In this document: positions 1 through 64,000 of the stretch, piece after piece
Position numbering within the stretch: the first letter of the stretch is position 1
How the letters are laid out: each line of letters starts with the position of its first letter
Source of the DNA: Candidatus Bathyarchaeota archaeon
GTDB lineage: Archaea; Thermoproteota; Bathyarchaeia; TCS64
Assembly (NCBI GenBank): GCA_030739585.1
Contig: JASLYX010000007.1
Coordinates: 1-64,000 of the forward strand
Length of the DNA: 64,000 bases
Reading direction: 5' to 3'
The notes under the pieces: generated by a model
Told to the model about the DNA's origin: nothing
Database searches by the model: none
Seen by the model: the letters and a program-made list of their open reading frames with translations, nothing else
Program-made: the position numbers and the translations under genes

Positions 1-115
1 GATTATGGGTAATTCCGTAGTTGGTGAGGACCTCCCTGGGCTCGTTTAGAGCCTTCAGTGTGACTCTGATGTCCATGTGCTCCATGCCCGGTCGGAGATC
101 TACTATCTTTACCAT
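1..115 (-). CDS. OB-fold single-stranded DNA-binding protein, N-terminal fragment
   Basis: Only the first 38 codons are inside the window; the gene continues to the left. It reads MVKIVDLRPGMEHMDIRVTL, followed by ALNEPREVLTNYG. This is the usual opening of archaeal RPA/SSB-type OB-fold proteins: a K-I-x-D-L-x-P-G-M turn, a beta strand, then an E-P-R-E-V strand. Such proteins coat single-stranded DNA during replication and repair. The ATG at 115 fits the family N-terminus. Another ATG slightly upstream is out of frame. The gene is divergent from the transporter gene at 341. With so little sequence the exact SSB subgroup cannot be given. Confidence 0.6.
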   Translation of the reverse strand, partial: MVKIVDLRPGMEHMDIRVTLKALNEPREVLTNYGITHN

Positions 116-340
116 AGTATCATTTCCACGTAGGATGGAGGGAATAAAAAAGTTGATGGGCGTAACAAATGAGATTCATTCACCTTCACGCGCGATTAAC
201 GGTTTTTAAGCTCTGAACCGCATTTAACCTCTTTTTGTCCCATAATTATAGGACTAAACTACGGAATATTATAGTTAATACTAGAATTGTTAAATACATT
301 AGTTGTGTCTTTAACATAACACAAGTAAAGAGAGATCGAT

Positions 341-844
341 ATGAGTATAACTAAGTTAACAACGAAAGAGATAGCCGCTATTGCAGTGATGGGTGCTCTA
401 GCCACCATTGCCACGAGCATGTTCGCGTACCCCATACCTGCTACCTCAGGGTACTTTAACTTCGGGGATGCCATCGTCATGACCACAGCCCTCATCTTTG
501 GGCCTGTCGTTGGTGCCCTTGCAGGGGGGCTAGGTTCCGGCTTAGCAGACTTTTTGGGAGGCTGGTATAACTGGGTGATCTTCACTACTGTAATTAAAGG
601 GGCAGAAGGGTATGTCGCTGGGAAAATAGCCGGGGACTCCAAGGATAGGACTCTCAACAAGACTATTATAGCATGGGTCGTGGGGGCCCTTGTTATGGTC
701 ACTGGTTACTTCATCGTCCAAGTATTCATGTACGGTTTCGGGGCAGCCTTATTAGAGGTCCCATTCAACCTAGTCCAGATGACTGTCGCGGGCGTAGTTG
801 GAGTCCCAATCTCTATCGCAGTGAAAGATCGCCTGAGCCTCTAG
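341..844 (+). CDS. ECF transporter S component (substrate-binding membrane subunit)
   Basis: A 167-residue, very hydrophobic protein with about five to six membrane spans. The segment GYFNFGDAIVMTTALIFGP, followed by a glycine-rich GALAGGLGSGLADFLGGW stretch near residues 65-82, is characteristic of the DUF1393-like ECF S components. These bind a vitamin or related small molecule and work with an ECF energizing module (two ATPases plus a T subunit). No energizing module is nearby, so it presumably shares a common one encoded elsewhere (inference). The substrate cannot be read from the sequence. A TATA-like TTAAATAC lies at 291-298 and a weak purine-rich AGAGAGAT just before the ATG. Confidence 0.8.
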   Translation: MSITKLTTKEIAAIAVMGALATIATSMFAYPIPATSGYFNFGDAIVMTTALIFGPVVGALAGGLGSGLADFLGGWYNWVIFTTVIKGAEGYVAGKIAGDSKDRTLNKTIIAWVVGALVMVTGYFIVQVFMYGFGAALLEVPFNLVQMTVAGVVGVPISIAVKDRLSL

Positions 845-1387
845 TAACAAGCCACCATATTTTCTATATCTCAGGCGCGATGAAAATGGATGAATACCCG
901 TTTTTTTATGCATTTTCCATCTATTCCAGACTACCCTAGTTGAGGTAGAAATGATATTACAAGATCAGCTAGAGTATTTGTAATCGGTCAAGGAGTTCGC
1001 TATATTACTATGGTTCTAGGTTAATCAGTATCCGAGGTTTTAGCTATCAGTGAGTCATATCTTCATGCGCGATGGCGTGATCCATCGCGCTCGCGATTCA
1101 TATTCTTATCGTCTAAACTGAAATCTGCGTGAACGTATTCATGAAAGTAGAGGGTTCCTATTTTTTGACTCATAATTATGTGACAAAAAAGGGAGGTTTT
1201 GATTCATAAGAGACCAGAAAACGTCCAGTAGATTCTTCAAAATCAAATGAGGATTTATTCTCTAAAGCTATCTAAAAATTAAATCTTGTTTCACGTATTT
1301 TTGCTCATTTGAGCTGATGTTCTCGTTGGGCGCATCTGAATAATTTTCTGAGAAACCCTTTTAGAGAACTCCGTTTCACCTAGCCCC
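845..1387. other. Intergenic region, 543 bases
   Basis: No convincing gene in either strand. It is A+T-rich except for a perfect hairpin at 1067-1090. The last 60 bases should hold the ilvD promoter; no strong Shine-Dalgarno precedes the ilvD ATG, so that message may be leaderless. Confidence 0.5.
1067..1090. repeat. Perfect 9-bp G+C-rich inverted repeat
   Basis: GCGCGATGG (1067-1075) and CCATCGCGC (1082-1090) are exact reverse complements with a 6-base loop CGTGAT. It stands out in an A+T-rich spacer between the ECF gene and ilvD. There is no T-run directly after it, so a simple terminator is not obvious. It could be a protein-binding site or an RNA hairpin. Confidence 0.6.
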
Positions 1388-3109
1388 ATGGGTTCTGCAA
1401 TTATAGAGGAAGTTCTATCTCAATCCGGGTCGTCTAATACACGGGCTAGGAGTTCTAAGGTCTTTGACGGGGTAGAGAGAAGTGTACATCGAAGCCTTCT
1501 AAAGGGGATGGGACTGACTGACAGTGATATAGCTAAGCCCCTTATAGCCGTGGTGAACTCGTGGAATGAGATCGTCCCCGGCCATATACATCTGGCCAGC
1601 CTCGCTGAGCACGTAAAAAAGGGAATAATTGAGGCCGGCGGGACACCCCTCGAGTTCAACACCATTGGCGTCTGCGATGGCATTGCAATGGGCCATGAGG
1701 GTATGAGGATGAGCCTTCCTAGCCGAGAGATCATCGCTGACTCAGTGGAAATCATGGTGGAGAGCCATGGCTTTGACGCGATGGTCTGCTTGACCACCTG
1801 TGATAAGATCGACCCCGGGATGATGATGGCCGCAGCAAGGATTAATATCCCCACCATTTTTGTCCTCGGGGGCCCAATGGAACCGGGATGTCCCACGTGG
1901 GGCAAGTTTGAGGGGCAGACCATCACTGTTCAGGAAATGTTCAAAGTGCCTGCACTAGTGATGTCGGGAGAAATTTCCAAGGAGGAAGCTAAGTACCTGG
2001 AGGACATCTGCTGTTCTGGAGCAGGAGCATGCGGTGGCATGTTTACTGCCAATTCTATGCAGTGCCTCATCGAGGCCATTGGTATGACACTCCCCTACAT
2101 GGCCTCGGCCCCCTCAATGGGAGCCCATAGAATTAGGCTCGCCCACGAATCTGGCAAGAGGATCATGAAACTCCTCGAGGACGGGCTGAAGCCTAGTGAC
2201 ATCCTCACAGAAGCTGCCTTCAAAAACGCAATAGCCGTGGATATGGCCATGGGTGGCTCCACTAATACTGTTCTCCACCTCACAGCTATTGCCCACGAGG
2301 TCGGGATAGAACTGGACTTGGACCTCTTCGACGAAATAAGCAGGGGCACTCCCCATCTTTGCAATATGGCCCCGGCTGGCCCTCATAAAATCTGTGATCT
2401 ACACGATGCCGGTGGGATCCCTGCCGTTATCAAAGAGCTGAGGGAAAGAGTTGATAGGAACGCCATTACAGTTCAGGGCCCTCTGTCTGAGCGACTCGTG
2501 CAGGCCAAAACCATTAATTCCGCAATAATTCACTCTGTCACTGATCCCGTGCACCCTGAAGGGGGAATAGCAGTTCTCAAAGGCACTCTCGCCCCAGACG
2601 CTTCCGTTGCTAAAGTTGTGGCCATGAGCCCTAAAATGATGGAGTTCCAAGGGACCGCCAAGGTTTACGATAGGGAAGAAGACGCAGTGGAGGCGATCCA
2701 CAGGAGGGATGTTGGTCCAGGGAGCGTCGTGGTAATCCGCTATGAAGGACCCAAAGGAGGCCCTGGAATGCGGGAAATGCTCGTCGCTACCAGCACCATT
2801 GTAGGATACGGCCTTGAGGAGAGCGTTGCACTACTCACAGATGGCCGATTCTCTGGGGCTACGGCTGGTCCGTGCATCGGTCACGTCTCCCCAGAGGCGT
2901 CTGCCGGGGGACCCATTGCGCTCGTCGAGGACGGAGACAGGATAACCATCAACGTCCCCCTGCGAAGGATAGATCTTAACGTCCCAGCGGATGAGCTGGA
3001 AGCCCGGAGGAAAAACTGGACGCCGAAACAACCCGTGGTGAAAAAAGGCTATCTCGCGAGATATGCGAAAATGGTCTCATCGGCAGATAAGGGAGCTATC
3101 CTTAGTTAG
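1388..3109 (+). CDS. ilvD: Dihydroxy-acid dehydratase
   Basis: 573 residues, full length for IlvD. It converts 2,3-dihydroxy-isovalerate and 2,3-dihydroxy-3-methylvalerate to the 2-oxo acids in valine and isoleucine synthesis. Landmarks in order: [16 protein letters not shown] near 18-32, [11 protein letters not shown] at 96-106, [10 protein letters not shown] at 136-145 (cluster Cys138), [17 protein letters not shown] at 208-224 (cluster Cys215), then [10 protein letters not shown] and DGRFSG in the C-terminal barrel. Where [2Fe-2S] dehydratases carry a third cysteine (PCN), this protein has PGH at about 64-66, like the oxygen-sensitive E. coli enzyme, which suggests a [4Fe-4S] enzyme. Sugar-acid dehydratases are relatives, but motifs and length favour IlvD. 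It is a lone branched-chain gene here. Confidence 0.93.
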
Positions 3110-3193
3110 ATGGCCTTTAAAATTAATTCTTTTCTCCTTGGATGATCTCAAATAGGATCAATGTAACAGAGAGATGCGACTGCTGCTAGACAC

Positions 3194-4384
3194 ATGAGGC
3201 GTTTAATGTCAGACATTTCAGGAAAGAGGAGCCTTCGGGGAGTAATTGCTGTATGTTTTACAATATTCTTCATCGATGCCGCGAACGGCTTCAATGTTCC
3301 TCTTTACCCTTTCTTCGCCCGGAGCCTCGGCGCTTCAATGGCGCTAATCGGGGCGCTGGCATCAACAACAGGACTCACCACGGTCCTGCTCTCGATCCCG
3401 TTAGGCTCAATATCCGACCGCCTAGGGAGGAAGAGACTTATGTTGTTTGGTATAGCATGCACAATAATTGCGCCTCTCCTTTATAGTCTCGCATTGGAGC
3501 CCCTCCACTTGCTCCCAGCAAGGGTGATACTGGGAATCGCGCGAGGCTCGACGTTCACCATAGGCTTTGTCTACGTCACTGAGATTGCCCCTCGGGGCAA
3601 GAGGGGCTTGGCTCAAGGGCTATACCTCACGTCGATGGGTTCCGGGTTCACCGTAGGCCCCCTGCTTGGGGGCATGGCCGCCAAGACGATTGGTTACTCC
3701 CAAGCGTTCTTCATTAGCGCAGGATTAGCAATATGTGGTTTCGTTGCTCTTCTCTTTGCCCCAGAAAAGAAAGGTGTTTCCGCGAACGAGACGGGTAACC
3801 TTTTCTCTGGATTCATGGGGCTTATTAGAAATCCCAGTCTCCTCGCTGCGGGGATCGCAAATTTCTTCAACTCCACAATATTCAACACAATTATGGTCTT
3901 TTTCCCCCTTTACGGAATATCTATCGGGCTTGATGAGTCCCAAGTAGGCATGGCACTCACAGTGCGGGGACTCGCTTCAACTGCTACAAGAATCCCGACG
4001 GGGTTGGCGATTTCACGGCTGGGGGCGCTAAGAATGATGACTCTGGGGCTAGGAGCTTCAGCACTCATGATCCTAGCCCTCCCAGAATTCAACACCTTGG
4101 TAATACTGAGCGCTCTTCTCGGGATGCAGGGGATAGCATATGGTATCTATCTAACATCAGCAAACACGTATGTCACAGAGGAGGCCCCCTCGGGTATGGC
4201 GGGAGCCTCAATGGGGGTCTTCTCGACATTCTCAAACATCAGTGGGATCGTCAGCCCAATAATATTGGGGTCAGTGGCCGAGGCTTTTGGGATTGGAGCT
4301 ACCTTTAAGCTCTCCTTTATCCTATCTATGGTGGGGTTTGTTATACTAACCTTCTTCTCAAGGAGGAGAGCACGATCTCCTTAA
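3194..4384 (+). CDS. Major facilitator superfamily transporter
   Basis: 396 residues with twelve predicted membrane spans in two six-helix halves. Between spans 2 and 3 it carries the MFS motif A, GSISDRLGRKR at 71-81. A PRGKRGLAQG-type loop follows span 4, and GLAISRLGALRMM is the weaker repeat of motif A in the second half. The overall look is of the drug/metabolite:H+ antiporter-like MFS proteins, but the substrate is unknown. An in-frame ATG four codons later (3206) is an alternative start. It precedes kynureninase by 38 bases in the same direction, so co-transcription and transport of an aromatic amino-acid metabolite are possible (inference). Confidence 0.82.
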   Translation: MRRLMSDISGKRSLRGVIAVCFTIFFIDAANGFNVPLYPFFARSLGASMALIGALASTTGLTTVLLSIPLGSISDRLGRKRLMLFGIACTIIAPLLYSLALEPLHLLPARVILGIARGSTFTIGFVYVTEIAPRGKRGLAQGLYLTSMGSGFTVGPLLGGMAAKTIGYSQAFFISAGLAICGFVALLFAPEKKGVSANETGNLFSGFMGLIRNPSLLAAGIANFFNSTIFNTIMVFFPLYGISIGLDESQVGMALTVRGLASTATRIPTGLAISRLGALRMMTLGLGASALMILALPEFNTLVILSALLGMQGIAYGIYLTSANTYVTEEAPSGMAGASMGVFSTFSNISGIVSPIILGSVAEAFGIGATFKLSFILSMVGFVILTFFSRRRARSP

Positions 4385-4422
4385 AACCACTCAAGAAGGG
4401 ATATTCGTCGGAGCTTTCGTTT

Positions 4423-5706
4423 ATGAATTTCAAGTTAGGAAGGGAATTTGCGCTCCAGCTTGACGCCGAAGACCCCCTCTCAACATTCAAAGAGAGATTC
4501 TACCATCTCCCAGGGAAAATCTACATGGATGGCAATTCCTTAGGGCTCATTTCCAAAGATGCTGAGGCGAGTCTAATGTCGATCATTGATGAATGGAAGA
4601 CCCTTGGGATCGGGGGCTGGGGCGGAGGTGAGATACCTTGGATTAATTACGCCAAGAGACTGGGAGAGATGCAGGCGACAATGGTTGGTGCAAATCCCGG
4701 AGAGATTGTTGTTTGTGGTGGGACAACGGTGAATCTTCACGCCTTGGTGGCCACATTCTACGAGCCTAAGGGTGAGAGGCGAAAGATCCTAGCGGACGAA
4801 CTTAACTTTCCCAGCGACCTCTATGCTTTGGCCTCCCAGATCAAACTAAGAAGAGGTGACCCTTCCAAGGACCTTATACTTGTAGAGAGCCGAGATGGGC
4901 GGATCATTGAAGAAGATGATATAGTTGATGCGATGACTGATGAAGTCGCTCTTATTCTCTTACCCGGCGTCTATTATAAGAGCGGCCAGCTCCTTGACAT
5001 GGAAAGGCTCACCAGGGAAGCTAATATTCGGGGAATACCCATTGGCTTTGACTGCAGCCATTCCGTCGGAGTAGTCCCGCATAAATTCAACGAGTGGGGT
5101 GTCGACTTTGCATTTTATTGTAACTACAAGTATATGAACGGAGGCCCTGGCTCCACTGGGAGTATATATGTTAACAGCCGCCATTTCGGAAAGACCCCGG
5201 GACTAGCGGGCTGGTTTGGGAACAACCAGGCTACCATGTTTAATATGTCTAACAAATTTGATCCCGCCGAGGACGCGAGCGCCTGGCAGATCGGGACCAC
5301 AACAATGTTAAGCACTGCCCCCCTGATGGGTGCGATTAGTATGATCAACGAGGCGGGGATCAATAGAATACGAAGGAAATCCACGAAGATAACCTCCTAC
5401 TTGATTCATCTAATTGACGAGACCCTTAGCCAGATTCCCTACGGCTTCTCCGTCGGGACACCTAGGAAACACGATAGGCGGGGCGGCCACGTCGGTGTGG
5501 AACACTCAGATGCGTGGAGGGTTTCAGAGGCCCTAAAGGCTCGAGGTGTGATACCAGACTTCAGACCTCCTAACGTGATACGGCTTGCCCCTATCCCACT
5601 ATACACAAGCTATCTGGAGGTATGGAACGTGGTTCAGCATCTTAAGGACGTCATCGATAATGGAGAACAAGAAGCTTTCTCTCACGAAAAGAGCATGGTC
5701 ACCTAA
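4423..5706 (+). CDS. kynU: Kynureninase (PLP-dependent)
   Basis: 427 residues, the normal size for kynureninase, which hydrolyses L-kynurenine (or 3-hydroxykynurenine) to anthranilate and alanine. Fold type I PLP features are clear: YMDGNSLG at 34-41 near the N-terminus, FDCSHSVG at 209-216 with Asp210 for the pyridine nitrogen, and the Schiff-base lysine Lys236 in NYKYMNGGPGS. The C-terminal half has the RGGHVGVEH and FRPPNVIRLAP stretches typical of KynU. No other kynurenine-pathway gene is in the window, so the source of kynurenine is unclear. The MFS gene just upstream may be functionally linked. Confidence 0.88.
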   Translation: MNFKLGREFALQLDAEDPLSTFKERFYHLPGKIYMDGNSLGLISKDAEASLMSIIDEWKTLGIGGWGGGEIPWINYAKRLGEMQATMVGANPGEIVVCGGTTVNLHALVATFYEPKGERRKILADELNFPSDLYALASQIKLRRGDPSKDLILVESRDGRIIEEDDIVDAMTDEVALILLPGVYYKSGQLLDMERLTREANIRGIPIGFDCSHSVGVVPHKFNEWGVDFAFYCNYKYMNGGPGSTGSIYVNSRHFGKTPGLAGWFGNNQATMFNMSNKFDPAEDASAWQIGTTTMLSTAPLMGAISMINEAGINRIRRKSTKITSYLIHLIDETLSQIPYGFSVGTPRKHDRRGGHVGVEHSDAWRVSEALKARGVIPDFRPPNVIRLAPIPLYTSYLEVWNVVQHLKDVIDNGEQEAFSHEKSMVT

Positions 5707-5915
5707 GAGAGGATTCTATGGTTTTAAGAGACCGGCGCTCCCAAACAATAATTTAAAAGACATTTATTCTAGTCATGAATTATTAACCTGATACTCATCA
5801 ATATGATTCAAAACCCCCTTTTAGTCTCAAAAGTATGGGACAAAAATAACTCCAAGGGTCTTTTGAGAAATAGTTTTTATTTGGCACCTATAGATAAGAC
5901 TGGCTGGGCTCATAT

Positions 5916-8780
5916 TTGACCGAGAAAAACGCCTTCTCGATACTCTGCAGACCGGTTCGGAGGCTTCTTGAAAAAAAGGGATTCCAGAAGCCCACGGAGC
6001 CTCAAAAACTCCTAATTCCCAAGATCCTCAAGGGTGGTCATGTCCTCCTCATTAGCCCTACCGCTACAGGGAAAACCGAGGCGGCAATGCTCCCCGTCCT
6101 CCATAAATATCTGATGGCGGAGCGCAAGCCAGGCATCAGCATCATTTATGTCACCCCTCTCAGGGCCCTCAACAGGGACATATTAAACCGCATGACATAC
6201 TGGTGCAGCAGTCTTGACATCCGCCTCGCGGTCCGTCATGGGGACACCTCCACTAGGGAACGGAATTACCAACGACAAAGTCCACCAGAGATGCTCATTA
6301 CCACCCCTGAGACCCTCCAGGCCATCCTCAGTGGTCGCATCCTCAGGAAATACCTAAAAGCTGTCCGATGGGTTGTAATCGACGAAATCCACGAACTCGC
6401 CGATAATAAGCGGGGCAGCCAACTCAGTATCGCGCTGGAGCGCATCAGGGAGCTCGCCGATGAAGAATTCCAGATGATAGGCCTGAGTGCCACCATCGGG
6501 AGCCCAGACAAAGTGGCCCAGTTCCTTGTAGGCAACGACCGTGAGGTGGAGACCATCCAGGTCTCTGCGTTCAGAAATACCCAACTTGAGATTGTCTACC
6601 CCGAGCCTGGGCCAAAAGACTATGATCTTGCTAGAGACCTATTCACCCATCCCGAGGTCGCCGCCCGTTTAAAGATTATGAGGGACCTCATCGAAGGCCA
6701 CGAAACTACGCTTGTATTCACAAACACCCGGAGCACCTCGGAGCTCATAACAAGCCGATTCAACGTCTGGGACATGGACTTCCCCCTCAGCATTCACCAC
6801 GGCAGCCTTGCCAAAACTACTCGTATCGCAGCCGAGACAGGGCTCAGACAAGGGGATCTCAAGACTGTGGTCTGCACATCTAGCCTCGAGTTGGGCATTG
6901 ACATAGGTCATATCGACCTCGTTATCCAGTACAACAGCCCCCGTCAGGTCACCCGCCTTCTCCAACGGGTCGGGCGGAGTGGCCACAGCATCGGAGATCT
7001 GGCCAAGGGCGTTATAATTGCTATGAACAGCGAGGACTGCCTCGAGTCCATGGTAATCTGCCGTAGGGGACTCCAGGAGATCATGGAGCCCCTAATTGTC
7101 CCCGATAAACCTTATGACGTTGTGGTAAACCAGATCGTTGCAGAGTTTATGTCTCGAAGCCGAATTTACTTCTTGCAAGCCAAGAATCTTTTCAGCAAGG
7201 CCTACCCATTCAAAGACATTACTGAAAAGGAGATCCAGTTCGTCGCCCAATACATGCACAACCGATTCCCCCGGATGGCATGGGTCAGCGAGGTGGATGA
7301 AGTTATAATCCGGCCCAAGGGTAAACGGAAGACAATTTACCGCTACTTTTTTGATAACCTCAGTATGATACCCGACGAGAAAACATACCTCGTAATCGAC
7401 ACCGCTGAAGAAGCTCCAGTTGGCATTCTCCAAGAAGCCTTCGTTGCAGAGTACGCTAAGCCCGGGGTGAAATTCGTGATCAGGGGGCGCCCCTGGAAGA
7501 TACTTAACATTCAAAATGACAAGATCTACGTCCGTGCTGAAGAAGACCCTACTGGCGCCATCCCCAGCTGGGTAGGTGAAGAGATTCCTGTCCCCCTAGA
7601 AATAGCTCTAGAAGTGGGAAAGATTAAAGCAAGAGTCGAGGAGAGACTCCTCAGAGGCAGTTCTACAAAACAAATCGCAGATGAGCTAAATATAGAGTAT
7701 CCAGCCAAATCAGATACCATAGAAAAGGCTATCTCAGAGATTGTTGAGCAGGTAGAACTTGACTACCCCGTTCCTACCAACAAAAGGATCGTTGTAGAGG
7801 ACTGGGGGGACAATGTCATAGTTCACGCTAACTTCGGCACTCTCGTTAATAGGACACTTGCCCGGCTTCTCGGCCACATCATTTCTGAGAAGACGGGCTA
7901 TCCTGTAGGAGTCCAGCAGGAGACCTACACTGTAGTCATCCAGACGGTAGGAGCCGTGGACTCAAACTACGTCGCGAAGATTCTCACCAGCCTGTATGAG
8001 GTCGACCTTGAGAAGATTATGAAGAACGCCGTAGCCAAGACAGGCGTCTTCAAGCGCCGCCTCATTAACGTCGCCCGGAAATCCGGCGCCCTTAGTAAGT
8101 ACGCCAACTTTAGCAACATCACTCTAGACCGTCTCATGAAAAGCTTCGAGAGTACATGTATCTATGAGGAGGCTATGAAGGACACTGCGCGGAAGGATCT
8201 TGACCTCCAAGCCACTATCACGATCATCAATGAGATCGGTGAGGGGAAGATTGAGGTAGCTCTTATTGATAACGGGGGGCAGATAACTCCCATGGCCGAG
8301 ATGGTTGTGGATGGAATGAGTATGAGGGCTGACATTGTGCCGCCAGACAAGATCACCCGAATTATAGTCGAGTCTGCCAAAGCACGTATCCTCAACGAGA
8401 CGAGGACTTTCGCATGTCTCACCAAGAGGGACCATGTTAAGACCCACAGGATCAAAGAACTCCCGAAATCGATCGAGTGTCCACAATGTGGCTCCACTGA
8501 GCTCGGAGTTTTTGATCGGAATATCGACGAGGTCTATCAAGAACTCGGGAAAGATAAGTTCGTTGAAAAAAGAGCCGGGGAACGATGGTGGGAGAGGGGA
8601 AAAGACGCCTCCAAGCTTGTATCAATGTATGGTAGGAGGGGCGCGATAGTAGCTACTGCGAAACGGGTTGACTTATCCGAAGCTTGGGATCTCCTAGCCG
8701 AGATCGATGATGAATCCGATGAGTTCTACGAAAGAGTTGTTGATGCCGAAAGAAATGCCCTAAAGAGGGGCTTCCATTAG
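5916..8780 (+). CDS. lhr: Lhr-type superfamily 2 DNA/RNA helicase
   Basis: 954 residues starting at a TTG. Helicase core motifs: SPTATGKTEA (motif I, 48-57), TPLRALNRD (Ia, about 80-88), DEIHE (II, 156-160), SAT (III, 191-193), TSSLELGIDIG (V) and QRVGRSGH (VI, about residue 350). These are followed by the long winged-helix and Lhr-specific domain characteristic of archaeal and bacterial Lhr, a 3'-5' helicase that unwinds forked DNA and RNA:DNA hybrids in repair. The C-terminus has an extra segment with a CPQC pair and a region rich in charged residues. No partner nuclease is adjacent. The 209-base spacer before it holds no gene. Confidence 0.88.
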   Translation: MTEKNAFSILCRPVRRLLEKKGFQKPTEPQKLLIPKILKGGHVLLISPTATGKTEAAMLPVLHKYLMAERKPGISIIYVTPLRALNRDILNRMTYWCSSLDIRLAVRHGDTSTRERNYQRQSPPEMLITTPETLQAILSGRILRKYLKAVRWVVIDEIHELADNKRGSQLSIALERIRELADEEFQMIGLSATIGSPDKVAQFLVGNDREVETIQVSAFRNTQLEIVYPEPGPKDYDLARDLFTHPEVAARLKIMRDLIEGHETTLVFTNTRSTSELITSRFNVWDMDFPLSIHHGSLAKTTRIAAETGLRQGDLKTVVCTSSLELGIDIGHIDLVIQYNSPRQVTRLLQRVGRSGHSIGDLAKGVIIAMNSEDCLESMVICRRGLQEIMEPLIVPDKPYDVVVNQIVAEFMSRSRIYFLQAKNLFSKAYPFKDITEKEIQFVAQYMHNRFPRMAWVSEVDEVIIRPKGKRKTIYRYFFDNLSMIPDEKTYLVIDTAEEAPVGILQEAFVAEYAKPGVKFVIRGRPWKILNIQNDKIYVRAEEDPTGAIPSWVGEEIPVPLEIALEVGKIKARVEERLLRGSSTKQIADELNIEYPAKSDTIEKAISEIVEQVELDYPVPTNKRIVVEDWGDNVIVHANFGTLVNRTLARLLGHIISEKTGYPVGVQQETYTVVIQTVGAVDSNYVAKILTSLYEVDLEKIMKNAVAKTGVFKRRLINVARKSGALSKYANFSNITLDRLMKSFESTCIYEEAMKDTARKDLDLQATITIINEIGEGKIEVALIDNGGQITPMAEMVVDGMSMRADIVPPDKITRIIVESAKARILNETRTFACLTKRDHVKTHRIKELPKSIECPQCGSTELGVFDRNIDEVYQELGKDKFVEKRAGERWWERGKDASKLVSMYGRRGAIVATAKRVDLSEAWDLLAEIDDESDEFYERVVDAERNALKRGFH

Positions 8781-9107
8781 ATATTACTGGAACCAAGGGT
8801 AAAGTCCCAAATCCCCCCGATTACATTAAGAGGATCAAAATCGGGAAGATCACCTGGTATATCTCCTTGGGAAATATTTTATCCGCATCAAAGGAGATTT
8901 GGCGAAATCACTGAAATTGAAGCCTCAACGCGCGACTATGAGGACAGGAGGGAACTCGGTGAATTGGCAGAAGGAAAAAAGCAGGATCCCTCTCAGATCA
9001 CTCATCTATTTTGGACTATCCGAAATTAAGCAGATAGTCCAGAAAATAGGGAAACCTGTGATCCATTTTAAAGTGGTCATAGAGATGGTCCAAAGGCGGC
9101 TAGGGAT
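8781..9107. other. Intergenic region between convergent lhr and rlmE, 327 bases
   Basis: No supported gene. Two short open frames run through it: one (codons from about 8779, ending KEIWRNH) has no start codon, and a 70-codon frame begins at a TTG at 8899 with the purine box too close to the start. Neither resembles a known family. The clearest structure is the perfect inverted repeat at 9012-9041. Confidence 0.4.
9012..9041. repeat. Inverted repeat with GGACTATC arms
   Basis: TGGACTATC (9012-9020) and GATAGTCCA (9033-9041) are perfect reverse complements with a 12-base spacer. The element lies between two converging genes, where it could terminate transcription, but it lacks a T-run. The same ATAGTC/GACTAT core recurs at 18910-19060. 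Confidence 0.55.
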
Positions 9108-9758
9108 CTAACACTCCTCTTTCTTGCGGTAACCCTCGGGCAACCTTCTAAACGGTTTGAGTCGGTGAGCCACCAGATATATTTCGGCGCTATGCTTCCT
9201 TGAGGCCTTTGGCTTCACAATTTTCACAAGTTCAAACATTTTCCTAACATCATTCACATACTTATCATGCTCTGATCCTTGAAACGTTTTTACCACAAGC
9301 CAGCCATCACCTCTGAGAAGCTCATTGGCGATAACAAGAACTATTCGAGCAAGATGGATCTGCCGAAAATGGTCCAGATCCCAATTTCCACTGACATCCG
9401 GAGCCATATCTGAGAGAATAACATCCACTCTACATTGAAAAAAATCATGGATTTCCTTGATAGTACCTTCGGAGGTAACATCTCCTACTAGACTGTTAAC
9501 ACCTAGAAGGCCACGATGATTGATCTCCTGGGGATCAACCCCCATTATCAAGCCTTTGTCCCCTATTGCTTCACTTGCAACCTGAAGCCATCCACCGGGT
9601 GCTGCACCTAAATCTAAGACATTTCTAGCATCTTTGAGGAATCCAAACCGCTCTTCAAGTTGGATCAGTTTGAAAGCCGCCCTCGAGAGATATCCCTCTT
9701 CTTTTGCCCTGAGGTGATAATATTCGTTCTTCCTCTCGCTAAGCCATCTCTTAGACAT
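9108..9758 (-). CDS. rlmE: 23S rRNA 2'-O-methyltransferase (FtsJ/RrmJ family)
   Basis: 216 residues from the ATG at 9758. An upstream in-frame start at 9782 would overlap trm1 by 17 bases. I prefer 9758 because a GGGAG lies upstream and the family starts at MSKRWLSERKNEYYHLRA. It methylates the ribose of a uridine in the peptidyl-transferase A loop (Um2552 in E. coli) using SAM. The SAM site is VLDLGAAPGGW at 47-57. The catalytic K-D-K-E tetrad is Lys30 (AAFK), Asp117 (SDMAPD), Lys157 (VVKTFQG) and Glu192 (AEIYLV). It sits directly downstream of trm1, probably in one transcript, giving a small RNA-modification operon. Confidence 0.92.
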   Translation of the reverse strand: MSKRWLSERKNEYYHLRAKEEGYLSRAAFKLIQLEERFGFLKDARNVLDLGAAPGGWLQVASEAIGDKGLIMGVDPQEINHRGLLGVNSLVGDVTSEGTIKEIHDFFQCRVDVILSDMAPDVSGNWDLDHFRQIHLARIVLVIANELLRGDGWLVVKTFQGSEHDKYVNDVRKMFELVKIVKPKASRKHSAEIYLVAHRLKPFRRLPEGYRKKEEC

Positions 9759-9765
9759 TAGTGCT

Positions 9766-10968
9766 CTAAACTCCCTTAACATTGAGCTCTAAAACGATTC
9801 TCTTCACTGCCTCCACAGACGCGTCAGTTTTCAATCCCCTGTTATTTGCATGACTAACTGCCGCCTTGAACCCGGCGTTTCTCAGCCCATCAATGACTGG
9901 ATTAAGACGCCTTGATGCAACCCCTAAATTAGAACTCAACTCGTCTAAAACGAAAAAACCGGGAGGCATATCTATTTCTCCTCTGACCTTTCTGATTATA
10001 TTTATGAGTCTCCTATTGCTGCCAATAAATGAATCCTTAGAACACTCGATCATATCCAAGCAGAAATCATCATCGGCAAGGTTCCCGAGCCAGAGAGGTC
10101 CCGCAGCTTTCATCTCTGATCCACAGACTTCGCAGATACGCATTCTGTCGTCTAGCCCGCTTTTCTCTGAGCGAATACTCTTACACGCAGAACAATTAAG
10201 GAGATATCCTATCTCCCTGAGGCTTTTATCCACTCTCATCTTCCCTCTATCCAAGAGCATATAGAGCCGGATATAATGGTCTGCGAAAAAACTGAAAACA
10301 GGTTTAGATGCTACTTCGTGAATTGCGGCACCTCTAATGAAGGACCCGATCAGAATCCTTAACGCTGATTCGTGACTGTATCCTGTCCTCAGTGATGTGC
10401 TCCCGTATTTACGGATGCACGCCCGCACATTGACACCACAGAGAGGAGCCATATCAGTCGCCGTTAAGGCTACCATTCCGTCTCTTTTGGTAGCCCGCGC
10501 AACTGTATCGATAAAAGGGGCAGGGGTACCGAAAGGGTCGATATCAGTGTAATCAAATCGAGCAAGGGGTCGGGCGTGCAGCGATAATAGGAGATTTGCC
10601 TCCATCCTTCTCACACGTACCCTTTCACTCATTCCGTTCAATCCGATATTTTTCTCGGTGAGTCTTACTGCATGGGGGCTCATATCCCCTAGCACAATTT
10701 CTCGTACTTTCGGCACTTCAAGGGCCATCCTGATTCCCCTAATTCCAGTCCCGCACATAGGTTCACATATCGTTAGTGGCCTTGACAAACGTCTCTGGAG
10801 AGCGCCAAGAGCCAGAATCGCAGAATCCCTGTTCATATTCATTATAGGGTTGTAAAAAACTGGCGCTCGAGACCGTGCCCTCTCGAGAGTTTCGCCCTCT
10901 GATGAGACGACTTTGTAGATAATTATCTGAGCCATCCCTTCGGAAATAAAAGTCTTGGAATATTCCAT
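9766..10968 (-). CDS. trm1: tRNA (guanine26-N2)-dimethyltransferase Trm1
   Basis: 400 residues, typical for archaeal Trm1, which makes m2-G and m2,2-G at position 26 of tRNA. Signature pieces: PVFYNPIMNMNRDSAILAL (about 36-54), the SAM-binding EPMCGTGIRGIR (about 69-80), and the catalytic YTDIDPFGTPAPFID (about 140-154). A cysteine cluster LNCSACKSIRS with RICEVCGSEM in the C-terminal part is the expected zinc-binding site. The rlmE gene follows within 7 bases. The A+T-rich stretch around 11037-11050 (AAATATATTTACC on the minus strand) is the best promoter candidate. Confidence 0.92.
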   Translation of the reverse strand: MEYSKTFISEGMAQIIIYKVVSSEGETLERARSRAPVFYNPIMNMNRDSAILALGALQRRLSRPLTICEPMCGTGIRGIRMALEVPKVREIVLGDMSPHAVRLTEKNIGLNGMSERVRVRRMEANLLLSLHARPLARFDYTDIDPFGTPAPFIDTVARATKRDGMVALTATDMAPLCGVNVRACIRKYGSTSLRTGYSHESALRILIGSFIRGAAIHEVASKPVFSFFADHYIRLYMLLDRGKMRVDKSLREIGYLLNCSACKSIRSEKSGLDDRMRICEVCGSEMKAAGPLWLGNLADDDFCLDMIECSKDSFIGSNRRLINIIRKVRGEIDMPPGFFVLDELSSNLGVASRRLNPVIDGLRNAGFKAAVSHANNRGLKTDASVEAVKRIVLELNVKGV

Positions 10969-11109
10969 CTAGACTATCTAGAGAGAACCGAGTTATTACA
11001 TTAAGCCATCAGAGCGTAAATTTCGGTAGAATTGGTAAATATATTTGAATATTTTGTACCAAAAAATCCATGACCTAAGTCGTTTATTTGATACATAGAA
11101 GAAAAAAGA

Positions 11110-11335
11110 TTACCATATTCAGATTTCGTAGTGCGTGGGTGTTCCCTGTGGAAGTCAGGACAACCAGTTCCACTTGTCCTATTATATAACGTAGCCTCCC
11201 ATCATGCTCTCTGATGCATATCCACCAGACCTTCTTACCACTTCCTGGAGCAACCTGAGCTGGCGTCAAATCCCCATTCTGGGTTGGGTGCCCCTCCTTG
11301 ACTAGTTCAGATTTACTCCTTCCAGCCCGCCCTTT
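11110..11335 (-). pseudogene. Decayed DUF4379-like zinc-ribbon repeat, left fragment
   Basis: On the minus strand this reads SELVKEGHPTQNGDLTP, then SGKKVWWICIRE, after which the frame shifts by one base and continues WEATLYNRTSGTGCP following a TGA. The pattern (V)KEWHPTKNG-L-P-x-x-V-x-GSGKKVWW-x-C-x-x-GHEWEA-x-x-x-R-GTGCPxC is that of the probable zinc-ribbon domain DUF4379 (named from memory). Here the GHE is lost to the shift and the final CPYC is changed to CPDF, so it is not functional. It lies just left of the G+C-rich ABC transporter block and matches the fragment on the other side at 15835-16205, in the same orientation. Confidence 0.65.
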
Positions 11336-11420
11336 CCAGATAGTCTTCCCGGGCCAGCGGCTACGGCTCAAAGGAACGACCCTGATGGGTGAGTAATAGA
11401 GTTACCCGAGGATCTTTTTT

Positions 11421-13298
11421 CTAATCCTCCACGGAGACCAGCTGCATCTCGCAGAGCCTCCTGTAGAGCGGGCTGCCCTCTAGGAGCTCCTCGTGGGAGC
11501 CCTCGGCCTCTATCCTCCCCTCGTTCAATAAGAGAATCCTGTCGGCCTCCCTCACCGTGGAGACCCTATGGGTCACCAGAAGCACGGTCCTACTCGCCAT
11601 CTCCTCCCTGATCGCGTCCTGTATCAGCGCCTCTGTATGGGGATCGACGCTGCTCGTCGCCTCGTCGAAGACCAATATCTTCGGATCGGAGAGCAGCGCC
11701 CTCCCGAGACAGACAAGTTGCCGCTCACCGTAGGAGAGGTTTGTCCCCCTCTCCTGGATCACTGTATCATAGCCCTCCGGGAGCCTCGAGATGGCATCGT
11801 GGATCCCAACAAGTCTCGCGATCCTCATCATCTCTTCGTCCGGGGCTTCGGAGCGCCCGAACTTTAGGTTGTACTCGAGGGTTCCCGAGAAGAGGTAGGG
11901 TTCCTGCAGGACGATGGATACGGTTCTCCTCAGGGACTCGAAGTCCGCCTCCTTAATGTCCACTCCGTCGATCTCTACGACCCCCTCGTCGGGATCGTAG
12001 AACCGCCCGAGGAGGTTGATGATCGACGACTTGCCGGCTCCTGTGGGCCCGAAGATAGCGAGGCTCTCCCCGGGGCAGGCCTCGAAGGATATGTCTCTGA
12101 GGACCGGGAAGTCCTCAACGTAGCTGAATGTGACCCCATCGAAGACGAGGCGCCCCTGGACATCATCCATTTCTACGGCGTCGGGGGCTTCCCGGATCTC
12201 TGGTTCAAGGTCGAGGATGGTGAATATTCTCTCGGCGCCGGCCAGCGCGCTCTGGATCTCGCCGTAGAACATCGCGAGGTTCTGGATAGGGTTGAAGAAA
12301 GATGCCGCGTACTCCGAGAATGCAATCAGCTCTCCCAGGGTGCGGGCGGCGAGCATCACCTCCTGCCCCCCCAGGTACCAGATCGCGGCGGTCATGATCG
12401 AGTTGAGGACCGTCACTGTCCCAGAGTACACCACGGAGACAGACTCGGCCCTGACCTGGGAGCGCATGTTCTGCTCGTTGACCTCGTCAAACTCCACTAT
12501 GGATCGGGCCTCTTGGTTGAGGGCTTTGGTGACCCTCGCCCCGTACATCAGATCCTGGACCTTCCCGGTGAGGGAGGCCACGTTCCTCCTGGCGATTCCC
12601 CAGGCCGATTTGACCCAGCCCTGGAAGAGCCTGCTCATGAGTGCCACCACCGGGGCGATGAGGAGCGCGACCAGGGTGAGCCTCAGGTTCAGGAAGAACA
12701 TCACCGCGAGGATCGCCACCGCCATCATCAGGTCGGCGAAGAGCCCCACCACCCCCGTCGACATCAGCTTCTTTAGGGACTCGGCGTCGTTCGTGACTCT
12801 CGAGACCAGCCGCCCGGTGTTTCCGTGCTCGAAGAACCTCTGAGAGAGAGCCCCGAGGTGCCCGAAAAAGTCAGCTCTGATATCGGCGATCACGATGAGC
12901 CCGAGCTTGTCGATATAATAGGTCTGAAGGGATGATGCGATCCACTGAGCCAAGGAGATCAACACGTAGAGGAATCCCGCGGAGAGAAGTATGTGGGGCG
13001 TCCCAGGATATGCGCCGCCGCCGAGGGCCGCGGCGAGGGCCTCCAGCAGCCCGGCGAGCCAGAGGCCGTCGGCGGTGGGGGTCCCGTTGATGTAGAAGTC
13101 GAGGGTGACCTTGTAGAGGTAGGGCCCCGCCAGCACGGTGGCCATCTTGAGGATTACGAGGATCATCTCGAGGGCAAATAGCCCCCTGTGCCTCAGCATG
13201 TACCCGAATATGAGACGTTTAATCAGCTCTAGGTCGGTGAACTTCCTTTCGGTGGACTCAAGGGAGCCCACGTCGTACCGGTCCACGTACTCGGCCAT
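11421..13298 (-). CDS. ABC exporter subunit (TMD-NBD half transporter), catalytic-site partner
   Basis: 625 residues: six membrane helices (about 30-350) followed by an ATPase domain. Walker A is GPTGAGKS (417-424), the signature is the altered LSYGE (521-525), Walker B is ILVFDE with the catalytic Glu546, and the switch histidine is His577 (LLVTHR). It overlaps the upstream half transporter by one base (TGATG), so the two are translationally coupled and surely form a heterodimer. This subunit supplies good Walker A/B and H-loop residues, while the partner supplies a canonical LSGGQ, giving one consensus ATP site. The cargo (lipid, drug or peptide) cannot be deduced. The gene is visibly richer in G+C than most neighbours. 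Confidence 0.92.
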   Translation of the reverse strand: MAEYVDRYDVGSLESTERKFTDLELIKRLIFGYMLRHRGLFALEMILVILKMATVLAGPYLYKVTLDFYINGTPTADGLWLAGLLEALAAALGGGAYPGTPHILLSAGFLYVLISLAQWIASSLQTYYIDKLGLIVIADIRADFFGHLGALSQRFFEHGNTGRLVSRVTNDAESLKKLMSTGVVGLFADLMMAVAILAVMFFLNLRLTLVALLIAPVVALMSRLFQGWVKSAWGIARRNVASLTGKVQDLMYGARVTKALNQEARSIVEFDEVNEQNMRSQVRAESVSVVYSGTVTVLNSIMTAAIWYLGGQEVMLAARTLGELIAFSEYAASFFNPIQNLAMFYGEIQSALAGAERIFTILDLEPEIREAPDAVEMDDVQGRLVFDGVTFSYVEDFPVLRDISFEACPGESLAIFGPTGAGKSSIINLLGRFYDPDEGVVEIDGVDIKEADFESLRRTVSIVLQEPYLFSGTLEYNLKFGRSEAPDEEMMRIARLVGIHDAISRLPEGYDTVIQERGTNLSYGERQLVCLGRALLSDPKILVFDEATSSVDPHTEALIQDAIREEMASRTVLLVTHRVSTVREADRILLLNEGRIEAEGSHEELLEGSPLYRRLCEMQLVSVED

Positions 13299-15121
13299 CA
13301 GGAGCCACCCCTCAAGTCGAGGGCCTGGGATTCGATGAGCTGCCTGTATATCGGGTTCGAGTGGAGGAGGTCGTCGTGGCTCCCCTCGGCGGCTATCCTC
13401 CCCCGGTCCATCACCACGACCCTGTCCGCAGCCTTGCAGGTGGAGGCCCTCTGGGTGATTATCAGGGCGGTGCGGCTCTCCAGGAGAGCGTCTATGGCCT
13501 TCCGGATGAGGGCCTCGGTCTCGGCGTCAACGTTGGAGGTCGAGTCGTCGAGGATCAATATACCGGGGTCCGTCAGAATCGTCCTCGCTATCGTCAACCT
13601 TTGCCTCTGCCCCCCGGAGAGGGTGAGCCCCCGTTCGCCCACCAGCGTCCCGTAGCCGTCGGGGAGGGACTCGATGAATTCGTGGATCTGCGCCGCCTTG
13701 GCGACCTCGACAACCTCTTGGTCGGTAGCGTCGGGCTTCCCGAACGCGAGGTTGGCCCTGAGGGTATCAGAGAAGATGAAGACGTCCTGGAGGACTATCC
13801 CGACCTGTTTCCGGAGGCTGCTCAGGGAGACGTCCCGGACGTCGTGGCCGTCGATCCTCACCAAGCCTGCGGTCACGTCGTAGAACCGGGGCACCAGCTC
13901 GGCGAGGGTGGTCTTCCCCGAGCCCACGAATCCCATTAGGGCTACTTTCTCGCCGGGCTGCACCTTCATTGAGATGTCTTGGAGGGTCTCCTCGGCCCCT
14001 TCGTAGGAGAAAGAGACGCCCCTGAACTCGACCTCCCCGGTCACCTGGGGAAGCTCGACAGGGTCTGGTGCCTCTGGTACGTCCTCGCCGATGTCTATCA
14101 CTTCGAAGACCCGCCTGGCACTGGCTATCGCGTCCTGGTAGAACATGATGAGCCGGGCAAACATCCGCATGGGCCCCACGAGCTGGGTGAAGTAGGTCCC
14201 GAACAGGATCATGGCCCCGATGGTGAGGCGGCCGTCGATGACTCGCTGGCCCCCGTAGAAGATGACGAGGGCCATGCCCACGGCAATCATCGCGGCTGAG
14301 GAGGGCCGGTACATGGACTGTATCCGTGATGCCTTGAGGCTGGTCTCGACGTAGCCCCGGTTATCCTCCTCGAACCGCTCCATGAATGTGGCTTCCTGTC
14401 CGTAGCTCTTCACCAGCTTGTGCGCGACGATGCCCTCGACTAGAACGGAGCTCATCTCCCCGAACTGGTTCTTCGCCTTCGCAAGGTGGCCTCCGATTCG
14501 GCTCGAGTAGAGTCGGGTGGAGAGGAAGACGAGGGGCATGGGGAGGCTGCAGATGAGGGCGAGGCCAGGGTCCACGAGGTAGAGGATGTAGAGGGTGAAC
14601 GTGAACTGTATGCCGTGCCTGAAGATCTCCCGCACCGTCTCCGAGTAGAAGAGGTCTATGGCCCCCATGTCGCTGGTGAGGCGGCTGATGATCTGGCCGG
14701 AAATGACCCTGTCGAGGTAGCTGAACGACTTGTGGATGAGGGCGTAGTAGAAGTCCCGGCGCATCACCCTGAGGATGTTCTGGGACAGCGAGGCCCTGAG
14801 GGTGATGTGGATGACGTGGAAGACCCCCCGCATCACGGCTAGGAGAACGATGATTCCGCAGAGCAGGACCAGGAGCTCGGTCTGCCCCTCGACTCCCGTC
14901 CATGCCTTGAGGAGCTCTAGGAACCAATGGGTCCCTCCAGGGACGGGGATCACTATGTAGTCGATGATGAGCATCACGATGAGAGGGGAGATCAGCGCGA
15001 AGAGGCCGTTCCTCCCAAAGGCTGTGAGGACTATTCCGAGGAAGATGTGGAGGAAGGGCCTCATGTAGCCCAACAGGCGTTTGGTGAGATCCCAGTTCGA
15101 GGGATCGTAGTCGATGGCCAT
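13298..15121 (-). CDS. ABC exporter subunit (TMD-NBD half transporter), degenerate-site partner
   Basis: 607 residues, first gene of the exporter pair, with six membrane helices (about 20-330) and a C-terminal ATPase. Walker A is GFVGSGKT (397-404) and the signature is a canonical LSGGQ (501-505). The Walker B ends LDD, so the catalytic glutamate is replaced by Asp526, and the switch histidine is replaced by Gln557 (IITQRA). These two losses, combined with the partner's altered signature, make the second ATP site degenerate, the pattern known from heterodimeric exporters such as BmrCD and TM287/288. It starts at the ATG at 15121 and is followed without a gap by the second subunit. Confidence 0.92.
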   Translation of the reverse strand: MAIDYDPSNWDLTKRLLGYMRPFLHIFLGIVLTAFGRNGLFALISPLIVMLIIDYIVIPVPGGTHWFLELLKAWTGVEGQTELLVLLCGIIVLLAVMRGVFHVIHITLRASLSQNILRVMRRDFYYALIHKSFSYLDRVISGQIISRLTSDMGAIDLFYSETVREIFRHGIQFTFTLYILYLVDPGLALICSLPMPLVFLSTRLYSSRIGGHLAKAKNQFGEMSSVLVEGIVAHKLVKSYGQEATFMERFEEDNRGYVETSLKASRIQSMYRPSSAAMIAVGMALVIFYGGQRVIDGRLTIGAMILFGTYFTQLVGPMRMFARLIMFYQDAIASARRVFEVIDIGEDVPEAPDPVELPQVTGEVEFRGVSFSYEGAEETLQDISMKVQPGEKVALMGFVGSGKTTLAELVPRFYDVTAGLVRIDGHDVRDVSLSSLRKQVGIVLQDVFIFSDTLRANLAFGKPDATDQEVVEVAKAAQIHEFIESLPDGYGTLVGERGLTLSGGQRQRLTIARTILTDPGILILDDSTSNVDAETEALIRKAIDALLESRTALIITQRASTCKAADRVVVMDRGRIAAEGSHDDLLHSNPIYRQLIESQALDLRGGS

Positions 15122-15200
15122 GGTCGTCTTTGTCTCCTTTTCTGCGGGTACTACGTCGTTGATGCGTATAGGATAATCGGATCCATTCTGGGCGCGCGCC

Positions 15201-15834
15201 TCAGTACCCCAGCTTCTCCCCCACCAAGACCACGGTGAACGGCGTCCGCCTGGGCCTCCGGCGGATGATAGTGGTTATCCCGCAGATCCTCTCAGGCGCC
15301 ACGCAGTCGCTGCACTCTCCCGTCTCGGAGCACGGAATTTTTGGGTGAAGCCTCCTCGCGTTCATGGGCGCCGCAATGTTGCTCGCCCTCCACAGCCCCT
15401 CCTCTAGATCCCCCGTGATCTTGTTCACCCCCGCTACCACGATCACCTTCTTAGGTCCGAAGATCATCGCGGCCACCCTCTGACCAGTCCCATCGATGTT
15501 AACCAGCTCCCCGGTCTCGGTGACCGCGTTGGTGCCTGTGATGAACACGTCCGAGTTGACGTGGGCGCGCCGGATCTCGATGACCTCCTCCGGGGACGCT
15601 CCCTCACGCCCCGCCTTCCAGTGATTTGCCACATCGACGCCCCGCGCTTCCAATGCGTCCACCAGCCCCATCTCCCTCAACGTCATCGAGCCCCCGAGAC
15701 CCACAGACGACCTCTCAGGACCCGGGGAGAGCCTCCTCCGCCGTAGGATGGAACTATACATCGAACCCGTTTCGCTCAAGAGCACTCAAAGTGTTCTCCA
15801 CACTGAGCCTCTCATGCCACTCCCTCGCCTCCAT
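15201..15834 (-). pseudogene. LUD-domain protein (DUF162/LutC-like), N-terminus disrupted
   Basis: The C-terminal two thirds are intact and clearly LUD family: SSVGLGGSMTLREMGLVDAL, FITGTNAVTETGELVNIDGTG (paraphrased core), then NKITGDLEEGL and a cysteine motif CSETGECSDC-x-x-P-E-R-IC near the end. The family is linked to lactate utilization and related redox roles. The expected N-terminus is present but broken: from the ATG at 15834 the frame reads MEAREWHERLSVENTLSALE, continues RNGFDV, then hits TAG. FHPTAEEALP follows in that same frame before a shift into the intact frame (open from 15785 down). So either it is a recent pseudogene or there is a sequencing error. It precedes the ABC exporter by 80 bases. 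Confidence 0.7.
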
Positions 15835-16205
15835 TAAACCAAACACCCCTTCCTGGAGTTACATCCGACGGTTTTAGAGTCCCGTTCATGGATGGGTGCC
15901 ATTCCTTGACTAGTTCATGATTTCTGGTTACTAGGCTTCCGCTTCGTTTCAAAGCAGCCTTTCTTATTAGACCGCCTCGCTTCTCATTGAAGCAGTACGG
16001 ACAACCAGTTCCACATGTTCTGTTATTGGGAGTAGCTTCCCATTCATGCCCTCGACTGCACCTCCACCAGACCTTCTTGCGACTTCCTGGAGTTAATCCT
16101 ATCTGGTGTTGAATTCCCATTTTTGGTTGGGTACCATTCCTTGGCTAGCTCAGGGTGTTTAACAGCCAGATTGTGATCTGGGGAAATCTTCAACTCAGAT
16201 AAATC
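15835..16205 (-). pseudogene. Decayed DUF4379-like zinc-ribbon repeats, right fragment
   Basis: Minus-strand reading from about 16205: SELKISPDHNLAVKHPELA, then KEWYPTKNGNSTPD, a +1 frameshift, LTPGSRKKVWWRCSRGHEW, EATPNNRTCGTGCPYC, and a second unit HELVKEWHPSMNGTLKPSD, ending abruptly at VTPG. So one complete repeat and two partial ones survive, with cysteines C-x(n)-C-P-Y-C for zinc. The sequence stops where the LUD gene begins. The similar fragment at 11110-11335 lies beyond the exporter genes in the same orientation. A frameshift and the abrupt end make this a remnant. Confidence 0.7.
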
Positions 16206-16334
16206 ACTGTGCTACCGCATAAAAAACCCGCCAATAAACTGCGAGATAAGGTCCACTCTGTTAGGGGACTCATGATTCTACAAGGATGCATATGAGGTTT
16301 TTCGTCATAGGTAAGGCGTTATAATATGTAAGTT

Positions 16335-16391
16335 CATTTCACCTGCGCGCATATAGAACAAGCTTCATAGAAACCATTTCACCATGCGCGC
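16335..16391. promoter_or_regulatory. Direct repeat CATTTCACC(A)TGCGCGC upstream of RNase J-like gene
   Basis: CATTTCACCTGCGCGC at 16335-16350 recurs as CATTTCACCATGCGCGC at 16375-16391, 40 bases start to start, about four helical turns, ending 45 bases before the next gene. Spacing and position suggest a dimeric regulator site. A related string CATTCACCTTCACGCGCGA occurs at about 175-195. Confidence 0.45.
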
Positions 16392-16435
16392 GTTTTAGAC
16401 CTATAGGTTAATGGATATCAAACCACGTTGATACT

Positions 16436-17947
16436 ATGAGGCTAATGGCAAATCTTCGTTTTTTTGGTGGCGTTAACGAAATCGGGGGTAATAAGATTTT
16501 ACTCGAGGATGGGGACGCTCGAATTTTCCTTGATTTTGGTATGAGTTTTGGTCAGTCTGGTAAATATTTCAGCGAGTTTCTGAATGCTCGAAAATGCAAT
16601 GGAATACAAGATTTTATTAAAACAGGACTATTGCCTGATTTAGAAGGGATATATAGACAGGATTATCTGCGTCACATGGGAAGGAAAAAAGAAGATCGTA
16701 CCATTGATGCAGTTATTATCAGCCATGCTCACATGGACCACGTTTCTTATGTCCATCATATTAGAAGTGACATCGAGATCATCCTGAGTCCTGGAAGTCA
16801 CGCGATTCTCTCCTCGCTGCAGGAATCAGGACGATCAGGTTGGCAAGATTATCTCACGGTTACTCCGAGTTTTATGATCAAAGAAAAGACAAGGGGTGAT
16901 GGTTATACAAAGGTTACTTCGAGGGATGGAGTGATAAATAGGCCATTAAGAGTATTGGAGTCCGGTGAGAAACATCAAATTGGGGACCTTGAAATTATTC
17001 CTTATGCGGTCGATCATAGTCTACCTGGAGCCACGGCTTATCTAATACATACCTCAGAGGGTACAATACTATATACTGGCGACTTTAGGTTTCATGGATA
17101 TTTTGGGCATAAGACTTCAGAGATGGTTGAAGCGGTATCGTCGGAACGGATTGACATAGTAATAACGGAGGGAACAAGGATAAATGAAGATACGGGCACC
17201 TCTGAACAGGACGTTTATGATCAGGCAAAAGAGATTATACGCGGCTCTAAAGGATTAGCTGTGCTTACCTTTCCACCGCGTGATTTGACAAGGCTCTTGA
17301 CATTTTATCGTATTGCTAAAGAGGTCGGGCGGAGTTTAGTAATTGGGTTCAGGCAGGCGAATCTACTTGAATATTTCTCAAAGATTAGTGATGAATTTCC
17401 ATCTGTTGATGACCCAAATATCCGCATTTTCGCTGATCGAAAGGGATGGGGAACTGTTGGACAGGATGACCTCCCGAGTAATATAGATGGCGTCACTATT
17501 CCTCAGAATATTTGTGATCAAGACTATGGAAAGTGGGAGAGAAAATATCTTGAGTACCCAAATACAGTCAATTTTCTTGATCTTAAGGACCAGTCCAAAT
17601 ACATGCTCTTCTGCAGTTATTTCCAGTTGAATGAGTTGATCGATATCAACCCAGTTCTAGGAAGTACGTATCTCCGGAGCATTACTGAACCTTTCAACGA
17701 TGAAATGAAGCTTGACTCTGAACGAGTGTTTAATTGGTTAAATCTCTTCGACTTGAAGTTGTTTGGTATGGAAAAGAAGGATAAACTTCATGCATCTGGA
17801 CATGCGTCAGGAACAGAGGTGTTTGATATGCTACGTATAATCCAGCCAAAGAGCGTAATCCCGATTCATACCGAGAACCCGAAGAAATTCCAAGAAAGCA
17901 AACATAACATAGTATTTGTTGAACAAGGAAAAGTTATCCAGATATGA
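16436..17947 (+). CDS. RNase J-like metallo-beta-lactamase/beta-CASP nuclease
   Basis: 503 residues. N-terminal metallo-beta-lactamase fold with FFGGVNEIGGNK (9-20), the zinc motif HAHMDH at 97-102, then YAVDHSLPGATAY and LYTGDFRFHG, which supply the further His and Asp ligands. The beta-CASP insert follows, and the C-terminus has HASGHASG (about 448-455) and IPIHTENP, the hallmarks of RNase J and related archaeal exonucleases that degrade or process RNA 5'-3'. Compared with classic RNase J it has extra sequence between FLDFGMSFG and HAHMDH. An internal ATG at 16445 is an alternative start. The A+T-rich composition differs from the G+C-rich exporter block to its left. Confidence 0.82.
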   Translation: MRLMANLRFFGGVNEIGGNKILLEDGDARIFLDFGMSFGQSGKYFSEFLNARKCNGIQDFIKTGLLPDLEGIYRQDYLRHMGRKKEDRTIDAVIISHAHMDHVSYVHHIRSDIEIILSPGSHAILSSLQESGRSGWQDYLTVTPSFMIKEKTRGDGYTKVTSRDGVINRPLRVLESGEKHQIGDLEIIPYAVDHSLPGATAYLIHTSEGTILYTGDFRFHGYFGHKTSEMVEAVSSERIDIVITEGTRINEDTGTSEQDVYDQAKEIIRGSKGLAVLTFPPRDLTRLLTFYRIAKEVGRSLVIGFRQANLLEYFSKISDEFPSVDDPNIRIFADRKGWGTVGQDDLPSNIDGVTIPQNICDQDYGKWERKYLEYPNTVNFLDLKDQSKYMLFCSYFQLNELIDINPVLGSTYLRSITEPFNDEMKLDSERVFNWLNLFDLKLFGMEKKDKLHASGHASGTEVFDMLRIIQPKSVIPIHTENPKKFQESKHNIVFVEQGKVIQI

Positions 17948-18046
17948 CTGAATGGTCTATTCTTTCATTTGTACTTTCTTGGTCTATTTATCGAGAGTGC
18001 ATGAAGTCTAAAGTATATCTTTAATCAAATATGTGTTAATATCCAA

Positions 18047-18775
18047 GTGAATTTTTTGATTGATACAATATTATTAGATTGTTGGGGAACAATCATCCAG
18101 GCACCCCATTTAATGAAACAAGGAATAGTCACAACACATTTCCATAAAATATTAGCCGATCAAGGACACAAAGTTGAATATAATGCATTTAGGGCCGCAT
18201 ACAAAAGATCTGCAAAAGCACAAAATATTCTGGCAAACAATACATGGGAAGAGTTCGATCACGAAAAACGATTACTTGAGACTCTTAAGGGAATAAACTT
18301 TAAAGAAGCAAAACTGTCAAACATCGTGAAAGAACTTTGGAAAGAATATCTTACACTATGGCCGATCCATTCAAAACCCTATAAAGAAACAATGCCTCTT
18401 CTCAATATGCTTAAAGAAAGTTACAAAATTGGGCTTGTTACTAACTTTGTTGACGGGCCAACAGCGCGAAAAGTATTTGATAGGTATCAATTCGAAAGAA
18501 TTTTTGATGTTATAGTAATTTCCGGGGAAGTTGGATACAGGAAGCCAAAACGACTTTTATTCGACCTTGCACTTTCCAAGCTACATTCGACCGTGGAAAA
18601 ATCAATAATGGTAGGAGACACGGTAATAGCAGATGTGATTGGACCAAAGGAGATAGGAATGAATGCGATTCTACTTGATGAGGATGGCTCCAAGGTGAAA
18701 AGCCATTATTTAGCGGATACCGTAATTTCAAATATTTGGGAATTACCGAACGCACTCAAGCACATTTATCAGTGA
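18047..18775 (+). CDS. HAD-superfamily hydrolase with DxWGT motif
   Basis: 242 residues starting at GTG. HAD motifs: nucleophile Asp11 in LLDCWGT (11-15), motif II LVTNF, motif III lysine in GYRKPK, and the acidic motif IV MVGDTVIADVIG. Phosphatases of this superfamily have DxDxT; here the second aspartate (general acid) is replaced by Trp, as dehalogenase-like members replace it with Tyr. An ordinary phosphatase mechanism is therefore doubtful, but the substrate cannot be inferred. It follows the RNase J-like gene by 99 bases in the same direction and shares its A+T-rich composition, so the two may belong to one transfer event. Confidence 0.75.
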   Translation: MNFLIDTILLDCWGTIIQAPHLMKQGIVTTHFHKILADQGHKVEYNAFRAAYKRSAKAQNILANNTWEEFDHEKRLLETLKGINFKEAKLSNIVKELWKEYLTLWPIHSKPYKETMPLLNMLKESYKIGLVTNFVDGPTARKVFDRYQFERIFDVIVISGEVGYRKPKRLLFDLALSKLHSTVEKSIMVGDTVIADVIGPKEIGMNAILLDEDGSKVKSHYLADTVISNIWELPNALKHIYQ

Positions 18776-19125
18776 ATTCATTAGGACCCTATTGATTTAG
18801 AGACATCTAGGTCTACACATATTGTATTTATTAATTCCAATGCTGTGCCTCTGGATGCTAGAGATTGATAAGAAGAGTCTTAATCGCGCATGAGATAAGT
18901 TCAAGATATGATAGTATGACTATCAAAATACATGTAAAACTACTGAAAAAACAAAATAATATCGTGGAATAGTCAGACTATTACTACCGATCTGCAGCAT
19001 TGTACGGTTTCTATACTTGAACTCAGTGGCTGCATAGTCCCACATAGTCCGGAACTATTTATTCGGACTGTTACGCGCGCGACGGGAAAGGACCAAGCCA
19101 ACGAGCAGTGATTTTTTCCTTGGAT
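18776..19125. other. Intergenic region between convergent genes, 350 bases
   Basis: No coding frame is supported. The gap holds a cluster of ATAGTC/GACTAT boxes (18910-19060) and, after a TATA-like CTATTTATT at about 19053-19061, a short G+C-rich stretch that ends in a T-run (GATTTTTTCC, about 19109-19118). That would suit a small RNA, but nothing proves transcription. Confidence 0.35.
18910..19060. repeat. Cluster of ATAGTC / GACTAT boxes
   Basis: GATAGT-ATG-ACTATC (18910-18924) and AATAGTC-A-GACTATT (18968-18982) are perfect palindromes with 3- and 1-base centres. CATAGTCC then occurs twice, at 19033-19040 and 19043-19050 (10 bases apart), followed by GGAACTAT and CGGACT. The same core forms the hairpin at 9012-9041. 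The pattern suggests operators for one DNA-binding protein, oddly placed between two converging genes. Confidence 0.45.
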
Positions 19126-19731
19126 CTACTTTGAATAATTCATGTAAGCTGCTTGACCCATCTTGAAAGCACTTAGATTGGTCTCAAGATATGTAGCCCT
19201 GATACTATTTCGCATCGCAGCGATCACGATTTCCTTATCAAAGGGCAGCTTTCCACTTTCAACAGTAGCCCCCAACATCACCATATTTGTAGAGATGGCA
19301 TCGCCAGCTTTCTCTGCTATGGCTGTAGCATCAAACGTTATGATGTCCGATGTTACCTCCTTTAGGAGGGATAATAACGAATCCTCAGAGGGGTACTCCA
19401 TCATCCCTGAGATTACTTCCACTGGGGGGAACTTTCGAAGGTTTACCAGAGCTAGCCCTCCATCCTTCAAGTATTGGACCCCCTGCCTGACTGCTTCACC
19501 TATCTCAAAGCCTAGGAGGACATCTGCCTCTCCAGGTCTAATCTGAGAGCTTTCGGCACCCTCTCCTATTTGAATGTGACCCATAACCGGTCCTCCTCTC
19601 TGTGCCATTCCATATGTCTCCCCTATCTTGACAGGGAGCCCGGCATCGATGGCGGATTGGGCGATGAGCCTGGACGCCAAAAGAGTACCCTGACCTCCGA
19701 CACCGGCTATTACCAATCTGAAGACGCCCAT
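19126..19731 (-). CDS. iorB: Indolepyruvate ferredoxin oxidoreductase, beta subunit
   Basis: 201 residues, the normal IorB length. It belongs to the gamma-type pyruvate/ketoisovalerate oxidoreductase domain: GVGGQGTLLASRLIAQSA near the N-terminus, GETYGMAQRGGPVMGHIQ at about 37-54 and a central DVLLGFEIGEA. With IorA it oxidatively decarboxylates arylpyruvates derived from Trp, Tyr and Phe to aryl-acetyl-CoA, passing electrons to ferredoxin. It directly abuts iorA (which ends at 19732), so the two are co-transcribed. Together with kynureninase it points to aromatic amino-acid catabolism in an anaerobe. Confidence 0.93.
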   Translation of the reverse strand: MGVFRLVIAGVGGQGTLLASRLIAQSAIDAGLPVKIGETYGMAQRGGPVMGHIQIGEGAESSQIRPGEADVLLGFEIGEAVRQGVQYLKDGGLALVNLRKFPPVEVISGMMEYPSEDSLLSLLKEVTSDIITFDATAIAEKAGDAISTNMVMLGATVESGKLPFDKEIVIAAMRNSIRATYLETNLSAFKMGQAAYMNYSK

Positions 19732-21624
19732 CTAAGAACCCTCTGGGAGGATTGCATCGAATGGACATATCTGTGCACAGACGTCACAACCCGTACAGAT
19801 TGACGAGTCTACCCAGGCCTTCTTATTCTCCGGTTTCCAGCCGAGGGCTGGACAGCCAAACTGGCTTGTGCAGATTGTGCAACCTGTGCATAGGTCTTCA
19901 TCGACGTAGTATGGGACGGGCTTCTCAGGCCTCATTGCCCTTACCTCCTCCATGGAGCATGCTCTTCTAGCGATCACCATGGCGACTCCTTCTGCTTCTA
20001 GCATTCTCTCAAACGTCCCTTGAGCTGCCTCCAAGTCATAGGGGTCTACTATCTCAAGGAAGTCAACGCCAAGGCTCCTGGCGATATTTTCAATTGGGAT
20101 TTTCTTAACAGGTTTTCCCATTGCCGTATTCCCGCTTTGGGGAGTAGGCTGGAAACCGGTCATGGCAACCGTTCCATTATCTGCAACAACTATCTTTATA
20201 GATGAACCATTAGCAACAGCGTTTACGAGGGAAGGTATTCCCGAGTGAAAGAAAGTGCCATCCCCTATCCAAGCTATGGTATCGATGCCTACCTTTTCCA
20301 TCCCTTGGGAGACTCCGATACTTGCCCCCATACAGAAGTAGGTGTCCTCAAAGCTCATGGGGGGTGCATGGGAGAGGCCGTAGCAGCCTATATCACCATT
20401 TACTACCACATCCTTAAGATCGCCCTTTACCTTCTTTACTGCTTTCTTGAGGGCGTGGATCGATGCCCTGTGAGGACAACCGGAGCAGAGAGTCAACATT
20501 CGATCAAATAAAAGTTCGCCTGTCTTTTTCATAACTCCGGACCGATCAATTTCATCCACAGAGATTCCTAGGAGTCCCCCGAGTGCACTATCGAGAATCG
20601 AGGGGCTTAACTCACCACCTCTTGGGAGATTTCCTGTCTCTCGTCCAAGTATCGTTGTGTCCAAGGCCATATCTTTTGCGAGAGATTTGACATGCATCTC
20701 TACAAATGGATCAACCTCTTCCACAACTAGAACTGTCTTCACACCATTCAACAAACTCGCAAGTTTCCTCCGGGGAAGGGGATGCGGGGTTGCAAGCTTA
20801 AGATAAGCTATATCTGAGTCGACACCTAGATTTCTGATCGAATCTAGGACATATTTGAATGCAAAGCCTACGCCGATAACCCCTATTTTCTCGCCCCCGT
20901 TTAACTTCAACTGATTGAAATCCACTTCATCGAACTCTTCTTGAACACTATCCAGCTTATCTTGGCGCTCTGCATGTCTCCTAAACAGCTTCTCAAATCC
21001 CGCCACCCTGTAGCTAAATCCTTCCCAGTCGAACTCTGGAGTCCTTCCTAGCCTCTCGATGGAGCCCAAGTTGACATCGCTCCTCATATGGCTCAGCCGA
21101 GTAACTGTCCTAATCATGACCGGAAGTTTTACCCTTTCCGAAAGATCGAACGCGTAGCGTGTAAAATCCTTTGCTTCTTGGGGACTTGACGGCTCCAAGA
21201 CGGGGACGCAGTTCTGCTTAGCTAGCCAGCGGTTATCTTGCTCGGTCCTGCTACTATGCTGGGATGGATCATCAGTTGAGACGAAGACGAACCCGCCGTT
21301 TACACCTCTTAGGCTAACGGGATTAAGAACATCAAGTGCAACGTTGAGCCCTACATGCTTCATAGAGACTAGGCATCTCTGACCGCACAATGATGCCCCA
21401 TAAGCAACCTCGAAGGCTATCTTTTCATTAACAGACCACTCAAAATACAGACCTGCTGCAGTAGATACCCTACTCAGAGTATTGCCAATCTCTGAGGAGG
21501 GGGTGCCCGGATATGCTGTCGCCATTGTAGCACCTGCTTCTATTGCTCCTCTTGCAATTGCTTCATTCCCCATGAGGAGGACAGTCTTTCCTGGTTCATC
21601 GATTACTACGGGATGAGTGGACAT
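19732..21624 (-). CDS. iorA: Indolepyruvate ferredoxin oxidoreductase, alpha subunit
   Basis: 630 residues, full length for IorA. N-terminal pyrimidine-binding domain with GNEAIARGAIEAG and YPGTPSSEI; a central domain; then the TPP-binding part CSGCPHRAS, GDIGCYGLS and GDGTFFHSGI, and at the C-terminus a ferredoxin-like region with two [4Fe-4S] clusters, CTGCTICTSQFGCPALG and CTGCDVCAQICPFDAI. The second set is the classic C-x2-C-x2-C-x3-C-P. It catalyses CoA-dependent oxidative decarboxylation of indolepyruvate with ferredoxin as acceptor. The gene starts at the ATG at 21624; tRNA-Ser lies upstream on the other strand. Confidence 0.95.
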   Translation of the reverse strand: MSTHPVVIDEPGKTVLLMGNEAIARGAIEAGATMATAYPGTPSSEIGNTLSRVSTAAGLYFEWSVNEKIAFEVAYGASLCGQRCLVSMKHVGLNVALDVLNPVSLRGVNGGFVFVSTDDPSQHSSRTEQDNRWLAKQNCVPVLEPSSPQEAKDFTRYAFDLSERVKLPVMIRTVTRLSHMRSDVNLGSIERLGRTPEFDWEGFSYRVAGFEKLFRRHAERQDKLDSVQEEFDEVDFNQLKLNGGEKIGVIGVGFAFKYVLDSIRNLGVDSDIAYLKLATPHPLPRRKLASLLNGVKTVLVVEEVDPFVEMHVKSLAKDMALDTTILGRETGNLPRGGELSPSILDSALGGLLGISVDEIDRSGVMKKTGELLFDRMLTLCSGCPHRASIHALKKAVKKVKGDLKDVVVNGDIGCYGLSHAPPMSFEDTYFCMGASIGVSQGMEKVGIDTIAWIGDGTFFHSGIPSLVNAVANGSSIKIVVADNGTVAMTGFQPTPQSGNTAMGKPVKKIPIENIARSLGVDFLEIVDPYDLEAAQGTFERMLEAEGVAMVIARRACSMEEVRAMRPEKPVPYYVDEDLCTGCTICTSQFGCPALGWKPENKKAWVDSSICTGCDVCAQICPFDAILPEGS

Positions 21625-21763
21625 TTCATTCCCTTATGCGTCTATGTGGCTCTAAAAAAAGGCTTCGTGCAAATTACAAGATACTTTGGAAAACCTTAAA
21701 GCTCTGCTGAGATTTGCTTAAGTTCTGGGTACCTTGACTAACGCCAGGGCATAAGGTAACCGT

Positions 21764-21850
21764 GCCGGGATTTCCTAGCCTGGTAAGGAGCAGGCCTGCT
21801 AAGTCTGTGACCGTAAGGTCGCGAGGGTTCAAATCCCTCTCCCGGCGCCA
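21764..21850 (+). tRNA. tRNA-Ser(GCU)
   Basis: Acceptor GCCGGGA pairs with TCCCGGC, discriminator G, and CCA is encoded (21848-21850). The D stem is TCC/GGA with an AGCCTGGTAA loop, the anticodon stem CAGGC/GTCTG encloses CTGCTAA (anticodon GCT), the long variable arm GACC-GTAA-GGTC is typical of serine tRNA, and the T arm is GAGGG-TTCAAAT-CCCTC. No intron. It reads AGC and AGU codons. Confidence 0.95.
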
Positions 21851-21924
21851 GATCATAACGCCAGCTGTGATCTTCACAAAAGATTCAAACAGTTTAATGA
21901 AAATCGAGTTTGTCAAAAAGAATA

Positions 21925-22635
21925 TCAGTCTTCAAGAAACTCGCGAATCCAGGCACCCCCAATAATGCCTGGAACCCTTTGGAGAGCTGCCTTCGTCAAA
22001 ATATACGCAGGGAATATGGATACGGCCGAGTGGATCATATTATACACAGCTGTGAGCAATAGCGAATAAATAACGACGTCCCCAGTCGTCTCGGCAGGGA
22101 ACCTTATTGAGGCCAAAATGGGGGCAATGAAATCCACGTAATATGGTGCGATATACAAAAGCACTAGATAATTAAAGACAGACATAACAATCACCCGGAA
22201 GAGACTTCCGAAAAGAAGTCCTGTGACCAGGCTGTTGTCCATTGTGGTTTTGGCAGCCTTTTCGGAGACCCCTCTTGAGGCAACACTATTTTTTCTGGAA
22301 ACTTTACGGTAAACCATAGAAGCTACCCAGAACCCAACCATCATCGAAGAGACTGCGGCGAACTTCATCGCTGGTCCAAGTGGGTCACCAGCCCGAAACC
22401 ATAGCACAAGCCAGTAAATCACGGATGAAAGAAAGCCATAAACTGGCCCCATGAGCATTAGCGTCACCATAACAGGGACCTCTGAAAAATCAAATTTGAG
22501 ATATGGGAGGAGTGGGAAAGGTATAGTAAGTTTAGTTAGGGTAATCGCCACAGCCATAGCACTAAAGATCGCTGTCACAGCAATTGCAGCGCTAGAGCTG
22601 CGTAGACTCCCCTCTTTGGTTTTCATGTCACTCAA
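21925..22635 (-). CDS. RibU-like ECF transporter S component
   Basis: 236 residues, about six membrane helices. After an N-terminal helix comes TKLTIPFPLLPYLKFDFSE (about 35-53), the hallmark of the riboflavin-type S components (P-x-L-x-F-D-x-S-E/D-V-P), then GPVYGFLSSVIYWLV. In these transporters the S protein binds riboflavin or a flavin precursor and associates with a shared ECF module. A hydrophilic insertion of about 30 residues (RKVSRKNSVASRGVSEKAA) interrupts the middle and is unusual. The start is a TTG at 22635 with AGAGGA seven bases upstream; an ATG at 22626 is the alternative. The intact neighbour genes give no operon. Confidence 0.8.
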   Translation of the reverse strand: MSDMKTKEGSLRSSSAAIAVTAIFSAMAVAITLTKLTIPFPLLPYLKFDFSEVPVMVTLMLMGPVYGFLSSVIYWLVLWFRAGDPLGPAMKFAAVSSMMVGFWVASMVYRKVSRKNSVASRGVSEKAAKTTMDNSLVTGLLFGSLFRVIVMSVFNYLVLLYIAPYYVDFIAPILASIRFPAETTGDVVIYSLLLTAVYNMIHSAVSIFPAYILTKAALQRVPGIIGGAWIREFLED

Positions 22636-23175
22636 AACAAATCCTCTTTAATTATCAGGTTAAAATCTCTAGGCTGATCTCATCTTCAATCAGTATCTAC
22701 TAATAAAAAGGTTATTACTCATAAAAGCGTAAAATCTTATCTTAGGTCTGAATCTAAGATGACCTATGGGCCATTTTTTTCAAGGTTGAAAATGTGAGTA
22801 TGTTTTATTTATCACTTATTTGACCAAGGCTTTTTTCATGATTTTATTGAGATTATGAAACTCACGGATTAAGTTTATGCCCTAATTTATCTCGATTTTG
22901 AGAACTCGAATCCACATGTAATTCTTATATCTATATATTCGCAATATGGCGCTATTCTAGGAGAAATCCTTGCACGCACTGCCGGACATTATCTAGTTTC
23001 TCAAAGTATAGGTCTTTTTTTCCGCACTAAATGTTATCATCATCAGACAGGCTCCTTTAGAGTTTTTTCATACAGAGGATAATACAAAAAATTCATAATG
23101 TCTGTACATATACGTCTTCAAAAAGTGACCAAAGGTGCGAGCGAGGAACTCGAATAAGGCTTTTTAAGGAAACTT
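22636..23175. other. Intergenic region, 540 bases
   Basis: A+T-rich and without a supportable gene on either strand. It contains the upstream region of the RibU-like gene (Shine-Dalgarno AAAGAGGA just before its TTG) and the downstream side of the mannosyltransferase gene. No repeat, tRNA or clear RNA structure seen. Confidence 0.4.
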
Positions 23176-24834
23176 TTAGAAACTCCAGCCTTTCAATATT
23201 CTTAGAACTGATCTCAAGGAGTTGTAAATGGGTATTCCAGTGATAACCGGGTAATATAGTGCAAAGACTGAGGCAACTATGAGGAAATATAAAATAATGT
23301 TTATTCTTTTTTTCTTCTTATTCCAAGCACTTACCATCCGCCCAGAGATCACTAGGCACAGAATAGGAACGTTTGGATAGTAATGGTACAAGAACAGAGA
23401 CCTCGATATCAGGACAAACGGAAGCCATTGTAAAACAAACATGACCACTAGAAAAACTTGAGAGTAAAACCTCTCTTTCACCATCCTAAAAGTTTCGTCA
23501 ATCATTACAACAAGCCCAATCCACCATACTGCAGGATTACCCATGGCCACAATAGTTGAGGCCCACGCGTTTCCTATTCTAGAAATATAGAGCCAGACGG
23601 GCCTAGACAAGAGTGGCCAGCTCCACCAGGGAGATGAGAAGTCATGCCCAACCTCCAAGCCAGAGTGGTAACTGAGCATGTAAAGCTGCCTTTCAAACAC
23701 ATCTTTCCACGAATGCCCCAAACTGATGTATGGCATATAGGTCAGGGAATAGACCAAAAGAAAAGTAGCAAACAATCCTAGAAGAATTAAAAAAACATTC
23801 CTATTAATCTCCCCTGCATGCTTTTTTCCATCCTCATGTCTGATGAAACCGAAGCGAATCAGTCCTAGAGTAAAAAACTGTGCTGTTAAGCCTAATGCTG
23901 CAGTCCACTTTGTGGCAAAACTCAAACTGGACAGGATTATTGCCGCAAAGAGGGGCCATAGTGAGGCGCCCCATCCCTCTTTAAGTACTTTTTTCAGGTA
24001 CCTATAAAAAAATAGTAGTGATGCGATAGAGAAAAAGACAAGAAAGGTGTCAATTGTAGCCATCCTTCCCATTGTGAAACGCATGAAGTCGAACCCAAAT
24101 AGTAGAGCAGAGAAAAGCCCTCCCAGCCATAACCCGCTGATCTCTTTACCCAAAAGGTAGATGACCGGTATCATTGCCGAGGAGAATAAGACTCCTGTGA
24201 TTCGCCATCCAAATGGGTTATTGCCAAAAAGCGAGATCCCCGACGCGATGATAAGTTTGCCCAATGGGGGATGAGTGTCCTCATAAGGGTCCCGTCTGGA
24301 AAGATAATCCACTGCAGCCCTGACATAATAAACCTCATCAAAGATCGATTCGGACAGGTATGTTAGCGGAAATTGGACAAGGTTCTGTTCATCGGTCAAA
24401 GCTTCAAAAGAATCTGAGCAGTTATCTTCTCCCCTGACCATTGGGTCCCTGATGCGACCGTCTTCTCCCGTAATTATTATCTCCAAAATCTCGCCCTCTG
24501 ATCGTTGGAAATTAATCCTCAAGAATCGCGTGAGACTATCCACACTGACCCGCCTCCATTGGTTATAACCCTCAATAGAGGCTTCAATACTTTTTTCCCA
24601 GGATCCGGGTGCTCCTGACGATATCTCTAGGTGTAGCTCATCGGTCTGAACCATAAATATGACTTCATGGACATCCATCTGAGATCGTAGATCAACTATT
24701 ACTTGGGCAGTTTCAGAGGCCATCCATCCAGAGGATGGGATTTCATTGAGACCCAGTTTCCATGATGCCAACAAGAGGAATATCACAGATAAAGTGAGAA
24801 CGACCGCTGTTTCTCTCTTAATAAGCATCATCAT
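23176..24834 (-). CDS. PMT-family glycosyltransferase (dolichyl-phosphate-mannose--protein mannosyltransferase type)
   Basis: 552 residues with an N-terminal signal-anchor helix, a soluble region of about 130 residues, and then nine or more membrane helices. The GT39 catalytic signature is present: FDEVYYVRAAVDYLSRRD with the acidic FDE, then YEDTHPPLGK, a few residues before the first loop ends. Family members transfer mannose from dolichyl phosphate to Ser/Thr of secreted proteins; some archaeal and bacterial relatives work in other membrane glycosylations. The N-terminal soluble insertion before the FDE motif is longer than in classic PMT and resembles a beta-sandwich. A dolichol-phosphate-type glycosyltransferase is encoded divergently next door. 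Confidence 0.82.
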   Translation of the reverse strand: MMMLIKRETAVVLTLSVIFLLLASWKLGLNEIPSSGWMASETAQVIVDLRSQMDVHEVIFMVQTDELHLEISSGAPGSWEKSIEASIEGYNQWRRVSVDSLTRFLRINFQRSEGEILEIIITGEDGRIRDPMVRGEDNCSDSFEALTDEQNLVQFPLTYLSESIFDEVYYVRAAVDYLSRRDPYEDTHPPLGKLIIASGISLFGNNPFGWRITGVLFSSAMIPVIYLLGKEISGLWLGGLFSALLFGFDFMRFTMGRMATIDTFLVFFSIASLLFFYRYLKKVLKEGWGASLWPLFAAIILSSLSFATKWTAALGLTAQFFTLGLIRFGFIRHEDGKKHAGEINRNVFLILLGLFATFLLVYSLTYMPYISLGHSWKDVFERQLYMLSYHSGLEVGHDFSSPWWSWPLLSRPVWLYISRIGNAWASTIVAMGNPAVWWIGLVVMIDETFRMVKERFYSQVFLVVMFVLQWLPFVLISRSLFLYHYYPNVPILCLVISGRMVSAWNKKKKRINIILYFLIVASVFALYYPVITGIPIYNSLRSVLRILKGWSF

Positions 24835-24923
24835 ACGGGGCCTCTCACAATTTAGTGTAGTTCTTACATCATTTAGGCGGGCTTCGGATTATTTATCTAG
24901 TAGGAGCGGAGTGAAGTAGGGCT

Positions 24924-25628
24924 TTGGTCAAGATAGTGGCCACCCTTCCGTGTTATAATGACGTTGCTTTCCTAGAGAAAGCTTTGAATGCTTTAAAAAA
25001 CAAACTCTTGAGCTATGAAGGAGATTTTGTGGTTGTAATTGCTGAGGATGGCTCAACTGATGGCTCAGCCGAGATAGCTAGGAGCTTGGCATTATCGGAT
25101 TCCAATATTTTCCATTTACACAACAAAAGTAAACTCGGAAGAGGCCTAGCGTTGATGAATGCTTGGGAGAGATTCGACGGCCAGATCTACGCGTATATTG
25201 ATTGTGATTTAGCTACAGATATGAGATCCTTTCCAAGGCTAATAAGATACATTGAGGAAGGTAATGATCTAGCCATAGGGTCTCGATATATCGAAGGCGC
25301 AGTTACTAAACGACCGTTTCTGCGGGGGTTCGCGAGTAAGGGGTACAACCTTATCATTCGGCTTTTGTTCAACAGCGGTATCTATGATCATCAGTGTGGG
25401 TTCAAGGCTTTCTCCAGAGACATGGTGATCCACATACTGAAAGAGAGCCGTGATAAACATTGGTTCTGGGATACCGAGGCAATTGTGCTTGCTAGGCGAG
25501 GTGGATTCAAGCTCATGGAGTTCCCGGTGATATGGAAGGAGAAAAAAAGAAGCCATACCCCCCTTAAACGATTACTAAAGGATGTCTTGATCCATGGGAA
25601 GGGTCTATTAAAACTACTTTTCCGATAA
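24924..25628 (+). CDS. Family 2 glycosyltransferase (dolichyl-phosphate sugar synthase-like)
   Basis: 234 residues, starting at TTG. GT-A fold motifs: an N-terminal VATLPCYND strand, EDGSTDGSAEIARS (about 41-54), the metal-binding DCDLATD, GSRYIEGA, and a late FWDTEAIVLARRGG with the conserved acidic residues. It looks like dolichyl-phosphate mannose/glucose synthase without the C-terminal membrane helices. It would charge a polyprenyl phosphate with a sugar from a nucleotide sugar. Its divergent neighbour is a PMT-type transferase that uses such lipid-linked sugars, so the pair probably acts in protein O-glycosylation (inference). Confidence 0.82.
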   Translation: MVKIVATLPCYNDVAFLEKALNALKNKLLSYEGDFVVVIAEDGSTDGSAEIARSLALSDSNIFHLHNKSKLGRGLALMNAWERFDGQIYAYIDCDLATDMRSFPRLIRYIEEGNDLAIGSRYIEGAVTKRPFLRGFASKGYNLIIRLLFNSGIYDHQCGFKAFSRDMVIHILKESRDKHWFWDTEAIVLARRGGFKLMEFPVIWKEKKRSHTPLKRLLKDVLIHGKGLLKLLFR

Positions 25629-25714
25629 TCAAAATGGTTTATCTCGGCCTAAACACGGTCTAGTTTATAATCTATAGTATAGATGGAATAATTATTTTTT
25701 AGGGGAAATCTATC

Positions 25715-27334
25715 TTGACTTTGATAAAAGCTGATAAAGTTCTCGTGAACGGAAAAATTCATAATTTTAGTGGGAGCTCCATCACAGCCCTCGCCATCTA
25801 TGATTCACGTATTGCCCTTCTAGGCTCCGACAATGAGATACTAGAGTCTGCAGGTCCAAACACCGAGGTCATTAACCTAAGTGGACGTCTGGTAACCCCT
25901 GGTTTTATTGATACACATGTACATCCCGCTATGGCTGGGGCGACGATGACAGGGGACATCGACTTTAAGACACTGCAGCCTAAATCAATACTTGAATTCC
26001 AGGAGATCGTGAGAAAAAAAGTCTCTGAAACCCAAAAAGGGTGTTGGATTAAAGGCTGGGGATACGACGAAGAACGATTCACAGAGGCCAGACTCCCCAA
26101 TCGCTGGGAGATAGACACTATTGCTCCTAATAACCCAGTTTTTCTGATCCAAACTTGTGGACACGTTGCAACAGCTAACTCCCGAGCTCTAGAAATTGGC
26201 AAGGTGTCCAAGGATATGGATGACCCGAAGCAAGGTATAATCGATAGAAACCACAACGGGGAACCCACAGGGGTCCTCAGGAATAGGGCTCAGCGTCTTA
26301 TTAAGAAGCACCTTCCCAGAAATGGCCACCGGAGGATGAAAGAGGACTTAAGGATGGCTCTGGAAAGGCTAGCCTCCTATGGTGTGACGAGCATTCACGA
26401 CGCCTGGGCAGGTCCCAGTCTAATCACGCTCTACCAGGAGCTTCTCTCTGAAGGAAGACTCCCCCTTAGGGTGGGTCTTATTCCTCCAATAGCCAACCAG
26501 TTTGAGGGAGACTATCTCTCGCAACTCACTTCTTTGGGGCTGAAAACAGGCTTTGGGAGCCATATGATCAGATTTGTGGGTGCGAAGGTAGCCCTAGACG
26601 GTATGCTTAGGAGCGGGACTGCGGCTCTCAGGGAAAACTATGTTGGAAAGAAGGGGGACATGGGGCTTCTCACCATTGACAAGGATGTTCTCCAGGATAA
26701 GGTACAAACTTGCCACGCTGCCGGTATCAGGGTTTGCATTCACGCAGAGGGGGATAGAGGCATCGACACAGCCCTTGATGTAATTGAGATGGCTAAAGCG
26801 GAGAATCCGGAAGTCAATCTCAGGCATCGAATTGAGCATTTCGGTCTCTGCTATGCTGAACAAATAAATAGAATGAATAAGCTTGGCGTCATTCCATCGG
26901 TCTCTATCAACTTTATCCGAGATATCGGTGAGGGCTATGAAAAAGTGCTGGGACCAAAGAGAATTGAGTGGGTATATCCCCTAAAAACACTGGAGGATTA
27001 TGGCATTATAGGCTCGTGTAACTCCGATTGGCCTGTATCTGTGGGCAACCCAATGATAGGTATCCATTCAGCGGTCGCTAGGAAAACATGGAAAGAAAAT
27101 GACCTCGGAGTGAGCCAGAAAGTAACTGTTGATGAGGCAGTGAAGGCTTACACCTGGAATGGAGCATATGCCTCCAACGAGGAGGAAATCAAGGGATCCA
27201 TCGAGGTGGGAAAATTTGCAGACCTAGCAGTGATAGACCGGGACATCTTTACAGTTCCCGTTGATATTATCCTAGAGGCAAAGGTGGATATGACCCTCCT
27301 AGGGGGACAAATAGTCTACCAAAGAGCTATTTAA
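25715..27334 (+). CDS. Amidohydrolase, YtcJ-like (Amidohydro_3 family)
   Basis: 539 residues, TTG start with AGGGG nine bases upstream. Composite-domain amidohydrolase: an N-terminal beta-sandwich, then TPGFIDTHVHP with the metal ligands His68 and His70, GWGYDEERF and QTCGHVATANSRAL in the middle, HAEGDRGID and HRIEHFG as further His sites, and CNSDWPV with the late aspartate, closing with GKFADLAVID. Such YtcJ-type proteins hydrolyse amide or formamide bonds in small molecules; the actual substrate is rarely known. It opens the long catabolic island and is followed 72 bases later by a nitroreductase gene. Confidence 0.85.
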   Translation: MTLIKADKVLVNGKIHNFSGSSITALAIYDSRIALLGSDNEILESAGPNTEVINLSGRLVTPGFIDTHVHPAMAGATMTGDIDFKTLQPKSILEFQEIVRKKVSETQKGCWIKGWGYDEERFTEARLPNRWEIDTIAPNNPVFLIQTCGHVATANSRALEIGKVSKDMDDPKQGIIDRNHNGEPTGVLRNRAQRLIKKHLPRNGHRRMKEDLRMALERLASYGVTSIHDAWAGPSLITLYQELLSEGRLPLRVGLIPPIANQFEGDYLSQLTSLGLKTGFGSHMIRFVGAKVALDGMLRSGTAALRENYVGKKGDMGLLTIDKDVLQDKVQTCHAAGIRVCIHAEGDRGIDTALDVIEMAKAENPEVNLRHRIEHFGLCYAEQINRMNKLGVIPSVSINFIRDIGEGYEKVLGPKRIEWVYPLKTLEDYGIIGSCNSDWPVSVGNPMIGIHSAVARKTWKENDLGVSQKVTVDEAVKAYTWNGAYASNEEEIKGSIEVGKFADLAVIDRDIFTVPVDIILEAKVDMTLLGGQIVYQRAI

Positions 27335-27406
27335 TTCTTATATGTTAGCTTAAAAGCAATAAAGAAACACTATTTGCCTGTTTTGATTTAGACAGGAGTT
27401 CAGATT

Positions 27407-27907
27407 ATGGATGTAATGGACGCTATCTTGAAGAGACGCAGCACTCGATCTTTCACAAACAAACCGGTCCCAAATGAGGTCGTGGAAAGGCTGCTGGAGG
27501 CAGCCCGTTGGGCCCCCTCTGGTGGGAATAGACAGAATTGGAGGTTTATTGAGATTAGGAATCCTAGAAGGCTCGATATGATCAAGATGTTTTCAGCAGG
27601 TCTTAAGGGCGACCCTACACTCATTATCGCGATCTGCGGTAAGATCTCTGAGCCCATGAACCTCCTCGACATCGGGATGGCATCAGAAAACATAATGCTT
27701 GAGGCAGTTGAGTTAGGGCTTGGGAGTTGCGCCATCGTCTCCTATAGTGAGGGTCCTGTGAAACAGTTTTTGGGGGTACCTGACGACTTGGAGTTGATCC
27801 TAGTTCTCTCTATAGGATATCCCGATAAGATTCCAAAACCACGACCAAAGAAGCCACTGAATGAAATCGCCTTTAGTGAAAAATTTGGGGAGGAATTTGG
27901 TTCGTGA
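27407..27907 (+). CDS. Nitroreductase-family FMN oxidoreductase
   Basis: 166 residues. RRSTRSFTNKPVP near the N-terminus is the FMN phosphate-binding signature, followed by AARWAPSGGNRQNWRF and, towards the end, an MASENIMLEAVELGLGSCA helix and a LSIGYP strand, all typical of the family. Members reduce nitro groups, quinones, flavins or enones with NAD(P)H; the particular role here is unknown. It overlaps the next gene by four bases (GTGA), so the two are translationally coupled. Confidence 0.88.
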   Translation: MDVMDAILKRRSTRSFTNKPVPNEVVERLLEAARWAPSGGNRQNWRFIEIRNPRRLDMIKMFSAGLKGDPTLIIAICGKISEPMNLLDIGMASENIMLEAVELGLGSCAIVSYSEGPVKQFLGVPDDLELILVLSIGYPDKIPKPRPKKPLNEIAFSEKFGEEFGS

Positions 27908-28197
27908 CAGACGAAAAGAGCGGGGAAGACTATATTTTCGAGCTTGCAGGATACCTTGTAACGTGTGCCGCGATGGCTTTGTCCGGTGATCGTGAGGGTT
28001 CCCCCAGTTACTCGGCAAACCGTTTCTTGATCGCGCTAAGGAAACTAGTCGATTCCGCGGTCTATGTGGAAGGCCTTAAAAATGATCCTTTCTTGCACAA
28101 GATAGTAGAGAAGCTAGACACTATCAAGCTTGAGTATGAGGAAATCCTAAGCCTCCAAATGGAGTTCGCCGTTGAGGCTGGAAAACGCCTAGACTGA
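27904..28197 (+). CDS. Small helical protein, possibly DUF6092 family
   Basis: 97 residues, starting at a GTG that overlaps the stop of the nitroreductase. Mostly alpha-helical: a first helix FELAGYLVTCAAMAL, a linker with YSANRF, then LIALRKLVDSA and a C-terminal charged helix from about residue 58. The pattern E-L-x-x-Y-L-V-x-x-A and the small size recall the DUF6092 family as I remember it, but I cannot confirm this. There are no metal motifs and no membrane helix. The coupling suggests it works with the nitroreductase. Confidence 0.65.
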   Translation: MTDEKSGEDYIFELAGYLVTCAAMALSGDREGSPSYSANRFLIALRKLVDSAVYVEGLKNDPFLHKIVEKLDTIKLEYEEILSLQMEFAVEAGKRLD

Positions 28198-28207
28198 TTG
28201 AGGATAT

Positions 28208-28951
28208 TTAAAAGAGGTCTGCAAAAAGCCTTTTTGCATTCTTACCCAATAGGAGCTCTCGGTAGACTGGGGCCAGAGTAAGGGTTCTTATCTCCTTCAC
28301 CCCCAGTCCTGGGTGATTCTGAGGCGATTCAGAGCCGAAGCAGATACGTGTTGGCCCTATGTCTTTAACAAGACCCACCCCGCTTGTGATCCCGTTCCTG
28401 CCTCCAGTATCTATTATAATATTCCTGTGGACCTTTACCAGCTCCTTTATCCTAGGCCAAAAAGTATTGACCACCAGCCTTACCTCCGGGAACTTGTAGG
28501 CCAGCTGGTTAAGGCCATTGTAGAATGTCTCCCTTCCCATGCTCTCACTTTCCCCTGTTTCACTATTTGGGTTGTTGAAGAGGACAGGCAGTTTGTTTTC
28601 CATGCATGGGACCATGAGTTCCTCTAGTTTCGATCTACCTCTCCCGAATATATGGTGGAATTCGGGATCCAGCATTACGCCCTTTAGACCCATGCTGACT
28701 ATCCTCGCGATCTCATCCCTTGCGTCATCTACGGTGGGGTTGATACAGCCGAAGCCTATGAGCTTGTCAGGATGATCTTGGACTACAGCAGAGATTTGAT
28801 CATTGACCTCCTGAACCTTCATGGATGGGAATGGCATTACGATTGAAACGTCAATGCCATACTTTTCCATGTCTCTTAGGATCTCCTCTGGCTCCTGCTT
28901 GAAGTCCATTAAAGGGTGGTGACCAATATGGGTGTGAATGTCAACAATCAT
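28208..28951 (-). CDS. Amidohydrolase-fold partner protein beta1 (probably non-catalytic)
   Basis: 247 residues of the Amidohydro_2 (TIM-barrel) fold. The first metal motif is kept, IVDIHTH (His6, His8), and so is the LKGVMLDPEFH strand. The later sites are lost: where the alpha partner has AIHSDHS this protein has LPVLFNNPNSE, where alpha has VILHMGG it has VVNTFWPR, and the late metal aspartate GSDSS becomes GSESP. This suggests a structural or regulatory partner rather than an active hydrolase. It follows alpha1 after five bases, and the same alpha-beta arrangement recurs at 40.3-41.7 and 43.6-45.1 kb, where the beta proteins carry the same losses. Confidence 0.8.
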   Translation of the reverse strand: MIVDIHTHIGHHPLMDFKQEPEEILRDMEKYGIDVSIVMPFPSMKVQEVNDQISAVVQDHPDKLIGFGCINPTVDDARDEIARIVSMGLKGVMLDPEFHHIFGRGRSKLEELMVPCMENKLPVLFNNPNSETGESESMGRETFYNGLNQLAYKFPEVRLVVNTFWPRIKELVKVHRNIIIDTGGRNGITSGVGLVKDIGPTRICFGSESPQNHPGLGVKEIRTLTLAPVYRELLLGKNAKRLFADLF

Positions 28952-28956
28952 TTTGT

Positions 28957-29703
28957 CTAAATCCCCAAGAGATTCGCTGCAGAGTCTCCGAGGACCATAG
29001 CCTTCTGCTCTGGGGTGATGTCTGCAACGCGGACCGCATCTAACATGAGCTCCATATAGTCACCTGCTTTCTCAAACCTACTTCCATAGCCTCCGTTCGA
29101 GGAGTCTGAACCAAAAATTATCTTTTCAGGGCCGATGGTCTCTACCGCTTGCTTTATAGCGTATGGGTTTGAATAACAGGTTTCTAAGTAGATGTTGTCG
29201 TTCTTCTCTGCTATTTTGGTGCTGAGGAGTTCTGAGTCGAAGCAAGTCCCCCCGCCCATGTGTAATATGACTGTTGGCACATTAGGGAAGCTGTTGGCAA
29301 TATCACCGATGATATAGGGATGGTTCCTAATGCTGTGATCCGAGTGTATGGCTACAAGCGAATTATAACTCTCTGCTATCTCCATCATAGGGTACATATA
29401 CCGTGCAACAGTGTGTGTGTGCCCCACCTTCACCCCCTTCCACTTATGCTCCCCTAGATATTTCTCCACCAGCTCGAGGCCGACCTCTTCGTACCGTGGG
29501 TCGAAATTTACCAAGGGGATGAATCTATTTGGGTGCTCCCTGGCTGACTTTGCCACGAAAGCATTGTCCTCGGCATCACCGAAGACTCCGAAAACTACCG
29601 CCATTTCAACACCTGTAGCGTCCATGTCATCTATGAGAAGGGTGGCTGGTCCCACTGGGGTCCATCGCTGGGAAAGGTGACAATGAGCATCAATTACAAC
29701 CAT
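28957..29703 (-). CDS. Metal-dependent amidohydrolase alpha1 (Amidohydro_2)
   Basis: 248 residues from the ATG at 29703; a TTG at 29724 is also in frame, but paralogues start at the equivalent of MVVIDAHCH. All active-site positions are in place: IDAHCHLS (HxH), VKVGHTHTVARYMYP, AIHSDHSIRNHPY (His), VILHMGGGTCFDS (His) and IFGSDSSNGG (Asp). Such enzymes hydrolyse amides or decarboxylate small acids. The proteins at 40281 and 44312 are close paralogues. The gene is divergent from the M55 peptidase gene at 29941 and is followed immediately by beta1, so the active enzyme is probably an alpha-beta complex (inference). Confidence 0.85.
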   Translation of the reverse strand: MVVIDAHCHLSQRWTPVGPATLLIDDMDATGVEMAVVFGVFGDAEDNAFVAKSAREHPNRFIPLVNFDPRYEEVGLELVEKYLGEHKWKGVKVGHTHTVARYMYPMMEIAESYNSLVAIHSDHSIRNHPYIIGDIANSFPNVPTVILHMGGGTCFDSELLSTKIAEKNDNIYLETCYSNPYAIKQAVETIGPEKIIFGSDSSNGGYGSRFEKAGDYMELMLDAVRVADITPEQKAMVLGDSAANLLGI

Positions 29704-29940
29704 AAATTCATCTCTTCTTAACAAAAACCAGGTATTTATCGTTATTAAAATAAAGCGAAAATATCCGGAACATCTACCATTGTAAAAAATAAATTATTTA
29801 AGAGAAAAGGTTGAGATTTCACCCTAGGTCATAGAAACGCTAGTGAAAAGGATCTTAAACCAGCATTATCTCTCATAGAAAAGCAACAATCACCTGAGAA
29901 TCATTAAATAAAATGTCGACTAGAACTATATCGACACGAT

Positions 29941-30768
29941 ATGAAAGTATACATTTCATTCGATATGGAAGGCGTCTCTGGGATAGCGGGAGGGGGAATG
30001 ACTGGGCCAAATCCTAGCACACCCTCGGCCTATCCAAGGGGTCAGAGGTTCTCAACTGACGATGTTAAGGCGGCTATCGAGGGAATTCTTGAAGTCGACC
30101 CGGATGCGGAGATCTGGTTTAATGATGCTCATGGGAAATCGATGAACGTTTATTTCGAGGAGTTCCCCGAGAACGTCAAGATAGTTATTAACTCGGCGGA
30201 GCTCTTTGACGAGGCCCTAGGAATAGACGAGTCTTTCGATGCCCTCATCTGTATCGGCTCTCACGGCCACCTAATTCAGCAGGACGGTGTGCTTAGCCAT
30301 ATATGGGATGTTAGGGAGCTAGAGTATAATGGGAAGAGCATAACCGAAACAGGGCTAAATGCCTCTCTGGCGGGACATTATAAGGTGCCTCTCGTTATGA
30401 TCTCTGGTGATGAAGATAGCATGGCGTACATATCTGAAAATATTGGGACAGGTTTCGCGACCGCCGCAGTAAAGAAAGGGATAGGAAGGTATGCTGCGGT
30501 TTCCGTCCATCCAAAGATGGCTCAAAAGCTCATTAAGGCAGCGGTTATCGACGGCCTAAAGAGGCGCGACGAGATAGCTCCATTCGAGTTTGAGAACCCT
30601 ATCACGGTGGATATCACCTACAAGGATCATGGTGGGGCCTTTAACAACATGTTCTTCATGCCACAGGACGAGCGGATTTCAGGAGACAAAGTCAGGTTCA
30701 TAGCTACAAACGCCAAAGAGGCATACTACGGCTTCCTTGCCAGGGACAAATTAAGCAAGAATAAATAG
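29941..30768 (+). CDS. dppA: M55 family D-aminopeptidase (DppA-like), copy 1
   Basis: 275 residues, the size of DppA, a zinc decamer that removes N-terminal D-amino acids from small peptides such as D-Ala-D-Ala. Ligand pattern kept: FDMEGVSGI (Asp8 and Glu10), WFNDAHGKS (His), IGSHGHLIQQDGVLSHIW (two His), and ETGLNASLAGHYKVP (Glu). A TATA-like CATTAAATAAAA at about 29903-29914 lies roughly 30 bases before the ATG, so the transcript may be leaderless. It is divergent from the alpha1-beta1 pair and is followed by a D-aminoacylase-type gene, which together suggest use of D-amino-acid compounds. Confidence 0.88.
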   Translation: MKVYISFDMEGVSGIAGGGMTGPNPSTPSAYPRGQRFSTDDVKAAIEGILEVDPDAEIWFNDAHGKSMNVYFEEFPENVKIVINSAELFDEALGIDESFDALICIGSHGHLIQQDGVLSHIWDVRELEYNGKSITETGLNASLAGHYKVPLVMISGDEDSMAYISENIGTGFATAAVKKGIGRYAAVSVHPKMAQKLIKAAVIDGLKRRDEIAPFEFENPITVDITYKDHGGAFNNMFFMPQDERISGDKVRFIATNAKEAYYGFLARDKLSKNK

Positions 30769-30858
30769 TCTAGCTATAATCTTTATTTTCTTTTTTCATA
30801 TTTTTTTTGTACCCTAAAAAGGGATTTAAACTCAGAAATTTGATTATAATAGATCGAC

Positions 30859-32439
30859 TTGGATTTTGATTTTCTCCTAGTAAAGGGCCATGTCATCGAC
30901 GGAACTGGAAATTCCTGGTTTCGAGCGGATGTAGGTATCGCAGGGGACTGCATCAATTCTATTGGGAACCTGAACGGTTTTGGTGCAAAAAGAACCATTG
31001 ACGCAGACGGGCTCATCGTTGCCCCAGGATTTATTGATATACATGGCCACTCCAGCTATTCGGTGCTTATTGACTCAAGGGTGGAAAGTAAAATCATGCA
31101 GGGTATCACCACTGAGGTTTCTGGAAACTGTGGAACGTCCCCTGCCCCAATGAGAGGAGCTGTTAGGGAATACCGGCAAAGGTTCATGGATGCTAGGCTA
31201 CCTGAAGGTTTTGTCCTCAACTGGGAAACTATGGGAGAGTACCTCGACAAGATAGATGAGCAGGGTGTAGCATTCAATGTTGTACCTCTAGTTGGTCAGG
31301 GTAGTGTACGTCAGAATGTTATGGGATTTGAAGACCGAAAGCCAACAAAGGATGAGATGAAGGAGATGTGTATCCTAACGGATGAAGCCCTGAGAGGCGG
31401 GGCTTGGGGCATGTCCTCTGGCCTAGTCACTACTCCTAGTTGCTACGCAGATACTCAAGAACTCATTGAGCTTGCAAAGGTCGTTGCACGGCACAACTGC
31501 GTTTACTGTATCCATCTCAGGGGGGAGGGAGAGACCCTTTTTAATGCGCTTAATGAGGCCTTTGAGATTGGAAAGAAATCCGGGGTGTCTCTGGAAATTG
31601 TTCATTTCAAGGCCTCAGGAAGAGATAACTGGGGCAAAACTGAGGATGGTCTGAGAATGATCGAAGAGGCTCGTGCCAAAGGCCTAGATGTCACTATTGA
31701 CCAGTATCCCTACATAGCCTCAAGCATCGGTCTTTCAGCCCTTTTGCCTCCTTGGGCTCACAAGGGGGGAAACGATAAGCTCTTGAATAGGCTAAAGGAT
31801 CCCGAATTTAGGGAAAAGATCAAGAATGGGCCAGCCCGATTAACCAAGAATCTTGATAACGTCATGATCTCGTTTGCCAAGAATAATCCAGATTATGAGG
31901 GAATTAGAGTAACTGAGATCGCTAGGTTACAGGATAAGGATCCCTTAGACACTGTTTTTGATATATTATTGGCGGAGAACGCTCAAGTGGGGATGGTTGT
32001 CTTTGGTATGTCCGAGGAGGATGTTGAGCGGGTTATGCGTAGCCCTTATATGATGGTCTGCTCAGACGGCGTGGGCGTGTCACCAAGGGGTACCCACAAA
32101 AGAGGGAAGCCTCATCCCCGATACTATGGCGCCTTTCCCAGGGTTCTAGGCTACTATGTCCGGGAGAAGGGTATTCTAAGTCTCCAAGAGTCTATCAGGA
32201 AGATGACATCATTACCGGCCCAACGGATAGGTCTCAGGGACAGAGGTCTTCTGAGGGAAGGTTTCAAAGCTGATATTGTCATGTTCGACCCCGAGACTGT
32301 GAATGACCAGGCTACTTTCACAGATCCACATAGATTTCCAAAGGGGATAAACTATGTGATGATAAACGGGCGCCTTGTCGTCGATGGTGGGGAACAAACA
32401 AGAGAAATTCCCGGGAGAGTCTTACGCAAACAAGCCTAA
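30859..32439 (+). CDS. N-acyl-D-amino-acid deacylase-type amidohydrolase
   Basis: 526 residues, TTG start. It has the D-aminoacylase layout: a small beta domain, GFIDIHGHSSYS with His62 and His64, then VSGNCGTSPAP with the bridging Cys91, CIHLRGEG and EIVHFKASG for the two later histidines, and CSDGVGVSP with the catalytic aspartate, ending in GFKADIVMFDP. These enzymes release D-amino acids from N-acyl (for example N-acetyl) derivatives. It lies 90 bases after dppA copy 1 in the same direction and probably forms one transcription unit with it. Confidence 0.87.
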   Translation: MDFDFLLVKGHVIDGTGNSWFRADVGIAGDCINSIGNLNGFGAKRTIDADGLIVAPGFIDIHGHSSYSVLIDSRVESKIMQGITTEVSGNCGTSPAPMRGAVREYRQRFMDARLPEGFVLNWETMGEYLDKIDEQGVAFNVVPLVGQGSVRQNVMGFEDRKPTKDEMKEMCILTDEALRGGAWGMSSGLVTTPSCYADTQELIELAKVVARHNCVYCIHLRGEGETLFNALNEAFEIGKKSGVSLEIVHFKASGRDNWGKTEDGLRMIEEARAKGLDVTIDQYPYIASSIGLSALLPPWAHKGGNDKLLNRLKDPEFREKIKNGPARLTKNLDNVMISFAKNNPDYEGIRVTEIARLQDKDPLDTVFDILLAENAQVGMVVFGMSEEDVERVMRSPYMMVCSDGVGVSPRGTHKRGKPHPRYYGAFPRVLGYYVREKGILSLQESIRKMTSLPAQRIGLRDRGLLREGFKADIVMFDPETVNDQATFTDPHRFPKGINYVMINGRLVVDGGEQTREIPGRVLRKQA

Positions 32440-32617
32440 GCATTTCGTTCGATCCAAAGTCCAATATTTTTTGTTGTTTTACAGTCAATAGGTCAATGGA
32501 TTTGGGTTCTTGGAACCAATAGGCGGAAGTCAAATGGAGTCATTGTATTTGTTTGGTTTCACCGATATGAAATGACCTATTACAATTAAAATAAAAAAAG
32601 AAAGAAAATAGTTTAGT

Positions 32618-35185
32618 TTAAGGAGTTTTTTCTAGTGTGTAGACCCAGCCCGGATCAGTGATCCAAGCTATGCTATACTGGAACCCGGATACATAGTCGT
32701 GTGCTGCAAAGAAGGCTGGAGTATAGACTGTAAGCATGCCCGGAATGTCGTCTTCGAGGATTTTCTGGGCATCTATATACAGCGCTTCCTGAGCTGCAGC
32801 ATCTGAAGTGGCTGTAGCTTCTGCGAGCAAATCGTCAACTTCTGAGCTTCGGTAACCAAATCTACCTGCATATCCTTGTGTTCCTGAGTAGACGTTCTGA
32901 ATATAGTAAGCATCAGGTCCGTTTTCTGCGACCATGGTTCCAAAAGGCGTTCCTCCGCCGACCAAGTCTCCCCAGGTCGTAACCGTCGGAATCACCTTGA
33001 ATTTGGGGTTGATGTCTGCAATGGATTGAGCTAATAGCTCACCTAGGACGCCACCAGTATCCGCAGCCCATGCTTGGTATGCATAAGTTATCTGGAAGCC
33101 TTCGTCCCAATACTTTCCACCGTATGCCAGTTTGAACTCCTCCTCTGCTTTCACAGGGTCGTACGTGTAAGGGAAGTTCTCATAGTATCCAGGCCATCCA
33201 GTATTAAGGACGCCCTTTGCAGGCTCAGCCCATCCGAGGTAGACCTCATTTACATAGGTCTCGTATGGAAGAGAATATGAGAACGCTTTCCTCATATGTA
33301 CATCTGCGCTAAAGAAGTCTCCTGGTACCTGGTTGTCAGATGGTGCTTTTGTTTCATCAAAGTCATGACCAAAGTAGCAAACCTCTATGAATCCCTCTTG
33401 TCTGATGGGAGTTACATAGGTTTGTGATGTTGCTGGTAGGGCAATAACCTGTTCAGCTTGAACGGGAGAAGCTGGGGACATTACGTCAATGTCACCCTCC
33501 CGGAACATTAGATATTTAGTTGACCACTCTGAAATGGTGAGGCTTAATATAGTCTCCTCTGGAGCTGGACCCTGCCAGTAGTCATCGAACCGAGTAAGCT
33601 GAATCCGCTCACCTTTGGACCACTCCTCTACCATGAAAGGCCCTGAGCCAATAACCCCCTTACCTGCGATGACGCCTTCAACGTCCTCAAAGGCTGGGTC
33701 AAGTTCGATGGACCAGTCTCTAGTGTCTCCCAAATACCATGAACCTGCTTCAATGGCTGCTGCTTTTTGGATGATTCCCCTGCCTGGATATGCCACCGTG
33801 AATAAGAAAGGTCCATAGGTTCGGGAGAGCTTGAACACAACCGTTTTGTCGTCAGTTGCGTAGATGTGGTCTTCAAGGGCCTCGGTGGTGATAGGTTCAC
33901 CATATTCGATTCCTAGAAGAGGTTCCACCAAAAGTGCTCCCCAACTCATTCCCTTTCCCATGCTCCGGCGGTATGTATAGACAACGTCATGTGCTGTAAG
34001 CGCTGATCCATCCCAGAATTTTATTCCATCCCTCAGTGTGAAGGTATAAGTCAAGCCATCTGCAGAGACATCAAGATCCTTGGCGAGACCACCCTCAAGT
34101 GAAGGCTCTGTTCCGCCTGGTAGGAACGCCATAAGAGTGTCGAACAATGCTAGGTCAATCCATCTTCCGACATTTCCTTCCGAGAGTCTCATAGGCTCGA
34201 GATGTGATGGAGCGCCCATAGCCATAATCAAAGTATCAGGATTCTTCACAATACCTTGGTAGCTGACAGGCTCCTCAGTGACGATTATAGTTCTTGCCAC
34301 AGAGTCCTCTTTTGCATTAAGTTTGTTAGTGACAGTTAACACCACGCTATAGCTTCCAGGCTCGTCATAAGTATGGGTTGCAGTTTTACCTGAGGAAACA
34401 GATCCGTCACCGAAATCAAAGCTCCAACTTTTAACATTGGAACTGTATGACTGGATGGCGCCTCTCCTCAACCGGTAGTGATAAGATGCACCACCAGAAA
34501 CCTCTACTTCCTCACCAACCTTCACAACACTTGCTGATGCACCAATGATGGCCACGGGAGGTAGATCAAGGCTGAGCTCTGTAACCTGAGGTCTGTTGAT
34601 TTTGATAAAGACTGGAGCGGCTATAGTATTAGCCTTACCCCCCTCATCGTCCTCGGCATCAACGTAAATAACGTAGGAGCCGGGGACAGAGTAGGTGTGT
34701 TTGACATTTTTACCTAACGCTGTTGTTCCATCGCCAAAGTGCCAAAGATACTTTACTATTTCTCCATCCGGATCAATAGATCCTGCGGCGCTGAAAGAGA
34801 CAGCTTCACCTAAATCAGCTGAAGTAGAGTAGCCTATTGAAGCGACCACTGGGACCTTATTGTCCGGTAAATCACTTTTTCCACTGGTTTTTGCACTAGG
34901 TCTTGCACCAGGTTTAGGTTTCGCTTTAGGAGCAGGTTTTGGATCGGCTTTTGCTTTGGTTTTTGGACTAGCTTCAGGAACGGGTACTGGAATGAATTTT
35001 GGACTAGTTTTAGGAGCAGGTCTTGGACTTGATTTAGCTTTAGGTCGTGGACTTGCTTTAGGAGTGGTTGTAGTAGCGGGTTTTTGAGAACTACTGAAGT
35101 AGATCAGACCCGCGATAACCACTACAAGTACAACGGCTGCAATAATTAAAGTTTGATTTTGCGAACTTGCTTTTCTTGATTGCAT
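32618..35185 (-). CDS. Peptide-type ABC solute-binding protein with two PKD domains
   Basis: 855 residues, much longer than usual SBP_bac_5 receptors (about 500-600). Order: a hydrophobic anchor helix (12-30); a Pro/Lys/Ala-rich low-complexity linker (about 35-105, repeats of the PKAKPKP kind); PKD domain 1 (111-196, with WHFGDGTT and HTYSVPGSY); PKD domain 2 (210-303, with FDFGDGSV and HTYDEPGSY); then a full extracellular oligopeptide-binding domain (311-855). It is likely membrane-anchored, with the linker crossing the surface layer and the PKD domains as spacers. No permease or ATPase gene is near. A TATA-like TTTAAA lies about 40 bases upstream. Probable ligand: peptides or amino-acid derivatives. 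Confidence 0.87.
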   Translation of the reverse strand: MQSRKASSQNQTLIIAAVVLVVVIAGLIYFSSSQKPATTTTPKASPRPKAKSSPRPAPKTSPKFIPVPVPEASPKTKAKADPKPAPKAKPKPGARPSAKTSGKSDLPDNKVPVVASIGYSTSADLGEAVSFSAAGSIDPDGEIVKYLWHFGDGTTALGKNVKHTYSVPGSYVIYVDAEDDEGGKANTIAAPVFIKINRPQVTELSLDLPPVAIIGASASVVKVGEEVEVSGGASYHYRLRRGAIQSYSSNVKSWSFDFGDGSVSSGKTATHTYDEPGSYSVVLTVTNKLNAKEDSVARTIIVTEEPVSYQGIVKNPDTLIMAMGAPSHLEPMRLSEGNVGRWIDLALFDTLMAFLPGGTEPSLEGGLAKDLDVSADGLTYTFTLRDGIKFWDGSALTAHDVVYTYRRSMGKGMSWGALLVEPLLGIEYGEPITTEALEDHIYATDDKTVVFKLSRTYGPFLFTVAYPGRGIIQKAAAIEAGSWYLGDTRDWSIELDPAFEDVEGVIAGKGVIGSGPFMVEEWSKGERIQLTRFDDYWQGPAPEETILSLTISEWSTKYLMFREGDIDVMSPASPVQAEQVIALPATSQTYVTPIRQEGFIEVCYFGHDFDETKAPSDNQVPGDFFSADVHMRKAFSYSLPYETYVNEVYLGWAEPAKGVLNTGWPGYYENFPYTYDPVKAEEEFKLAYGGKYWDEGFQITYAYQAWAADTGGVLGELLAQSIADINPKFKVIPTVTTWGDLVGGGTPFGTMVAENGPDAYYIQNVYSGTQGYAGRFGYRSSEVDDLLAEATATSDAAAQEALYIDAQKILEDDIPGMLTVYTPAFFAAHDYVSGFQYSIAWITDPGWVYTLEKTP

Positions 35186-35396
35186 TTTTATTTATTCCTT
35201 TGTTGTATATACCCCGTTCTGATAGTTTTAAATAAGTTTATGTTTGAAAGTCTTCTTTTTTCATATTTTGTCTAAAAAAGGAACGATTTTCTCCCTTATT
35301 TGATTACAATTATTTCAAAGATTTCTATGAAATTGATCCAAAAATACATGAAAATGCGCTTCATTCATGCAATAAAATGGGAAGAGGTTTTCTACC

Positions 35397-36569
35397 TCAT
35401 TTTTTTATTTCCTTTGAAACAGGCTTTTTGAATCTGCTCGGGTTGAAACTGTCGAGCAATGGGTCCCACTCATCATTCATAATATAGTTGGTGAGAATCC
35501 TGCCTGTATCAGGGGCCAAGATTACGCCATTGCCACTCATGCCCGTAGCAATTAGGAAACCTTCTACATCTGATTCACCGACTATGGGGAGTTTGTCAAG
35601 AGTCACCGATCTATAGCCCAGCCAGTCGTTCACGAGTTCAGCATCAAGAAGTTTAGGTACACTCTCTGCTAATCGGTCTGTGAGGAAGTCGAAAAAGTAT
35701 TCCTCTGTACCCCCACTGAGGGATAGTTCATCAGGATCCCAGATCCCAGTCTCAATGGCTTTCCCATAGTCCATAGCCATATGGCTTTTGCAGACAAAAA
35801 CTGCTCGACCCTCTGACCGTGCATACCAATTAGGATATTTGAGTATTGGGAACTCGTAGTCTAGTGGCTCAGTGGTCTTTAAGATAAACACTTCTGCCTT
35901 GGTATGAACCAAAGGTAGATCTATACCCGCCAGTGCACCTACCTTATTGGACCAAGGTCCAGCCGCACAGACCACGGTATCAAATTCGTAATCTCCTTTC
36001 GAAGACTGTATCCCAGTTACCACACCGTCTTTTGTCTGTATCCCATTCACATTTGCGTGCGTGATGAATTTAGCTCCTTGCTCCCTTGCCCATCGTGCAT
36101 AGATAAGTGAGGCAGCCGTTGGGTTATTGTAACCATCATCTGGAGTCCAAGCTCCACCGAGTAGTCCCTCAGAGTTCAAGTCTGGGAGATATTTTACGAG
36201 TCCCTCTGGATCCTCGATAAACTTGGCGTTGAATCCAGCTAGCTGACTCGCCTCAACGTGCAGCTTCGCCCTTTTCATTTCTGCCTTAGTAGGGCTTACT
36301 ACGAGTGTCCCCGATTTAATAAACTCGCTTTCCCCGTGGGTGTCATCATTCATTTTCTTATATGTATTTAGGCATGTGACTCTCTGCTTGAAGAACTCAT
36401 AGGGCAGTGAGTCATCGATAAGGCATAAAGTCCCAGCGGATTTTGCTGTTGTACCCGAGCCAATCTGGTTCTTTTCGAAGACAATAACATCAACATCATC
36501 ACATTTCGTGAGATGATAGGCGAGGGCAGTACCGATGATCCCAGCACCAATAATACCGATCCGTTTCAA
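35397..36569 (-). CDS. FAD-dependent oxidoreductase, DAO/DadA family
   Basis: 390 residues. Dinucleotide-binding GIIGAGIIGTALAYHL at 5-20, a VIVFEKNQIGSGTTAKSAG segment with the glycine/D-amino acid oxidase pattern, TVVCAAGPWSNKVG in the middle, and a C-terminal FLIATGMSGNGVILAPDTG loop that contacts FAD. Relatives oxidise glycine, sarcosine, proline or D-amino acids. In this context (D-aminopeptidase, D-aminoacylase) oxidation of D-amino acids is likely, but substrate specificity cannot be read directly. It lies on its own transcript, divergent from nothing, upstream of a small DNA methylase remnant. Confidence 0.85.
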   Translation of the reverse strand: MKRIGIIGAGIIGTALAYHLTKCDDVDVIVFEKNQIGSGTTAKSAGTLCLIDDSLPYEFFKQRVTCLNTYKKMNDDTHGESEFIKSGTLVVSPTKAEMKRAKLHVEASQLAGFNAKFIEDPEGLVKYLPDLNSEGLLGGAWTPDDGYNNPTAASLIYARWAREQGAKFITHANVNGIQTKDGVVTGIQSSKGDYEFDTVVCAAGPWSNKVGALAGIDLPLVHTKAEVFILKTTEPLDYEFPILKYPNWYARSEGRAVFVCKSHMAMDYGKAIETGIWDPDELSLSGGTEEYFFDFLTDRLAESVPKLLDAELVNDWLGYRSVTLDKLPIVGESDVEGFLIATGMSGNGVILAPDTGRILTNYIMNDEWDPLLDSFNPSRFKKPVSKEIKK

Positions 36570-36736
36570 ATCATTTTCACCTTAGATTATACAGCATGGA
36601 TAACCCATTCAAATTGTTAAAAGGTTTCTTAAAAAAAATAATGATTCGGTTTAAACTACTTCAAAGGAAAAATAATGTTCATAGAGAAGAAAAGGACCTT
36701 GCCTGTGCATGAAATTATAGCTCGCTTAAAATTATT

Positions 36737-37222
36737 CTAGGAAGTATGTTGGACTACTCGTTTTCTTCCAAGATCGGTAATACCCCATATACCCCACTTC
36801 GGACTGTTCATTTCTCCCTTTTTGATTAAAACAAACCTTACCCATTGAATTCTATTTTCCCATTTATTTGAAGTGGATACTCTTATTTTCAATTCTTCTT
36901 CTGAAATTTCGGGAAAACAATCAGTGATTAATGGATAATCATCCATGTTTCTAATTTTATTTGTTAATACTTCTATGGCTTTTTTATCTATATCAAATCC
37001 CCATATATAATCACTAATATTTTTATTTTTTAACTTATTATTGTTTTGTCTAAACCATGAATACATTCTTGTTATGAAATTTCCTGTTCCACAAGAAGGA
37101 TCTAAAACATATTCTATATTGTCATCAACACACAAACTTATTATTAAATCAACAAGATACCTAGGCGTATAATATTTACCTAAAATATATTTCTCATTTT
37201 GTTCAGCCATAATCTTTTCCAT
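36737..37222 (-). CDS. Truncated N6-adenine methylase joined to an Mrr-like winged helix
   Basis: 161 residues, very A+T-rich. The N-terminal part is the start of a type I/II adenine methylase: YYTPRYLVDLIISL, the SAM motif VLDPSCGTGNFITRMY (about 40-55) and GFDIDKKAIEVLTNKI. The catalytic NPPY motif and the rest of the methylase are missing. From about residue 105 the protein reads ISEEELKIRVSTSNKW, continues IQWVRFVLIKKGEM and ends WGITDLGRKR, the Mrr N-terminal winged-helix pattern. This looks like a deletion fusion of two restriction-modification genes rather than a working enzyme, and marks the edge of a degraded mobile segment. Confidence 0.65.
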   Translation of the reverse strand: MEKIMAEQNEKYILGKYYTPRYLVDLIISLCVDDNIEYVLDPSCGTGNFITRMYSWFRQNNNKLKNKNISDYIWGFDIDKKAIEVLTNKIRNMDDYPLITDCFPEISEEELKIRVSTSNKWENRIQWVRFVLIKKGEMNSPKWGIWGITDLGRKRVVQHTS

Positions 37223-37302
37223 TGATAATTAATACTTTATTATATATAAAAAAAGATAGATGAATTCAGGACACAATCTGGTTCAATACGCGTGGAGCAA
37301 CA

Positions 37303-37473
37303 ATGAATACTTTGGCTATCAGCGAATCCGGGAAAGCTGGAATCGAGCCTAAGGATCAATCATGAGCACAGCCGGAAAATGGTTTCAGTAAAAAGGTCAG
37401 AAAAACCATAATCGCGGAAATCCGCAGATATATCAAGAGCAGAAATTTCTCAGTCCCGGCTCCTGAGGAATAA
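37303..37473 (+). pseudogene. Short frame interrupted by TGA
   Basis: 57 codons beginning ATG (37303), reading MNTLAISESGKAGIEPKDQS, then TGA, then a basic stretch KKVRKTIIAEIRRYIKSRN and TAA. No known family. The continuity of the frame through the stop suggests a decayed small gene in the mobile-looking patch, but chance cannot be excluded at this length. Confidence 0.25.
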
Positions 37474-37494
37474 AATTTTTTATTTTTTTCTAAG

Positions 37495-37587
37495 ATGATT
37501 AAAATGGTTAATAATGAGGGGTCAGAAGAGTTCAAGATTCTTGAGGCTCAGATCTCAGAGCTAAAAGAAGTCGAGAATTGTATTTGA
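37495..37587 (+). CDS. Possible 30-residue coiled-coil peptide
   Basis: An ATG frame of 30 codons, with EEFKILEAQISELKEVEN as a short heptad-like acidic helix, ending in TGA; the frame stays open after the stop for 26 more codons (for instance ARKIRFANKILEDLY). It may be the N-terminal part of a broken gene. No Shine-Dalgarno is evident. Confidence 0.25.
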   Translation: MIKMVNNEGSEEFKILEAQISELKEVENCI

Positions 37588-37658
37588 GGATTCAGGCAAA
37601 ATCTCGAAGGTGAGGCTCGGAAAATCAGATTCGCAAACAAGATCTTGGAGGATCTATA

Positions 37659-37919
37659 TTGTCCGAAGTGGTCGATATTTTTGGGCAGATTTTCGGGATG
37701 TTCTCCAATTTCATTATGAATCTCCTGAATGTCCTTGGAGGGAATCTGTCGCCCGTGACCAGAGAAGCGTTGACTGGTTTTTTTCTATTATGTCTGGCTC
37801 TTCGTCTGCTAAACGGGGGTCAACAAAAAATCAAACTGGTGGCGAGAAGGTTACAGCGAAAAGACGAGGATGACGACGAAGACGAGGAATATGAATATGT
37901 CAGAGTGAGGCGACAATGA
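37659..37919 (+). CDS. Small membrane protein with acidic tail
   Basis: 86 residues from a TTG with GGAGG eight bases upstream (37646-37651), which decides the start. One or two hydrophobic segments (about 5-28 and 38-52) are followed by KLVARRLQRKDEDDDEDEE and a basic end. There is no recognised family. It overlaps the next small zinc-ribbon gene by four bases (ATGA), forming a compact string of tiny genes typical of archaeal plasmids or viruses. Confidence 0.6.
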   Translation: MSEVVDIFGQIFGMFSNFIMNLLNVLGGNLSPVTREALTGFFLLCLALRLLNGGQQKIKLVARRLQRKDEDDDEDEEYEYVRVRRQ

Positions 37920-38083
37920 GTTCTAATTTTCGATATATGTGTGGTAAATGTGGAACGGAGTTTATAGCCAGCTATCAGCCGTCAAAGAATCCCCGTTGTG
38001 TACTCTGTCGTCAAGACCCAGGAACGAAGAAACTCAAAGAACTCGAATCAGAAAAACGTCGTCATATGTTCCTGTTGGGTTAA
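37916..38083 (+). CDS. 55-residue zinc-ribbon protein
   Basis: Reads MSSNFRYMCGKCGTEFIA with Cys9 and Cys12, then PRCVLCRQ with Cys28 and Cys31, so a four-cysteine zinc ribbon with CxxC knuckles, followed by a charged helix KKLKELESEKRRHM. The ATG overlaps the stop of the preceding gene (ATGA). Probably binds nucleic acid or protein; no family name can be given. It belongs to the cluster of tiny genes in the mobile-looking patch. Confidence 0.6.
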   Translation: MSSNFRYMCGKCGTEFIASYQPSKNPRCVLCRQDPGTKKLKELESEKRRHMFLLG

Positions 38084-38095
38084 AGGTGAAAATCC

Positions 38096-38338
38096 ATGAG
38101 TGATTTTTACGATGATATTGAACGACGAGCACTAGAAGATGAGAAAATTACTCTCCAGAATCGGGCCAGATTTCAGGAAAAGAAAACCCAGTGGCTGACC
38201 ACAATTTGTCCCGGTTGTTCGCGGAAAGTAGAATACGCTTTGAAAGAGGGAGTGGTCTTTGACGGAAATTTAAAATGCGGGCATTGTGGAAAATCTTTTC
38301 ATCTGAGTCGATTGTCTGATTTCATGGGGGAGAAGTAA
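38096..38338 (+). CDS. 80-residue zinc-ribbon protein
   Basis: An N-terminal acidic/basic helix (MSDFYDDIERRALEDEKI) precedes a zinc ribbon with CPGC (about 38-41) and CGHC (about 61-64), then FHLSRLSDFMGEK. It starts 12 bases after the previous stop, with an AGGTGA box before the ATG. The second ribbon protein in a row, no recognised family. It may be a small DNA-binding regulator of the element that carries it. Confidence 0.6.
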   Translation: MSDFYDDIERRALEDEKITLQNRARFQEKKTQWLTTICPGCSRKVEYALKEGVVFDGNLKCGHCGKSFHLSRLSDFMGEK

Positions 38339-38370
38339 TGATAAATCGAATATTATGATGTTAGAAAGAG

Positions 38371-38420
38371 ATTATCAAGATTATAATAAGATTATAACGA
38401 GATTATAATGAGACAATAAG
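38371..38420 (+). repeat. Iteron-like direct repeats GATTATAA(T/C)
   Basis: ATTATC at 38371 is followed by ATTATAAT (38380), ATTATAAC (38391) and ATTATAAT (38402), each preceded by AAG or GAG, then a diverged ACAATAAG (38413). Start-to-start distances are 9, 11, 11 and 11 bases, one helical turn. Another AGATTATAAA lies at 38461. Such phased repeats occur at plasmid origins and at operators. Confidence 0.5.
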
Positions 38421-38497
38421 GGAAGTTTTATAAGGATACGGTTGTTCCCTTTCGAATAGGAGATTATAAAATAATGATCCCTGAAACTAGAAATAAC

Positions 38498-38603
38498 CAC
38501 TATCATCCCACGCATTTTTTTGCGTATGCGTCGAGCGCCCGGAAGGGCGTAGGCATTACAAGAGGAGGGGGTGGTTGAGCGGGAGGCGTGAGCTGGGATA
38601 GTG
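38498..38603 (+). ncRNA. Candidate structured RNA element
   Basis: A 106-base stretch much richer in G+C than its surroundings with nested complementarity. The outer stem is CACTATC (38498-38504) with GATAGTG (38597-38603), extended past a two-base bulge by CC and GG. Inside are CGCA-T7-TGCG near 38511-38524 and GCCC-GGAA-GGGC at about 38527-38538. It lies downstream of the direct repeats. A 33-codon frame covers its first part, so it could be a leader or replication-control RNA. Transcription is not shown. Confidence 0.35.
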
Positions 38604-38781
38604 AGGTATTGGGATTGTTATCACACCGATAAATACTCTGAGAGAACAGACAGAAGGGGTTTTTCTTTGGGACGGTGTGTGATTCTTAGAAAGTGATTCA
38701 AACTTGAGAAGGACAGGGATGACGAAGATTTCACAGATGTTTCAATCGATGACCTATTTGTGAGCGGAGAGGCGATGTGAA

Positions 38782-39171
38782 GTGACAGACCAGATTTGGA
38801 TGATGGGAGAGGAGCTTAAGGCGAGTGTTGAAATTTTCGATCTGATAGCTAAGAATAGAAACATGTTAGGTTGGGACAGGATTATCGCAATGGTTATATA
38901 AGAATTCATAAAATCTTTTGGAGGTAGCAATTATAAAAATCGAAATAGGTATGAGCTTCGTTCGGAGATCTCAGCCGTTGGGGTCTGTTTCAGAGATTCG
39001 CCTGAGGACTATATTCAAAACATGGTCGAATCTAGTGGAGGTCATATCTGTCTAATTCTGGTTCAGTTGCCGAATGATGACGCTTACCAAGAAGTTCATT
39101 ATCCAATGGAGACGGCAGGCATCAATGAGGATTGGGAGCTTTGTCATGTGATAAGAGGGATTCATGGGTAG
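38782..39171 (+). pseudogene. 130-codon frame interrupted by one TAA
   Basis: From a GTG at 38782 the frame reads MTDQIWMMGEELKASVEIF and on to GWDRIIAMVI, then TAA (38899-38901), then stays open for 89 codons (EFIKSFGGSNYKNRNRYEL; later GGHICLILVQLPNDDAY) to a TAG. Composition and hydrophobic pattern look coding on both sides, so this is probably one gene broken by a nonsense change. Its family is unknown. Confidence 0.4.
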
Positions 39172-39293
39172 TGAGTCAGGTTAACGCCTCCTCTTTTCTT
39201 TTATTTTAAAAAAATAAATTTTTCTAATTCACAGAAAATAACCCTTTATTCATTTCTGAAAAAAGGGTACAATAGATGTAGAACGAAAAGACC

Positions 39294-40121
39294 TTATCTC
39301 TGAGAACTGGCGTGCCTTATCATTGACTGTAATGCTTTATATGCTTCTAGGAATGGACCCTCAAATTTAAGGGTCAGTCCATCAACCCTCTTTGAAAAGG
39401 GAGTCATTTCTGCTGCGTCTGCCATCCCTGTATGTTGGAACTCTATCTCAATCGTGGTAGGTTCCTTTATCTCGAATGGTTTGAAATCCTTAATCCGCTT
39501 CACAGCCCTATTTGCGCTTTCCTCTAGGAGTTTAGATGAAATTGTAGGGGGTAAGAGTATAGCGGATGTCCGCCCTAGGCCTTTTTTGACCTCCACTGTC
39601 TCAATGTCCCCAAAATGTGCTTTACTCTCCTCTACTGCTTTGTTACACCCGCTAAGGAAGGCTATTGGGACTCCAAAGTGTCCCGCAATTGCTGCGTTTA
39701 TGCCGATTTCCCCCATAGGTACCCCATTTACCCGGAGGACATTTATGGGCGGCAGGAAGGTGTGCTCTATGACGCCCCGATGGGTCCCTCTCATCGGATG
39801 CAAACCAACGAGAAATATTGCATCACAGCTCTGATAGACCTCAGACATAACAGAGACGGGCCGACTCGCAGATCTCCCATTCAGGTACCTGATTTCCTCT
39901 TCAAGTTTTTCGAAAATCAGGTTTTGACCCCATCCCGCGTGGGAGTCAATAAGATAGACCTCATCTACCCCCGCCTTGACGGCTCCCCGAGCGACTGCAT
40001 TAATATCGCCTGTGGAGAGGACTCTACTCTGCTCGTAGAACCGCTCGGATCTCCCTGTCTGCTCTGTCTCTAATACTACTCCCGTTACTCCCTCTAAGTC
40101 AAAATTTATGATTATCCGCAA
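39294..40121 (-). CDS. dppA: M55 family D-aminopeptidase (DppA-like), copy 2
   Basis: 275 residues, TTG start. The M55 ligand set is kept: FDLEGVTGV (Asp8, Glu10), LIDSHAGWGQN (His), GLHPMRGTHRGVIEHTF (His residues) and EIGINAAIAGHFGVP (Glu). It is only distantly similar to copy 1 at 29941, so this is an old duplication or separate acquisition. As with copy 1, it is divergent from an alpha-beta amidohydrolase pair (starting at 40281), so the spacer of about 160 bases should contain back-to-back promoters. Likely role: removal of N-terminal D-residues from small peptides. Confidence 0.87.
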   Translation of the reverse strand: MRIIINFDLEGVTGVVLETEQTGRSERFYEQSRVLSTGDINAVARGAVKAGVDEVYLIDSHAGWGQNLIFEKLEEEIRYLNGRSASRPVSVMSEVYQSCDAIFLVGLHPMRGTHRGVIEHTFLPPINVLRVNGVPMGEIGINAAIAGHFGVPIAFLSGCNKAVEESKAHFGDIETVEVKKGLGRTSAILLPPTISSKLLEESANRAVKRIKDFKPFEIKEPTTIEIEFQHTGMADAAEMTPFSKRVDGLTLKFEGPFLEAYKALQSMIRHASSQR

Positions 40122-40280
40122 TTTGTTTCATTCCACGAATATATCAACACGGGGCATGTTTGCTATATCTAATTTCCGACCTAATTAAATGCAAATTCCA
40201 AGATATTCTTTAGCATATTTTAAACTAAAACAATGAAGGCTCAAATACCTTGGGATAATAAATATTGTTGGAGACCTATC

Positions 40281-41009
40281 TTGGTAATCATTGATGCTCA
40301 TTGCCATCTATCCCCGAGAAGGAGTAAAGCATCCTCATTGGTCGAGAGCATGGATCCTGCAGGAATAGACATGGCCTGTGTCTTCGGAAACGACAATGAG
40401 TTCGTGGCCGAAGCTGCAAAAAACTTCCCGGACAGATTTATCCCCTTCGTCTACTTTGATCCCAGGTATGAGGAGATCGGCGTGGAGACAGTGGAAAAAT
40501 ATGCAATAGAGTATGGCTGGAAAGGAGTCAAAGTTGGACATCAGCATGCGGTTGCCCGCTTCATGTATCCAATGATGGAAAAGGCGGAGGAGCATAAAAT
40601 GATAGTGGTGATTCACTCGGACCACAGCATAAGGAACCACCCTTACGTCATTGGGGATATCGCGAATAGCTTCCCTAAAGTCCCAACTGTTATTCTTCAC
40701 ATGGGTGGGGGTACATGCTTCGACTCAGAGCTTTTGAGTACAAAAATAGCCCAGAAAAACGAAAATATTTACTTGGAAACCTGCTACTCCAATCCCTTCG
40801 CCATCAAACAGGCTGTGGAAACGCTGGGCTCTGAACGAATCATGTTTGGTTCAGATGAATCCAACGGGGGATACGGGAGCAGATTTGAAAAGCCAGGTCA
40901 GTACCAGGACCTAATGCTCGATGCTGTCAGGGTTATAGGACTCCAAAAAGATCAGGAAGAAGCAGTTCTCGGAGGCACAGCGGCTAAGCTTCTCGGGATT
41001 GACAGGTAA
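40281..41009 (+). CDS. Metal-dependent amidohydrolase alpha2 (Amidohydro_2)
   Basis: 242 residues from the TTG at 40281, chosen because GGAG lies seven bases upstream and the protein then starts LVIIDAHCH exactly like alpha1; an ATG at 40233 would add 16 residues. Active-site residues are complete: IDAHCHLS, VKVGHQHAVARFMYP, VIHSDHSIRNHPY, VILHMGGGTCFDS and MFGSDESNGG. It is the closest paralogue of alpha1 (most of the barrel strands are identical). Its stop overlaps the ATG of beta2 by one base (TAATG), showing translational coupling. Confidence 0.85.
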   Translation: MVIIDAHCHLSPRRSKASSLVESMDPAGIDMACVFGNDNEFVAEAAKNFPDRFIPFVYFDPRYEEIGVETVEKYAIEYGWKGVKVGHQHAVARFMYPMMEKAEEHKMIVVIHSDHSIRNHPYVIGDIANSFPKVPTVILHMGGGTCFDSELLSTKIAQKNENIYLETCYSNPFAIKQAVETLGSERIMFGSDESNGGYGSRFEKPGQYQDLMLDAVRVIGLQKDQEEAVLGGTAAKLLGIDR

Positions 41010-41749
41010 TGATAATTGATATCCACTCCCACCTAGGGCATCATCCGCTCCAGGACTTCAAGCAGGGACTAGAGGAGATCCTGAGAGACATGGAGACATA
41101 TGGGATATCTAGAAGTTTCCTCCTCCCGTTTCCTTCTATGAAGATCAAAATTGTCAACGACACTGTGGCCTCCTCAGTGAAAGAACACCCTGAAAAACTA
41201 ACTGGCTTCTCCGTTCTTAATCCGACGGCAGATGATGCCTTAGAGGAAGTTGAGAGAATTGTGAGTCTAGGATTAAAGGGGGTGATGCTAGATCCTGAGT
41301 TCCACAGCGTCTTCCGTCATCAGGCAAAGGTGGAAGAGCTCATGGTACCGTGTATGGACAATAATCTCCCAGTTCTATTCAATACACCAAACATCGAAGT
41401 GGGAGAAGGAGCAAGGATGGGCCGAGAGCCTTATTACAATGGACTTAAGAACCTTGCTTTCAAATTTCCCGATGTCAGGTTTGTAGTGAGTCCTTATTGG
41501 CCTCGGATAAAGGTACTAATGATAAAGTATTCCAACATATTCATCGATAGTGGAGGCAGGAATGGTATATCGGGGGCAGTCAGACTCATGACGGACATCG
41601 GACCCACCAGGGTCTGCTTTGGCTCTGAGTCACCCCAAAACCACCCAGGCCTTGGGGTTAAGGCTATCAGGACCATGAAGATGCCCCCAGTTTACAGAGA
41701 CCTGTTGCTGGGTAGAAACGCGAAAAGAATCTTTGGAGACATTTTTTAA
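41009..41749 (+). CDS. Amidohydrolase-fold partner protein beta2 (probably non-catalytic)
   Basis: 246 residues, close paralogue of beta1. It keeps IIDIHSHLGHHPL (HxH) and LKGVMLDPEFH, but has LPVLFNTPNIE where active enzymes carry a histidine, VVSPYWPR in place of the next one, and GSESPQNHPG in place of the GSD aspartate. The very conserved GSESPQNHPGLGVK stretch suggests a preserved, different function, such as forming the interface with alpha. One-base overlap with alpha2. Confidence 0.8.
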   Translation: MIIDIHSHLGHHPLQDFKQGLEEILRDMETYGISRSFLLPFPSMKIKIVNDTVASSVKEHPEKLTGFSVLNPTADDALEEVERIVSLGLKGVMLDPEFHSVFRHQAKVEELMVPCMDNNLPVLFNTPNIEVGEGARMGREPYYNGLKNLAFKFPDVRFVVSPYWPRIKVLMIKYSNIFIDSGGRNGISGAVRLMTDIGPTRVCFGSESPQNHPGLGVKAIRTMKMPPVYRDLLLGRNAKRIFGDIF

Positions 41750-41798
41750 TATAAATGAGGACCATGAGCCCTCCCTTGATATTTTCCAAGTTTGATCC

Positions 41799-42653
41799 TT
41801 AGATATCCTGATTAGATTTCAGTTCTACTATTTTAGCGTACATCTCTGGTCTTCGCTCCTTGACGTAGACTCTGCGTCTCCTCCAATTTTTGTCGTCCTC
41901 CAAGTCGATTGTGGCGGTTATTACGCATTCCTCGAATCCAGCTTGAGCCAGCACCTTTCCATTAGGGTTCACAATCATGCTGTTCCCAAAATACTCTTTT
42001 CCGCTCTCCTTACCCCCTCTATTTACGAAGACACCAAAAACTCCACTGTCATACGCCCTAGCCCTGTTCACCATAACCCATCTATCGGGATATTGGGCCT
42101 TATCCCTCGGGAAGATCACTGAGGGGACCACTACTATCTCTGCCCCTTTGAGAGATAGGACCCTAAATGGCTCCGGAAACTCTCGGTCATAGCAGATTAG
42201 TGTCCCTATCTTCCCAATTTCTGTCTGGTAGACGCTGTAGTCTGATCCAGGAGAGAAGTAGAATTTCTCCTCAGGTCTAGGAGGGACATGCGTTTTTCGA
42301 TATTTCCCAATTATTAACCCATCGGGACCAATAAGAGGAGCCGTGTTGTAAAATTTTCCTGATGTCTGTTTCTCAAAAATGGGGGCAACAATGTATACAT
42401 GGTATTTCTTTGCGATGTCCCCAATGGCCTTAGTGGTGGGCCCGGGGATGGTCTCAGCCATCTCAAAGAAATTAGGGTTTCGATCCTTAAAGATGTAGAA
42501 CCCCATGGTAAATAGTTCAGGCAGCACCATGAGGTTCGCCCCTTTATCTACCGCTGTCTCGATTAGATCAATTGCCCTTTCGATATTTGCATCTTTATCA
42601 AACGGAGCGCAGTTCATCTGAATTGCAGCTAGTGTAAGATTACATTTATCCAT
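41799..42653 (-). CDS. Carbon-nitrogen hydrolase (nitrilase superfamily)
   Basis: 284 residues from the ATG at 42653 (MDKCNLTLAAIQMNCAP); an in-frame start 18 codons upstream gives an unlikely Cys-rich tail. The catalytic triad is Glu46 (VLPELFTMGF), Lys120 (GKYRKTHVP) and Cys154 (LICYDREFPE). The HVPPRPEEKFYFSPG segment resembles the N-carbamoyl amidases (beta-ureidopropionase, N-carbamoyl-D-amino acid and N-carbamoylputrescine amidohydrolases). Given the nearby allantoinase-type and D-amino-acid enzymes, removal of a carbamoyl group from an amino acid is a reasonable guess. Confidence 0.85.
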   Translation of the reverse strand: MDKCNLTLAAIQMNCAPFDKDANIERAIDLIETAVDKGANLMVLPELFTMGFYIFKDRNPNFFEMAETIPGPTTKAIGDIAKKYHVYIVAPIFEKQTSGKFYNTAPLIGPDGLIIGKYRKTHVPPRPEEKFYFSPGSDYSVYQTEIGKIGTLICYDREFPEPFRVLSLKGAEIVVVPSVIFPRDKAQYPDRWVMVNRARAYDSGVFGVFVNRGGKESGKEYFGNSMIVNPNGKVLAQAGFEECVITATIDLEDDKNWRRRRVYVKERRPEMYAKIVELKSNQDI

Positions 42654-42742
42654 TTTTGATATCCTGCAACTAGGATAACAAGGAAATATAAAAAAGCATA
42701 AGCGCACTCAGGTGTCTATGAGAGGATATTTTTTCCTCAAGC

Positions 42743-43492
42743 TCACTCTTGTCTCTGAAAATATAGATCCAAAAGCGTCTCTCGAGCACCAAGAAACCTC
42801 TCTTGATGCTCTTTGACTATTGAGGTGAGGTTGTCAAGGATATACTGTTCCGAAGTATCTGTACCCTCATTGTGATCGCAAAGTGCACCTACAATCCAAT
42901 ACTGAAACTCTGGGTGAGGCCAGTCAAGCGTAATCGATGATAGACCCTGCTCTCTGAATAAGGCTGTCATATGAGCCTCTGTGTACATTACAAAGCCCGG
43001 GTATACCCATTTGTCTCCTGTATAGTTGAATTTGCCTTTTGCATATGTGGCGACGAAAAGGGAAGTTGGGCTCATTACTTTCCTTGCTTCTGAAAGACAT
43101 CTGCGGATATGATGCTGTGAGGCGTGGGAGAAAATGGAGTGTGCTAAAATATAATCAAATTTTCTTCCAAATACAGACAGGGTAAAGTTATCGTCGTTAT
43201 TGAAGACCGGTTTTTTCACTTTGATTATATCCTCTCCAAGCTCATTTCTTATCCCCTCATCAATAAGCCATTGTTTAGGTTCAATGCCGTAATATCTCCC
43301 GGGCAGAAGGAAGGGAATAAAGAGTTTCCCCGCTCTGAGGGATCCACACCCGATATCAAGGAAATAGTGGTTCTCTCTGAGATTTAGGAAGGTGAGCAAG
43401 TTAAACTGGTTAGCACTAATTAAATCGTATTTAGCTAATGTCCCCACGAAGCCTTTGTAATCTTGTTCACATTCCCGGGTTCCTACGTTCAT
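42743..43492 (-). CDS. SAM-dependent methyltransferase
   Basis: 249 residues from the ATG at 43492 (MNVGTRECEQDYKGFVG). The frame extends further upstream but would run through the end of beta3. SAM-binding motif I is YFLDIGCGSLRAGKLFIPFL; then YYGIEPKQWLIDEG (motif II acidic residue), FDYILAHSIFSHASQHH and a late FVATYAKGKFNYTGD. Class I methyltransferase of a family often found with surface-polysaccharide or small-molecule genes. The acceptor is unknown, and it has no evident link to the hydrolases around it. Confidence 0.75.
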   Translation of the reverse strand: MNVGTRECEQDYKGFVGTLAKYDLISANQFNLLTFLNLRENHYFLDIGCGSLRAGKLFIPFLLPGRYYGIEPKQWLIDEGIRNELGEDIIKVKKPVFNNDDNFTLSVFGRKFDYILAHSIFSHASQHHIRRCLSEARKVMSPTSLFVATYAKGKFNYTGDKWVYPGFVMYTEAHMTALFREQGLSSITLDWPHPEFQYWIVGALCDHNEGTDTSEQYILDNLTSIVKEHQERFLGARETLLDLYFQRQE

Positions 43493-43565
43493 GAAAGTAC
43501 TCCTGTTAACATAAATACAGCAACAATATAGTCTCTCGTTCAGTACTAAAATAAACTTAGGAGGG

Positions 43566-44315
43566 CTAGAGGAGGTCCTTGAAAATCCTCTCAGCATTGC
43601 CGCCGAGGATGAGCTTCCGCTGATATGGTGTAATCTTGGACCATTCCACGGTCTGCTTATGGTTCCCGGTATGGTATCTTGGAGAGCTGGATCCGAATAG
43701 AAGTCTTGTGGCACCGAGGCCGGCAACCAAGCTGGATATTCTCCCAGCTGATGCCCCAGCAGAGTCTACGTATAGATTTGAATGTTTCTTGCAGAGTTCT
43801 ATAATTCCAGGCCAGAATAGGTCAACAATCGTCCTTACCTCAGGGAATCGGCTCATAAGTTCATCTAGGCCATTATACTGCTGAAGTGCGTTGTCATGGC
43901 TGTGTCCTACCCTAAGATTGGGTATGCATATGAGGATTGGGAACCCTTTCTCCACCGCCTTCTCAAAGATAGGGGGCAGCATCGGGTTTCCGGGAGTCAA
44001 CGGTCGCTCCATGCTAAAGTGGAATTCAGGGTCCAACATCAGCCCCTTTAACCCCAGGCCTATAGCCCGGTCTATCTCAAGGAGGGCATCCGGATGTACA
44101 GGGTTCACGTTAAAGAAACCTACAAGCTTTTCAGGGTGATTCCTCACTGCCTGCTCAACTCGGTCATTTGCTTCCTTGAAGCGCATTTTAGGGGCAGAGC
44201 TAAGGAATGTTTTTTCAATTCCGTATTTTCTCATCTCCCCCAGGATTTCGTCAAGAGTCTGTTCAAACATAAACAACGGATGCTTCCCAAGCTGTGAATG
44301 TACGTCAATAATCAT
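43566..44315 (-). CDS. Amidohydrolase-fold partner protein beta3 (probably non-catalytic)
   Basis: 249 residues, the most diverged beta. Even the first metal motif is altered to IIDVHSQLGKHPL (HxQ). The next sites read FPILICIPNLRVGH and TIVDLFWPG, with no histidine at the expected places, and the late aspartate is Ser in LFGSSSPRYHTG. LKGLMLDPEFH and the general barrel pattern still match beta1 and beta2. It overlaps alpha3 by four bases (ATGA). Its loss of all canonical ligands is the strongest sign that beta proteins are pseudoenzymes. Confidence 0.8.
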   Translation of the reverse strand: MIIDVHSQLGKHPLFMFEQTLDEILGEMRKYGIEKTFLSSAPKMRFKEANDRVEQAVRNHPEKLVGFFNVNPVHPDALLEIDRAIGLGLKGLMLDPEFHFSMERPLTPGNPMLPPIFEKAVEKGFPILICIPNLRVGHSHDNALQQYNGLDELMSRFPEVRTIVDLFWPGIIELCKKHSNLYVDSAGASAGRISSLVAGLGATRLLFGSSSPRYHTGNHKQTVEWSKITPYQRKLILGGNAERIFKDLL

Positions 44316-45133
44316 ATTTTCACCTCAACGCCAAATAATTTAGCAGCATTTAGACCCATAAGTTTGTCCTCCTCTTCTTGAAGGAGGTTAAGGCATCGTA
44401 TGGTATGCATATGGATCATCATTTCATATGCTTGTTTTTCGTAGCCACTTCCGTATCCTAATCCAGAATTAGACGAGTCCGAGCCGAACATGATCTGATC
44501 AGGGCCGAGGATCTCAACCGCCTTCTTTACTGGAAAGGGAGTAGAAAAACAGGTCTCAAGCCAAACGTTAGGATTCTTTTCAGCCATTTTAATCGAAAGC
44601 ATTTCTGCAGCGGCTGATGTTCTGCCCCCCATATGGAGGATGACCGTTGGTACTTTAGGGAAGGAGTTTGCTAGGTCGCCAATGATATAGGGGTGTCCCC
44701 TTACACTATGGTCGGAGTGGATACCAACGACGGCCCCATATTCCTCAGCCTTCTCCATCATTGGATACATCCATCGGGCAACGGCAAATTTATGACCTAT
44801 CTTGATGCCTTTGAAGGTCTCACTATCTTTTGCCATACAACGATCAATTTCATCAATGCCCTCCTGTTCGTATCTTGGATCAAAATAGATAAAGGGTACA
44901 ATGCGTCCGGGGTAGTCCACAGCGGCCTGAAGATTAAAGTCATTGTTTTTTCTAAGCTCCTCGATATATTGACCGCCGCTCCCCATAGAGATTATAGTAT
45001 CCACTCCTGCCGCGTCCATCTTGTCGATCATGGTCTCAACATAAGCTTTGACACCTCTGCGCTCGCCCCTGAGATGAGTGTGCGCGTCAATAACAATCGG
45101 ATTTTTTCTATCGGTCAAATAGTCACCTGCCAT
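44312..45133 (-). CDS. Metal-dependent amidohydrolase alpha3 (Amidohydro_2)
   Basis: 273 residues from the ATG at 45133 (MAGDYLTDRKNPIVIDAHTH), with AGGA seven bases upstream; a TTG at 45166 is also in frame. The active site is complete: VIDAHTHLRGER, IKIGHKFAVARWMYP, GIHSDHSVRGHPY, VILHMGGRTSAAAEM and MFGSDSSNSGLGYG. It differs from alpha1 and alpha2 by a longer N-terminus and a changed loop after HMGG (RTSAAAEM instead of GTCFDSEL), so it may use another substrate. It is coupled to beta3 and divergent from the NHL-repeat gene at 45263. Confidence 0.85.
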   Translation of the reverse strand: MAGDYLTDRKNPIVIDAHTHLRGERRGVKAYVETMIDKMDAAGVDTIISMGSGGQYIEELRKNNDFNLQAAVDYPGRIVPFIYFDPRYEQEGIDEIDRCMAKDSETFKGIKIGHKFAVARWMYPMMEKAEEYGAVVGIHSDHSVRGHPYIIGDLANSFPKVPTVILHMGGRTSAAAEMLSIKMAEKNPNVWLETCFSTPFPVKKAVEILGPDQIMFGSDSSNSGLGYGSGYEKQAYEMMIHMHTIRCLNLLQEEEDKLMGLNAAKLFGVEVKI

Positions 45134-45262
45134 AACATTCCTAAGTCTCTTAATAAAACCAAGCAAGTAAGGTTACATGGGACCAGGAAAATAAGTCCAA
45201 TAACGTATAGGCGTAGATAGTTTGACGAATATTTATTCATATAAGGAGGGTATATATTCTAT

Positions 45263-46090
45263 ATGTCCAGAATTATTGTTGGATCGGGCGATTTCAAGTA
45301 TGAGGTCATATCTCCTTTTGGAGAAAGCTCTGAGAAAGTTGAGATAGACCAAGTCAGTCATGTCTCCGTTGACTCTCATGATAATATCTATTTCTATCAA
45401 AGAACTGCTTGTCCAGTTGTAGTTCTTGATTATAAGGGGATAATTATTGATAATTGGGAAAATAACCATTTGGTGGACGGCCATGGAATCTTTATTACTT
45501 CTAATGATGAGATTTTTGTCTCCGCTAGAGGGGTGCATGAGGTTTTAAAATTTAATGCCGGTGGAGAGTTACTCTTACGAATAGGGGAACGAGGGAACCC
45601 CGGTTGGCAGACACCATTCAATCATCCTACGGATGTGGCAATCTCAAGGGATGGAGATATTTTTGTCACCGACGGCTATGGGAACGCATGTGTACATAGA
45701 TTCACTCCGGATGGCGAGCATGTATTGACTTGGGGGGGTCCTGGAAAGGGACCGGGGGAGTTCCATACGCCTCACGGAGTCTGGGTCGACGACCTTGGGC
45801 GTGTGTATGTGGTTGACCGTGATAATAACCGGGTGCAGATATTTACCTTGGATGGGGAATACATTACTGAGTGGGGGGACTTTTTCCACCCTATGGATAT
45901 CTACTTCGATTCTCTAAATAATATCTATGTCACTGACCAGACCCCGAGGTTTTCAGTTCTAAACACAGAGGGAGAGCTCCTTGCAAGGGGTTTTACGCCG
46001 GATGCAGGGCATGGCCTTTGGGGAGATTCATATGGTAATCTCTATCTTGCGGGACTTCAAATTGGCGTCGTAAAATTATCTAAACTTTAA
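45263..46090 (+). CDS. NHL-repeat beta-propeller protein
   Basis: 275 residues made of five or six NHL-type beta-propeller blades: HPTDVAISRDGDIFVTDGYG, HTPHGVWVDDLGRVYVVDRD, FHPMDIYFDSLNNIYVTD and related units. No signal peptide, so cytoplasmic. Similar propellers serve as lactonases, peptidyl-hydroxyglycine lyase-like enzymes or binding proteins, and are common next to enolase-superfamily and amidohydrolase genes. GGAGG precedes the ATG by about 13 bases. It is divergent from alpha3 and upstream of the enolase-superfamily gene. Confidence 0.78.
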   Translation: MSRIIVGSGDFKYEVISPFGESSEKVEIDQVSHVSVDSHDNIYFYQRTACPVVVLDYKGIIIDNWENNHLVDGHGIFITSNDEIFVSARGVHEVLKFNAGGELLLRIGERGNPGWQTPFNHPTDVAISRDGDIFVTDGYGNACVHRFTPDGEHVLTWGGPGKGPGEFHTPHGVWVDDLGRVYVVDRDNNRVQIFTLDGEYITEWGDFFHPMDIYFDSLNNIYVTDQTPRFSVLNTEGELLARGFTPDAGHGLWGDSYGNLYLAGLQIGVVKLSKL

Positions 46091-46330
46091 TTGGCTCTAC
46101 GGCGTACGGAAACTGATACTCCGTTTTTTACGTTTCAATCTGAAACCCTTTACACCGTAGTGGCTTTATCTCCTCAAAGATATTTTGAAGTGTATCACAT
46201 TCTCCCACGTCTCCTGTTAACAGAGAAAGCACACACGAGCTGGATTTTTCATATGTACGAACCTTTTACGAAAGGAAGCAGCGTCAAAACGCATATTTAC
46301 AAGGTAAACGCAAAGAACAAATGGGTCTAA

Positions 46331-47566
46331 ATGGAAATCACTAATATTTCTACCATTGCAGTGACTGTTCCCATTGAACCGCCAAAAAAAATACAGAGTA
46401 TAAAAAACGGATTTGCCGAAAAAAAAGGATCTAGAAAGTCTCCTACCTGGTTAACCCCTGGAATTTTCCCTCATGGTGGAATCAATAGACACGACACAAG
46501 AACATTCAAGGATGGCATTGACCACATTGATTATGTCTTGGTAAAGATCGAGACGGATGAAGGGGTGACAGGCATCGGGGAAGCAGCAACAGATATCGGC
46601 TTCTTTGGTGAGACCCTTGAAGCGGTAAAATATGGCATTGACAGATATATTGCGCCTAGTCTCCTCGGAATGGATCCTCTCAATCGCGAATTGATCATGG
46701 CCAAAATGACCTTGGATGGCGAGCGTCAACTTCCATGCGCCAGATCGGGAATTGACCTAGCTCTACACGACCTTATGGGAAAGGCTTTGAATGTACCCGT
46801 AACCACTCTGCTCGGCGGCCGTCTCCGGAACAAGGTGTTAGCCGCTATAGAGGTGGGAGCCCCGACACCTGAGGACCTAGCTGAACTCTGTAATGAATAT
46901 GTCAGACAAGGTGTTCGAGCATTCAAGCTTAAGATGCATGGATATCCTGATGAAGATCTTGCCAAAATTCAAGCGGTCCGTGAAGCTGTGGGCAACGAGA
47001 TAACAATTAGGACTGACGCGAACCAAGGATACACTGTGAAAGAGGCGATTAAAATATGCCAGGGCGCGGAAAAATTAGATTTAGGCCTTGAGTTAATGGA
47101 GCAGCCTATTGCAGAATGGGACCTCGATGGGATGGCCATGATCAGGAACTCGACAAATGTGCTGATCGAGGCAGATGAGGGAGTATACAATAGGTACGAC
47201 GTGATGCGATTCATCAAGAGAGGCGCAGCTGATTGTTTCCTTATAAAACCGGCTAAAGCTGGGGGGCTGTACAATGCCAAGAAGATTGTAGCAATAGCAG
47301 AGGCTGATGGTCTTCAATGCGTGATTGGTACTGGATGGGGACTTGGACTAAAAGTAGCTGCGAAATTGCACCTAGCGGCATCGTCCATTGTAAGGGAAGC
47401 AGCCGAATTCAGTGAGGTTTTCTTGCACGGCATGCTACTGGAGTCATCATACGAAGCATCCTTCATGCCTCCGTTGAAAGACGGCTATCTAGAGGTACCA
47501 ACGGAACCCGGATTGGGTGTAAGACTAGATGAAAAAAAGATAACTAAGTATCTTTCAGATATCTAA
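46331..47566 (+). CDS. Enolase-superfamily protein, muconate-lactonizing subgroup (racemase/epimerase-like)
   Basis: 411 residues. N-terminal capping domain followed by the barrel with the MLE-subgroup residues: KLK at 199-201 (second Lys as one base), metal ligands Asp229 (RTDANQGY), Glu257 (LMEQP) and Asp282 (IEADEG), and the opposite base Lys306 (LIKPAKAGG). The spacing 28-25-24 between these matches the subgroup containing N-succinylamino-acid racemase, dipeptide epimerase and muconate cycloisomerase. In a locus with AstE-like desuccinylases and D-amino-acid enzymes, racemisation of N-acyl amino acids or dipeptides is the most plausible job (inference). Confidence 0.83.
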   Translation: MEITNISTIAVTVPIEPPKKIQSIKNGFAEKKGSRKSPTWLTPGIFPHGGINRHDTRTFKDGIDHIDYVLVKIETDEGVTGIGEAATDIGFFGETLEAVKYGIDRYIAPSLLGMDPLNRELIMAKMTLDGERQLPCARSGIDLALHDLMGKALNVPVTTLLGGRLRNKVLAAIEVGAPTPEDLAELCNEYVRQGVRAFKLKMHGYPDEDLAKIQAVREAVGNEITIRTDANQGYTVKEAIKICQGAEKLDLGLELMEQPIAEWDLDGMAMIRNSTNVLIEADEGVYNRYDVMRFIKRGAADCFLIKPAKAGGLYNAKKIVAIAEADGLQCVIGTGWGLGLKVAAKLHLAASSIVREAAEFSEVFLHGMLLESSYEASFMPPLKDGYLEVPTEPGLGVRLDEKKITKYLSDI

Positions 47567-47815
47567 TGAAATGCAAGTTTTTTCAACTTGCGCACTAAAT
47601 GAAAAAATAGGAGTATACCTAACGTCTAATATCACATTAGCCTTTCATGAAAAATCATTCATATATGAGCGCGGAAATATCTAATTCTCACTCCATCACA
47701 AAAATTAGCTAGACCCATTAATGCTCATTTTTTCTACTGGATAGTATACCAAGCCTTGGGCTTTCTAAGGATTAGATATAAAAAAAGGAAAAAATCATTT
47801 ATGATTTTTATAGGT

Positions 47816-48856
47816 CTATCTATACTCAGTTCTGGCTGCAATTGCGAAGACTCTCCATTGGCCGGAGCCAATATGAGGGGCCTCCGCGTAGGTACTTAGT
47901 ACAACTCCGTCTATTGGAGAGTTTATCTCCTCAACGACATCGCCGAAAAAGTTCTTGACTACGCCCACAACCTGTCCGGCCTTTACATCGTCTTTAACTG
48001 CTACAAGGGGGGAAAAGAATCCGCCTTTTCTGGTCATAATACCCCCTGAGGATGCTCGACCATCAGGCATATCAACTCTCTGGTATGAGACATACTGAAT
48101 CTTTTCCACCACGATCTCCTCACCCGGGATCATCTTCAAATGCCTCATGCAGTTTAGGAGGCCATCCCTCATGGCGTCTCCGTTGTAACCGTTGCCAACT
48201 CCATTATCCCCGCCGTTAGACTCCATAGATACTGCTAGCGGACGCTCAACTGGCTCTCCCCTCGAATAGACAAGCATACACATCTCGTCTTTCTTGGTCA
48301 CGCATGCCCTAGCAAGCTTATCTAAAGCAGAGCCTTCAGGGCTCTCCCGATAAAGAACCCTATCCCAGCCGTTCATCTGTTTGCATCCATGGTATCTGAT
48401 GTGGACATCAGGATCGTATTTGACGGTCACCTGATTGATGTGGTAGGCCAATTGGTTTGTGTGTTTTCCGTATAGGTTTCCTGGATAAGCCCCGGGTAAC
48501 CTTGCCCCCTGATCAATGTCTAAGGGGCTGTTCCTTGTGGCTCCTCCGAAAGGATTTCCCCTAAAAGCACTTATGTTAGTGGCAGGAAGGAGAACCATCG
48601 AACCATTCATCTCATCAAGTAGATCAGGAAGAACATTATTTGCGGCATCTAAGGACCCAAGGGCGCCTGGGTATTCATCCCCGTCCTCAAGGGCCCATAC
48701 AAGCAGCTTGGGTCCAGGATTCTTTCCGTTGAGTATGATGACAGGCATCTCAACGGGTGCACCATCAGACAACTCACCTACTTTGATGTATCCCGTCCCT
48801 TTTTCGCCAGGTCCAGCTTTGGCTGAACCAAATTCTAAAGCTTCACCCATATACAA
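47816..48856 (-). CDS. Succinylglutamate desuccinylase/aspartoacylase-family protein with altered zinc site
   Basis: 346 residues of the AstE/ASPA (M14-like) fold with the usual C-terminal beta-sandwich (FFSPLVAVKDDVKAGQ, DGVVLS). Aligned with its paralogues the first zinc motif HxxE becomes DxxE (Asp58, Glu61 in WALEDGDE), while the later histidine is kept (VHIRYHG). The protein is otherwise well conserved, so it may bind another metal or have a shifted reaction rather than be dead. Family role: zinc-dependent removal of an acyl group from N-acyl amino acids. It is encoded alone on the minus strand. Confidence 0.75.
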   Translation of the reverse strand: MYMGEALEFGSAKAGPGEKGTGYIKVGELSDGAPVEMPVIILNGKNPGPKLLVWALEDGDEYPGALGSLDAANNVLPDLLDEMNGSMVLLPATNISAFRGNPFGGATRNSPLDIDQGARLPGAYPGNLYGKHTNQLAYHINQVTVKYDPDVHIRYHGCKQMNGWDRVLYRESPEGSALDKLARACVTKKDEMCMLVYSRGEPVERPLAVSMESNGGDNGVGNGYNGDAMRDGLLNCMRHLKMIPGEEIVVEKIQYVSYQRVDMPDGRASSGGIMTRKGGFFSPLVAVKDDVKAGQVVGVVKNFFGDVVEEINSPIDGVVLSTYAEAPHIGSGQWRVFAIAARTEYR

Positions 48857-49040
48857 TACAACCTATGATTAGGTGTTAAATAACCCAAGATTACCTTATA
48901 ATTTTTCCTGCTTAATGAATATTTGAGGGATTTCTATAATCTCTTATTTTCATATTTCTAAATCCACATTTTTGTCTAATTAAACCGTATAATTCCAACA
49001 AATCTTATATCATAACTTTGGAAGATACTTGGTTGTTAAT

Positions 49041-49778
49041 ATGTTCAATATTAGACAAGTTCTCAAGAGCACTTATGCTCTCATTGTTCCCAATGACGCG
49101 TCCACTACCACAATCCCCGGATGGGATGGCGCCAAGGTACAAGTCCTTGCAGCCCCCGCGATGGGATGCGAATTTGTTGAATATCTAATCACGGTGAATA
49201 AGGAGAGTAAGGTCGCTGTACCCATCCAACCTCATCCGGAGTATGTGTTCTATATTCTAGAAGGTAATGGGGTTCTTGAGAAAGAAGGAAAAAAGTATCC
49301 GCTCGAGGTAGGGAGCTATGGCTATCTTCCCCCGAAGACCGCTTGGAAGATCAATGGAACCTCAGAGGAAGCCATGAAGTTCTTAATGGTGAAAAAAAGG
49401 TATGAACCTATCGGGCCGGAGCTCCCGGCATTTATCATTGGTCTTGACAGGGAGACCCCTGAAACCCCTAGGCAACCAGGGAGGGCAATGAAGAACTTCG
49501 TTCCATTTGGAGAGGATAAGCTCTACGATCTCTCCTGGTTCATCCTCTACTTCGGTCCTGGCACACGTATGAACCATGCAGAGAATCACCTCCATGAGCA
49601 TGGTCTATACATGCTTACAGGAGAGTCATTATACCTCTTAGATGACACGTGGTACCAGACTGTCCCGGGTGACTTTATCTGGATGGCCCCTTTTGTCCCT
49701 CAGTCTTGTAAGTGGAGCGGAGAAGAGAGGGGTGCGTATCTCCTCTATTCGAACCGGAACAGAGACCCCAAGGTCTAG
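49041..49778 (+). CDS. allE: (S)-ureidoglycine aminohydrolase-like bicupin
   Basis: 245 residues from the ATG at 49041; a TTG at 49029 is possible. Two cupin domains: the first around HPEYVFYILEGNGVLEKEG, the second with the metal site NHLHEHGLYMLTGES, then DDTWYQTVPGDFIWM and YLLYSNRNRDP, which match YlbA/AllE closely. That enzyme converts (S)-ureidoglycine to (S)-ureidoglycolate and ammonia in allantoin degradation, using Mn2+. The gene is followed after 21 bases by an allantoinase-type gene, a strong contextual match. No allantoate amidohydrolase gene is seen in the window. Confidence 0.83.
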   Translation: MFNIRQVLKSTYALIVPNDASTTTIPGWDGAKVQVLAAPAMGCEFVEYLITVNKESKVAVPIQPHPEYVFYILEGNGVLEKEGKKYPLEVGSYGYLPPKTAWKINGTSEEAMKFLMVKKRYEPIGPELPAFIIGLDRETPETPRQPGRAMKNFVPFGEDKLYDLSWFILYFGPGTRMNHAENHLHEHGLYMLTGESLYLLDDTWYQTVPGDFIWMAPFVPQSCKWSGEERGAYLLYSNRNRDPKV

Positions 49779-49799
49779 CCACCAAATCGGAGGGGTCGA

Positions 49800-51164
49800 G
49801 TGGTGTCAAAAGTTGATAAGGTCTTTAAGAATGGCAAGATTGTGACCCCTTACAGCATATTCAAGGGTGGGATAGCGGTAAAGGATGGGAAAATTGTTGC
49901 CATAGGATCGGATATGGTGATGCCAAAAGGTGAAATTGTGGTGGATCTAAGCGAAAAGGTAGTCCTACCGGGAATTATAGATAACCATGTGCACTTTGGA
50001 TCTAGAATCGGTGACCTTGATAAGGAGGATTACCGGTCTGGAACTCAGGCTGCCGCGGCCAGTGGCATCACCACCATTGCAGATATGCCCACTGGAGTTC
50101 CAGGAGTACTTGACGTTGCGGGCTTGGAGAAAAAGAGGGAGATGGCTGAGAAGCATGCGTTTGTTGACTTCGCCCTTTACGGAGGCGCTGGATATGAGAA
50201 TAACAATGCTTTACAGGGCATGGCAGACGCAGGCTGTGTGGCATTCAAGACCTACATGGTCGGCTCCAGTGGATATTCCTGTGGAAATGACCACGAGATA
50301 TTAGAGTTGCTGAAGGCGGCATCAAAAACCGGCGTGGTTACAGGCTGGCATGCAGAGAACCCGCTGTTGATTAATCCACTTATAAAGAAACTTAAGGAGG
50401 AGGGGCGGGTTGATCCCATGGCACATGTAGAGTCAAGACCCAACTATACAGAATATGAGGCGATCTCTAAGCTGATTCTCTTTAACAAAATCGCGGGTGC
50501 AACACTACATATCATTCATCTGAGCACTAAGGAAGGATTAGCCATTATCAAAACCGCCAAGGCAGAAGGCATGAGGATTACTGCGGAGACCTGTCCTCAC
50601 TATATGTTGACGACTTCCAAGTATATGGAGAAGGTGGGGCCTTTTGCAAAGATCATTCCCCCTCTTAGATCCGAGGAAGATAGGAAGGCTATGTGGAAAG
50701 GACTGGCTGATGGAACCATCGACTATATCTGCAGCGACCACGCTCCTCATCCTAAAAGTAACAAGATGGCTGGCTGGAAAAACATTTGGGACTCCGGTAA
50801 CGGGAACCCTGGTACAGAAACACTCCTCCCAACTATGCTAGACCGGGTTAACAAAGGAGACTTGTCATTGCAACGGCTCGTGTATCACCTCTCGACAAGA
50901 CCAGCCCAAGTATTTGGCATGTATCCTAAGAAGGGGAGCCTTATGGTTGGGGCCGACGCGGATATTACAGTGGTGGACTTGGATGCTGAATGGATTATAG
51001 ATTCCGAAACAATGTACAGTAAATCCCGGGAGACCAGCATGTTTGCAGGATGGGAGATCAAAGGCAAGCCTGTGCAGACAATAGTCAGGGGCGTTACTGT
51101 GGCTCATAACAGTGTAGTTGTTGGGGAGGAAGGCTACGGCAAATTCCAGAAGAGACTCCCATGA
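49800..51164 (+). CDS. allB: Allantoinase-type cyclic amidohydrolase
   Basis: 454 residues, GTG start with GGAGGGG six bases upstream. It has the dihydroorotase/allantoinase/hydantoinase pattern: IIDNHVHFGSR (HxH), AFKTYMVG with the carboxylated metal-bridging lysine, TGWHAEN and HIIHLSTKEG (two His ligands), and CSDHAPHP with the catalytic aspartate, ending in GADADITVVD. Allantoinase opens allantoin to allantoate; hydantoinases and dihydropyrimidinases are close relatives, so the assignment rests partly on the allE neighbour. Together they suggest nitrogen recovery from purine-derived ureides. Confidence 0.82.
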   Translation: MVSKVDKVFKNGKIVTPYSIFKGGIAVKDGKIVAIGSDMVMPKGEIVVDLSEKVVLPGIIDNHVHFGSRIGDLDKEDYRSGTQAAAASGITTIADMPTGVPGVLDVAGLEKKREMAEKHAFVDFALYGGAGYENNNALQGMADAGCVAFKTYMVGSSGYSCGNDHEILELLKAASKTGVVTGWHAENPLLINPLIKKLKEEGRVDPMAHVESRPNYTEYEAISKLILFNKIAGATLHIIHLSTKEGLAIIKTAKAEGMRITAETCPHYMLTTSKYMEKVGPFAKIIPPLRSEEDRKAMWKGLADGTIDYICSDHAPHPKSNKMAGWKNIWDSGNGNPGTETLLPTMLDRVNKGDLSLQRLVYHLSTRPAQVFGMYPKKGSLMVGADADITVVDLDAEWIIDSETMYSKSRETSMFAGWEIKGKPVQTIVRGVTVAHNSVVVGEEGYGKFQKRLP

Positions 51165-51344
51165 GCCCTATTCACAGTACTATGGTTCATCGAGCTTTTT
51201 ATTCCGCGTTGAATTAAAATAAGGACGAAAAAATAATTTACTCGCTATTTCAATTATCGGTACATTAGTCTTCTTTATTTTGAATTGACCACTAGTTTTA
51301 TTACTTTTATAGCCTGAATGTTTGAGCATACTAAGGTGAAAAAT

Positions 51345-52337
51345 ATGAGGACCAGCGTAACTTTTGGAGACGTCACAGTTAATCCAGGTGAAATAGGCTT
51401 TGGCTCGCTCATGACTGTTGAACTCGCAGATTCAACACCTGTGAAGCTACCTATCATCGTCATGAATGGCGCTGAGGATGGACCCAAGTTCCTCTTCTCG
51501 GGAGCCGTTCATGGCGGCGAGCTCATTGGAGCGAACGTTGTAAGGCGAGTCATGAGGGAAGAGCTAAACCCCAAGAACCTGAGAGGGCTAGTTGTAGCCA
51601 TCCCAGTTGGAAACCCCTTAGGTTTCATGTTTGGGGACAGGGCGAGTCCCCAAGATTTAGTGACAGGGCCACGATTTGGCTCTCCTGGAAACGAGAATGG
51701 GTCCATAACCCAGCGCTTCGGAGCGGCTGTATGGAATCAAGTTACCTCCAAGATGGATGTGAGAGTCGACATCCACGGCAATTACCCTCCATGTACCGCC
51801 TTTTGTCTCTGTAGCCTTCATGATGATCGGATCAAAGGCAAGAATACAGAAATAGCTGAAGCGACAGGACTGACCGTAGTTTACTCCCCGCCTAAGGGTA
51901 CATTAGATGGCATGGGAGGGGCCCTAGACCCAAGCTATACACCTCCCCCCTCAGTAACTCTTGAACTTATAGACGCGAGAAGAGTCACCAATGTCTCGAC
52001 GGATCTAGGCACTAGGGCAATCCTGAATGTGATGAAGCTCTGGGGGATGATAGATGGAGAGATCGAGAAGCAGCCCAAGCAATACGTCTGGGGCGGTGGC
52101 AGGGTAAAGAACGGCGGAACTATTCGAGCCTCAAGAGGGGGAATCATTCACTTTACAAGAACACCAGGCGAGTTCATCAAAGAAGGTGATGTTGTGGCGA
52201 AAATCTACAATCCCTGGGGAGACCTTGTGGAAAAGTTGAAATTTCCCTTCGACGGACATATCAGGTCATACACTTATCCCAGACATCAAGCCATAAACAC
52301 GGGGGACACAATAGCCTACATCACCCACGATAAATAA
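51345..52337 (+). CDS. Succinylglutamate desuccinylase/aspartoacylase-family protein, second copy
   Basis: 330 residues from the ATG at 51345, preferred because a GGTGA box is six bases upstream and a TATA-like TTTTATAG sits at 51305-51312, too close to the earlier ATG at 51318. Zinc site intact: SGAVHGGELIGA (His and Glu of HxxE) and RVDIHGNYPP (second His). The C-terminal sandwich has GGIIHFTRTPGEFIKEGD. Probably removes an acyl group from an N-acyl amino acid. It is followed 84 bases later by a small membrane protein gene that may move the substrate. Confidence 0.78.
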   Translation: MRTSVTFGDVTVNPGEIGFGSLMTVELADSTPVKLPIIVMNGAEDGPKFLFSGAVHGGELIGANVVRRVMREELNPKNLRGLVVAIPVGNPLGFMFGDRASPQDLVTGPRFGSPGNENGSITQRFGAAVWNQVTSKMDVRVDIHGNYPPCTAFCLCSLHDDRIKGKNTEIAEATGLTVVYSPPKGTLDGMGGALDPSYTPPPSVTLELIDARRVTNVSTDLGTRAILNVMKLWGMIDGEIEKQPKQYVWGGGRVKNGGTIRASRGGIIHFTRTPGEFIKEGDVVAKIYNPWGDLVEKLKFPFDGHIRSYTYPRHQAINTGDTIAYITHDK

Positions 52338-52421
52338 CGGGAAAAACCTCTTTCCCCTCTTTTTTACTTCAATATTTATAGGTTAGCCGGCTTTATAATC
52401 AGGGTAAAATCCGTGAATTGA

Positions 52422-53009
52422 ATGGTGAGTGGTAAAAGTATCCGATGCGTGCTCACCGATAGAGAGCTCCAGGTTATCGTGATTCTAGGTGTGGTTAACT
52501 ACATGGTTTTTCGAAACATTCATCACATTAACGTATGGCGTCTGACCCCCGCTCATGTTCCTAGACAGTTCTTCATATATTTGGAGCCAGGAAGCATAAT
52601 AGCCATAATAGGATCATGTCTAGCGGGTCCTATAGCTGGAATGGCCTTTGGTTTGGTTGCCTGGAACCCTGTAATCATTCCAGAAGTCCTCATAGTAGTT
52701 AAAATAGCCCAGTTTGTATCGATAGGATACCTCCATAAGAAGATTCAGCCCCCATACAACATTTTCGCAATACCAGTGGGGACTATTATAACTCTCATTG
52801 TGCATCCAACAATCGTGGGATATGTACTATTCAAAAAACTATTCATCCACCTTTACTGGTTCCAGAACATCGCGTTCCAGACTGTCGTGGCATTCTTAGG
52901 GTATATAGTACTACGGCTGATGACTCCCAAATTGTTCTCTTGGGTCAATCCTAAACACGATTATACATTAAAAATTCCCTACTTGACAAAGAAATCCAAA
53001 AAAGACTAA
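52422..53009 (+). CDS. Multi-span membrane protein, ECF S-component-like
   Basis: 195 residues with five to six hydrophobic segments. The stretch IAIIGSCLAGPIAGMAFGLV (about 60-79) recalls the G-P-x-x-G-x-x-x-G loop of ECF S components, and the length fits, but no decisive motif is present. It is flanked on both sides, in the same direction, by AstE/aspartoacylase-like genes, so uptake of an N-acyl amino acid or related compound is a reasonable guess. The C-terminus is basic (KKSKKD), as expected for a cytoplasmic tail. Confidence 0.55.
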   Translation: MVSGKSIRCVLTDRELQVIVILGVVNYMVFRNIHHINVWRLTPAHVPRQFFIYLEPGSIIAIIGSCLAGPIAGMAFGLVAWNPVIIPEVLIVVKIAQFVSIGYLHKKIQPPYNIFAIPVGTIITLIVHPTIVGYVLFKKLFIHLYWFQNIAFQTVVAFLGYIVLRLMTPKLFSWVNPKHDYTLKIPYLTKKSKKD

Positions 53010-53100
53010 GAACGAAAAGAAATTAGATTGAAATTTTACAAATACGAAGGTTTTAAATCTTATCTTTAAGCCATTAACCTTGATTCAAGGAGAAATAGGT

Positions 53101-54129
53101 TTGTCATCGACTATAAAAATTGGGGATATTGTTGCTGAACCCGGTACTAGGGCTAAAGGCTTCGTAAAAGTGGCTGAAACCTCTGGATTCAACATCGAAC
53201 TCCCCGTGAACATTTTGAACGGAAAGCTACCCGGACCTACATTCGCTATTATTGCAGGAATCCATCCTGTAGAATATCCACCAATGGAGGGTGCCATCCG
53301 ACTAGCTAATGAACTAGACCCAAGTAAAATGAGGGGTGCGTTGATAACTGTGCCCATCTTTAACATGCCTGGTTTCCAAGCAAAGGTCCCGGGCGCCCCA
53401 CTTGAAAGGACCCAACTAACCATGGCTTTCCCCGGAAACCCTGAAGGGGGCATGAACGATAGGGCGGCACACTTTATCACTACTGAGATTCTTACAAAAG
53501 CCGACTACGCTATTGAGACCCATGGATGTAACTTCCAAGAGACCTGTCCAAATCATATCATTATGATTAGGACCGGAGACCAGAAATTTGACAGCGAAAC
53601 AGCTATGCTCGCACGATGCTTCGATACAGAATATGTACGAAGAGCTCTAGAAACGCATATCCGCGACCTCCCAAAAAAAGGTTACAGTCTCATGACTCAA
53701 TGTGCTAAGATGAATATTCCCTGTATCCTACCTGAAGTGGGAAGCGCCGGTGGGATCTCATCCACGACCGGCCAGATTAGAGAGGAAGACATCCAATGGT
53801 TCATGGACGGCGTTAAGAACTTTATGAGGAAAGTCAACATGATTGATGGTGAGTCCACCCTTTACGATCCTAATGCAGTCAGTCAGGTTCATCACTTCAG
53901 GAGCAAATCCGCTGGATGGTTCTATCCTATGGCCCCCAATGGGGCTAAAGTGACTATGGGGCAGGTTATTGGAGAGGTCAGAGACTACTTCGGAGCAGTC
54001 AAAGAGAGCATCAAGGCCCCGGCTGATGGTGTGATATCCCTTATCTGGACAAGACCAGCTGTTAATCAGGGAAGCATCCTTCTACAGATGTTTGAGATAG
54101 GCCCAAAGGTCAGCTCATTAATTCCATAA
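53101..54129 (+). CDS. Succinylglutamate desuccinylase/aspartoacylase-family protein, third copy
   Basis: 342 residues from the TTG at 53101, chosen because AAGGAGA ends seven bases before it; another TTG at 53080 precedes that box and is unlikely. Zinc site: IAGIHPVEYP (His55 and Glu58 as HxxE) and AIETHGCN (second His). The C-terminal domain is close to that of the copy at 47816 (WFYPMAPNGAKVTMGQ, GVISLI). Third paralogue within 6.5 kb; the three probably act on different N-acyl amino acids. Confidence 0.78.
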   Translation: MSSTIKIGDIVAEPGTRAKGFVKVAETSGFNIELPVNILNGKLPGPTFAIIAGIHPVEYPPMEGAIRLANELDPSKMRGALITVPIFNMPGFQAKVPGAPLERTQLTMAFPGNPEGGMNDRAAHFITTEILTKADYAIETHGCNFQETCPNHIIMIRTGDQKFDSETAMLARCFDTEYVRRALETHIRDLPKKGYSLMTQCAKMNIPCILPEVGSAGGISSTTGQIREEDIQWFMDGVKNFMRKVNMIDGESTLYDPNAVSQVHHFRSKSAGWFYPMAPNGAKVTMGQVIGEVRDYFGAVKESIKAPADGVISLIWTRPAVNQGSILLQMFEIGPKVSSLIP

Positions 54130-54223
54130 TTTTTTTCTATTTTTTCTTATCAAATAAAACAATTTTATCAAGTTCCGCGTCGAAAGTTATATTTTAAGAT
54201 AACTCCGTATAAATTGATACGTT

Positions 54224-55657
54224 ATGATCGATATTGTAATTGAAGGTGGTACCATCGTCACTATGGATGACCAGAGAAAGATCATCCAAGATGGGAGTAT
54301 AGCCATTGAAAAAGGTACCATCTTAGATGTTGGAACGAGGAATGAAATTTCAGCCAAGTACAACGCTAAACAGGTCTTGGACGCTAATAAACACGCAGTG
54401 CTCCCGGGTCTCATAGATACCCATGGTCACTCTGGCCATAGTATGATGAAAACAATAGCAGAAACTGGTTCAGGTTGGGGGCCCATGATTGAAGAAGTTT
54501 ACCTCAGAGGTGTTAAAGAAGAATTTTGGTACATCGACTCCGTCCTAGCATCATTAGAGAGAATAAGATTTGGTGTTACAACGGGGGCTACATTCCTCGG
54601 TGGGGGCAGAGGAGCCTACCGGACTGACAACCCAAAATTCGCTGAGCTCCATATGGACGGTGCAAAAGAGGTAGGAATCAGAGAGATCCTCGGGCTTGGT
54701 CCCGTAGGGAGAGCACCTTATACTCCTAGAGAATTCCGGGATCTTGACGGAGAGAAAGAGATAACGCGCACCGTGGACTTCGATGGTATGATGGATACCT
54801 CAAGGAAAATTATAGAAAAGTATGGGGATTTCAACGATATCGTGACCGCCCGGATGACAGTTAGCAGTATTTCACCCAATCTCGACAGTCTATCGGTGGA
54901 GGATCAGGCTTTAGTGCGAAAGCAGGCTAAAGAAATTAGAGAACTAGCAGACGAATCTGGCCGTGGTATCATGGCTCACGGTGGCGGGGGAGTAATTAAA
55001 TCTGCCAAGGAACTTGACCTCCTAGGGCCAGACGTCATGCTTGTCCACTGTGGGGGTCTCACCAAGGAGGATATCAACATTTTCGCGGAGACTGGGACGC
55101 ATGTCTCCCATTGCCCAAGGGCTAGAGCAATAATGAGACGCAGATGTCCAGTACCTGAGTTACTAGACGCCGGAGTTAATGTTGCATTGGGCACTGATGG
55201 CACTGCCCCTGATAGAACCTTCGACACCTTCTCCGACATGCGCACTGCACAGACAATTCAGCGCCACTTTTTCCACGACTCGAGTTATATGCCACCAGGA
55301 AAGGTTCTGGGAATGGCCACTATAGACGCAGCAAATGCCCTTGGTATCGGGAATGAGATCGGAAGCCTTGAAGCCGGAAAACGTGCCGACGTTATATTAT
55401 TGAATTTAAACAAGCCCCACCTGACGCCTCGGTTTATGATTCCCCAAAGAATCGTTTATGAGGCCTATGGTCACGACGTTGAAACCTCTATCATTGACGG
55501 GAAAATAGTGATGGAAAACCGAGTGATCAAGACGATAAACGAAGAAAAGGCTCTAGACCATGCTCAAAGGGTTGCTGATGAGGTTGTTGAGTTCAACAAT
55601 CTTGAGAAATACATGGGGATTCCTGAGGGATTTTGGAGAAATAGCAAGTACGACTGA
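54224..55657 (+). CDS. ATZ/TRZ-type amidohydrolase
   Basis: 477 residues. GLIDTHGHSGHS carries the HxH ligands; MAHGGGG, LVHCGG and HVSHCPRAR provide the middle His sites; GTDGTAPDR has the metal aspartate; GKRADVILLN closes the beta domain. This is the architecture of the cytosine deaminase/atrazine chlorohydrolase/guanine deaminase branch, which deaminates or dechlorinates heterocycles. A substituted purine or pyrimidine, or a hydantoin-like ring, would fit the ureide context. A TATA-like TTATATTTTAAG lies about 34 bases before the ATG, so the message may be leaderless. Confidence 0.82.
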   Translation: MIDIVIEGGTIVTMDDQRKIIQDGSIAIEKGTILDVGTRNEISAKYNAKQVLDANKHAVLPGLIDTHGHSGHSMMKTIAETGSGWGPMIEEVYLRGVKEEFWYIDSVLASLERIRFGVTTGATFLGGGRGAYRTDNPKFAELHMDGAKEVGIREILGLGPVGRAPYTPREFRDLDGEKEITRTVDFDGMMDTSRKIIEKYGDFNDIVTARMTVSSISPNLDSLSVEDQALVRKQAKEIRELADESGRGIMAHGGGGVIKSAKELDLLGPDVMLVHCGGLTKEDINIFAETGTHVSHCPRARAIMRRRCPVPELLDAGVNVALGTDGTAPDRTFDTFSDMRTAQTIQRHFFHDSSYMPPGKVLGMATIDAANALGIGNEIGSLEAGKRADVILLNLNKPHLTPRFMIPQRIVYEAYGHDVETSIIDGKIVMENRVIKTINEEKALDHAQRVADEVVEFNNLEKYMGIPEGFWRNSKYD

Positions 55658-55814
55658 CCTCCTCGTTTACCCAAATACCTTTTCTAGTATCACCAGTGCT
55701 GTTATGTCCCAATTTTTGCTTAAAATAATAGACGGGAATATTTTCTTGCAGTTTTTGGTCCCTATTCTATCAGTAGAGAAGTAGAAACTCTACCCTAGTA
55801 GCTCACTGTTAAAT

Positions 55815-55923
55815 TGGTGCGGCCGCCGGGATTCGAACCCGGGTTTTCAGCTCTCCCCGATTGGACCATGGGGGGCTGAAGTCATACCAGGCTGGAATCC
55901 GCCACTAAAGTGTCCACGGCCGC
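55815..55923 (-). tRNA. tRNA-Gly(CCC) with two introns
   Basis: Removing a 17-base segment (55897-55913) near the D stem and a 16-base segment (55853-55868) in the anticodon loop leaves a 76-base tRNA including CCA: acceptor GCGGCCG/CGGCCGC, D stem GTC/GAC, anticodon stem TCAGC/GCTGA, loop CCCCCAA (anticodon CCC), T arm CCGGG-TTCGAAT-CCCGG. The second intron has a proper bulge-helix-bulge (CCCC/GGGG helix, bulges CAT and AGA) at 37/38. The first is at a non-canonical place and its exact ends are inferred. Position 33 is C instead of the near-universal U. Confidence 0.85.
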
Positions 55924-56138
55924 CTGATTCGTCCAACCGCTAAGTACCCTGGATAAAATCACTCCCGGATTTAAACTTTATCAGAAAAGAGATTATTTCA
56001 CAAAAAAAATTTTTTGCAATATATTTGATAGGTTATAACATTAAGCTTGAATTAGGGAAAAAAATTAACTGAACACTACAAATTACAAAAATTATAAATA
56101 TGATGTTAATTAGAAAGGATTAACAACTTGGGACCTAG

Positions 56139-56228
56139 GGGCCTGTAGCTCAGCAAGGCAGAGCATCGGACTTTTAGGATGATATCGAAGAAATCCGGTG
56201 GTCAGGGGTTCAATTCCCCTCAGGCCCA
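56139..56228 (+). tRNA. tRNA-Lys(UUU) with one intron
   Basis: Acceptor GGGCCTG/CAGGCCC, D arm GCTC-AGCAAGGCA-GAGC, anticodon stem TCGGA/TCCGG, loop CTTTTA + A (anticodon TTT), T arm AGGGG-TTCAATT-CCCCT. The 16-base intron at 56177-56192 (37/38) shows an exact bulge-helix-bulge: helix CTTT/GAAG with bulges TAG and AAA. CCA is not encoded; the discriminator is A. It lies 32 bases upstream of the gfcR start in the same direction. Confidence 0.93.
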
Positions 56229-56260
56229 CTTGTTCAGAGGGTATAAGCGGAGATGAAGAG

Positions 56261-56983
56261 ATGGAAACACGGGTGAGAGAGCTCAAATACCGGATGATGA
56301 TCACAGACCTTCTCAAAGTTGCCAGTGAGACCCACACATACCAGGAACTCTCTGATATCCTAGGTCTCAGCCCTCCCATCCTAAGTAGATACATGCGCGG
56401 TCATGTACTCCCCAGCTTTAACCGGGCTCAAAGTCTCTATGACAAGCTCATAGAGATCGCAGACATTAAGGAGGAGCTCAAGAAAAAGATCATCTTTGAC
56501 AAAGATGGATATTTCGACAACACTCCCCTCGTCACCGAGATTACTTGGCTCAAAATCATGTCTAACTATGCTCTTGAAAAATTTGCTGGGCGGAGGGTCA
56601 CAAAGGTTCTTACCGCGGCCGTAGATGGTATCCCTATTTCCACACTTGTGGCTTATCTTTTAGAGGTAGACCTTCTAATTGCAAAGGGCACTAAAGAGGT
56701 TGGGATAAGCGACTTCATCGAAGAAACTTATATCCCAAAGGGCTCGGCCATAAGACAGAGCTTGTATATTCCCAAGAAATCAATCAAGAAGCGAGATAGT
56801 ATTTTAATAATTGATGACGTGGTCAGGACAGGGGAGACTGTGAAAGCACTTGTGGATATGGTTGTTCGCCAGCGGTCTGACATCGCCGGAATTTATGTTC
56901 TAGTAACAGTAGGAGACAAATGGAAAGAGTACCTGAAGGACTGTATAAACAGGTACAGCTTTGAGACACTCATAGATCTCTAA
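56261..56983 (+). CDS. gfcR: GfcR-type transcriptional regulator (HTH plus phosphoribosyltransferase domain)
   Basis: 240 residues from the ATG at 56261 (METRVRELKYRMM); the open frame extends into the tRNA and is not used there. The N-terminal helix-turn-helix, TYQELSDILGLSPPILSRYM at about 29-48, is followed by a phosphoribosyltransferase-like domain with the PRPP loop ILIIDDVVRTGET. These archaeal proteins resemble PyrE but act as DNA-binding regulators, best studied in haloarchaeal sugar catabolism. The gene opens the RNA polymerase/ribosomal block and may share transcription with tRNA-Lys. Confidence 0.87.
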   Translation: METRVRELKYRMMITDLLKVASETHTYQELSDILGLSPPILSRYMRGHVLPSFNRAQSLYDKLIEIADIKEELKKKIIFDKDGYFDNTPLVTEITWLKIMSNYALEKFAGRRVTKVLTAAVDGIPISTLVAYLLEVDLLIAKGTKEVGISDFIEETYIPKGSAIRQSLYIPKKSIKKRDSILIIDDVVRTGETVKALVDMVVRQRSDIAGIYVLVTVGDKWKEYLKDCINRYSFETLIDL

Positions 56984-57041
56984 TTCATAGTTCACAAACA
57001 CTTTTATCAAAGGATAAAGGAATTAGCAGGCGAATCTGATC

Positions 57042-57620
57042 ATGTTTAACAAGATCATCATGGAGGATACCATCCGTATTGATCCCACCCAATTTGGGCT
57101 ACCCCTTGAGAAAGCAGCCATCGAGGAATTGAGGGGCAAGTATGAAGGTCTCGTGGATGAGGAGTTGGGATATGTGATTATGGTTGTCAATCTAGATGTA
57201 AATTCTGTTGGGAGGATCATCCCTGGAGACGGTGGAACCCATCACCTGGTAACCTTTTCGATCCTGACATTCTTTCCTGAACTCCAGGAAGTAATGGAAG
57301 GAGAAGTGGTAGAAGTGGCTGACTTTGGAACATTCCTGAGGATCGGCCCAGTTGATGCACTTCTCCATGTGTCACAGCTCATGGATGATTTTATCTCATA
57401 CGATGAAAAGCAGGGGGTTCTCCTCGGGAGAGAGAGCGGCCGTACCATTCAGCGTGGTGATCTTTTCAGAATAAAAATCGTAGCAGTCTCATTTCCTCGG
57501 GGCAGGAGTTCCGGAAAGATAGGGGTGACCGCTCGCCAGCCATTCCTTGGAAAGTTGGAGTGGATCAAGTTAGAAAGCATCGAATCTCAGTCCCAGCAGA
57601 AAGAGGTAATAGAGTCTTGA
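57042..57620 (+). CDS. rpo7: RNA polymerase subunit Rpo7 (RpoE')
   Basis: 192 residues, the archaeal counterpart of eukaryotic Rpb7. The N-terminal tip domain reads MEDTIRIDPTQFGLP and EELGYVIMVVNLDV. The C-terminal S1 OB fold has GEVVEVADFGTFLRIGPVDA and LLHVSQL, then GKIGVTARQPFLGKL. Rpo7 with Rpo4 forms the stalk that binds the emerging transcript and helps open the promoter. A TATA-like CTTTTATC lies about 35-40 bases upstream. Its stop overlaps the next gene's TTG (TTGA). Confidence 0.95.
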   Translation: MFNKIIMEDTIRIDPTQFGLPLEKAAIEELRGKYEGLVDEELGYVIMVVNLDVNSVGRIIPGDGGTHHLVTFSILTFFPELQEVMEGEVVEVADFGTFLRIGPVDALLHVSQLMDDFISYDEKQGVLLGRESGRTIQRGDLFRIKIVAVSFPRGRSSGKIGVTARQPFLGKLEWIKLESIESQSQQKEVIES

Positions 57621-57799
57621 AACGTGCATGCAAGGTCTGTAAGATCATAACCGAGGACACACCATGCCCTATTTGCAAAGCGACCGATCTAAGCGATGAC
57701 TATTCTGGACTTCTTGTGGTGTTAAATTCAGATGGCTCCCAGATAGCTCATAAAATGGGTATAACCGAGGATGGACAATACGCCCTTAAAATCCGGTAG
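57617..57799 (+). CDS. spt4: Transcription elongation factor Spt4 (RpoE'')
   Basis: 60 residues from a TTG that overlaps the rpo7 stop (TTGA); the earlier ATG in frame lies inside rpo7 and is not credible. Zinc-ribbon cysteines CKVC (about 5-8) and CPIC, then SGLLVVLNSDGSQIAHKMG, the standard Spt4 core. Spt4 binds Spt5 to form the processivity clamp on RNA polymerase. Confidence 0.93.
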   Translation: MKRACKVCKIITEDTPCPICKATDLSDDYSGLLVVLNSDGSQIAHKMGITEDGQYALKIR

Positions 57800-58340
57800 A
57801 ATTGGAAGTCTAATAAGCCTCCAGAAAAAAACCCTCAATCTCCCGGAGTTTATGAGGTCCGAGTTGAAAAAGCCCCTTGGAAATCTCCTAATTGGATTAC
57901 CCAATGTGACCGTTAACCTACTTAGGGTTTTTACGCAAAAAGGACCGCCGTATTTTGCAGTAGTAGGGGACTTTACCAGCAAGAACATTCTAGATGCCGG
58001 ACTTGAACCTGATCTCGTTATCGTAGATAACAGGATTATGAGATCCAAAGTTCCTCCATTGGACTTCGGGGATCGACAGAAAATTACACTGGTTAATCAA
58101 GCGGGGACGGTTAACTCTAATGTCTGGAATACCTTGTGGGAGGCGGTAAGCCTTAAAAGTCGGGTATCTATAACCGTTGAAGGTGAAGAGGATCTCTTGG
58201 TACTGCCCCTCATATCGTTGACACCTATCGGATCACTGATTGTGTATGGACAACCCCGAGAGGGTATGGTCGTTGTCGAGGTTACAAAGAAGAAAAAGGA
58301 GTGGGTTAAGGACTTCTTATCCCGAATGGAGGAAAACTAA
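57771..58340 (+). CDS. GTP-dependent dephospho-CoA kinase (DUF359)
   Basis: 189 residues, starting at an ATG inside the end of spt4 (29-base overlap). Archaeal DUF359 enzymes phosphorylate dephospho-CoA with GTP, the last step of CoA synthesis. Family pieces: a VGDFTSKNILDAG-type strand (about 65-77), PDLVIVDNRIMR (88-99), VNQAGTVNSNVW and GEEDLLVLPLI with the conserved acidic cluster, then IVYGQPREGMVVVEV. The position between spt4 and rps24e is the usual archaeal arrangement. Confidence 0.9.
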   Translation: MDNTPLKSGRIGSLISLQKKTLNLPEFMRSELKKPLGNLLIGLPNVTVNLLRVFTQKGPPYFAVVGDFTSKNILDAGLEPDLVIVDNRIMRSKVPPLDFGDRQKITLVNQAGTVNSNVWNTLWEAVSLKSRVSITVEGEEDLLVLPLISLTPIGSLIVYGQPREGMVVVEVTKKKKEWVKDFLSRMEEN

Positions 58341-58341
58341 T

Positions 58342-58686
58342 CTGAAAACCAATTTAAAGTCCACAAAGGACAACCCCCTCCTAGGTAGGAGGGAGATCAC
58401 ATTTGAGATCCGGGAACAGTCAACGCCAAGCAGGGCTAAAGTCCGGAGGGAATTGGCTGTTTTGATGAAGGTAGAGCTGGATAGAGTCTGGGTCAGGAAC
58501 ATAGAAACTAAGAAAGGGACCCATACAACCGTAGGTCTTGTCCATGTATATCAGGATCCAGAAAATGCTATCTTGGTAGAGCCCGATTATATCATAAAGA
58601 GAAACCAAAAGCCTGAGGCGGTAGCCAAATCTGAAGAGCAAGGAACTCTTGAGCCTGAGGCTAATAAACAGGAGTCTGAAAAATAG
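58342..58686 (+). CDS. rps24e: Ribosomal protein S24e, apparent CTG start
   Basis: 114 residues: KDNPLLGRREITFEIREQS and TPSRAKVRRELAVLMKVE match eS24 of the small subunit, followed by TKKGTHTTVGLVHVYQDP and an acidic tail (about 88-114) common in archaea. No ATG, GTG or TTG lies near the family start; in this frame the nearest ATG is at 58240, deep in the preceding gene. A CTG at 58342 has GGAGG nine bases upstream (58328-58332) and gives LKTNLKSTKDNPLL, the right length. I take CTG as the start. The C-terminus runs to the ATG of rps27ae after one base. Confidence 0.85.
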   Translation: MKTNLKSTKDNPLLGRREITFEIREQSTPSRAKVRRELAVLMKVELDRVWVRNIETKKGTHTTVGLVHVYQDPENAILVEPDYIIKRNQKPEAVAKSEEQGTLEPEANKQESEK

Positions 58687-58687
58687 A

Positions 58688-58852
58688 ATGCCTAAGAACA
58701 CATATAAAATGTATGAGATCAAGGACGGAAAGATCGAGAGAAAGACCCCTTTTTGTAGCAGATGTGGCAAGGGATACTTTATGGCAGATCACGGTGACAG
58801 AATTTCATGCGGCCACTGTGGATTCAGCATCCCTAAAACACGGCAAAAGTAA
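58688..58852 (+). CDS. rps27ae: Ribosomal protein S27ae (zinc ribbon)
   Basis: 54 residues from the ATG at 58688: MPKNTYKMYEIKDGKIERK, then CSRCGKGYFMADH and CGHCGFS, giving the four zinc cysteines. It is the archaeal small-subunit protein related to the ribosomal part of ubiquitin-S27a. It is immediately downstream of rps24e, the standard order. Confidence 0.93.
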   Translation: MPKNTYKMYEIKDGKIERKTPFCSRCGKGYFMADHGDRISCGHCGFSIPKTRQK

Positions 58853-59279
58853 AGAGCACTTATTACCTCAATTCCGGTGGAGAGTAAGGTATACATAGAT
58901 TACGGTCATTGCTGAAATAAGGATGTCAGTAATGTATGGTTTTTATGTTCCTCTTTGTTCCTTAGGCTATGATTTGTGTCGATATGGATCGATGTTGATC
59001 TAAGGGGAGCGCCTGGATCAAACTATGTGTAACGGTTCACATATATCAAATCCCCTTATTTTATTCAATTTTTTTGGGTCTTTCATTGTTTTAGTTTGGC
59101 GTTTGTATAGTTACTAGAGTGTTTCAACTTTTTGAAGGCAGATTATTTGTTTCTTTTCCTGATCTATTTTCCTAAATATACTTCCCCTGGTCCGGCGAAC
59201 TCTCTTTTTCCTTGTCATAAGACAACAAGATATTTACAGGGCTTCGCATAACCACTGGATATACTCCGGAGTAAATGTC
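58853..59279. other. Intergenic region, 427 bases
   Basis: No gene seen. T-rich tracts occur at 59060-59100 and may end the ribosomal transcript. Just before lysS there is TATACTCCGGAG, whose CCGGAG may serve as ribosome-binding site for the ATG at 59280. Confidence 0.4.
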
Positions 59280-60893
59280 ATGCGCAATATACGTGGCGAG
59301 AACCCTGAGGTAATTGGACGTGGAACCTGGTATGATAAAGCAGCCGCCAAGCTGATTGAGCGGGAAAAAAAGCTCGGCAGGAGCCTAGATCGCTTTAGGA
59401 CAGAGAGCGGAATCGGGGCATCGGGGATACCTCATATTGGGAGCCTAGCAGACGTCCTAAGAAACCACGCATTAGCTCAGGCTGTGCAGGACCAGGGATA
59501 CAATGCTGAGTTCATTGCCTTCTCTGACGACAAGGATGGCCTCAGGAAGGTTCCCGCGGGTCTCCCAGAGGAAATGGAGGAATGGCTCGGATATCCGGTC
59601 TCCTCGATCCCGGATGTCCTAGGTAGTTGTCATAACAGCTTTGGAGCTCATATTACCTCGCTACTCCTTAAGGCAGTAGAAACCAGCGGCGTGGATTATA
59701 CGTTCATGTCGGGAACCAAGATCTATGAGGAGGGGATACTTAATGATGAGATCGTTGCAATCATGGAGAACCATGATAAAATAGGGAACATCATCAAGGA
59801 AGAGCTAGGCCAAGAAAAGTACACGGATACCCTCCCCTATTTCGTGGTTTGTGAAAGTTGTAACCGTATCTACACCACCAACGCCTACCGGTACATCCCT
59901 GAAGAACACAAAATTTTCTACAGATGTATGGGTATGGAGGTCAAGGGCAGGTGGCTAGAAGGGTGTGGCCATGAAGGAAAGGTGGATGTCACAGCCGGCC
60001 AAGGTAAGCTGAGCTGGAAGGTGGAATTCGCCGCCAGATGGCACGCTTTAGACATCCGGTTCGAGGCTTTCGGTAAAGACATCGCAGACTCTGTTAGGGT
60101 AAATGATCGTATTTGTAGAGAGATCTTCGGATGGGAGCCTCCTATGCATGTCCAATATGAGATGTTCCTTGACCAGGGGGGGAAAAAAATCTCGAAATCA
60201 GCGGGAAACGTCTTTACTCCCCAGGTTTGGTACAGATACGGATCACCACAGTCTCTGAATCTCTTAATTCTAAAGAGGTTCGTAGGAACCAAGAGTGGCT
60301 CCGTTGAGACGATCCCGCCACACATGGATGAACTAGATGACCTTGAGGACGTTTGGTTCGGAAAAAGAAAGGTGAAAGATCATATGGAAAAGTCCAAACT
60401 CACGGGGATTTATGAGTATGTTTGGATATTTGATCCCCCTGAGGAACCTACGATCCACGTTCCCTATAACCTTCTATTGAACCTTGCCAAGGTTGCTCCA
60501 AAAGGCATCGAATCAAGGTTCATCCGAGACAAACTTGATACCTATGGTAGTCTTAAAGACGGGGATATTGGGCTTGAAAAGAAGATACAATACGCCCTGA
60601 ACTGGATTGAGGACTTTGGAGAACCAGAACTTCCAAAGGTATCCCTTAACAAGGACGAGACAAAGGTGATCAGCTCCCTGATCACAGCGCTAACTCAGGC
60701 AATGGATGAGGAAGATTACCAGAGTTCTGTTTTTGATGTTGCTAGGGATGAAGAATTTCCTTCTGGAAGGTTATTCCAGTTGTTATATAGAATTCTTCTT
60801 GGGAAGGCAAGGGGACCTAGGTTTGGACCATTCACATCAACGATAGGTAAGGAAACAGTTATTACAGAATTAAAAAAAGCAATAAACACATAA
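59280..60893 (+). CDS. lysS: Lysyl-tRNA synthetase, class I
   Basis: 537 residues, the archaeal class I LysRS, which charges tRNA-Lys with lysine using ATP. The HIGH motif is PHIGSL (51-56), followed by LADVLRNHA; KMSKS is KKISKSAGNV at about 303-312. Between them an insertion carries a likely zinc site, CESCNRIY, with a later RCMGMEV and GCGHEGK. The C-terminal helical bundle follows. A tRNA-Lys gene lies 3 kb upstream. Confidence 0.95.
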   Translation: MRNIRGENPEVIGRGTWYDKAAAKLIEREKKLGRSLDRFRTESGIGASGIPHIGSLADVLRNHALAQAVQDQGYNAEFIAFSDDKDGLRKVPAGLPEEMEEWLGYPVSSIPDVLGSCHNSFGAHITSLLLKAVETSGVDYTFMSGTKIYEEGILNDEIVAIMENHDKIGNIIKEELGQEKYTDTLPYFVVCESCNRIYTTNAYRYIPEEHKIFYRCMGMEVKGRWLEGCGHEGKVDVTAGQGKLSWKVEFAARWHALDIRFEAFGKDIADSVRVNDRICREIFGWEPPMHVQYEMFLDQGGKKISKSAGNVFTPQVWYRYGSPQSLNLLILKRFVGTKSGSVETIPPHMDELDDLEDVWFGKRKVKDHMEKSKLTGIYEYVWIFDPPEEPTIHVPYNLLLNLAKVAPKGIESRFIRDKLDTYGSLKDGDIGLEKKIQYALNWIEDFGEPELPKVSLNKDETKVISSLITALTQAMDEEDYQSSVFDVARDEEFPSGRLFQLLYRILLGKARGPRFGPFTSTIGKETVITELKKAINT

Positions 60894-61371
60894 TCGCCTT
60901 AGCAGGCATCTTTATTCTGCCTAAAATGGGATTTAAAGATAGGATAAATAATAGATAAAGAAGATTTCATTGGTCTTTGTAGCCTTTCGCTAAGAACCGA
61001 TTTTGTTAATGAATAATAAATGATTTTCTAGGTGTACGTCACGTAGGCATTGAATGTAGCTGTTTAGTCTGTGGGAATTCTGTCAATTTCATATGTTTCG
61101 TCACCAATTTTGGAATCCAAAGATGAAGTTACTTTCCTGAAGTCACAGTATGGTGTTTAATCATATTTCTCATCTCAAATGATTGTTATATTCAACATTC
61201 ATACGACATTAGCTATTGTATTTGGATTCATCGCACACGCGTGGCTTAAGGTATTCAAAGATCTGCGTTATTCAGGCAGAAAATGGGGGATCCGAAGAAG
61301 ACATAGCTAAAGGGGGGGTTACGGTCATCTTATACGGGAGGTCTGTACATGCGTATAGATTACCATTTCCT
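60894..61371. other. Intergenic region, 478 bases
   Basis: Between lysS and the converging beta-lactamase-fold gene. No open frame of credible length, no tRNA and no clear repeat was found. Confidence 0.4.
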
Positions 61372-62229
61372 TTACGCGAGTTCTGATTCAGGCACTATCA
61401 TCCCATAAACGTTGGCTGAGGACTCAAACTGGAAATATTCATATACTAAGCTAGAGACCTCGGTTATCCGTTTACCTGCTAGGATCTTTCTAGCGTCGCT
61501 CAAGGAGATCTCTTTGGTAAGTATAATTATTACATAGGGTCTATTTGGCTGAAAGATAATTGCCGCATCGCAGCTGACTCCGATCATTCCTCCTGGTTTG
61601 TTCGCTATTTCAAGTTCCATTGGTACTCCTAGGCTGATTGCGGTTATCTTGGGTTTTTTAAGAACAGATAGTGTCTGCTCACACACCCAGGCGTCTAATC
61701 CCTTTTTTCTAAAGAGACATTCCATCAGTTTCATAAACTCGAAAGGCGTCGAAATATTCTCCTGTCCACTCAAAGCAGCTTGATAGTCTTGCATCTTCCT
61801 CTGTAATTTTGTTTCCATCAATCCTAAATTTTGCATCAGGAGATTCACATCGTCCATTCCAACTTTATCAATCAACATATTGGTTGCTGTATTGTCGCTC
61901 ACTATTATCATCAGAGTGGCTAGATCTTGCAGAGACATTGTCACCGTGCCATCTCCTAGTTCATTGAGAACGCCGCTTCCTTTTGTCTTGTTTCCCTCTT
62001 GGATGGTAATCTCACTATACAGATCGAGCATTCCAGACTTTACCTGTCTGAAAAATTCCATTAGCAATGGAATTTTTATGGAGCTGGCAACGGGAAACAC
62101 CTCATTCTCATTTATATTAAACTCGTCTCCAGAGACGAGATCTTTGATGGATATGCCCATCACTCCGTTGAAGTCATTGGTTATAGCCTCTAACCGTCTC
62201 AAAAGCTTCTCTTTGATTATTTCGCTCAT
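61372..62229 (-). CDS. Class A beta-lactamase-fold serine hydrolase
   Basis: 285 residues. Serine beta-lactamase/transpeptidase motifs: FPVASSIK with the nucleophile in SxxK (Ser49, Lys52), SDN at 111-113, and KPGG at 211-214 replacing the usual KTG. The hydrophobic helix LLMEFFRQV follows SxxK as in class A enzymes. There is no signal peptide, so it would work in the cytoplasm, where no murein exists in an archaeon; a D-amino-acid amidase, esterase or peptidase role is more likely than antibiotic resistance. It stands alone, convergent with lysS. Confidence 0.82.
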   Translation of the reverse strand: MSEIIKEKLLRRLEAITNDFNGVMGISIKDLVSGDEFNINENEVFPVASSIKIPLLMEFFRQVKSGMLDLYSEITIQEGNKTKGSGVLNELGDGTVTMSLQDLATLMIIVSDNTATNMLIDKVGMDDVNLLMQNLGLMETKLQRKMQDYQAALSGQENISTPFEFMKLMECLFRKKGLDAWVCEQTLSVLKKPKITAISLGVPMELEIANKPGGMIGVSCDAAIIFQPNRPYVIIILTKEISLSDARKILAGKRITEVSSLVYEYFQFESSANVYGMIVPESELA

Positions 62230-62478
62230 TCTTATTCCTACAAAAAAATATATTTTTCATATTATTAAAATGCTTTTTTTATCCTATTTTACCTGTAAAT
62301 CTATAGCATGCGCACGAGCGAGAGGGGCTCTATGCAAACGGGTTATACGGGCAAGCAGGTGATAGTGATGTGCACACTATAATGCGTTACTTATAATGAA
62401 AAATTGCATATTATCCTTAGAATCATGATCCCCCTAACCAAGTGGGCCCTACCTCACGGCTGATTGTGGGTTTTTTAG
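62230..62478. other. Non-coding stretch left of the zinc-ribbon remnant
   Basis: Together with the remnant at 62479-62636 it makes a 442-base gap between genes. It contains an A+T-rich upstream region of the beta-lactamase-fold gene and a short G+C-rich piece at about 62306-62350; no gene seen. Confidence 0.4.
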
Positions 62479-62636
62479 GATGTAGCACTGCAGCTTACTG
62501 AGTGGAAGCTTTCCACAGATCACAACCTAGCTGTACAAAATCCTGAGCAGTAAAGGAGTGGAAATCAATCAGGAACGGAGATTTTACGTCAGATCTGGTT
62601 ACGCTAAGAAGTGGTAAGGCAGGGATAGAGGTGTAA
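62479..62636 (+). pseudogene. Decayed DUF4379-like zinc-ribbon repeat, third remnant
   Basis: On the plus strand, WKLSTDHNLAVQNPEQ ends at a TAA and, after a one-frame shift, continues AVKEWKSIRNGDFTSD and VTLRSGKAGIE. It matches the minus-strand fragment SPDHNLAVKHPELA-KEWYPTKNG at 15835-16205 closely in pattern. Only one unit survives without its cysteines, so it is a decayed copy of the same repeat family. Confidence 0.5.
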
Positions 62637-62671
62637 TTCATAACAGGACTGGAAATGAAGTTTATCAGACT

Positions 62672-63661
62672 TTATACATTCCTCTTTCTCAAAGCGTTCG
62701 ATGGGTTGTCCACTGTCAACTTATGTATATCATCATAGGTCAAACCCCGCTCCCTAAGCATTGGGATAAAATGGTTTATTATGTCCAGATATCCTGGTCC
62801 ATTATACTTTTTCAACATAGGCTTCCTATTTCGGTCCTGGCTTAGAAGAAGATGCCCCAATAAGCCTCTTGCCTTCAAAGATGCCGCAAGATCGGCCCTA
62901 GTCTCGTCCAATATATAGTGATTCTTACCAATAGTGTCAAACTGAATCCAAGCCCCTCGTTTCACTAGCCTAACAAGATTACGGATATCAACGTTCTCAT
63001 CAGTGTGGCCCACAATGACTGCTTCGGGGTCTACTCCTTCATCTTCTAATATATCCAAAAGATCCATTCCGATGTTTCCACCCTCTAGCTCATACCGAAT
63101 AGAGCCAGAATTATGAGTAGTTATCGGCATCCCCGTCTTGAGATGCCCTTTTGCCACGGCTCTTAGCCCCTTTAACTCATTGTGGCTATAAACAGGTCTG
63201 CTGGTAGAAGTCTTGATCATTCCTGCCTTTATGTCGGTGACCTCGTGGCTCTCCCTTGCGTTGCAGCCGATCTCAACCTCTCGGATGATCCAGTCTGCCA
63301 GTTGCTCGATAGTTTTGTTTTCGATCCAACTAGGCATATACTCCTCAACATAAAATCCAGCACATATGATAAGATTTACATTTGTTCTCTCGGATATCGT
63401 TCTAAGAGCTATGGGGTCCCTACCCCAACCTTGACAAGTTACCTCTACGATGGTTCTTCCTCCTTCATTCCTGAATAAGTTAAGCTCCTCGGTCATCACA
63501 TTAACGTCATCGAACCACATATAGCTCCCCCAGGAAGGTTTCTTCACACGATTAGAATAAGAGCGACCGAGAGTGGAGTCACATATTATGTGCTCATGAG
63601 GAAGAGTGAAACCAAGCTCCTTGGGGTCTACTTTTCCGAGAACCGTTTGCACATAAGTCAC
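62672..63661 (-). CDS. Phosphotriesterase-family metal hydrolase (PTE/lactonase-like)
   Basis: 329 residues, GTG start overlapping the stop of the gene before it by four bases (GTGA). The binuclear metal site is intact: LPHEHII (His22, His24), the carboxylated Lys150 in AGMIKTS, His183 (ITTHNS), His219 (IVGHTDEN) and Asp276 (LSQDRNRK). Family members hydrolyse lactones, phosphotriesters or N-acyl compounds; native ones are mostly lactonases. The translational link with an isochorismatase-fold gene suggests hydrolysis of a related small molecule. Confidence 0.85.
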   Translation of the reverse strand: MTYVQTVLGKVDPKELGFTLPHEHIICDSTLGRSYSNRVKKPSWGSYMWFDDVNVMTEELNLFRNEGGRTIVEVTCQGWGRDPIALRTISERTNVNLIICAGFYVEEYMPSWIENKTIEQLADWIIREVEIGCNARESHEVTDIKAGMIKTSTSRPVYSHNELKGLRAVAKGHLKTGMPITTHNSGSIRYELEGGNIGMDLLDILEDEGVDPEAVIVGHTDENVDIRNLVRLVKRGAWIQFDTIGKNHYILDETRADLAASLKARGLLGHLLLSQDRNRKPMLKKYNGPGYLDIINHFIPMLRERGLTYDDIHKLTVDNPSNALRKRNV

Positions 63662-64000
63662 TCTAGAACCCCCTCCACAACATCTTCTAACAACTCCAGA
63701 GTTGCTTGAGAGTTTCTGACACGTATCAAACCACCAGTGAGTCGTCGGGTACCGTTTGAGACACCTCCTGCGCTAGCATCGGAGACAACAATTACACCAA
63801 AGTCTCTGTCCGCCGCATCAAATGCCAAGGCATTTAGATATCCAGGGGTTCTAACGCCGCAAACGATCAAGTACTTTATGCCCATTTCTTTTAGAAGGTC
63901 TTCCAGAAACGTGCAATTGAAGGGATTGCTGCATAACTTGTCAAGGACAATTTCTTTTTTTTCATTAGTAAAGGAAAGGGTCTCATCATCTGGATCATAG
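63658..64000 (-). CDS. Isochorismatase-fold cysteine hydrolase, C-terminal part; catalytic Cys replaced
   Basis: The frame enters from the right edge (reading YDPDDETLSFTNEKKE), so only about 113 codons are present. The C-terminal pattern is that of isochorismatase-like hydrolases: LEDLLKEMGIKYLIVCGVRT, then NALAFDAADRDFGVIVVSDA. The catalytic cysteine normally follows in GxxTxxC (as in GVxTDGC); here it is GVRTPGY, with Tyr in its place. Either it is a non-catalytic member or another residue acts. Its TGA overlaps the GTG of the phosphotriesterase-family gene. Confidence 0.65.
   Translation of the reverse strand, partial: YDPDDETLSFTNEKKEIVLDKLCSNPFNCTFLEDLLKEMGIKYLIVCGVRTPGYLNALAFDAADRDFGVIVVSDASAGGVSNGTRRLTGGLIRVRNSQATLELLEDVVEGVLE

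Follow-up and report, generated by a model that had tools for sequence, protein, structure and literature searches.

Results

Three tandem pairs of Amidohydro_2 genes lie in a catabolic island

The window, i.e., the whole stretch of 64,000 nucleotides analyzed, corresponds to contig C7 of a 1.69-Mb genome (G000), the closest named relative of which is Candidatus Bathyarchaeota QDN_3 (G001), a second MAG of the genus. Three pairs of adjacent genes, each encoded on a single strand, were found at positions 28208-29703, 40281-41749, and 43566-45133. In each of these cassettes, alpha is the upstream gene and beta the downstream gene:

28957..29703, minus strand: alpha copy 1, 248 aa, intact Amidohydro_2 (H7xH9, K92, H120, H148, D200), PF04909 77 bits
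28208..28951, minus strand: beta copy 1, 247 aa, degenerate Amidohydro_2, PF04909 38.6 bits
40281..41009, plus strand: alpha copy 2, 242 aa, intact Amidohydro_2, PF04909 89 bits
41009..41749, plus strand: beta copy 2, 246 aa, degenerate Amidohydro_2, PF04909 37 bits
44312..45133, minus strand: alpha copy 3, 273 aa, intact Amidohydro_2, PF04909 100 bits
43566..44315, minus strand: beta copy 3, 249 aa, the most degenerate of the three betas, PF04909 65 bits

All six proteins exceed the Pfam cut-off of 26.4 bits that served as threshold for PF04909 membership, and a profile search with alpha and beta did not return any matching NCBIfam model. The junction of copy 1, read directly from the DNA, is TAG-ACAAA-ATG, corresponding to a 5-base gap; in copy 2 (TAATG), the start codon of beta shares 1 base with the stop codon of alpha, and in copy 3 (ATGA), both genes overlap by 4 bases. 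The initial annotation had reported three same-direction pairs with this spacing, and all six genes were found where it had placed them.

Copies 1 and 2 share about 71-72% identity in alpha and 67% in beta, whereas copy 3 is only 49% (alpha) and 43% (beta) identical to copy 1. A search of genome contigs with beta gave the QDN_3 relative as sole match, and the whole island, including all three pairs, is syntenic in this MAG, which places the amplification before the split of the two genomes. A recent duplication was thus rejected, since the copies have diverged and the three loci are already present in QDN_3; the amplification of the cassette is old.

Profile matches revealed the following features around the cassettes:

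25715..55657: catabolic island
29941..30768, plus strand: M55 D-aminopeptidase-family gene (PF04951, E 4e-63), adjacent to and divergent from cassette 1
39294..40121, minus strand: M55 D-aminopeptidase-family gene (PF04951, E 4e-73), adjacent to and divergent from cassette 2
25715 and 30859: Amidohydro_3 genes, including an N-acyl-D-amino-acid-deacylase-like one
32618: peptide-type binding protein with PKD domains
35397: FAD amine/D-amino-acid oxidoreductase type
41799: C-N hydrolase
46331: MR/MLE enzyme
49029: ureidoglycine-aminohydrolase-type cupin
49800: hydantoinase/allantoinase-type enzyme
51318 and 53080: AstE/AspA-type deacylases

These enzyme and transport genes support the earlier proposal that the cassettes reside in a catabolic island. 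The two M55 proteins are only 28% identical to each other. The presence of M55 proteins, deacylase- and hydantoinase-like enzymes, an amino acid oxidoreductase, and peptide-type uptake suggests that the substrates of the cassettes are amino acid- or peptide-derived. Peptide-type ABC transporter genes also adjoin several pairs of a second pair family (see below). A search of the regions preceding the cassettes did not identify any operator common to them, and the Rfam matches in the window were restricted to two tRNAs.

Beta is a predicted pseudoenzyme paralogue of alpha

Alpha and beta are 23-25% identical, and both belong to PF04909 (Amidohydro_2). AlphaFold2 models of copy 1 showed a TIM barrel for alpha (pLDDT 83) and for beta (pLDDT 71), and the best PDB fold matches of both proteins were PF04909 decarboxylases, with ACMSD (4ifk) as the top match of beta. 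The zinc ion of ACMSD is coordinated by His9, His11, His177, and Asp294, and His228 activates the metal-bound water (PMC11650718). The alpha equivalents are H7, H9, H120, and D200 for the zinc ligands and H148 for the catalytic histidine.

The alignment revealed that the metal/catalytic set HxH, K, H, H, D is complete in all three alphas, whereas the PF04909 metal set HxH, H, H, D is absent from the three betas. Beta copy 1 (HH-M-N-T-E) has kept HxH, and the lysine is replaced by M, the strand-5 histidine by N, the strand-6 histidine by T, and the strand-8 aspartate by E. The corresponding changes in copy 2 (HH-M-N-P-E), which also keeps HxH, are K to M, H to N, H to P, and D to E, and in copy 3 (HQ-M-C-L-S), HxH has become HxQ, with K to M, H to C, H to L, and D to S. 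Counted over all 6 key positions, 4 or 5 have thus been lost in the betas of the window; among the 5 H/D ligands, the losses amount to 3 or 4. On this basis, beta is a predicted pseudoenzyme paralogue of alpha. It had previously been described as a second barrel protein, a description that misses that beta is a diverged paralogue of alpha without the metal site.

The betas are nevertheless maintained. Comparison of the window with QDN_3, two species of the genus between which synonymous sites are near-saturated, gave pN/pS values of 0.10-0.12 in the alphas and 0.11-0.14 in the betas. Purifying selection thus acts on beta as strongly as on alpha. Given this constraint and the synteny of the island in QDN_3, the three pairs are not due to chance. 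These data bear on the possibility that the betas are duplicated alphas in the course of decay, which have survived by chance. Decay does occur in this genome, as illustrated by two relatives that stand alone elsewhere, one with a single in-frame stop and lost ligands (G000:C13:12766-13509) and the other with many stops (G000:C1:361525-362120). However, the three betas of the window are open and as constrained between the two species as alpha, and the selection test led us to reject decay, which we regard as extremely improbable.

A further alternative is that beta is a second, neofunctionalised enzyme, either metal-independent or using other residues, that catalyzes the next step of the pathway and is coupled to alpha by the operon and not in an obligate complex. 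In its favor, beta is strongly conserved and has retained family-specific strand-end residues such as KGxMLDPEFH and GSxSPxxH, and PF04909 includes metal-independent members, for which LigI is cited (PMC10811679). Conservation of the former active-site face of beta (0.66) resembled that of the opposite face (0.69; 0.55 elsewhere), and no special signal was detected there. As set out in the following sections, independent pairs have lost different residues but obey the same live/dead rule, and the partner-wise co-inheritance and the fusions are more readily explained by a single enzyme, even if consecutive enzymes can also be fused. We therefore consider a second enzyme unlikely.

Live and dead partners are strictly ordered and co-inherited in related genomes

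To define the rule, PF04909 members were collected with the Pfam model from nine genomes of the window's family that were at least 90% complete. These genomes contained 14 tandem pairs, in which the upstream gene was intact (live) in 14/14 cases and the downstream gene degenerate (dead) in 14/14 cases. Among the unpaired complete members, 31 of 32 were intact, the exception being a lone, degenerate gene (G013:C105). The contrast between paired-downstream and unpaired members in the nine genomes had a Fisher exact p of 6e-11, a value that overstates the number of independent events because related pairs have common ancestry. Counting was by hand, and neither truncated genes nor the G000:C13 relic nor any distant long amidohydrolase entered the counts; the pair at G009:C15 was included although its beta is split by an in-frame TAA. 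At G013:C113, a suspected fused ORF was rejected, as a TAA followed directly by an ATG separates two genes. The downstream genes had degenerated along several unrelated routes, with the ligand patterns HHMN[TP]E, HQMCLS, HHVHSN, HFQHQD, LFKHAR, and LYKQHE.

The topologies of the alpha and beta trees agree for each copy and each genome, and this holds in two distinct pair families. In the family of the window, the alpha-beta distance correlation was 0.979, as compared to a median of 0.72 when partners were shuffled within genomes.

Live/dead pairs recur in Thermoproteota, haloarchaea, and bacteria

A survey of 250 Thermoproteota genomes, with the inspection of 20 loci, revealed further live/dead pairs in G328, G303, G254, G234, G174, G285, G127, G155 (two), G175, G133 (two), G125 (two), G193, and G168. 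The dead gene came first in G285, G127, G155:C5, G193, G168, and at one locus each of G133 and G125, and G175:C161 encodes a single chain of 523 residues with the dead half preceding the live half. All fused or tight Thermoproteota pairs that were retrieved consisted of one intact and one degenerate member, except for a tandem pair with two intact members (G111:C14) and a related locus (G162:C101) that lacks the usual live/dead pattern. Adjacency of alpha and beta homologues, which the initial annotation had proposed as a check, is thus conserved in many genomes.

The spread outside Thermoproteota was judged from a plasmid collection. In five haloarchaea (Natrononativus, Haloprofundus, Halomontanus, Natronosalvus, and Halosolutus), plasmids encode fusion proteins of 558-565 aa with an intact N-terminal and a dead C-terminal half; WP_255171496 is one of the haloarchaeal fusions. 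In Halomontanus, a second fusion with the opposite order of halves adjoins the first, and Natronosalvus has a degenerate gene, L120, without partner. In a tree of 38 domains, the haloarchaeal live halves grouped with the live genes of unfused Thermoproteota pairs (support 99/95) and the dead halves with the dead genes of these pairs (support 98/93). One kind of pair is thus split into two genes in Thermoproteota and joined in a single polypeptide in the haloarchaea.

Among bacteria, plasmids of Paracoccus and Ponticoccus contain a dead gene followed by a live gene, together with UbiD/UbiX, and a PTS operon on a Klebsiella plasmid has one live and one dead PF04909 member; a search for this operon in E. 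coli did not retrieve it. Nonomuraea provides a further case of live/dead pairing. In the same tree, the live and dead members are mutually closest within Klebsiella and, likewise, within Paracoccus, and well-supported branches require that the dead state was gained or lost at least four times. Live/dead pairing thus most likely had more than one origin.

Discussion

A proposed heteromer of one live and one dead subunit

Adjacency in many genomes, mirrored trees, and related natural fusions make a heteromeric enzyme the best reading of the data, so that this part of the initial annotation is supported indirectly and a physical complex of alpha and beta appears plausible. We consider it quite probable that the cassette encodes a heteromeric PF04909 enzyme with a catalytically dead, obligate partner, and that this arrangement evolved several times independently. 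Each cassette would provide the two subunits of one enzyme. Alpha would carry out catalysis as a mononuclear, metal-dependent hydrolase or lyase that has the ACMSD ligand set, and beta, having the same barrel without the metal site, would replace the second subunit of a probable ancestral homodimer. Such a unit would have originated in a tandem duplication followed by the loss of one site, after which the whole unit was copied, giving the three copies of the window. Within PF04909, live/dead pairs would have had several independent origins and would at times have become a single fused chain.

Beta is most likely obligate for alpha, in that it would hold the dimer and/or close or shape the substrate pocket of alpha across the interface. 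This model of pocket shaping follows ACMSD, in which one subunit serves the pocket of the other: Arg239 from the adjacent subunit is essential to each active site (PMC11650718), and a metal-less subunit can therefore still be needed. An alignment-based search for a beta arginine equivalent to Arg239 found no conserved one, and a donated arginine is thus not supported as a general rule. The strand-6 loop of beta varies between pair families, and a comparison of ten betas revealed a single invariant arginine, which sits before strand 8.

On balance, we lean toward the broader view that PF04909 holds a widespread, un-named class of live/dead heteromers, generated by repeated tandem duplication and site loss, in which the dead subunit would be obligate and which would occur in both archaea and bacteria, in the form of fused chains or of tandem genes in either order. 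If so, many entries named 'amidohydrolase family protein' would represent half of such an enzyme. PF04909 comprises more than 100,000 proteins that are largely uncharacterized (PMC10811679). If many of them need a dead sister, the expression of single genes would yield inactive protein, and substrate assignment would keep failing. The recurrent origins, in split and fused forms, also offer a natural series for studying why a homodimer gives up one active site.

Comparison with known systems

According to the initial annotation, no named system has this arrangement. A precedent exists in AibH1H2, the 2-aminoisobutyrate hydroxylase of Rhodococcus wratislaviensis, in which two PF04909 paralogues that are 28% identical and encoded by adjacent genes form a heterotetramer, with one subunit being noncatalytic yet required (PMC7782822, PMC10401708). 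It was the one heteromer of PF04909 paralogues found in a literature search on pseudoenzyme or tandem amidohydrolase pairs, the coverage of which largely left out subscription journals.

Like AibH1H2, the pairs of the window are adjacent PF04909 paralogues of which one is predicted to be noncatalytic, which raises the possibility that they are dinuclear oxygenases of the same type (PMC7782822). We judge this very improbable and rejected it, as the ligand set contradicts it. AibH1H2 is an oxygenase with a dinuclear Mn/Fe or diiron site and the ligands D-H-H-E-D-H (Asp25, His27, His211, Glu265, Asp337, and His340 in AibH2), whereas alpha has the mononuclear, hydrolase-type set HxH/H/H/D, with HxH in first place and a histidine at strand 6, and does not show the dinuclear signature D-x-H, H, E, D, H. 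The AibH1H2 proteins have 373-378 aa, as compared to about 245 aa in the window. In addition, AibH1H2 has Rieske/reductase partners, whereas the pairs of the window have no nearby Rieske gene, the sole PF00355 match in the genome being on contig C1. The host belongs to the Bathyarchaeota, a group generally regarded as anaerobic. With both the ligand signature and the Rieske neighbor failing, the pair of the window is not an AibH1H2 member, but it may work like AibH1H2 in having a noncatalytic sister subunit. The noncatalytic subunit of AibH1H2 still binds metal, and a structural metal is likewise possible in beta copies 1 and 2, since HxH is retained and Glu replaces Asp.

The fold of the window proteins is that of ACMSD and related PF04909 decarboxylases and hydrolases (2hbv, 4ifk, 4l6d, 3cjp). 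However, ACMSD is a homodimer of identical live subunits of about 330 aa, without a dead partner gene. A works-like model, from unrelated enzyme families and organisms, is provided by the prozyme systems of trypanosomatids, AdoMetDC/prozyme and deoxyhypusine synthase, in which a live enzyme is activated by a catalytically dead paralogue (PMC5201418, PMC3663545). In AdoMetDC/prozyme, activation corresponds to relief of autoinhibition (PMC5201418), whereas simple stabilization was proposed for AibH1 (PMC12141560). Either of these roles would be equally compatible with beta as a dead partner of alpha.

M55 genes and other features of the window

The M55 (D-aminopeptidase family) genes divergent to cassettes 1 and 2, located at 29941-30768 and 39294-40121, respectively, share only 28% identity, whereas the cassettes next to them are ~70% identical to each other. 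Cassette and M55 gene were thus not simply copied as one. The window also contains the following features:

36737-37222, truncated N6 DNA methylase fragment fused to an Mrr N-terminal domain
62672-63661, phosphotriesterase-family gene (PF02126), close to the contig end

The methylase/Mrr ORF is followed by ~2 kb without long ORFs, and together they are probably a restriction-modification remnant. The PF02126 gene is a further amidohydrolase-superfamily barrel.

Related genes in the same genome and in QDN_3

A fourth pair of live (full metal/catalytic set) and dead (metal site lost) genes, of a type unlike the window cassettes, was observed at G000:C1:305561-307056 (L047), where the neighboring genes encode a formamidase-family protein and a thermosome-type chaperonin. 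A fifth, decayed alpha (G000:C13:12766-13509; L093:6761-7294) shares 53% identity with alpha 2, contains an in-frame TAA, has lost ligands and has no adjacent beta at that locus. Similarly, a beta-like relic with numerous stops (G000:C1:361525-362120; L048:6535-7071) has no alpha next to it there. In the relative QDN_3 (G001:C8), one live/dead pair has, at a distance of a few kb, an ORF resembling a terminase large subunit (L046:3209-4564), perhaps a provirus remnant.

Fused and plasmid-borne genes

Klebsiella pneumoniae plasmid CP067510.1 carries a PTS operon (L114:6001-9920) with two PF04909 genes, one live and the other dead, between which the PTS genes stand. On a Halomontanus rarus plasmid (L121:2302-5689), two fused genes lie side by side with reversed domain orders: the product of 541 aa is dead-live, that of 562 aa live-dead. 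Close to these fusions are an MR/MLE enzyme gene and a C-N hydrolase gene, neighbors that they have in common with the window.

Follow-up and report, generated by a model that had tools for sequence, protein, structure and literature searches.

The locus lies in a 64,000-nt window (the whole stretch of DNA analysed) from the MAG of a member of the Bathyarchaeia, an uncultured sediment archaeon, and holds three copies of a two-gene alpha/beta cassette within 17 kb, two of them inverted copies at the two ends of a single island. At one end, the D-aminopeptidase-family gene M55-1 (29941–30768, plus strand) is divergent from alpha1 (28957–29724, minus) and beta1 (28208–28951, minus), across a spacer that the listed ORFs bound at 29725–29940. 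At the other, M55-2 (39294–40121, minus) is divergent from alpha2 (40233–41009, plus) and beta2 (41009–41749, plus, overlapping alpha2 by 1 nt), across a spacer at 40122–40232. These ORF coordinates agree with the two divergent layouts of the preliminary description, and its observation that the M55 copies are distant while the alpha genes are close also holds (28% identity versus 70% for alpha1 and alpha2); beta1 and beta2 are 67% identical. All four cassette genes belong to the Pfam family Amidohydro_2. Overlooked at that stage was the third cassette, alpha3 (44312–45166, minus) and beta3 (43566–44315, minus, 4-nt overlap with alpha3), which is divergent from an NHL-repeat gene and has no adjacent M55. 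The same genome carries a further, distant tandem pair on contig C1, a stop-broken alpha copy on contig C13, and seven M55 matches rather than two.

Both members of each cassette exceed the PF04909 cut-off of 26.4 bits (77.1, 88.9 and 100.3 bits for the alphas; 38.6, 36.8 and 65.1 bits for the betas), but the two differ at the metal site. The columns read HHHHD in alpha1, alpha2 and alpha3, i.e., all five ACMSD-type residues (the HxH, H, H and D ligands), and HHNTE, HHNPE and HQCLS in beta1, beta2 and beta3, with three or four of the five lost. Since the betas pass the profile without the ligand set, they belong to the family by descent and not by metal site, although the first HxH retained in beta1 and beta2 makes a residual metal site possible. 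The alpha1 model (pLDDT 85.9) has an ACMSD-like fold; alpha and beta alike have Amidohydro_2 barrels, ACMSD among them, as structural matches, with moderate confidence in the beta model (pLDDT 73.7). Alpha is shorter than ACMSD and related decarboxylases and less than 20% identical to its best structural matches.

This asymmetry extends beyond the window. Among 23 complete pairs, 19 combine a complete or near-complete member with a degenerate one (partly degenerate in L019), while both members are complete in the remaining four (L122, L127, L129 and L130), so the loss is not universal; L131, with its second member split, was dropped from this count, and the tree omits the broken C13 alpha (L014). 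Four more haloarchaeal fusions have an HHHHD N-half and a degenerate C-half. Elsewhere in the phylum, two members were present at 18 of 20 fetched loci, and at all 16 fully readable loci one member is HHHHD and the other keeps at most two of the five residues; the query for these 20 loci was a profile of the degenerate subunit, which selects for the degenerate member and not for the completeness of its partner. The readable count leaves out L207 and L209 (one member found) and L203 and L205 (incomplete sequences). Fused forms occur at L076, L117, L137 (twice) and L214, and in those at L076 and L117 the better half has only four of the five residues. Metal-site loss in beta is found in several lineages with differing replacements, and across 14 non-redundant pairs the distances of one partner track those of the other (r = 0.78; 0 of 20,000 permutations). 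Between the host and its sister genome (G033), beta is conserved as much as alpha, with dN of 0.096 versus 0.100 in cassette 1 and 0.103 versus 0.090 in cassette 2; for several genes dS had reached saturation or gave no value, and alpha3 was left out because the aligned G033 stretch has an in-frame TGA. The particular clade of these cassettes was detected in only 2 of 201 genomes of the class, and a pattern scan of genome contigs for it gave three loci (one named MAG).

The nearest known system is AibH1H2, the 2-aminoisobutyrate hydroxylase of Rhodococcus wratislaviensis, which according to excerpts of PMC12141560 and PMC10401708 consists of two PF04909-fold subunits, one catalytic and one auxiliary. 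Alpha/beta likewise comprises two PF04909 chains, its heteromer being predicted from coupled genes, fusions and correlated divergence. AibH2 has a dinuclear Mn/Fe site (D25, H27, H211, E265, D337, H340, D342), whereas alpha has a mononuclear HxH/H/H/D set: the AibH2-type site (D-x-H, E, D-x-x-H-x-D) is absent from alpha, which has H-x-H, H155, and D-S-S-N or D-E-S-N. AibH1 keeps a metal site, whereas beta is without most ligands. The fold of ACMSD and related Amidohydro_2 decarboxylases matches both alpha and beta, and their ligand pattern matches alpha; ACMSD is, however, a dimer of one gene product, in contrast to two genes of which one is degenerate. ACMSD requires an arginine (Arg239) of the neighbouring subunit in the dimer (excerpt of PMC11650718), which gives the Amidohydro_2 fold a precedent for an active site built across subunits. 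The aspartate transcarbamoylase of Pseudomonas aeruginosa contains an inactive pseudo-dihydroorotase of amidohydrolase fold that is needed for its partner's activity (excerpt of PMC7053772), although that partner is an unrelated transcarbamoylase and the partner of beta an active homologue.

The island between the first two cassettes has a D-amino-acid theme. Its M55 proteins score 213.9 and 246.4 bits against PF04951 (cut-off 25), and M55-2 falls in a different M55 clade from M55-1, its nearest relative being the genome's own C1 copy (66%). M55-1 was aligned to the Bacillus subtilis DppA structure 1HI9, and D8, E10, H64, H108, H120 and E136, which we take to be the metal ligands and catalytic histidine of that enzyme, are invariant in all seven M55s of the genome. 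The island M55s have the fold and metal-site residues of bacterial DppA in common, but at 152.4 and 169.5 bits they fall below the NCBIfam DppA equivalog threshold (NF058634, 430 bits) and are therefore not the bacterial DppA equivalog. Directly downstream of M55-1 (90 nt, same strand), an Amidohydro_3 gene (30859–32439, plus) matches PDB 1m7j in two stretches (E = 3.1e-89) and is related by sequence to this N-acyl-D-amino-acid deacylase of known structure; its position fits D-amino-acid salvage, and the neighbourhood is conserved in the sister genome. It is followed by an oligopeptide-type solute-binding protein with two PKD domains (32618–35185, minus) and a DAO-family FAD oxidoreductase (35397–36569, minus). 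Together, the binding protein, the two M55s, the D-aminoacylase relative and the oxidoreductase probably form a D-amino-acid/D-peptide salvage island. A carbon-nitrogen hydrolase resembling N-carbamoylputrescine amidase or D-carbamoylase (41799–42707, minus) and an enolase-superfamily (MR_MLE) isomerase resembling dipeptide epimerases or cycloisomerases (46331–47566, plus) are possible pathway members. Ensifer canadensis likewise has a solute-binding protein and an FAD oxidoreductase nearby, next to its D,D-dipeptide ABC genes; no permease genes were identified beside the solute-binding protein of the island. D-amino-acid metabolism has been reported in Bathyarchaeia (cited in an excerpt of PMC12694404), and the M55-1/D-aminoacylase pair contributes a defined set of genes to that picture.

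The two divergent spacers have no detectable sequence in common. The start of alpha1 is probably an internal ATG (29703) and that of alpha2 probably lies near 40282, which would lengthen the spacers to ~237 and ~161 nt. An operator shared by both, as the preliminary description had suggested looking for, was rejected: their best local alignment scored 18.0, below the null mean (18.9), and 687 of 1,000 shuffles scored as high. Spacer 1 has a 13-nt A/T-rich, TATA-like block toward its M55-1 side that is common to the sister genome. Spacer 2 is conserved there (score 73.0, 0 of 1,000 shuffles as high) although M55-2 is gone, which speaks for an alpha2 promoter.

We assessed how often M55 adjoins Amidohydro_2 with a set of 103 M55 ORFs drawn from 67 genomes; matches occur in 73 of the 201 genomes, and the set excludes M55 fragments lying on certain other contigs. 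The calculation took upper-bound Amidohydro_2 counts, an assumed 950 nt per gene, and a default count of two for genomes without an entry of their own. The genome itself has two adjacencies among its seven M55s versus 0.071 expected (P = 0.0024), a post hoc value, as this genome prompted the hypothesis and both layouts sit in one island. Outside the genus there were three versus 0.74 expected (P = 0.039), namely G172:C72 (same strand, 9 nt apart, with a fused pair), G158:C66 (divergent, with a single Amidohydro_2) and G158:C21. All three fall in one family (P = 0.00016 for f27 alone, again post hoc), and none was seen among the order's 42 other M55s (0.43 expected). Amidohydro_2 hits are weak at two loci, L066 and L157; L066, a potential seventh adjacency, was left uncounted. 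Amidohydro_2 lay within 6 kb of 19 of the 103 M55s, but nine of these cases are non-independent because they represent one orthologous locus, in which M55 is followed by thioredoxin and/or a CcdA-like gene and then one complete Amidohydro_2, with GH4 and PIG-L also preceding the latter in several copies. Of 45 M55 matches in other classes, 4 lay no more than 5 kb from an A8 match (a count without a null).

The repeated layout had been taken to suggest a functional link, for example that each M55 frees a D-residue and the adjoining alpha-beta hydrolyses the product. The D-amino-acid theme, the recurrence outside the genus and in other classes, and the M55-1/alpha1 order kept in the sister genome (~83–92% protein identity) lend this partial support, but the enrichment is confined to one family, and the two instances are the ends of one island whose spacers share no sequence. 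Moreover, the sister genome keeps alpha2-beta2 beside a 73-residue M55-2 remnant with a stop, another genome of the genus (G101) has an M55-1 orthologue and no alpha/beta, and neither cassette 3 nor a fourth cassette of the sister genome adjoins an M55. Hydrolysis of an M55 product by alpha is not required by the data, and we regard such a partnership as rather unlikely. Duplication of an M55 and its cassette as one unit was rejected, the M55s being 28% identical and of different clades and the cassettes ~69% identical in DNA. The same difference in clade, with three cassettes in 17 kb and two inverted around one island, favours an account by position only, in which copies of alpha-beta arose inside a gene-rich island of amidohydrolases and came by chance to lie at both its ends, beside the end-gene M55s; set against the conserved M55-1/alpha1 order and the (post hoc) own-genome excess, this is plausible, though we would stop short of calling it probable. 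A different question is whether beta is itself catalytic, using an altered metal site or chemistry without metal, making each pair two enzymes of consecutive steps. Its strong conservation and the HxH of beta1 and beta2 would suit this, but both later histidines and the aspartate are lost, and lost in several lineages with differing replacements, which leaves a catalytic beta improbable.

We favour instead, as reasonably probable, a reading in which each cassette encodes one heteromeric metal-dependent enzyme. This draws on the coupling of the genes, on metal ligands that alpha keeps and beta has largely lost, and on the conservation of both, their correlated divergence and the natural fusions. 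Alpha would be the catalytic ACMSD-type Amidohydro_2 barrel, and beta a homologous barrel, lacking most of its metal site, on which alpha depends as an obligate partner, either structural or substrate-closing; the two would associate physically, with beta completing or gating the active site of alpha. As cassettes 1 and 2 flank the probable salvage island in this genus, the likeliest substrate of alpha, judged by position, is a compound of that pathway, which it would hydrolyse or decarboxylate. Any pathway link is local at best, since the neighbours of other pairs are heparinase II/III-like, glycoside-hydrolase-like and DegT genes instead of D-amino-acid genes. More tentatively, obligate enzyme-pseudoenzyme Amidohydro_2 heteromers may form an archaeal family spanning Thermoproteota and haloarchaea, with an inactive subunit that arose more than once and completes the active site of the active one, a family recruited to, and duplicated into, D-amino-acid salvage in one genus of Bathyarchaeia. 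Searches of the open-licence PMC literature gave no description of such pairs, and tandem 'amidohydrolase family protein' genes in archaea are currently annotated as two enzymes. Should one member prove to be an inactive partner, counting the two as separate steps in annotations and metabolic models would be an error, and alpha assayed on its own might show no activity. Separate genes, overlapping genes and fusions in both orders offer a natural series for the origin of pseudoenzyme partners.

The window covers almost all of C7, one contig in an archaeal MAG of 1.69 Mb. Its left part carries Amidohydro_3, a putative nitroreductase-like ORF, beta1-alpha1 (-), M55-1 (29941-30768, +) and a D-aminoacylase-like gene (+), followed in the middle by a PKD/solute-binding protein (-), DAO (-), a 2.7-kb AT-rich stretch and M55-2 (39294-40121, -), and on the right by alpha2-beta2 (+), CN_hydrolase (-), beta3-alpha3 (-), an NHL protein (+) and MR_MLE (+). 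The layout and identities in the preliminary description were correct, and cassettes 1 and 2 are present, although the third cassette had been overlooked. Cassettes 1 and 2, each an inverted copy of the other, bound a single island that begins and ends with an M55 gene; the divergent layout does occur twice, but not as independent events. The AT-rich stretch between DAO and M55-2 (36570-39290) holds an N6_Mtase/Mrr_N chimeric ORF (36737-37222) as well as small ORFs, is missing from the junction in the same-genus genome G033, and resembles the remains of a mobile element or virus.

M55 genes adjoined Amidohydro_2 genes in 2 of 7 cases in the host genome (0.071 expected), 3 of 12 across the genus (0.14 expected) and 3 of 91 outside it (0.74 expected, P = 0.039). 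All three of the latter belong to family f27: M55 precedes a fused pair by 9 nt in G172 (contig C72), with CN_hydrolase divergent on the other side, and in G158 the two genes are divergent at 81 nt (C66) or on the same strand at 53 nt (C21). In the rest of the order, 0 of 42 M55s adjoined Amidohydro_2 (0.43 expected). Outside the genus, adjacency was thus seen in f27 alone, and the association is weak, recurrent but not fixed. Support for the proposed functional link is partial: G033 keeps cassette 1, M55-1 and the D-aminoacylase (identities of 92% for M55-1, 80% for D-aminoacylase, 83% for alpha1 and 85% for beta1), but its M55-2 is a remnant (the first 73 residues, with a stop) beside intact alpha2 and beta2, and in G101, also of the genus, an M55-1 orthologue at 0.12 changes per column has no adjoining alpha/beta. 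Spacers 1 and 2, compared for a common promoter or operator, are unrelated. The M55 neighbourhood as such is ordinary to mildly interesting.

The pairing of a complete with a degenerate Amidohydro_2 member is a general pattern. All five metal-site residues are present in alpha1, alpha2 and alpha3, whereas the same columns read HHNTE, HHNPE and HQCLS in beta1, beta2 and beta3; judged by sequence, the ACMSD zinc ligands His9, His11, His177 and Asp294, plus His228 (described in PMC11650718), would correspond to alpha1 H14, H16, H127, D207 and H155. Alpha and beta are coupled in all three cassettes, lying 5 nt apart in cassette 1 and overlapping by 1 nt in cassette 2 and by 4 nt in cassette 3, and predicted models of alpha (pLDDT 85.9) and beta (pLDDT 73.7) are Amidohydro_2 barrels with 3cjp as best PDB match and ACMSD among the matches listed. 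Constraint on beta equals that on alpha (dN 0.096 vs 0.100 and 0.103 vs 0.090). A fourth, stop-broken alpha copy lies elsewhere in the host genome (C13, L014 12760-13512), with no beta detected there; its G033 counterpart is an intact alpha-beta pair (L088 8616-10129).

Among 23 complete pairs read after searches with alpha and with the G172 fusion protein, 19 had one degenerate member and four had two complete members (L122, L127, L129, L130). The better member of the 19 retained 5/5 residues in 17 pairs and 4/5 in the L076 and L117 fusions; the L019 beta is degenerate in part only (HHHSN). Tandem pairs with all five residues in both members (L127 8508-10115, L130 1720-3317) form a natural contrast set. 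In the tree, degenerate subunits fall into at least two lineages, most simply three (a forced minimum of 2, fewest changes 3): the window betas form one, the L125/L132 pair another, and an NxY/F clade from f11, f14, f27 and the haloarchaeal plasmid the third. Partners co-diverged, with Mantel r of 0.93 (all 19 pairs), 0.78 (14 non-redundant) and 0.73 (within the NxY clade), values reached by 0 of 20,000 permutations in each set. The NxY-clade profile matched 51 of 300 phylum genomes, including proteins that are not degenerate. Two members were present at 18 of 20 phylum loci fetched, and one complete plus one degenerate in 16/16 fully readable; having been chosen by a degenerate-subunit query, these loci inform only on completeness of the partner. 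Complete-degenerate fusions occur in five haloarchaeal plasmid records (L137, L179-L182), several amid sulfatase, MocA, DegT, CN_hydrolase and MR_MLE genes; two are found in Halomontanus, where their domain orders are opposite.

Given the observed gene coupling, ligand pattern, co-divergence of partners and fusions, we infer an alpha-beta complex in which alpha would bind one metal and carry out the chemistry on a presumed substrate, and beta, locked to alpha, would probably shape or close the active site, by analogy with ACMSD Arg239, which serves there from the neighbouring subunit (as described in PMC11650718). The principle of a two-chain PF04909 heteromer with an auxiliary subunit is already known from AibH1H2 (as described in PMC12141560, PMC10401708), whose metal site differs, so the pairs are a variant rather than wholly new. 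Other pairs have heparinase II/III-like, glycoside-hydrolase-like, DegT, MocA and CN_hydrolase genes as neighbours, so the chemistry of the pairs probably extends beyond D-amino acids. The G172 fused pair and its M55 (C72, L076 1-12722) sit among genes of heparinase II/III-like, CN_hydrolase, ornithine cyclodeaminase-like and M81 MlrC type.

Bathyarchaeial use of D-amino acids is already cited in a review (in passages of PMC12694404). A D-amino-acid theme runs through the island: M55-1 is alignable to B. subtilis DppA, both M55s keep the metal-site residues, a D-aminoacylase relative lies 90 nt downstream of M55-1, and the solute-binding protein and DAO-family flavoprotein lie between the M55s; the substrate specificity of each enzyme is putative. 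Of four plasmid regions read, those of Agrobacterium, Alicyclobacillus and Ensifer, not Natrialba, place M55 beside peptide ABC transporters, and Ensifer has an FAD oxidoreductase directly beside M55; their annotation has Amidohydro_2 near M55 in 0/4. By raw distance, M55 lies within ~2.9-4.4 kb of Amidohydro_2 profile matches in other classes of the phylum (G207:C47, G235:C5, G255:C172, G395:C37). Families f1 and f2 share a conserved locus of M55, thioredoxin-like and/or CcdA/DsbD-like genes and one complete Amidohydro_2, several with GH4 and PIG-L deacetylase (read at L051, L056, L059, L063, L097, L102, L046, L067 and L070), which suggests amino-sugar or wall-fragment use.
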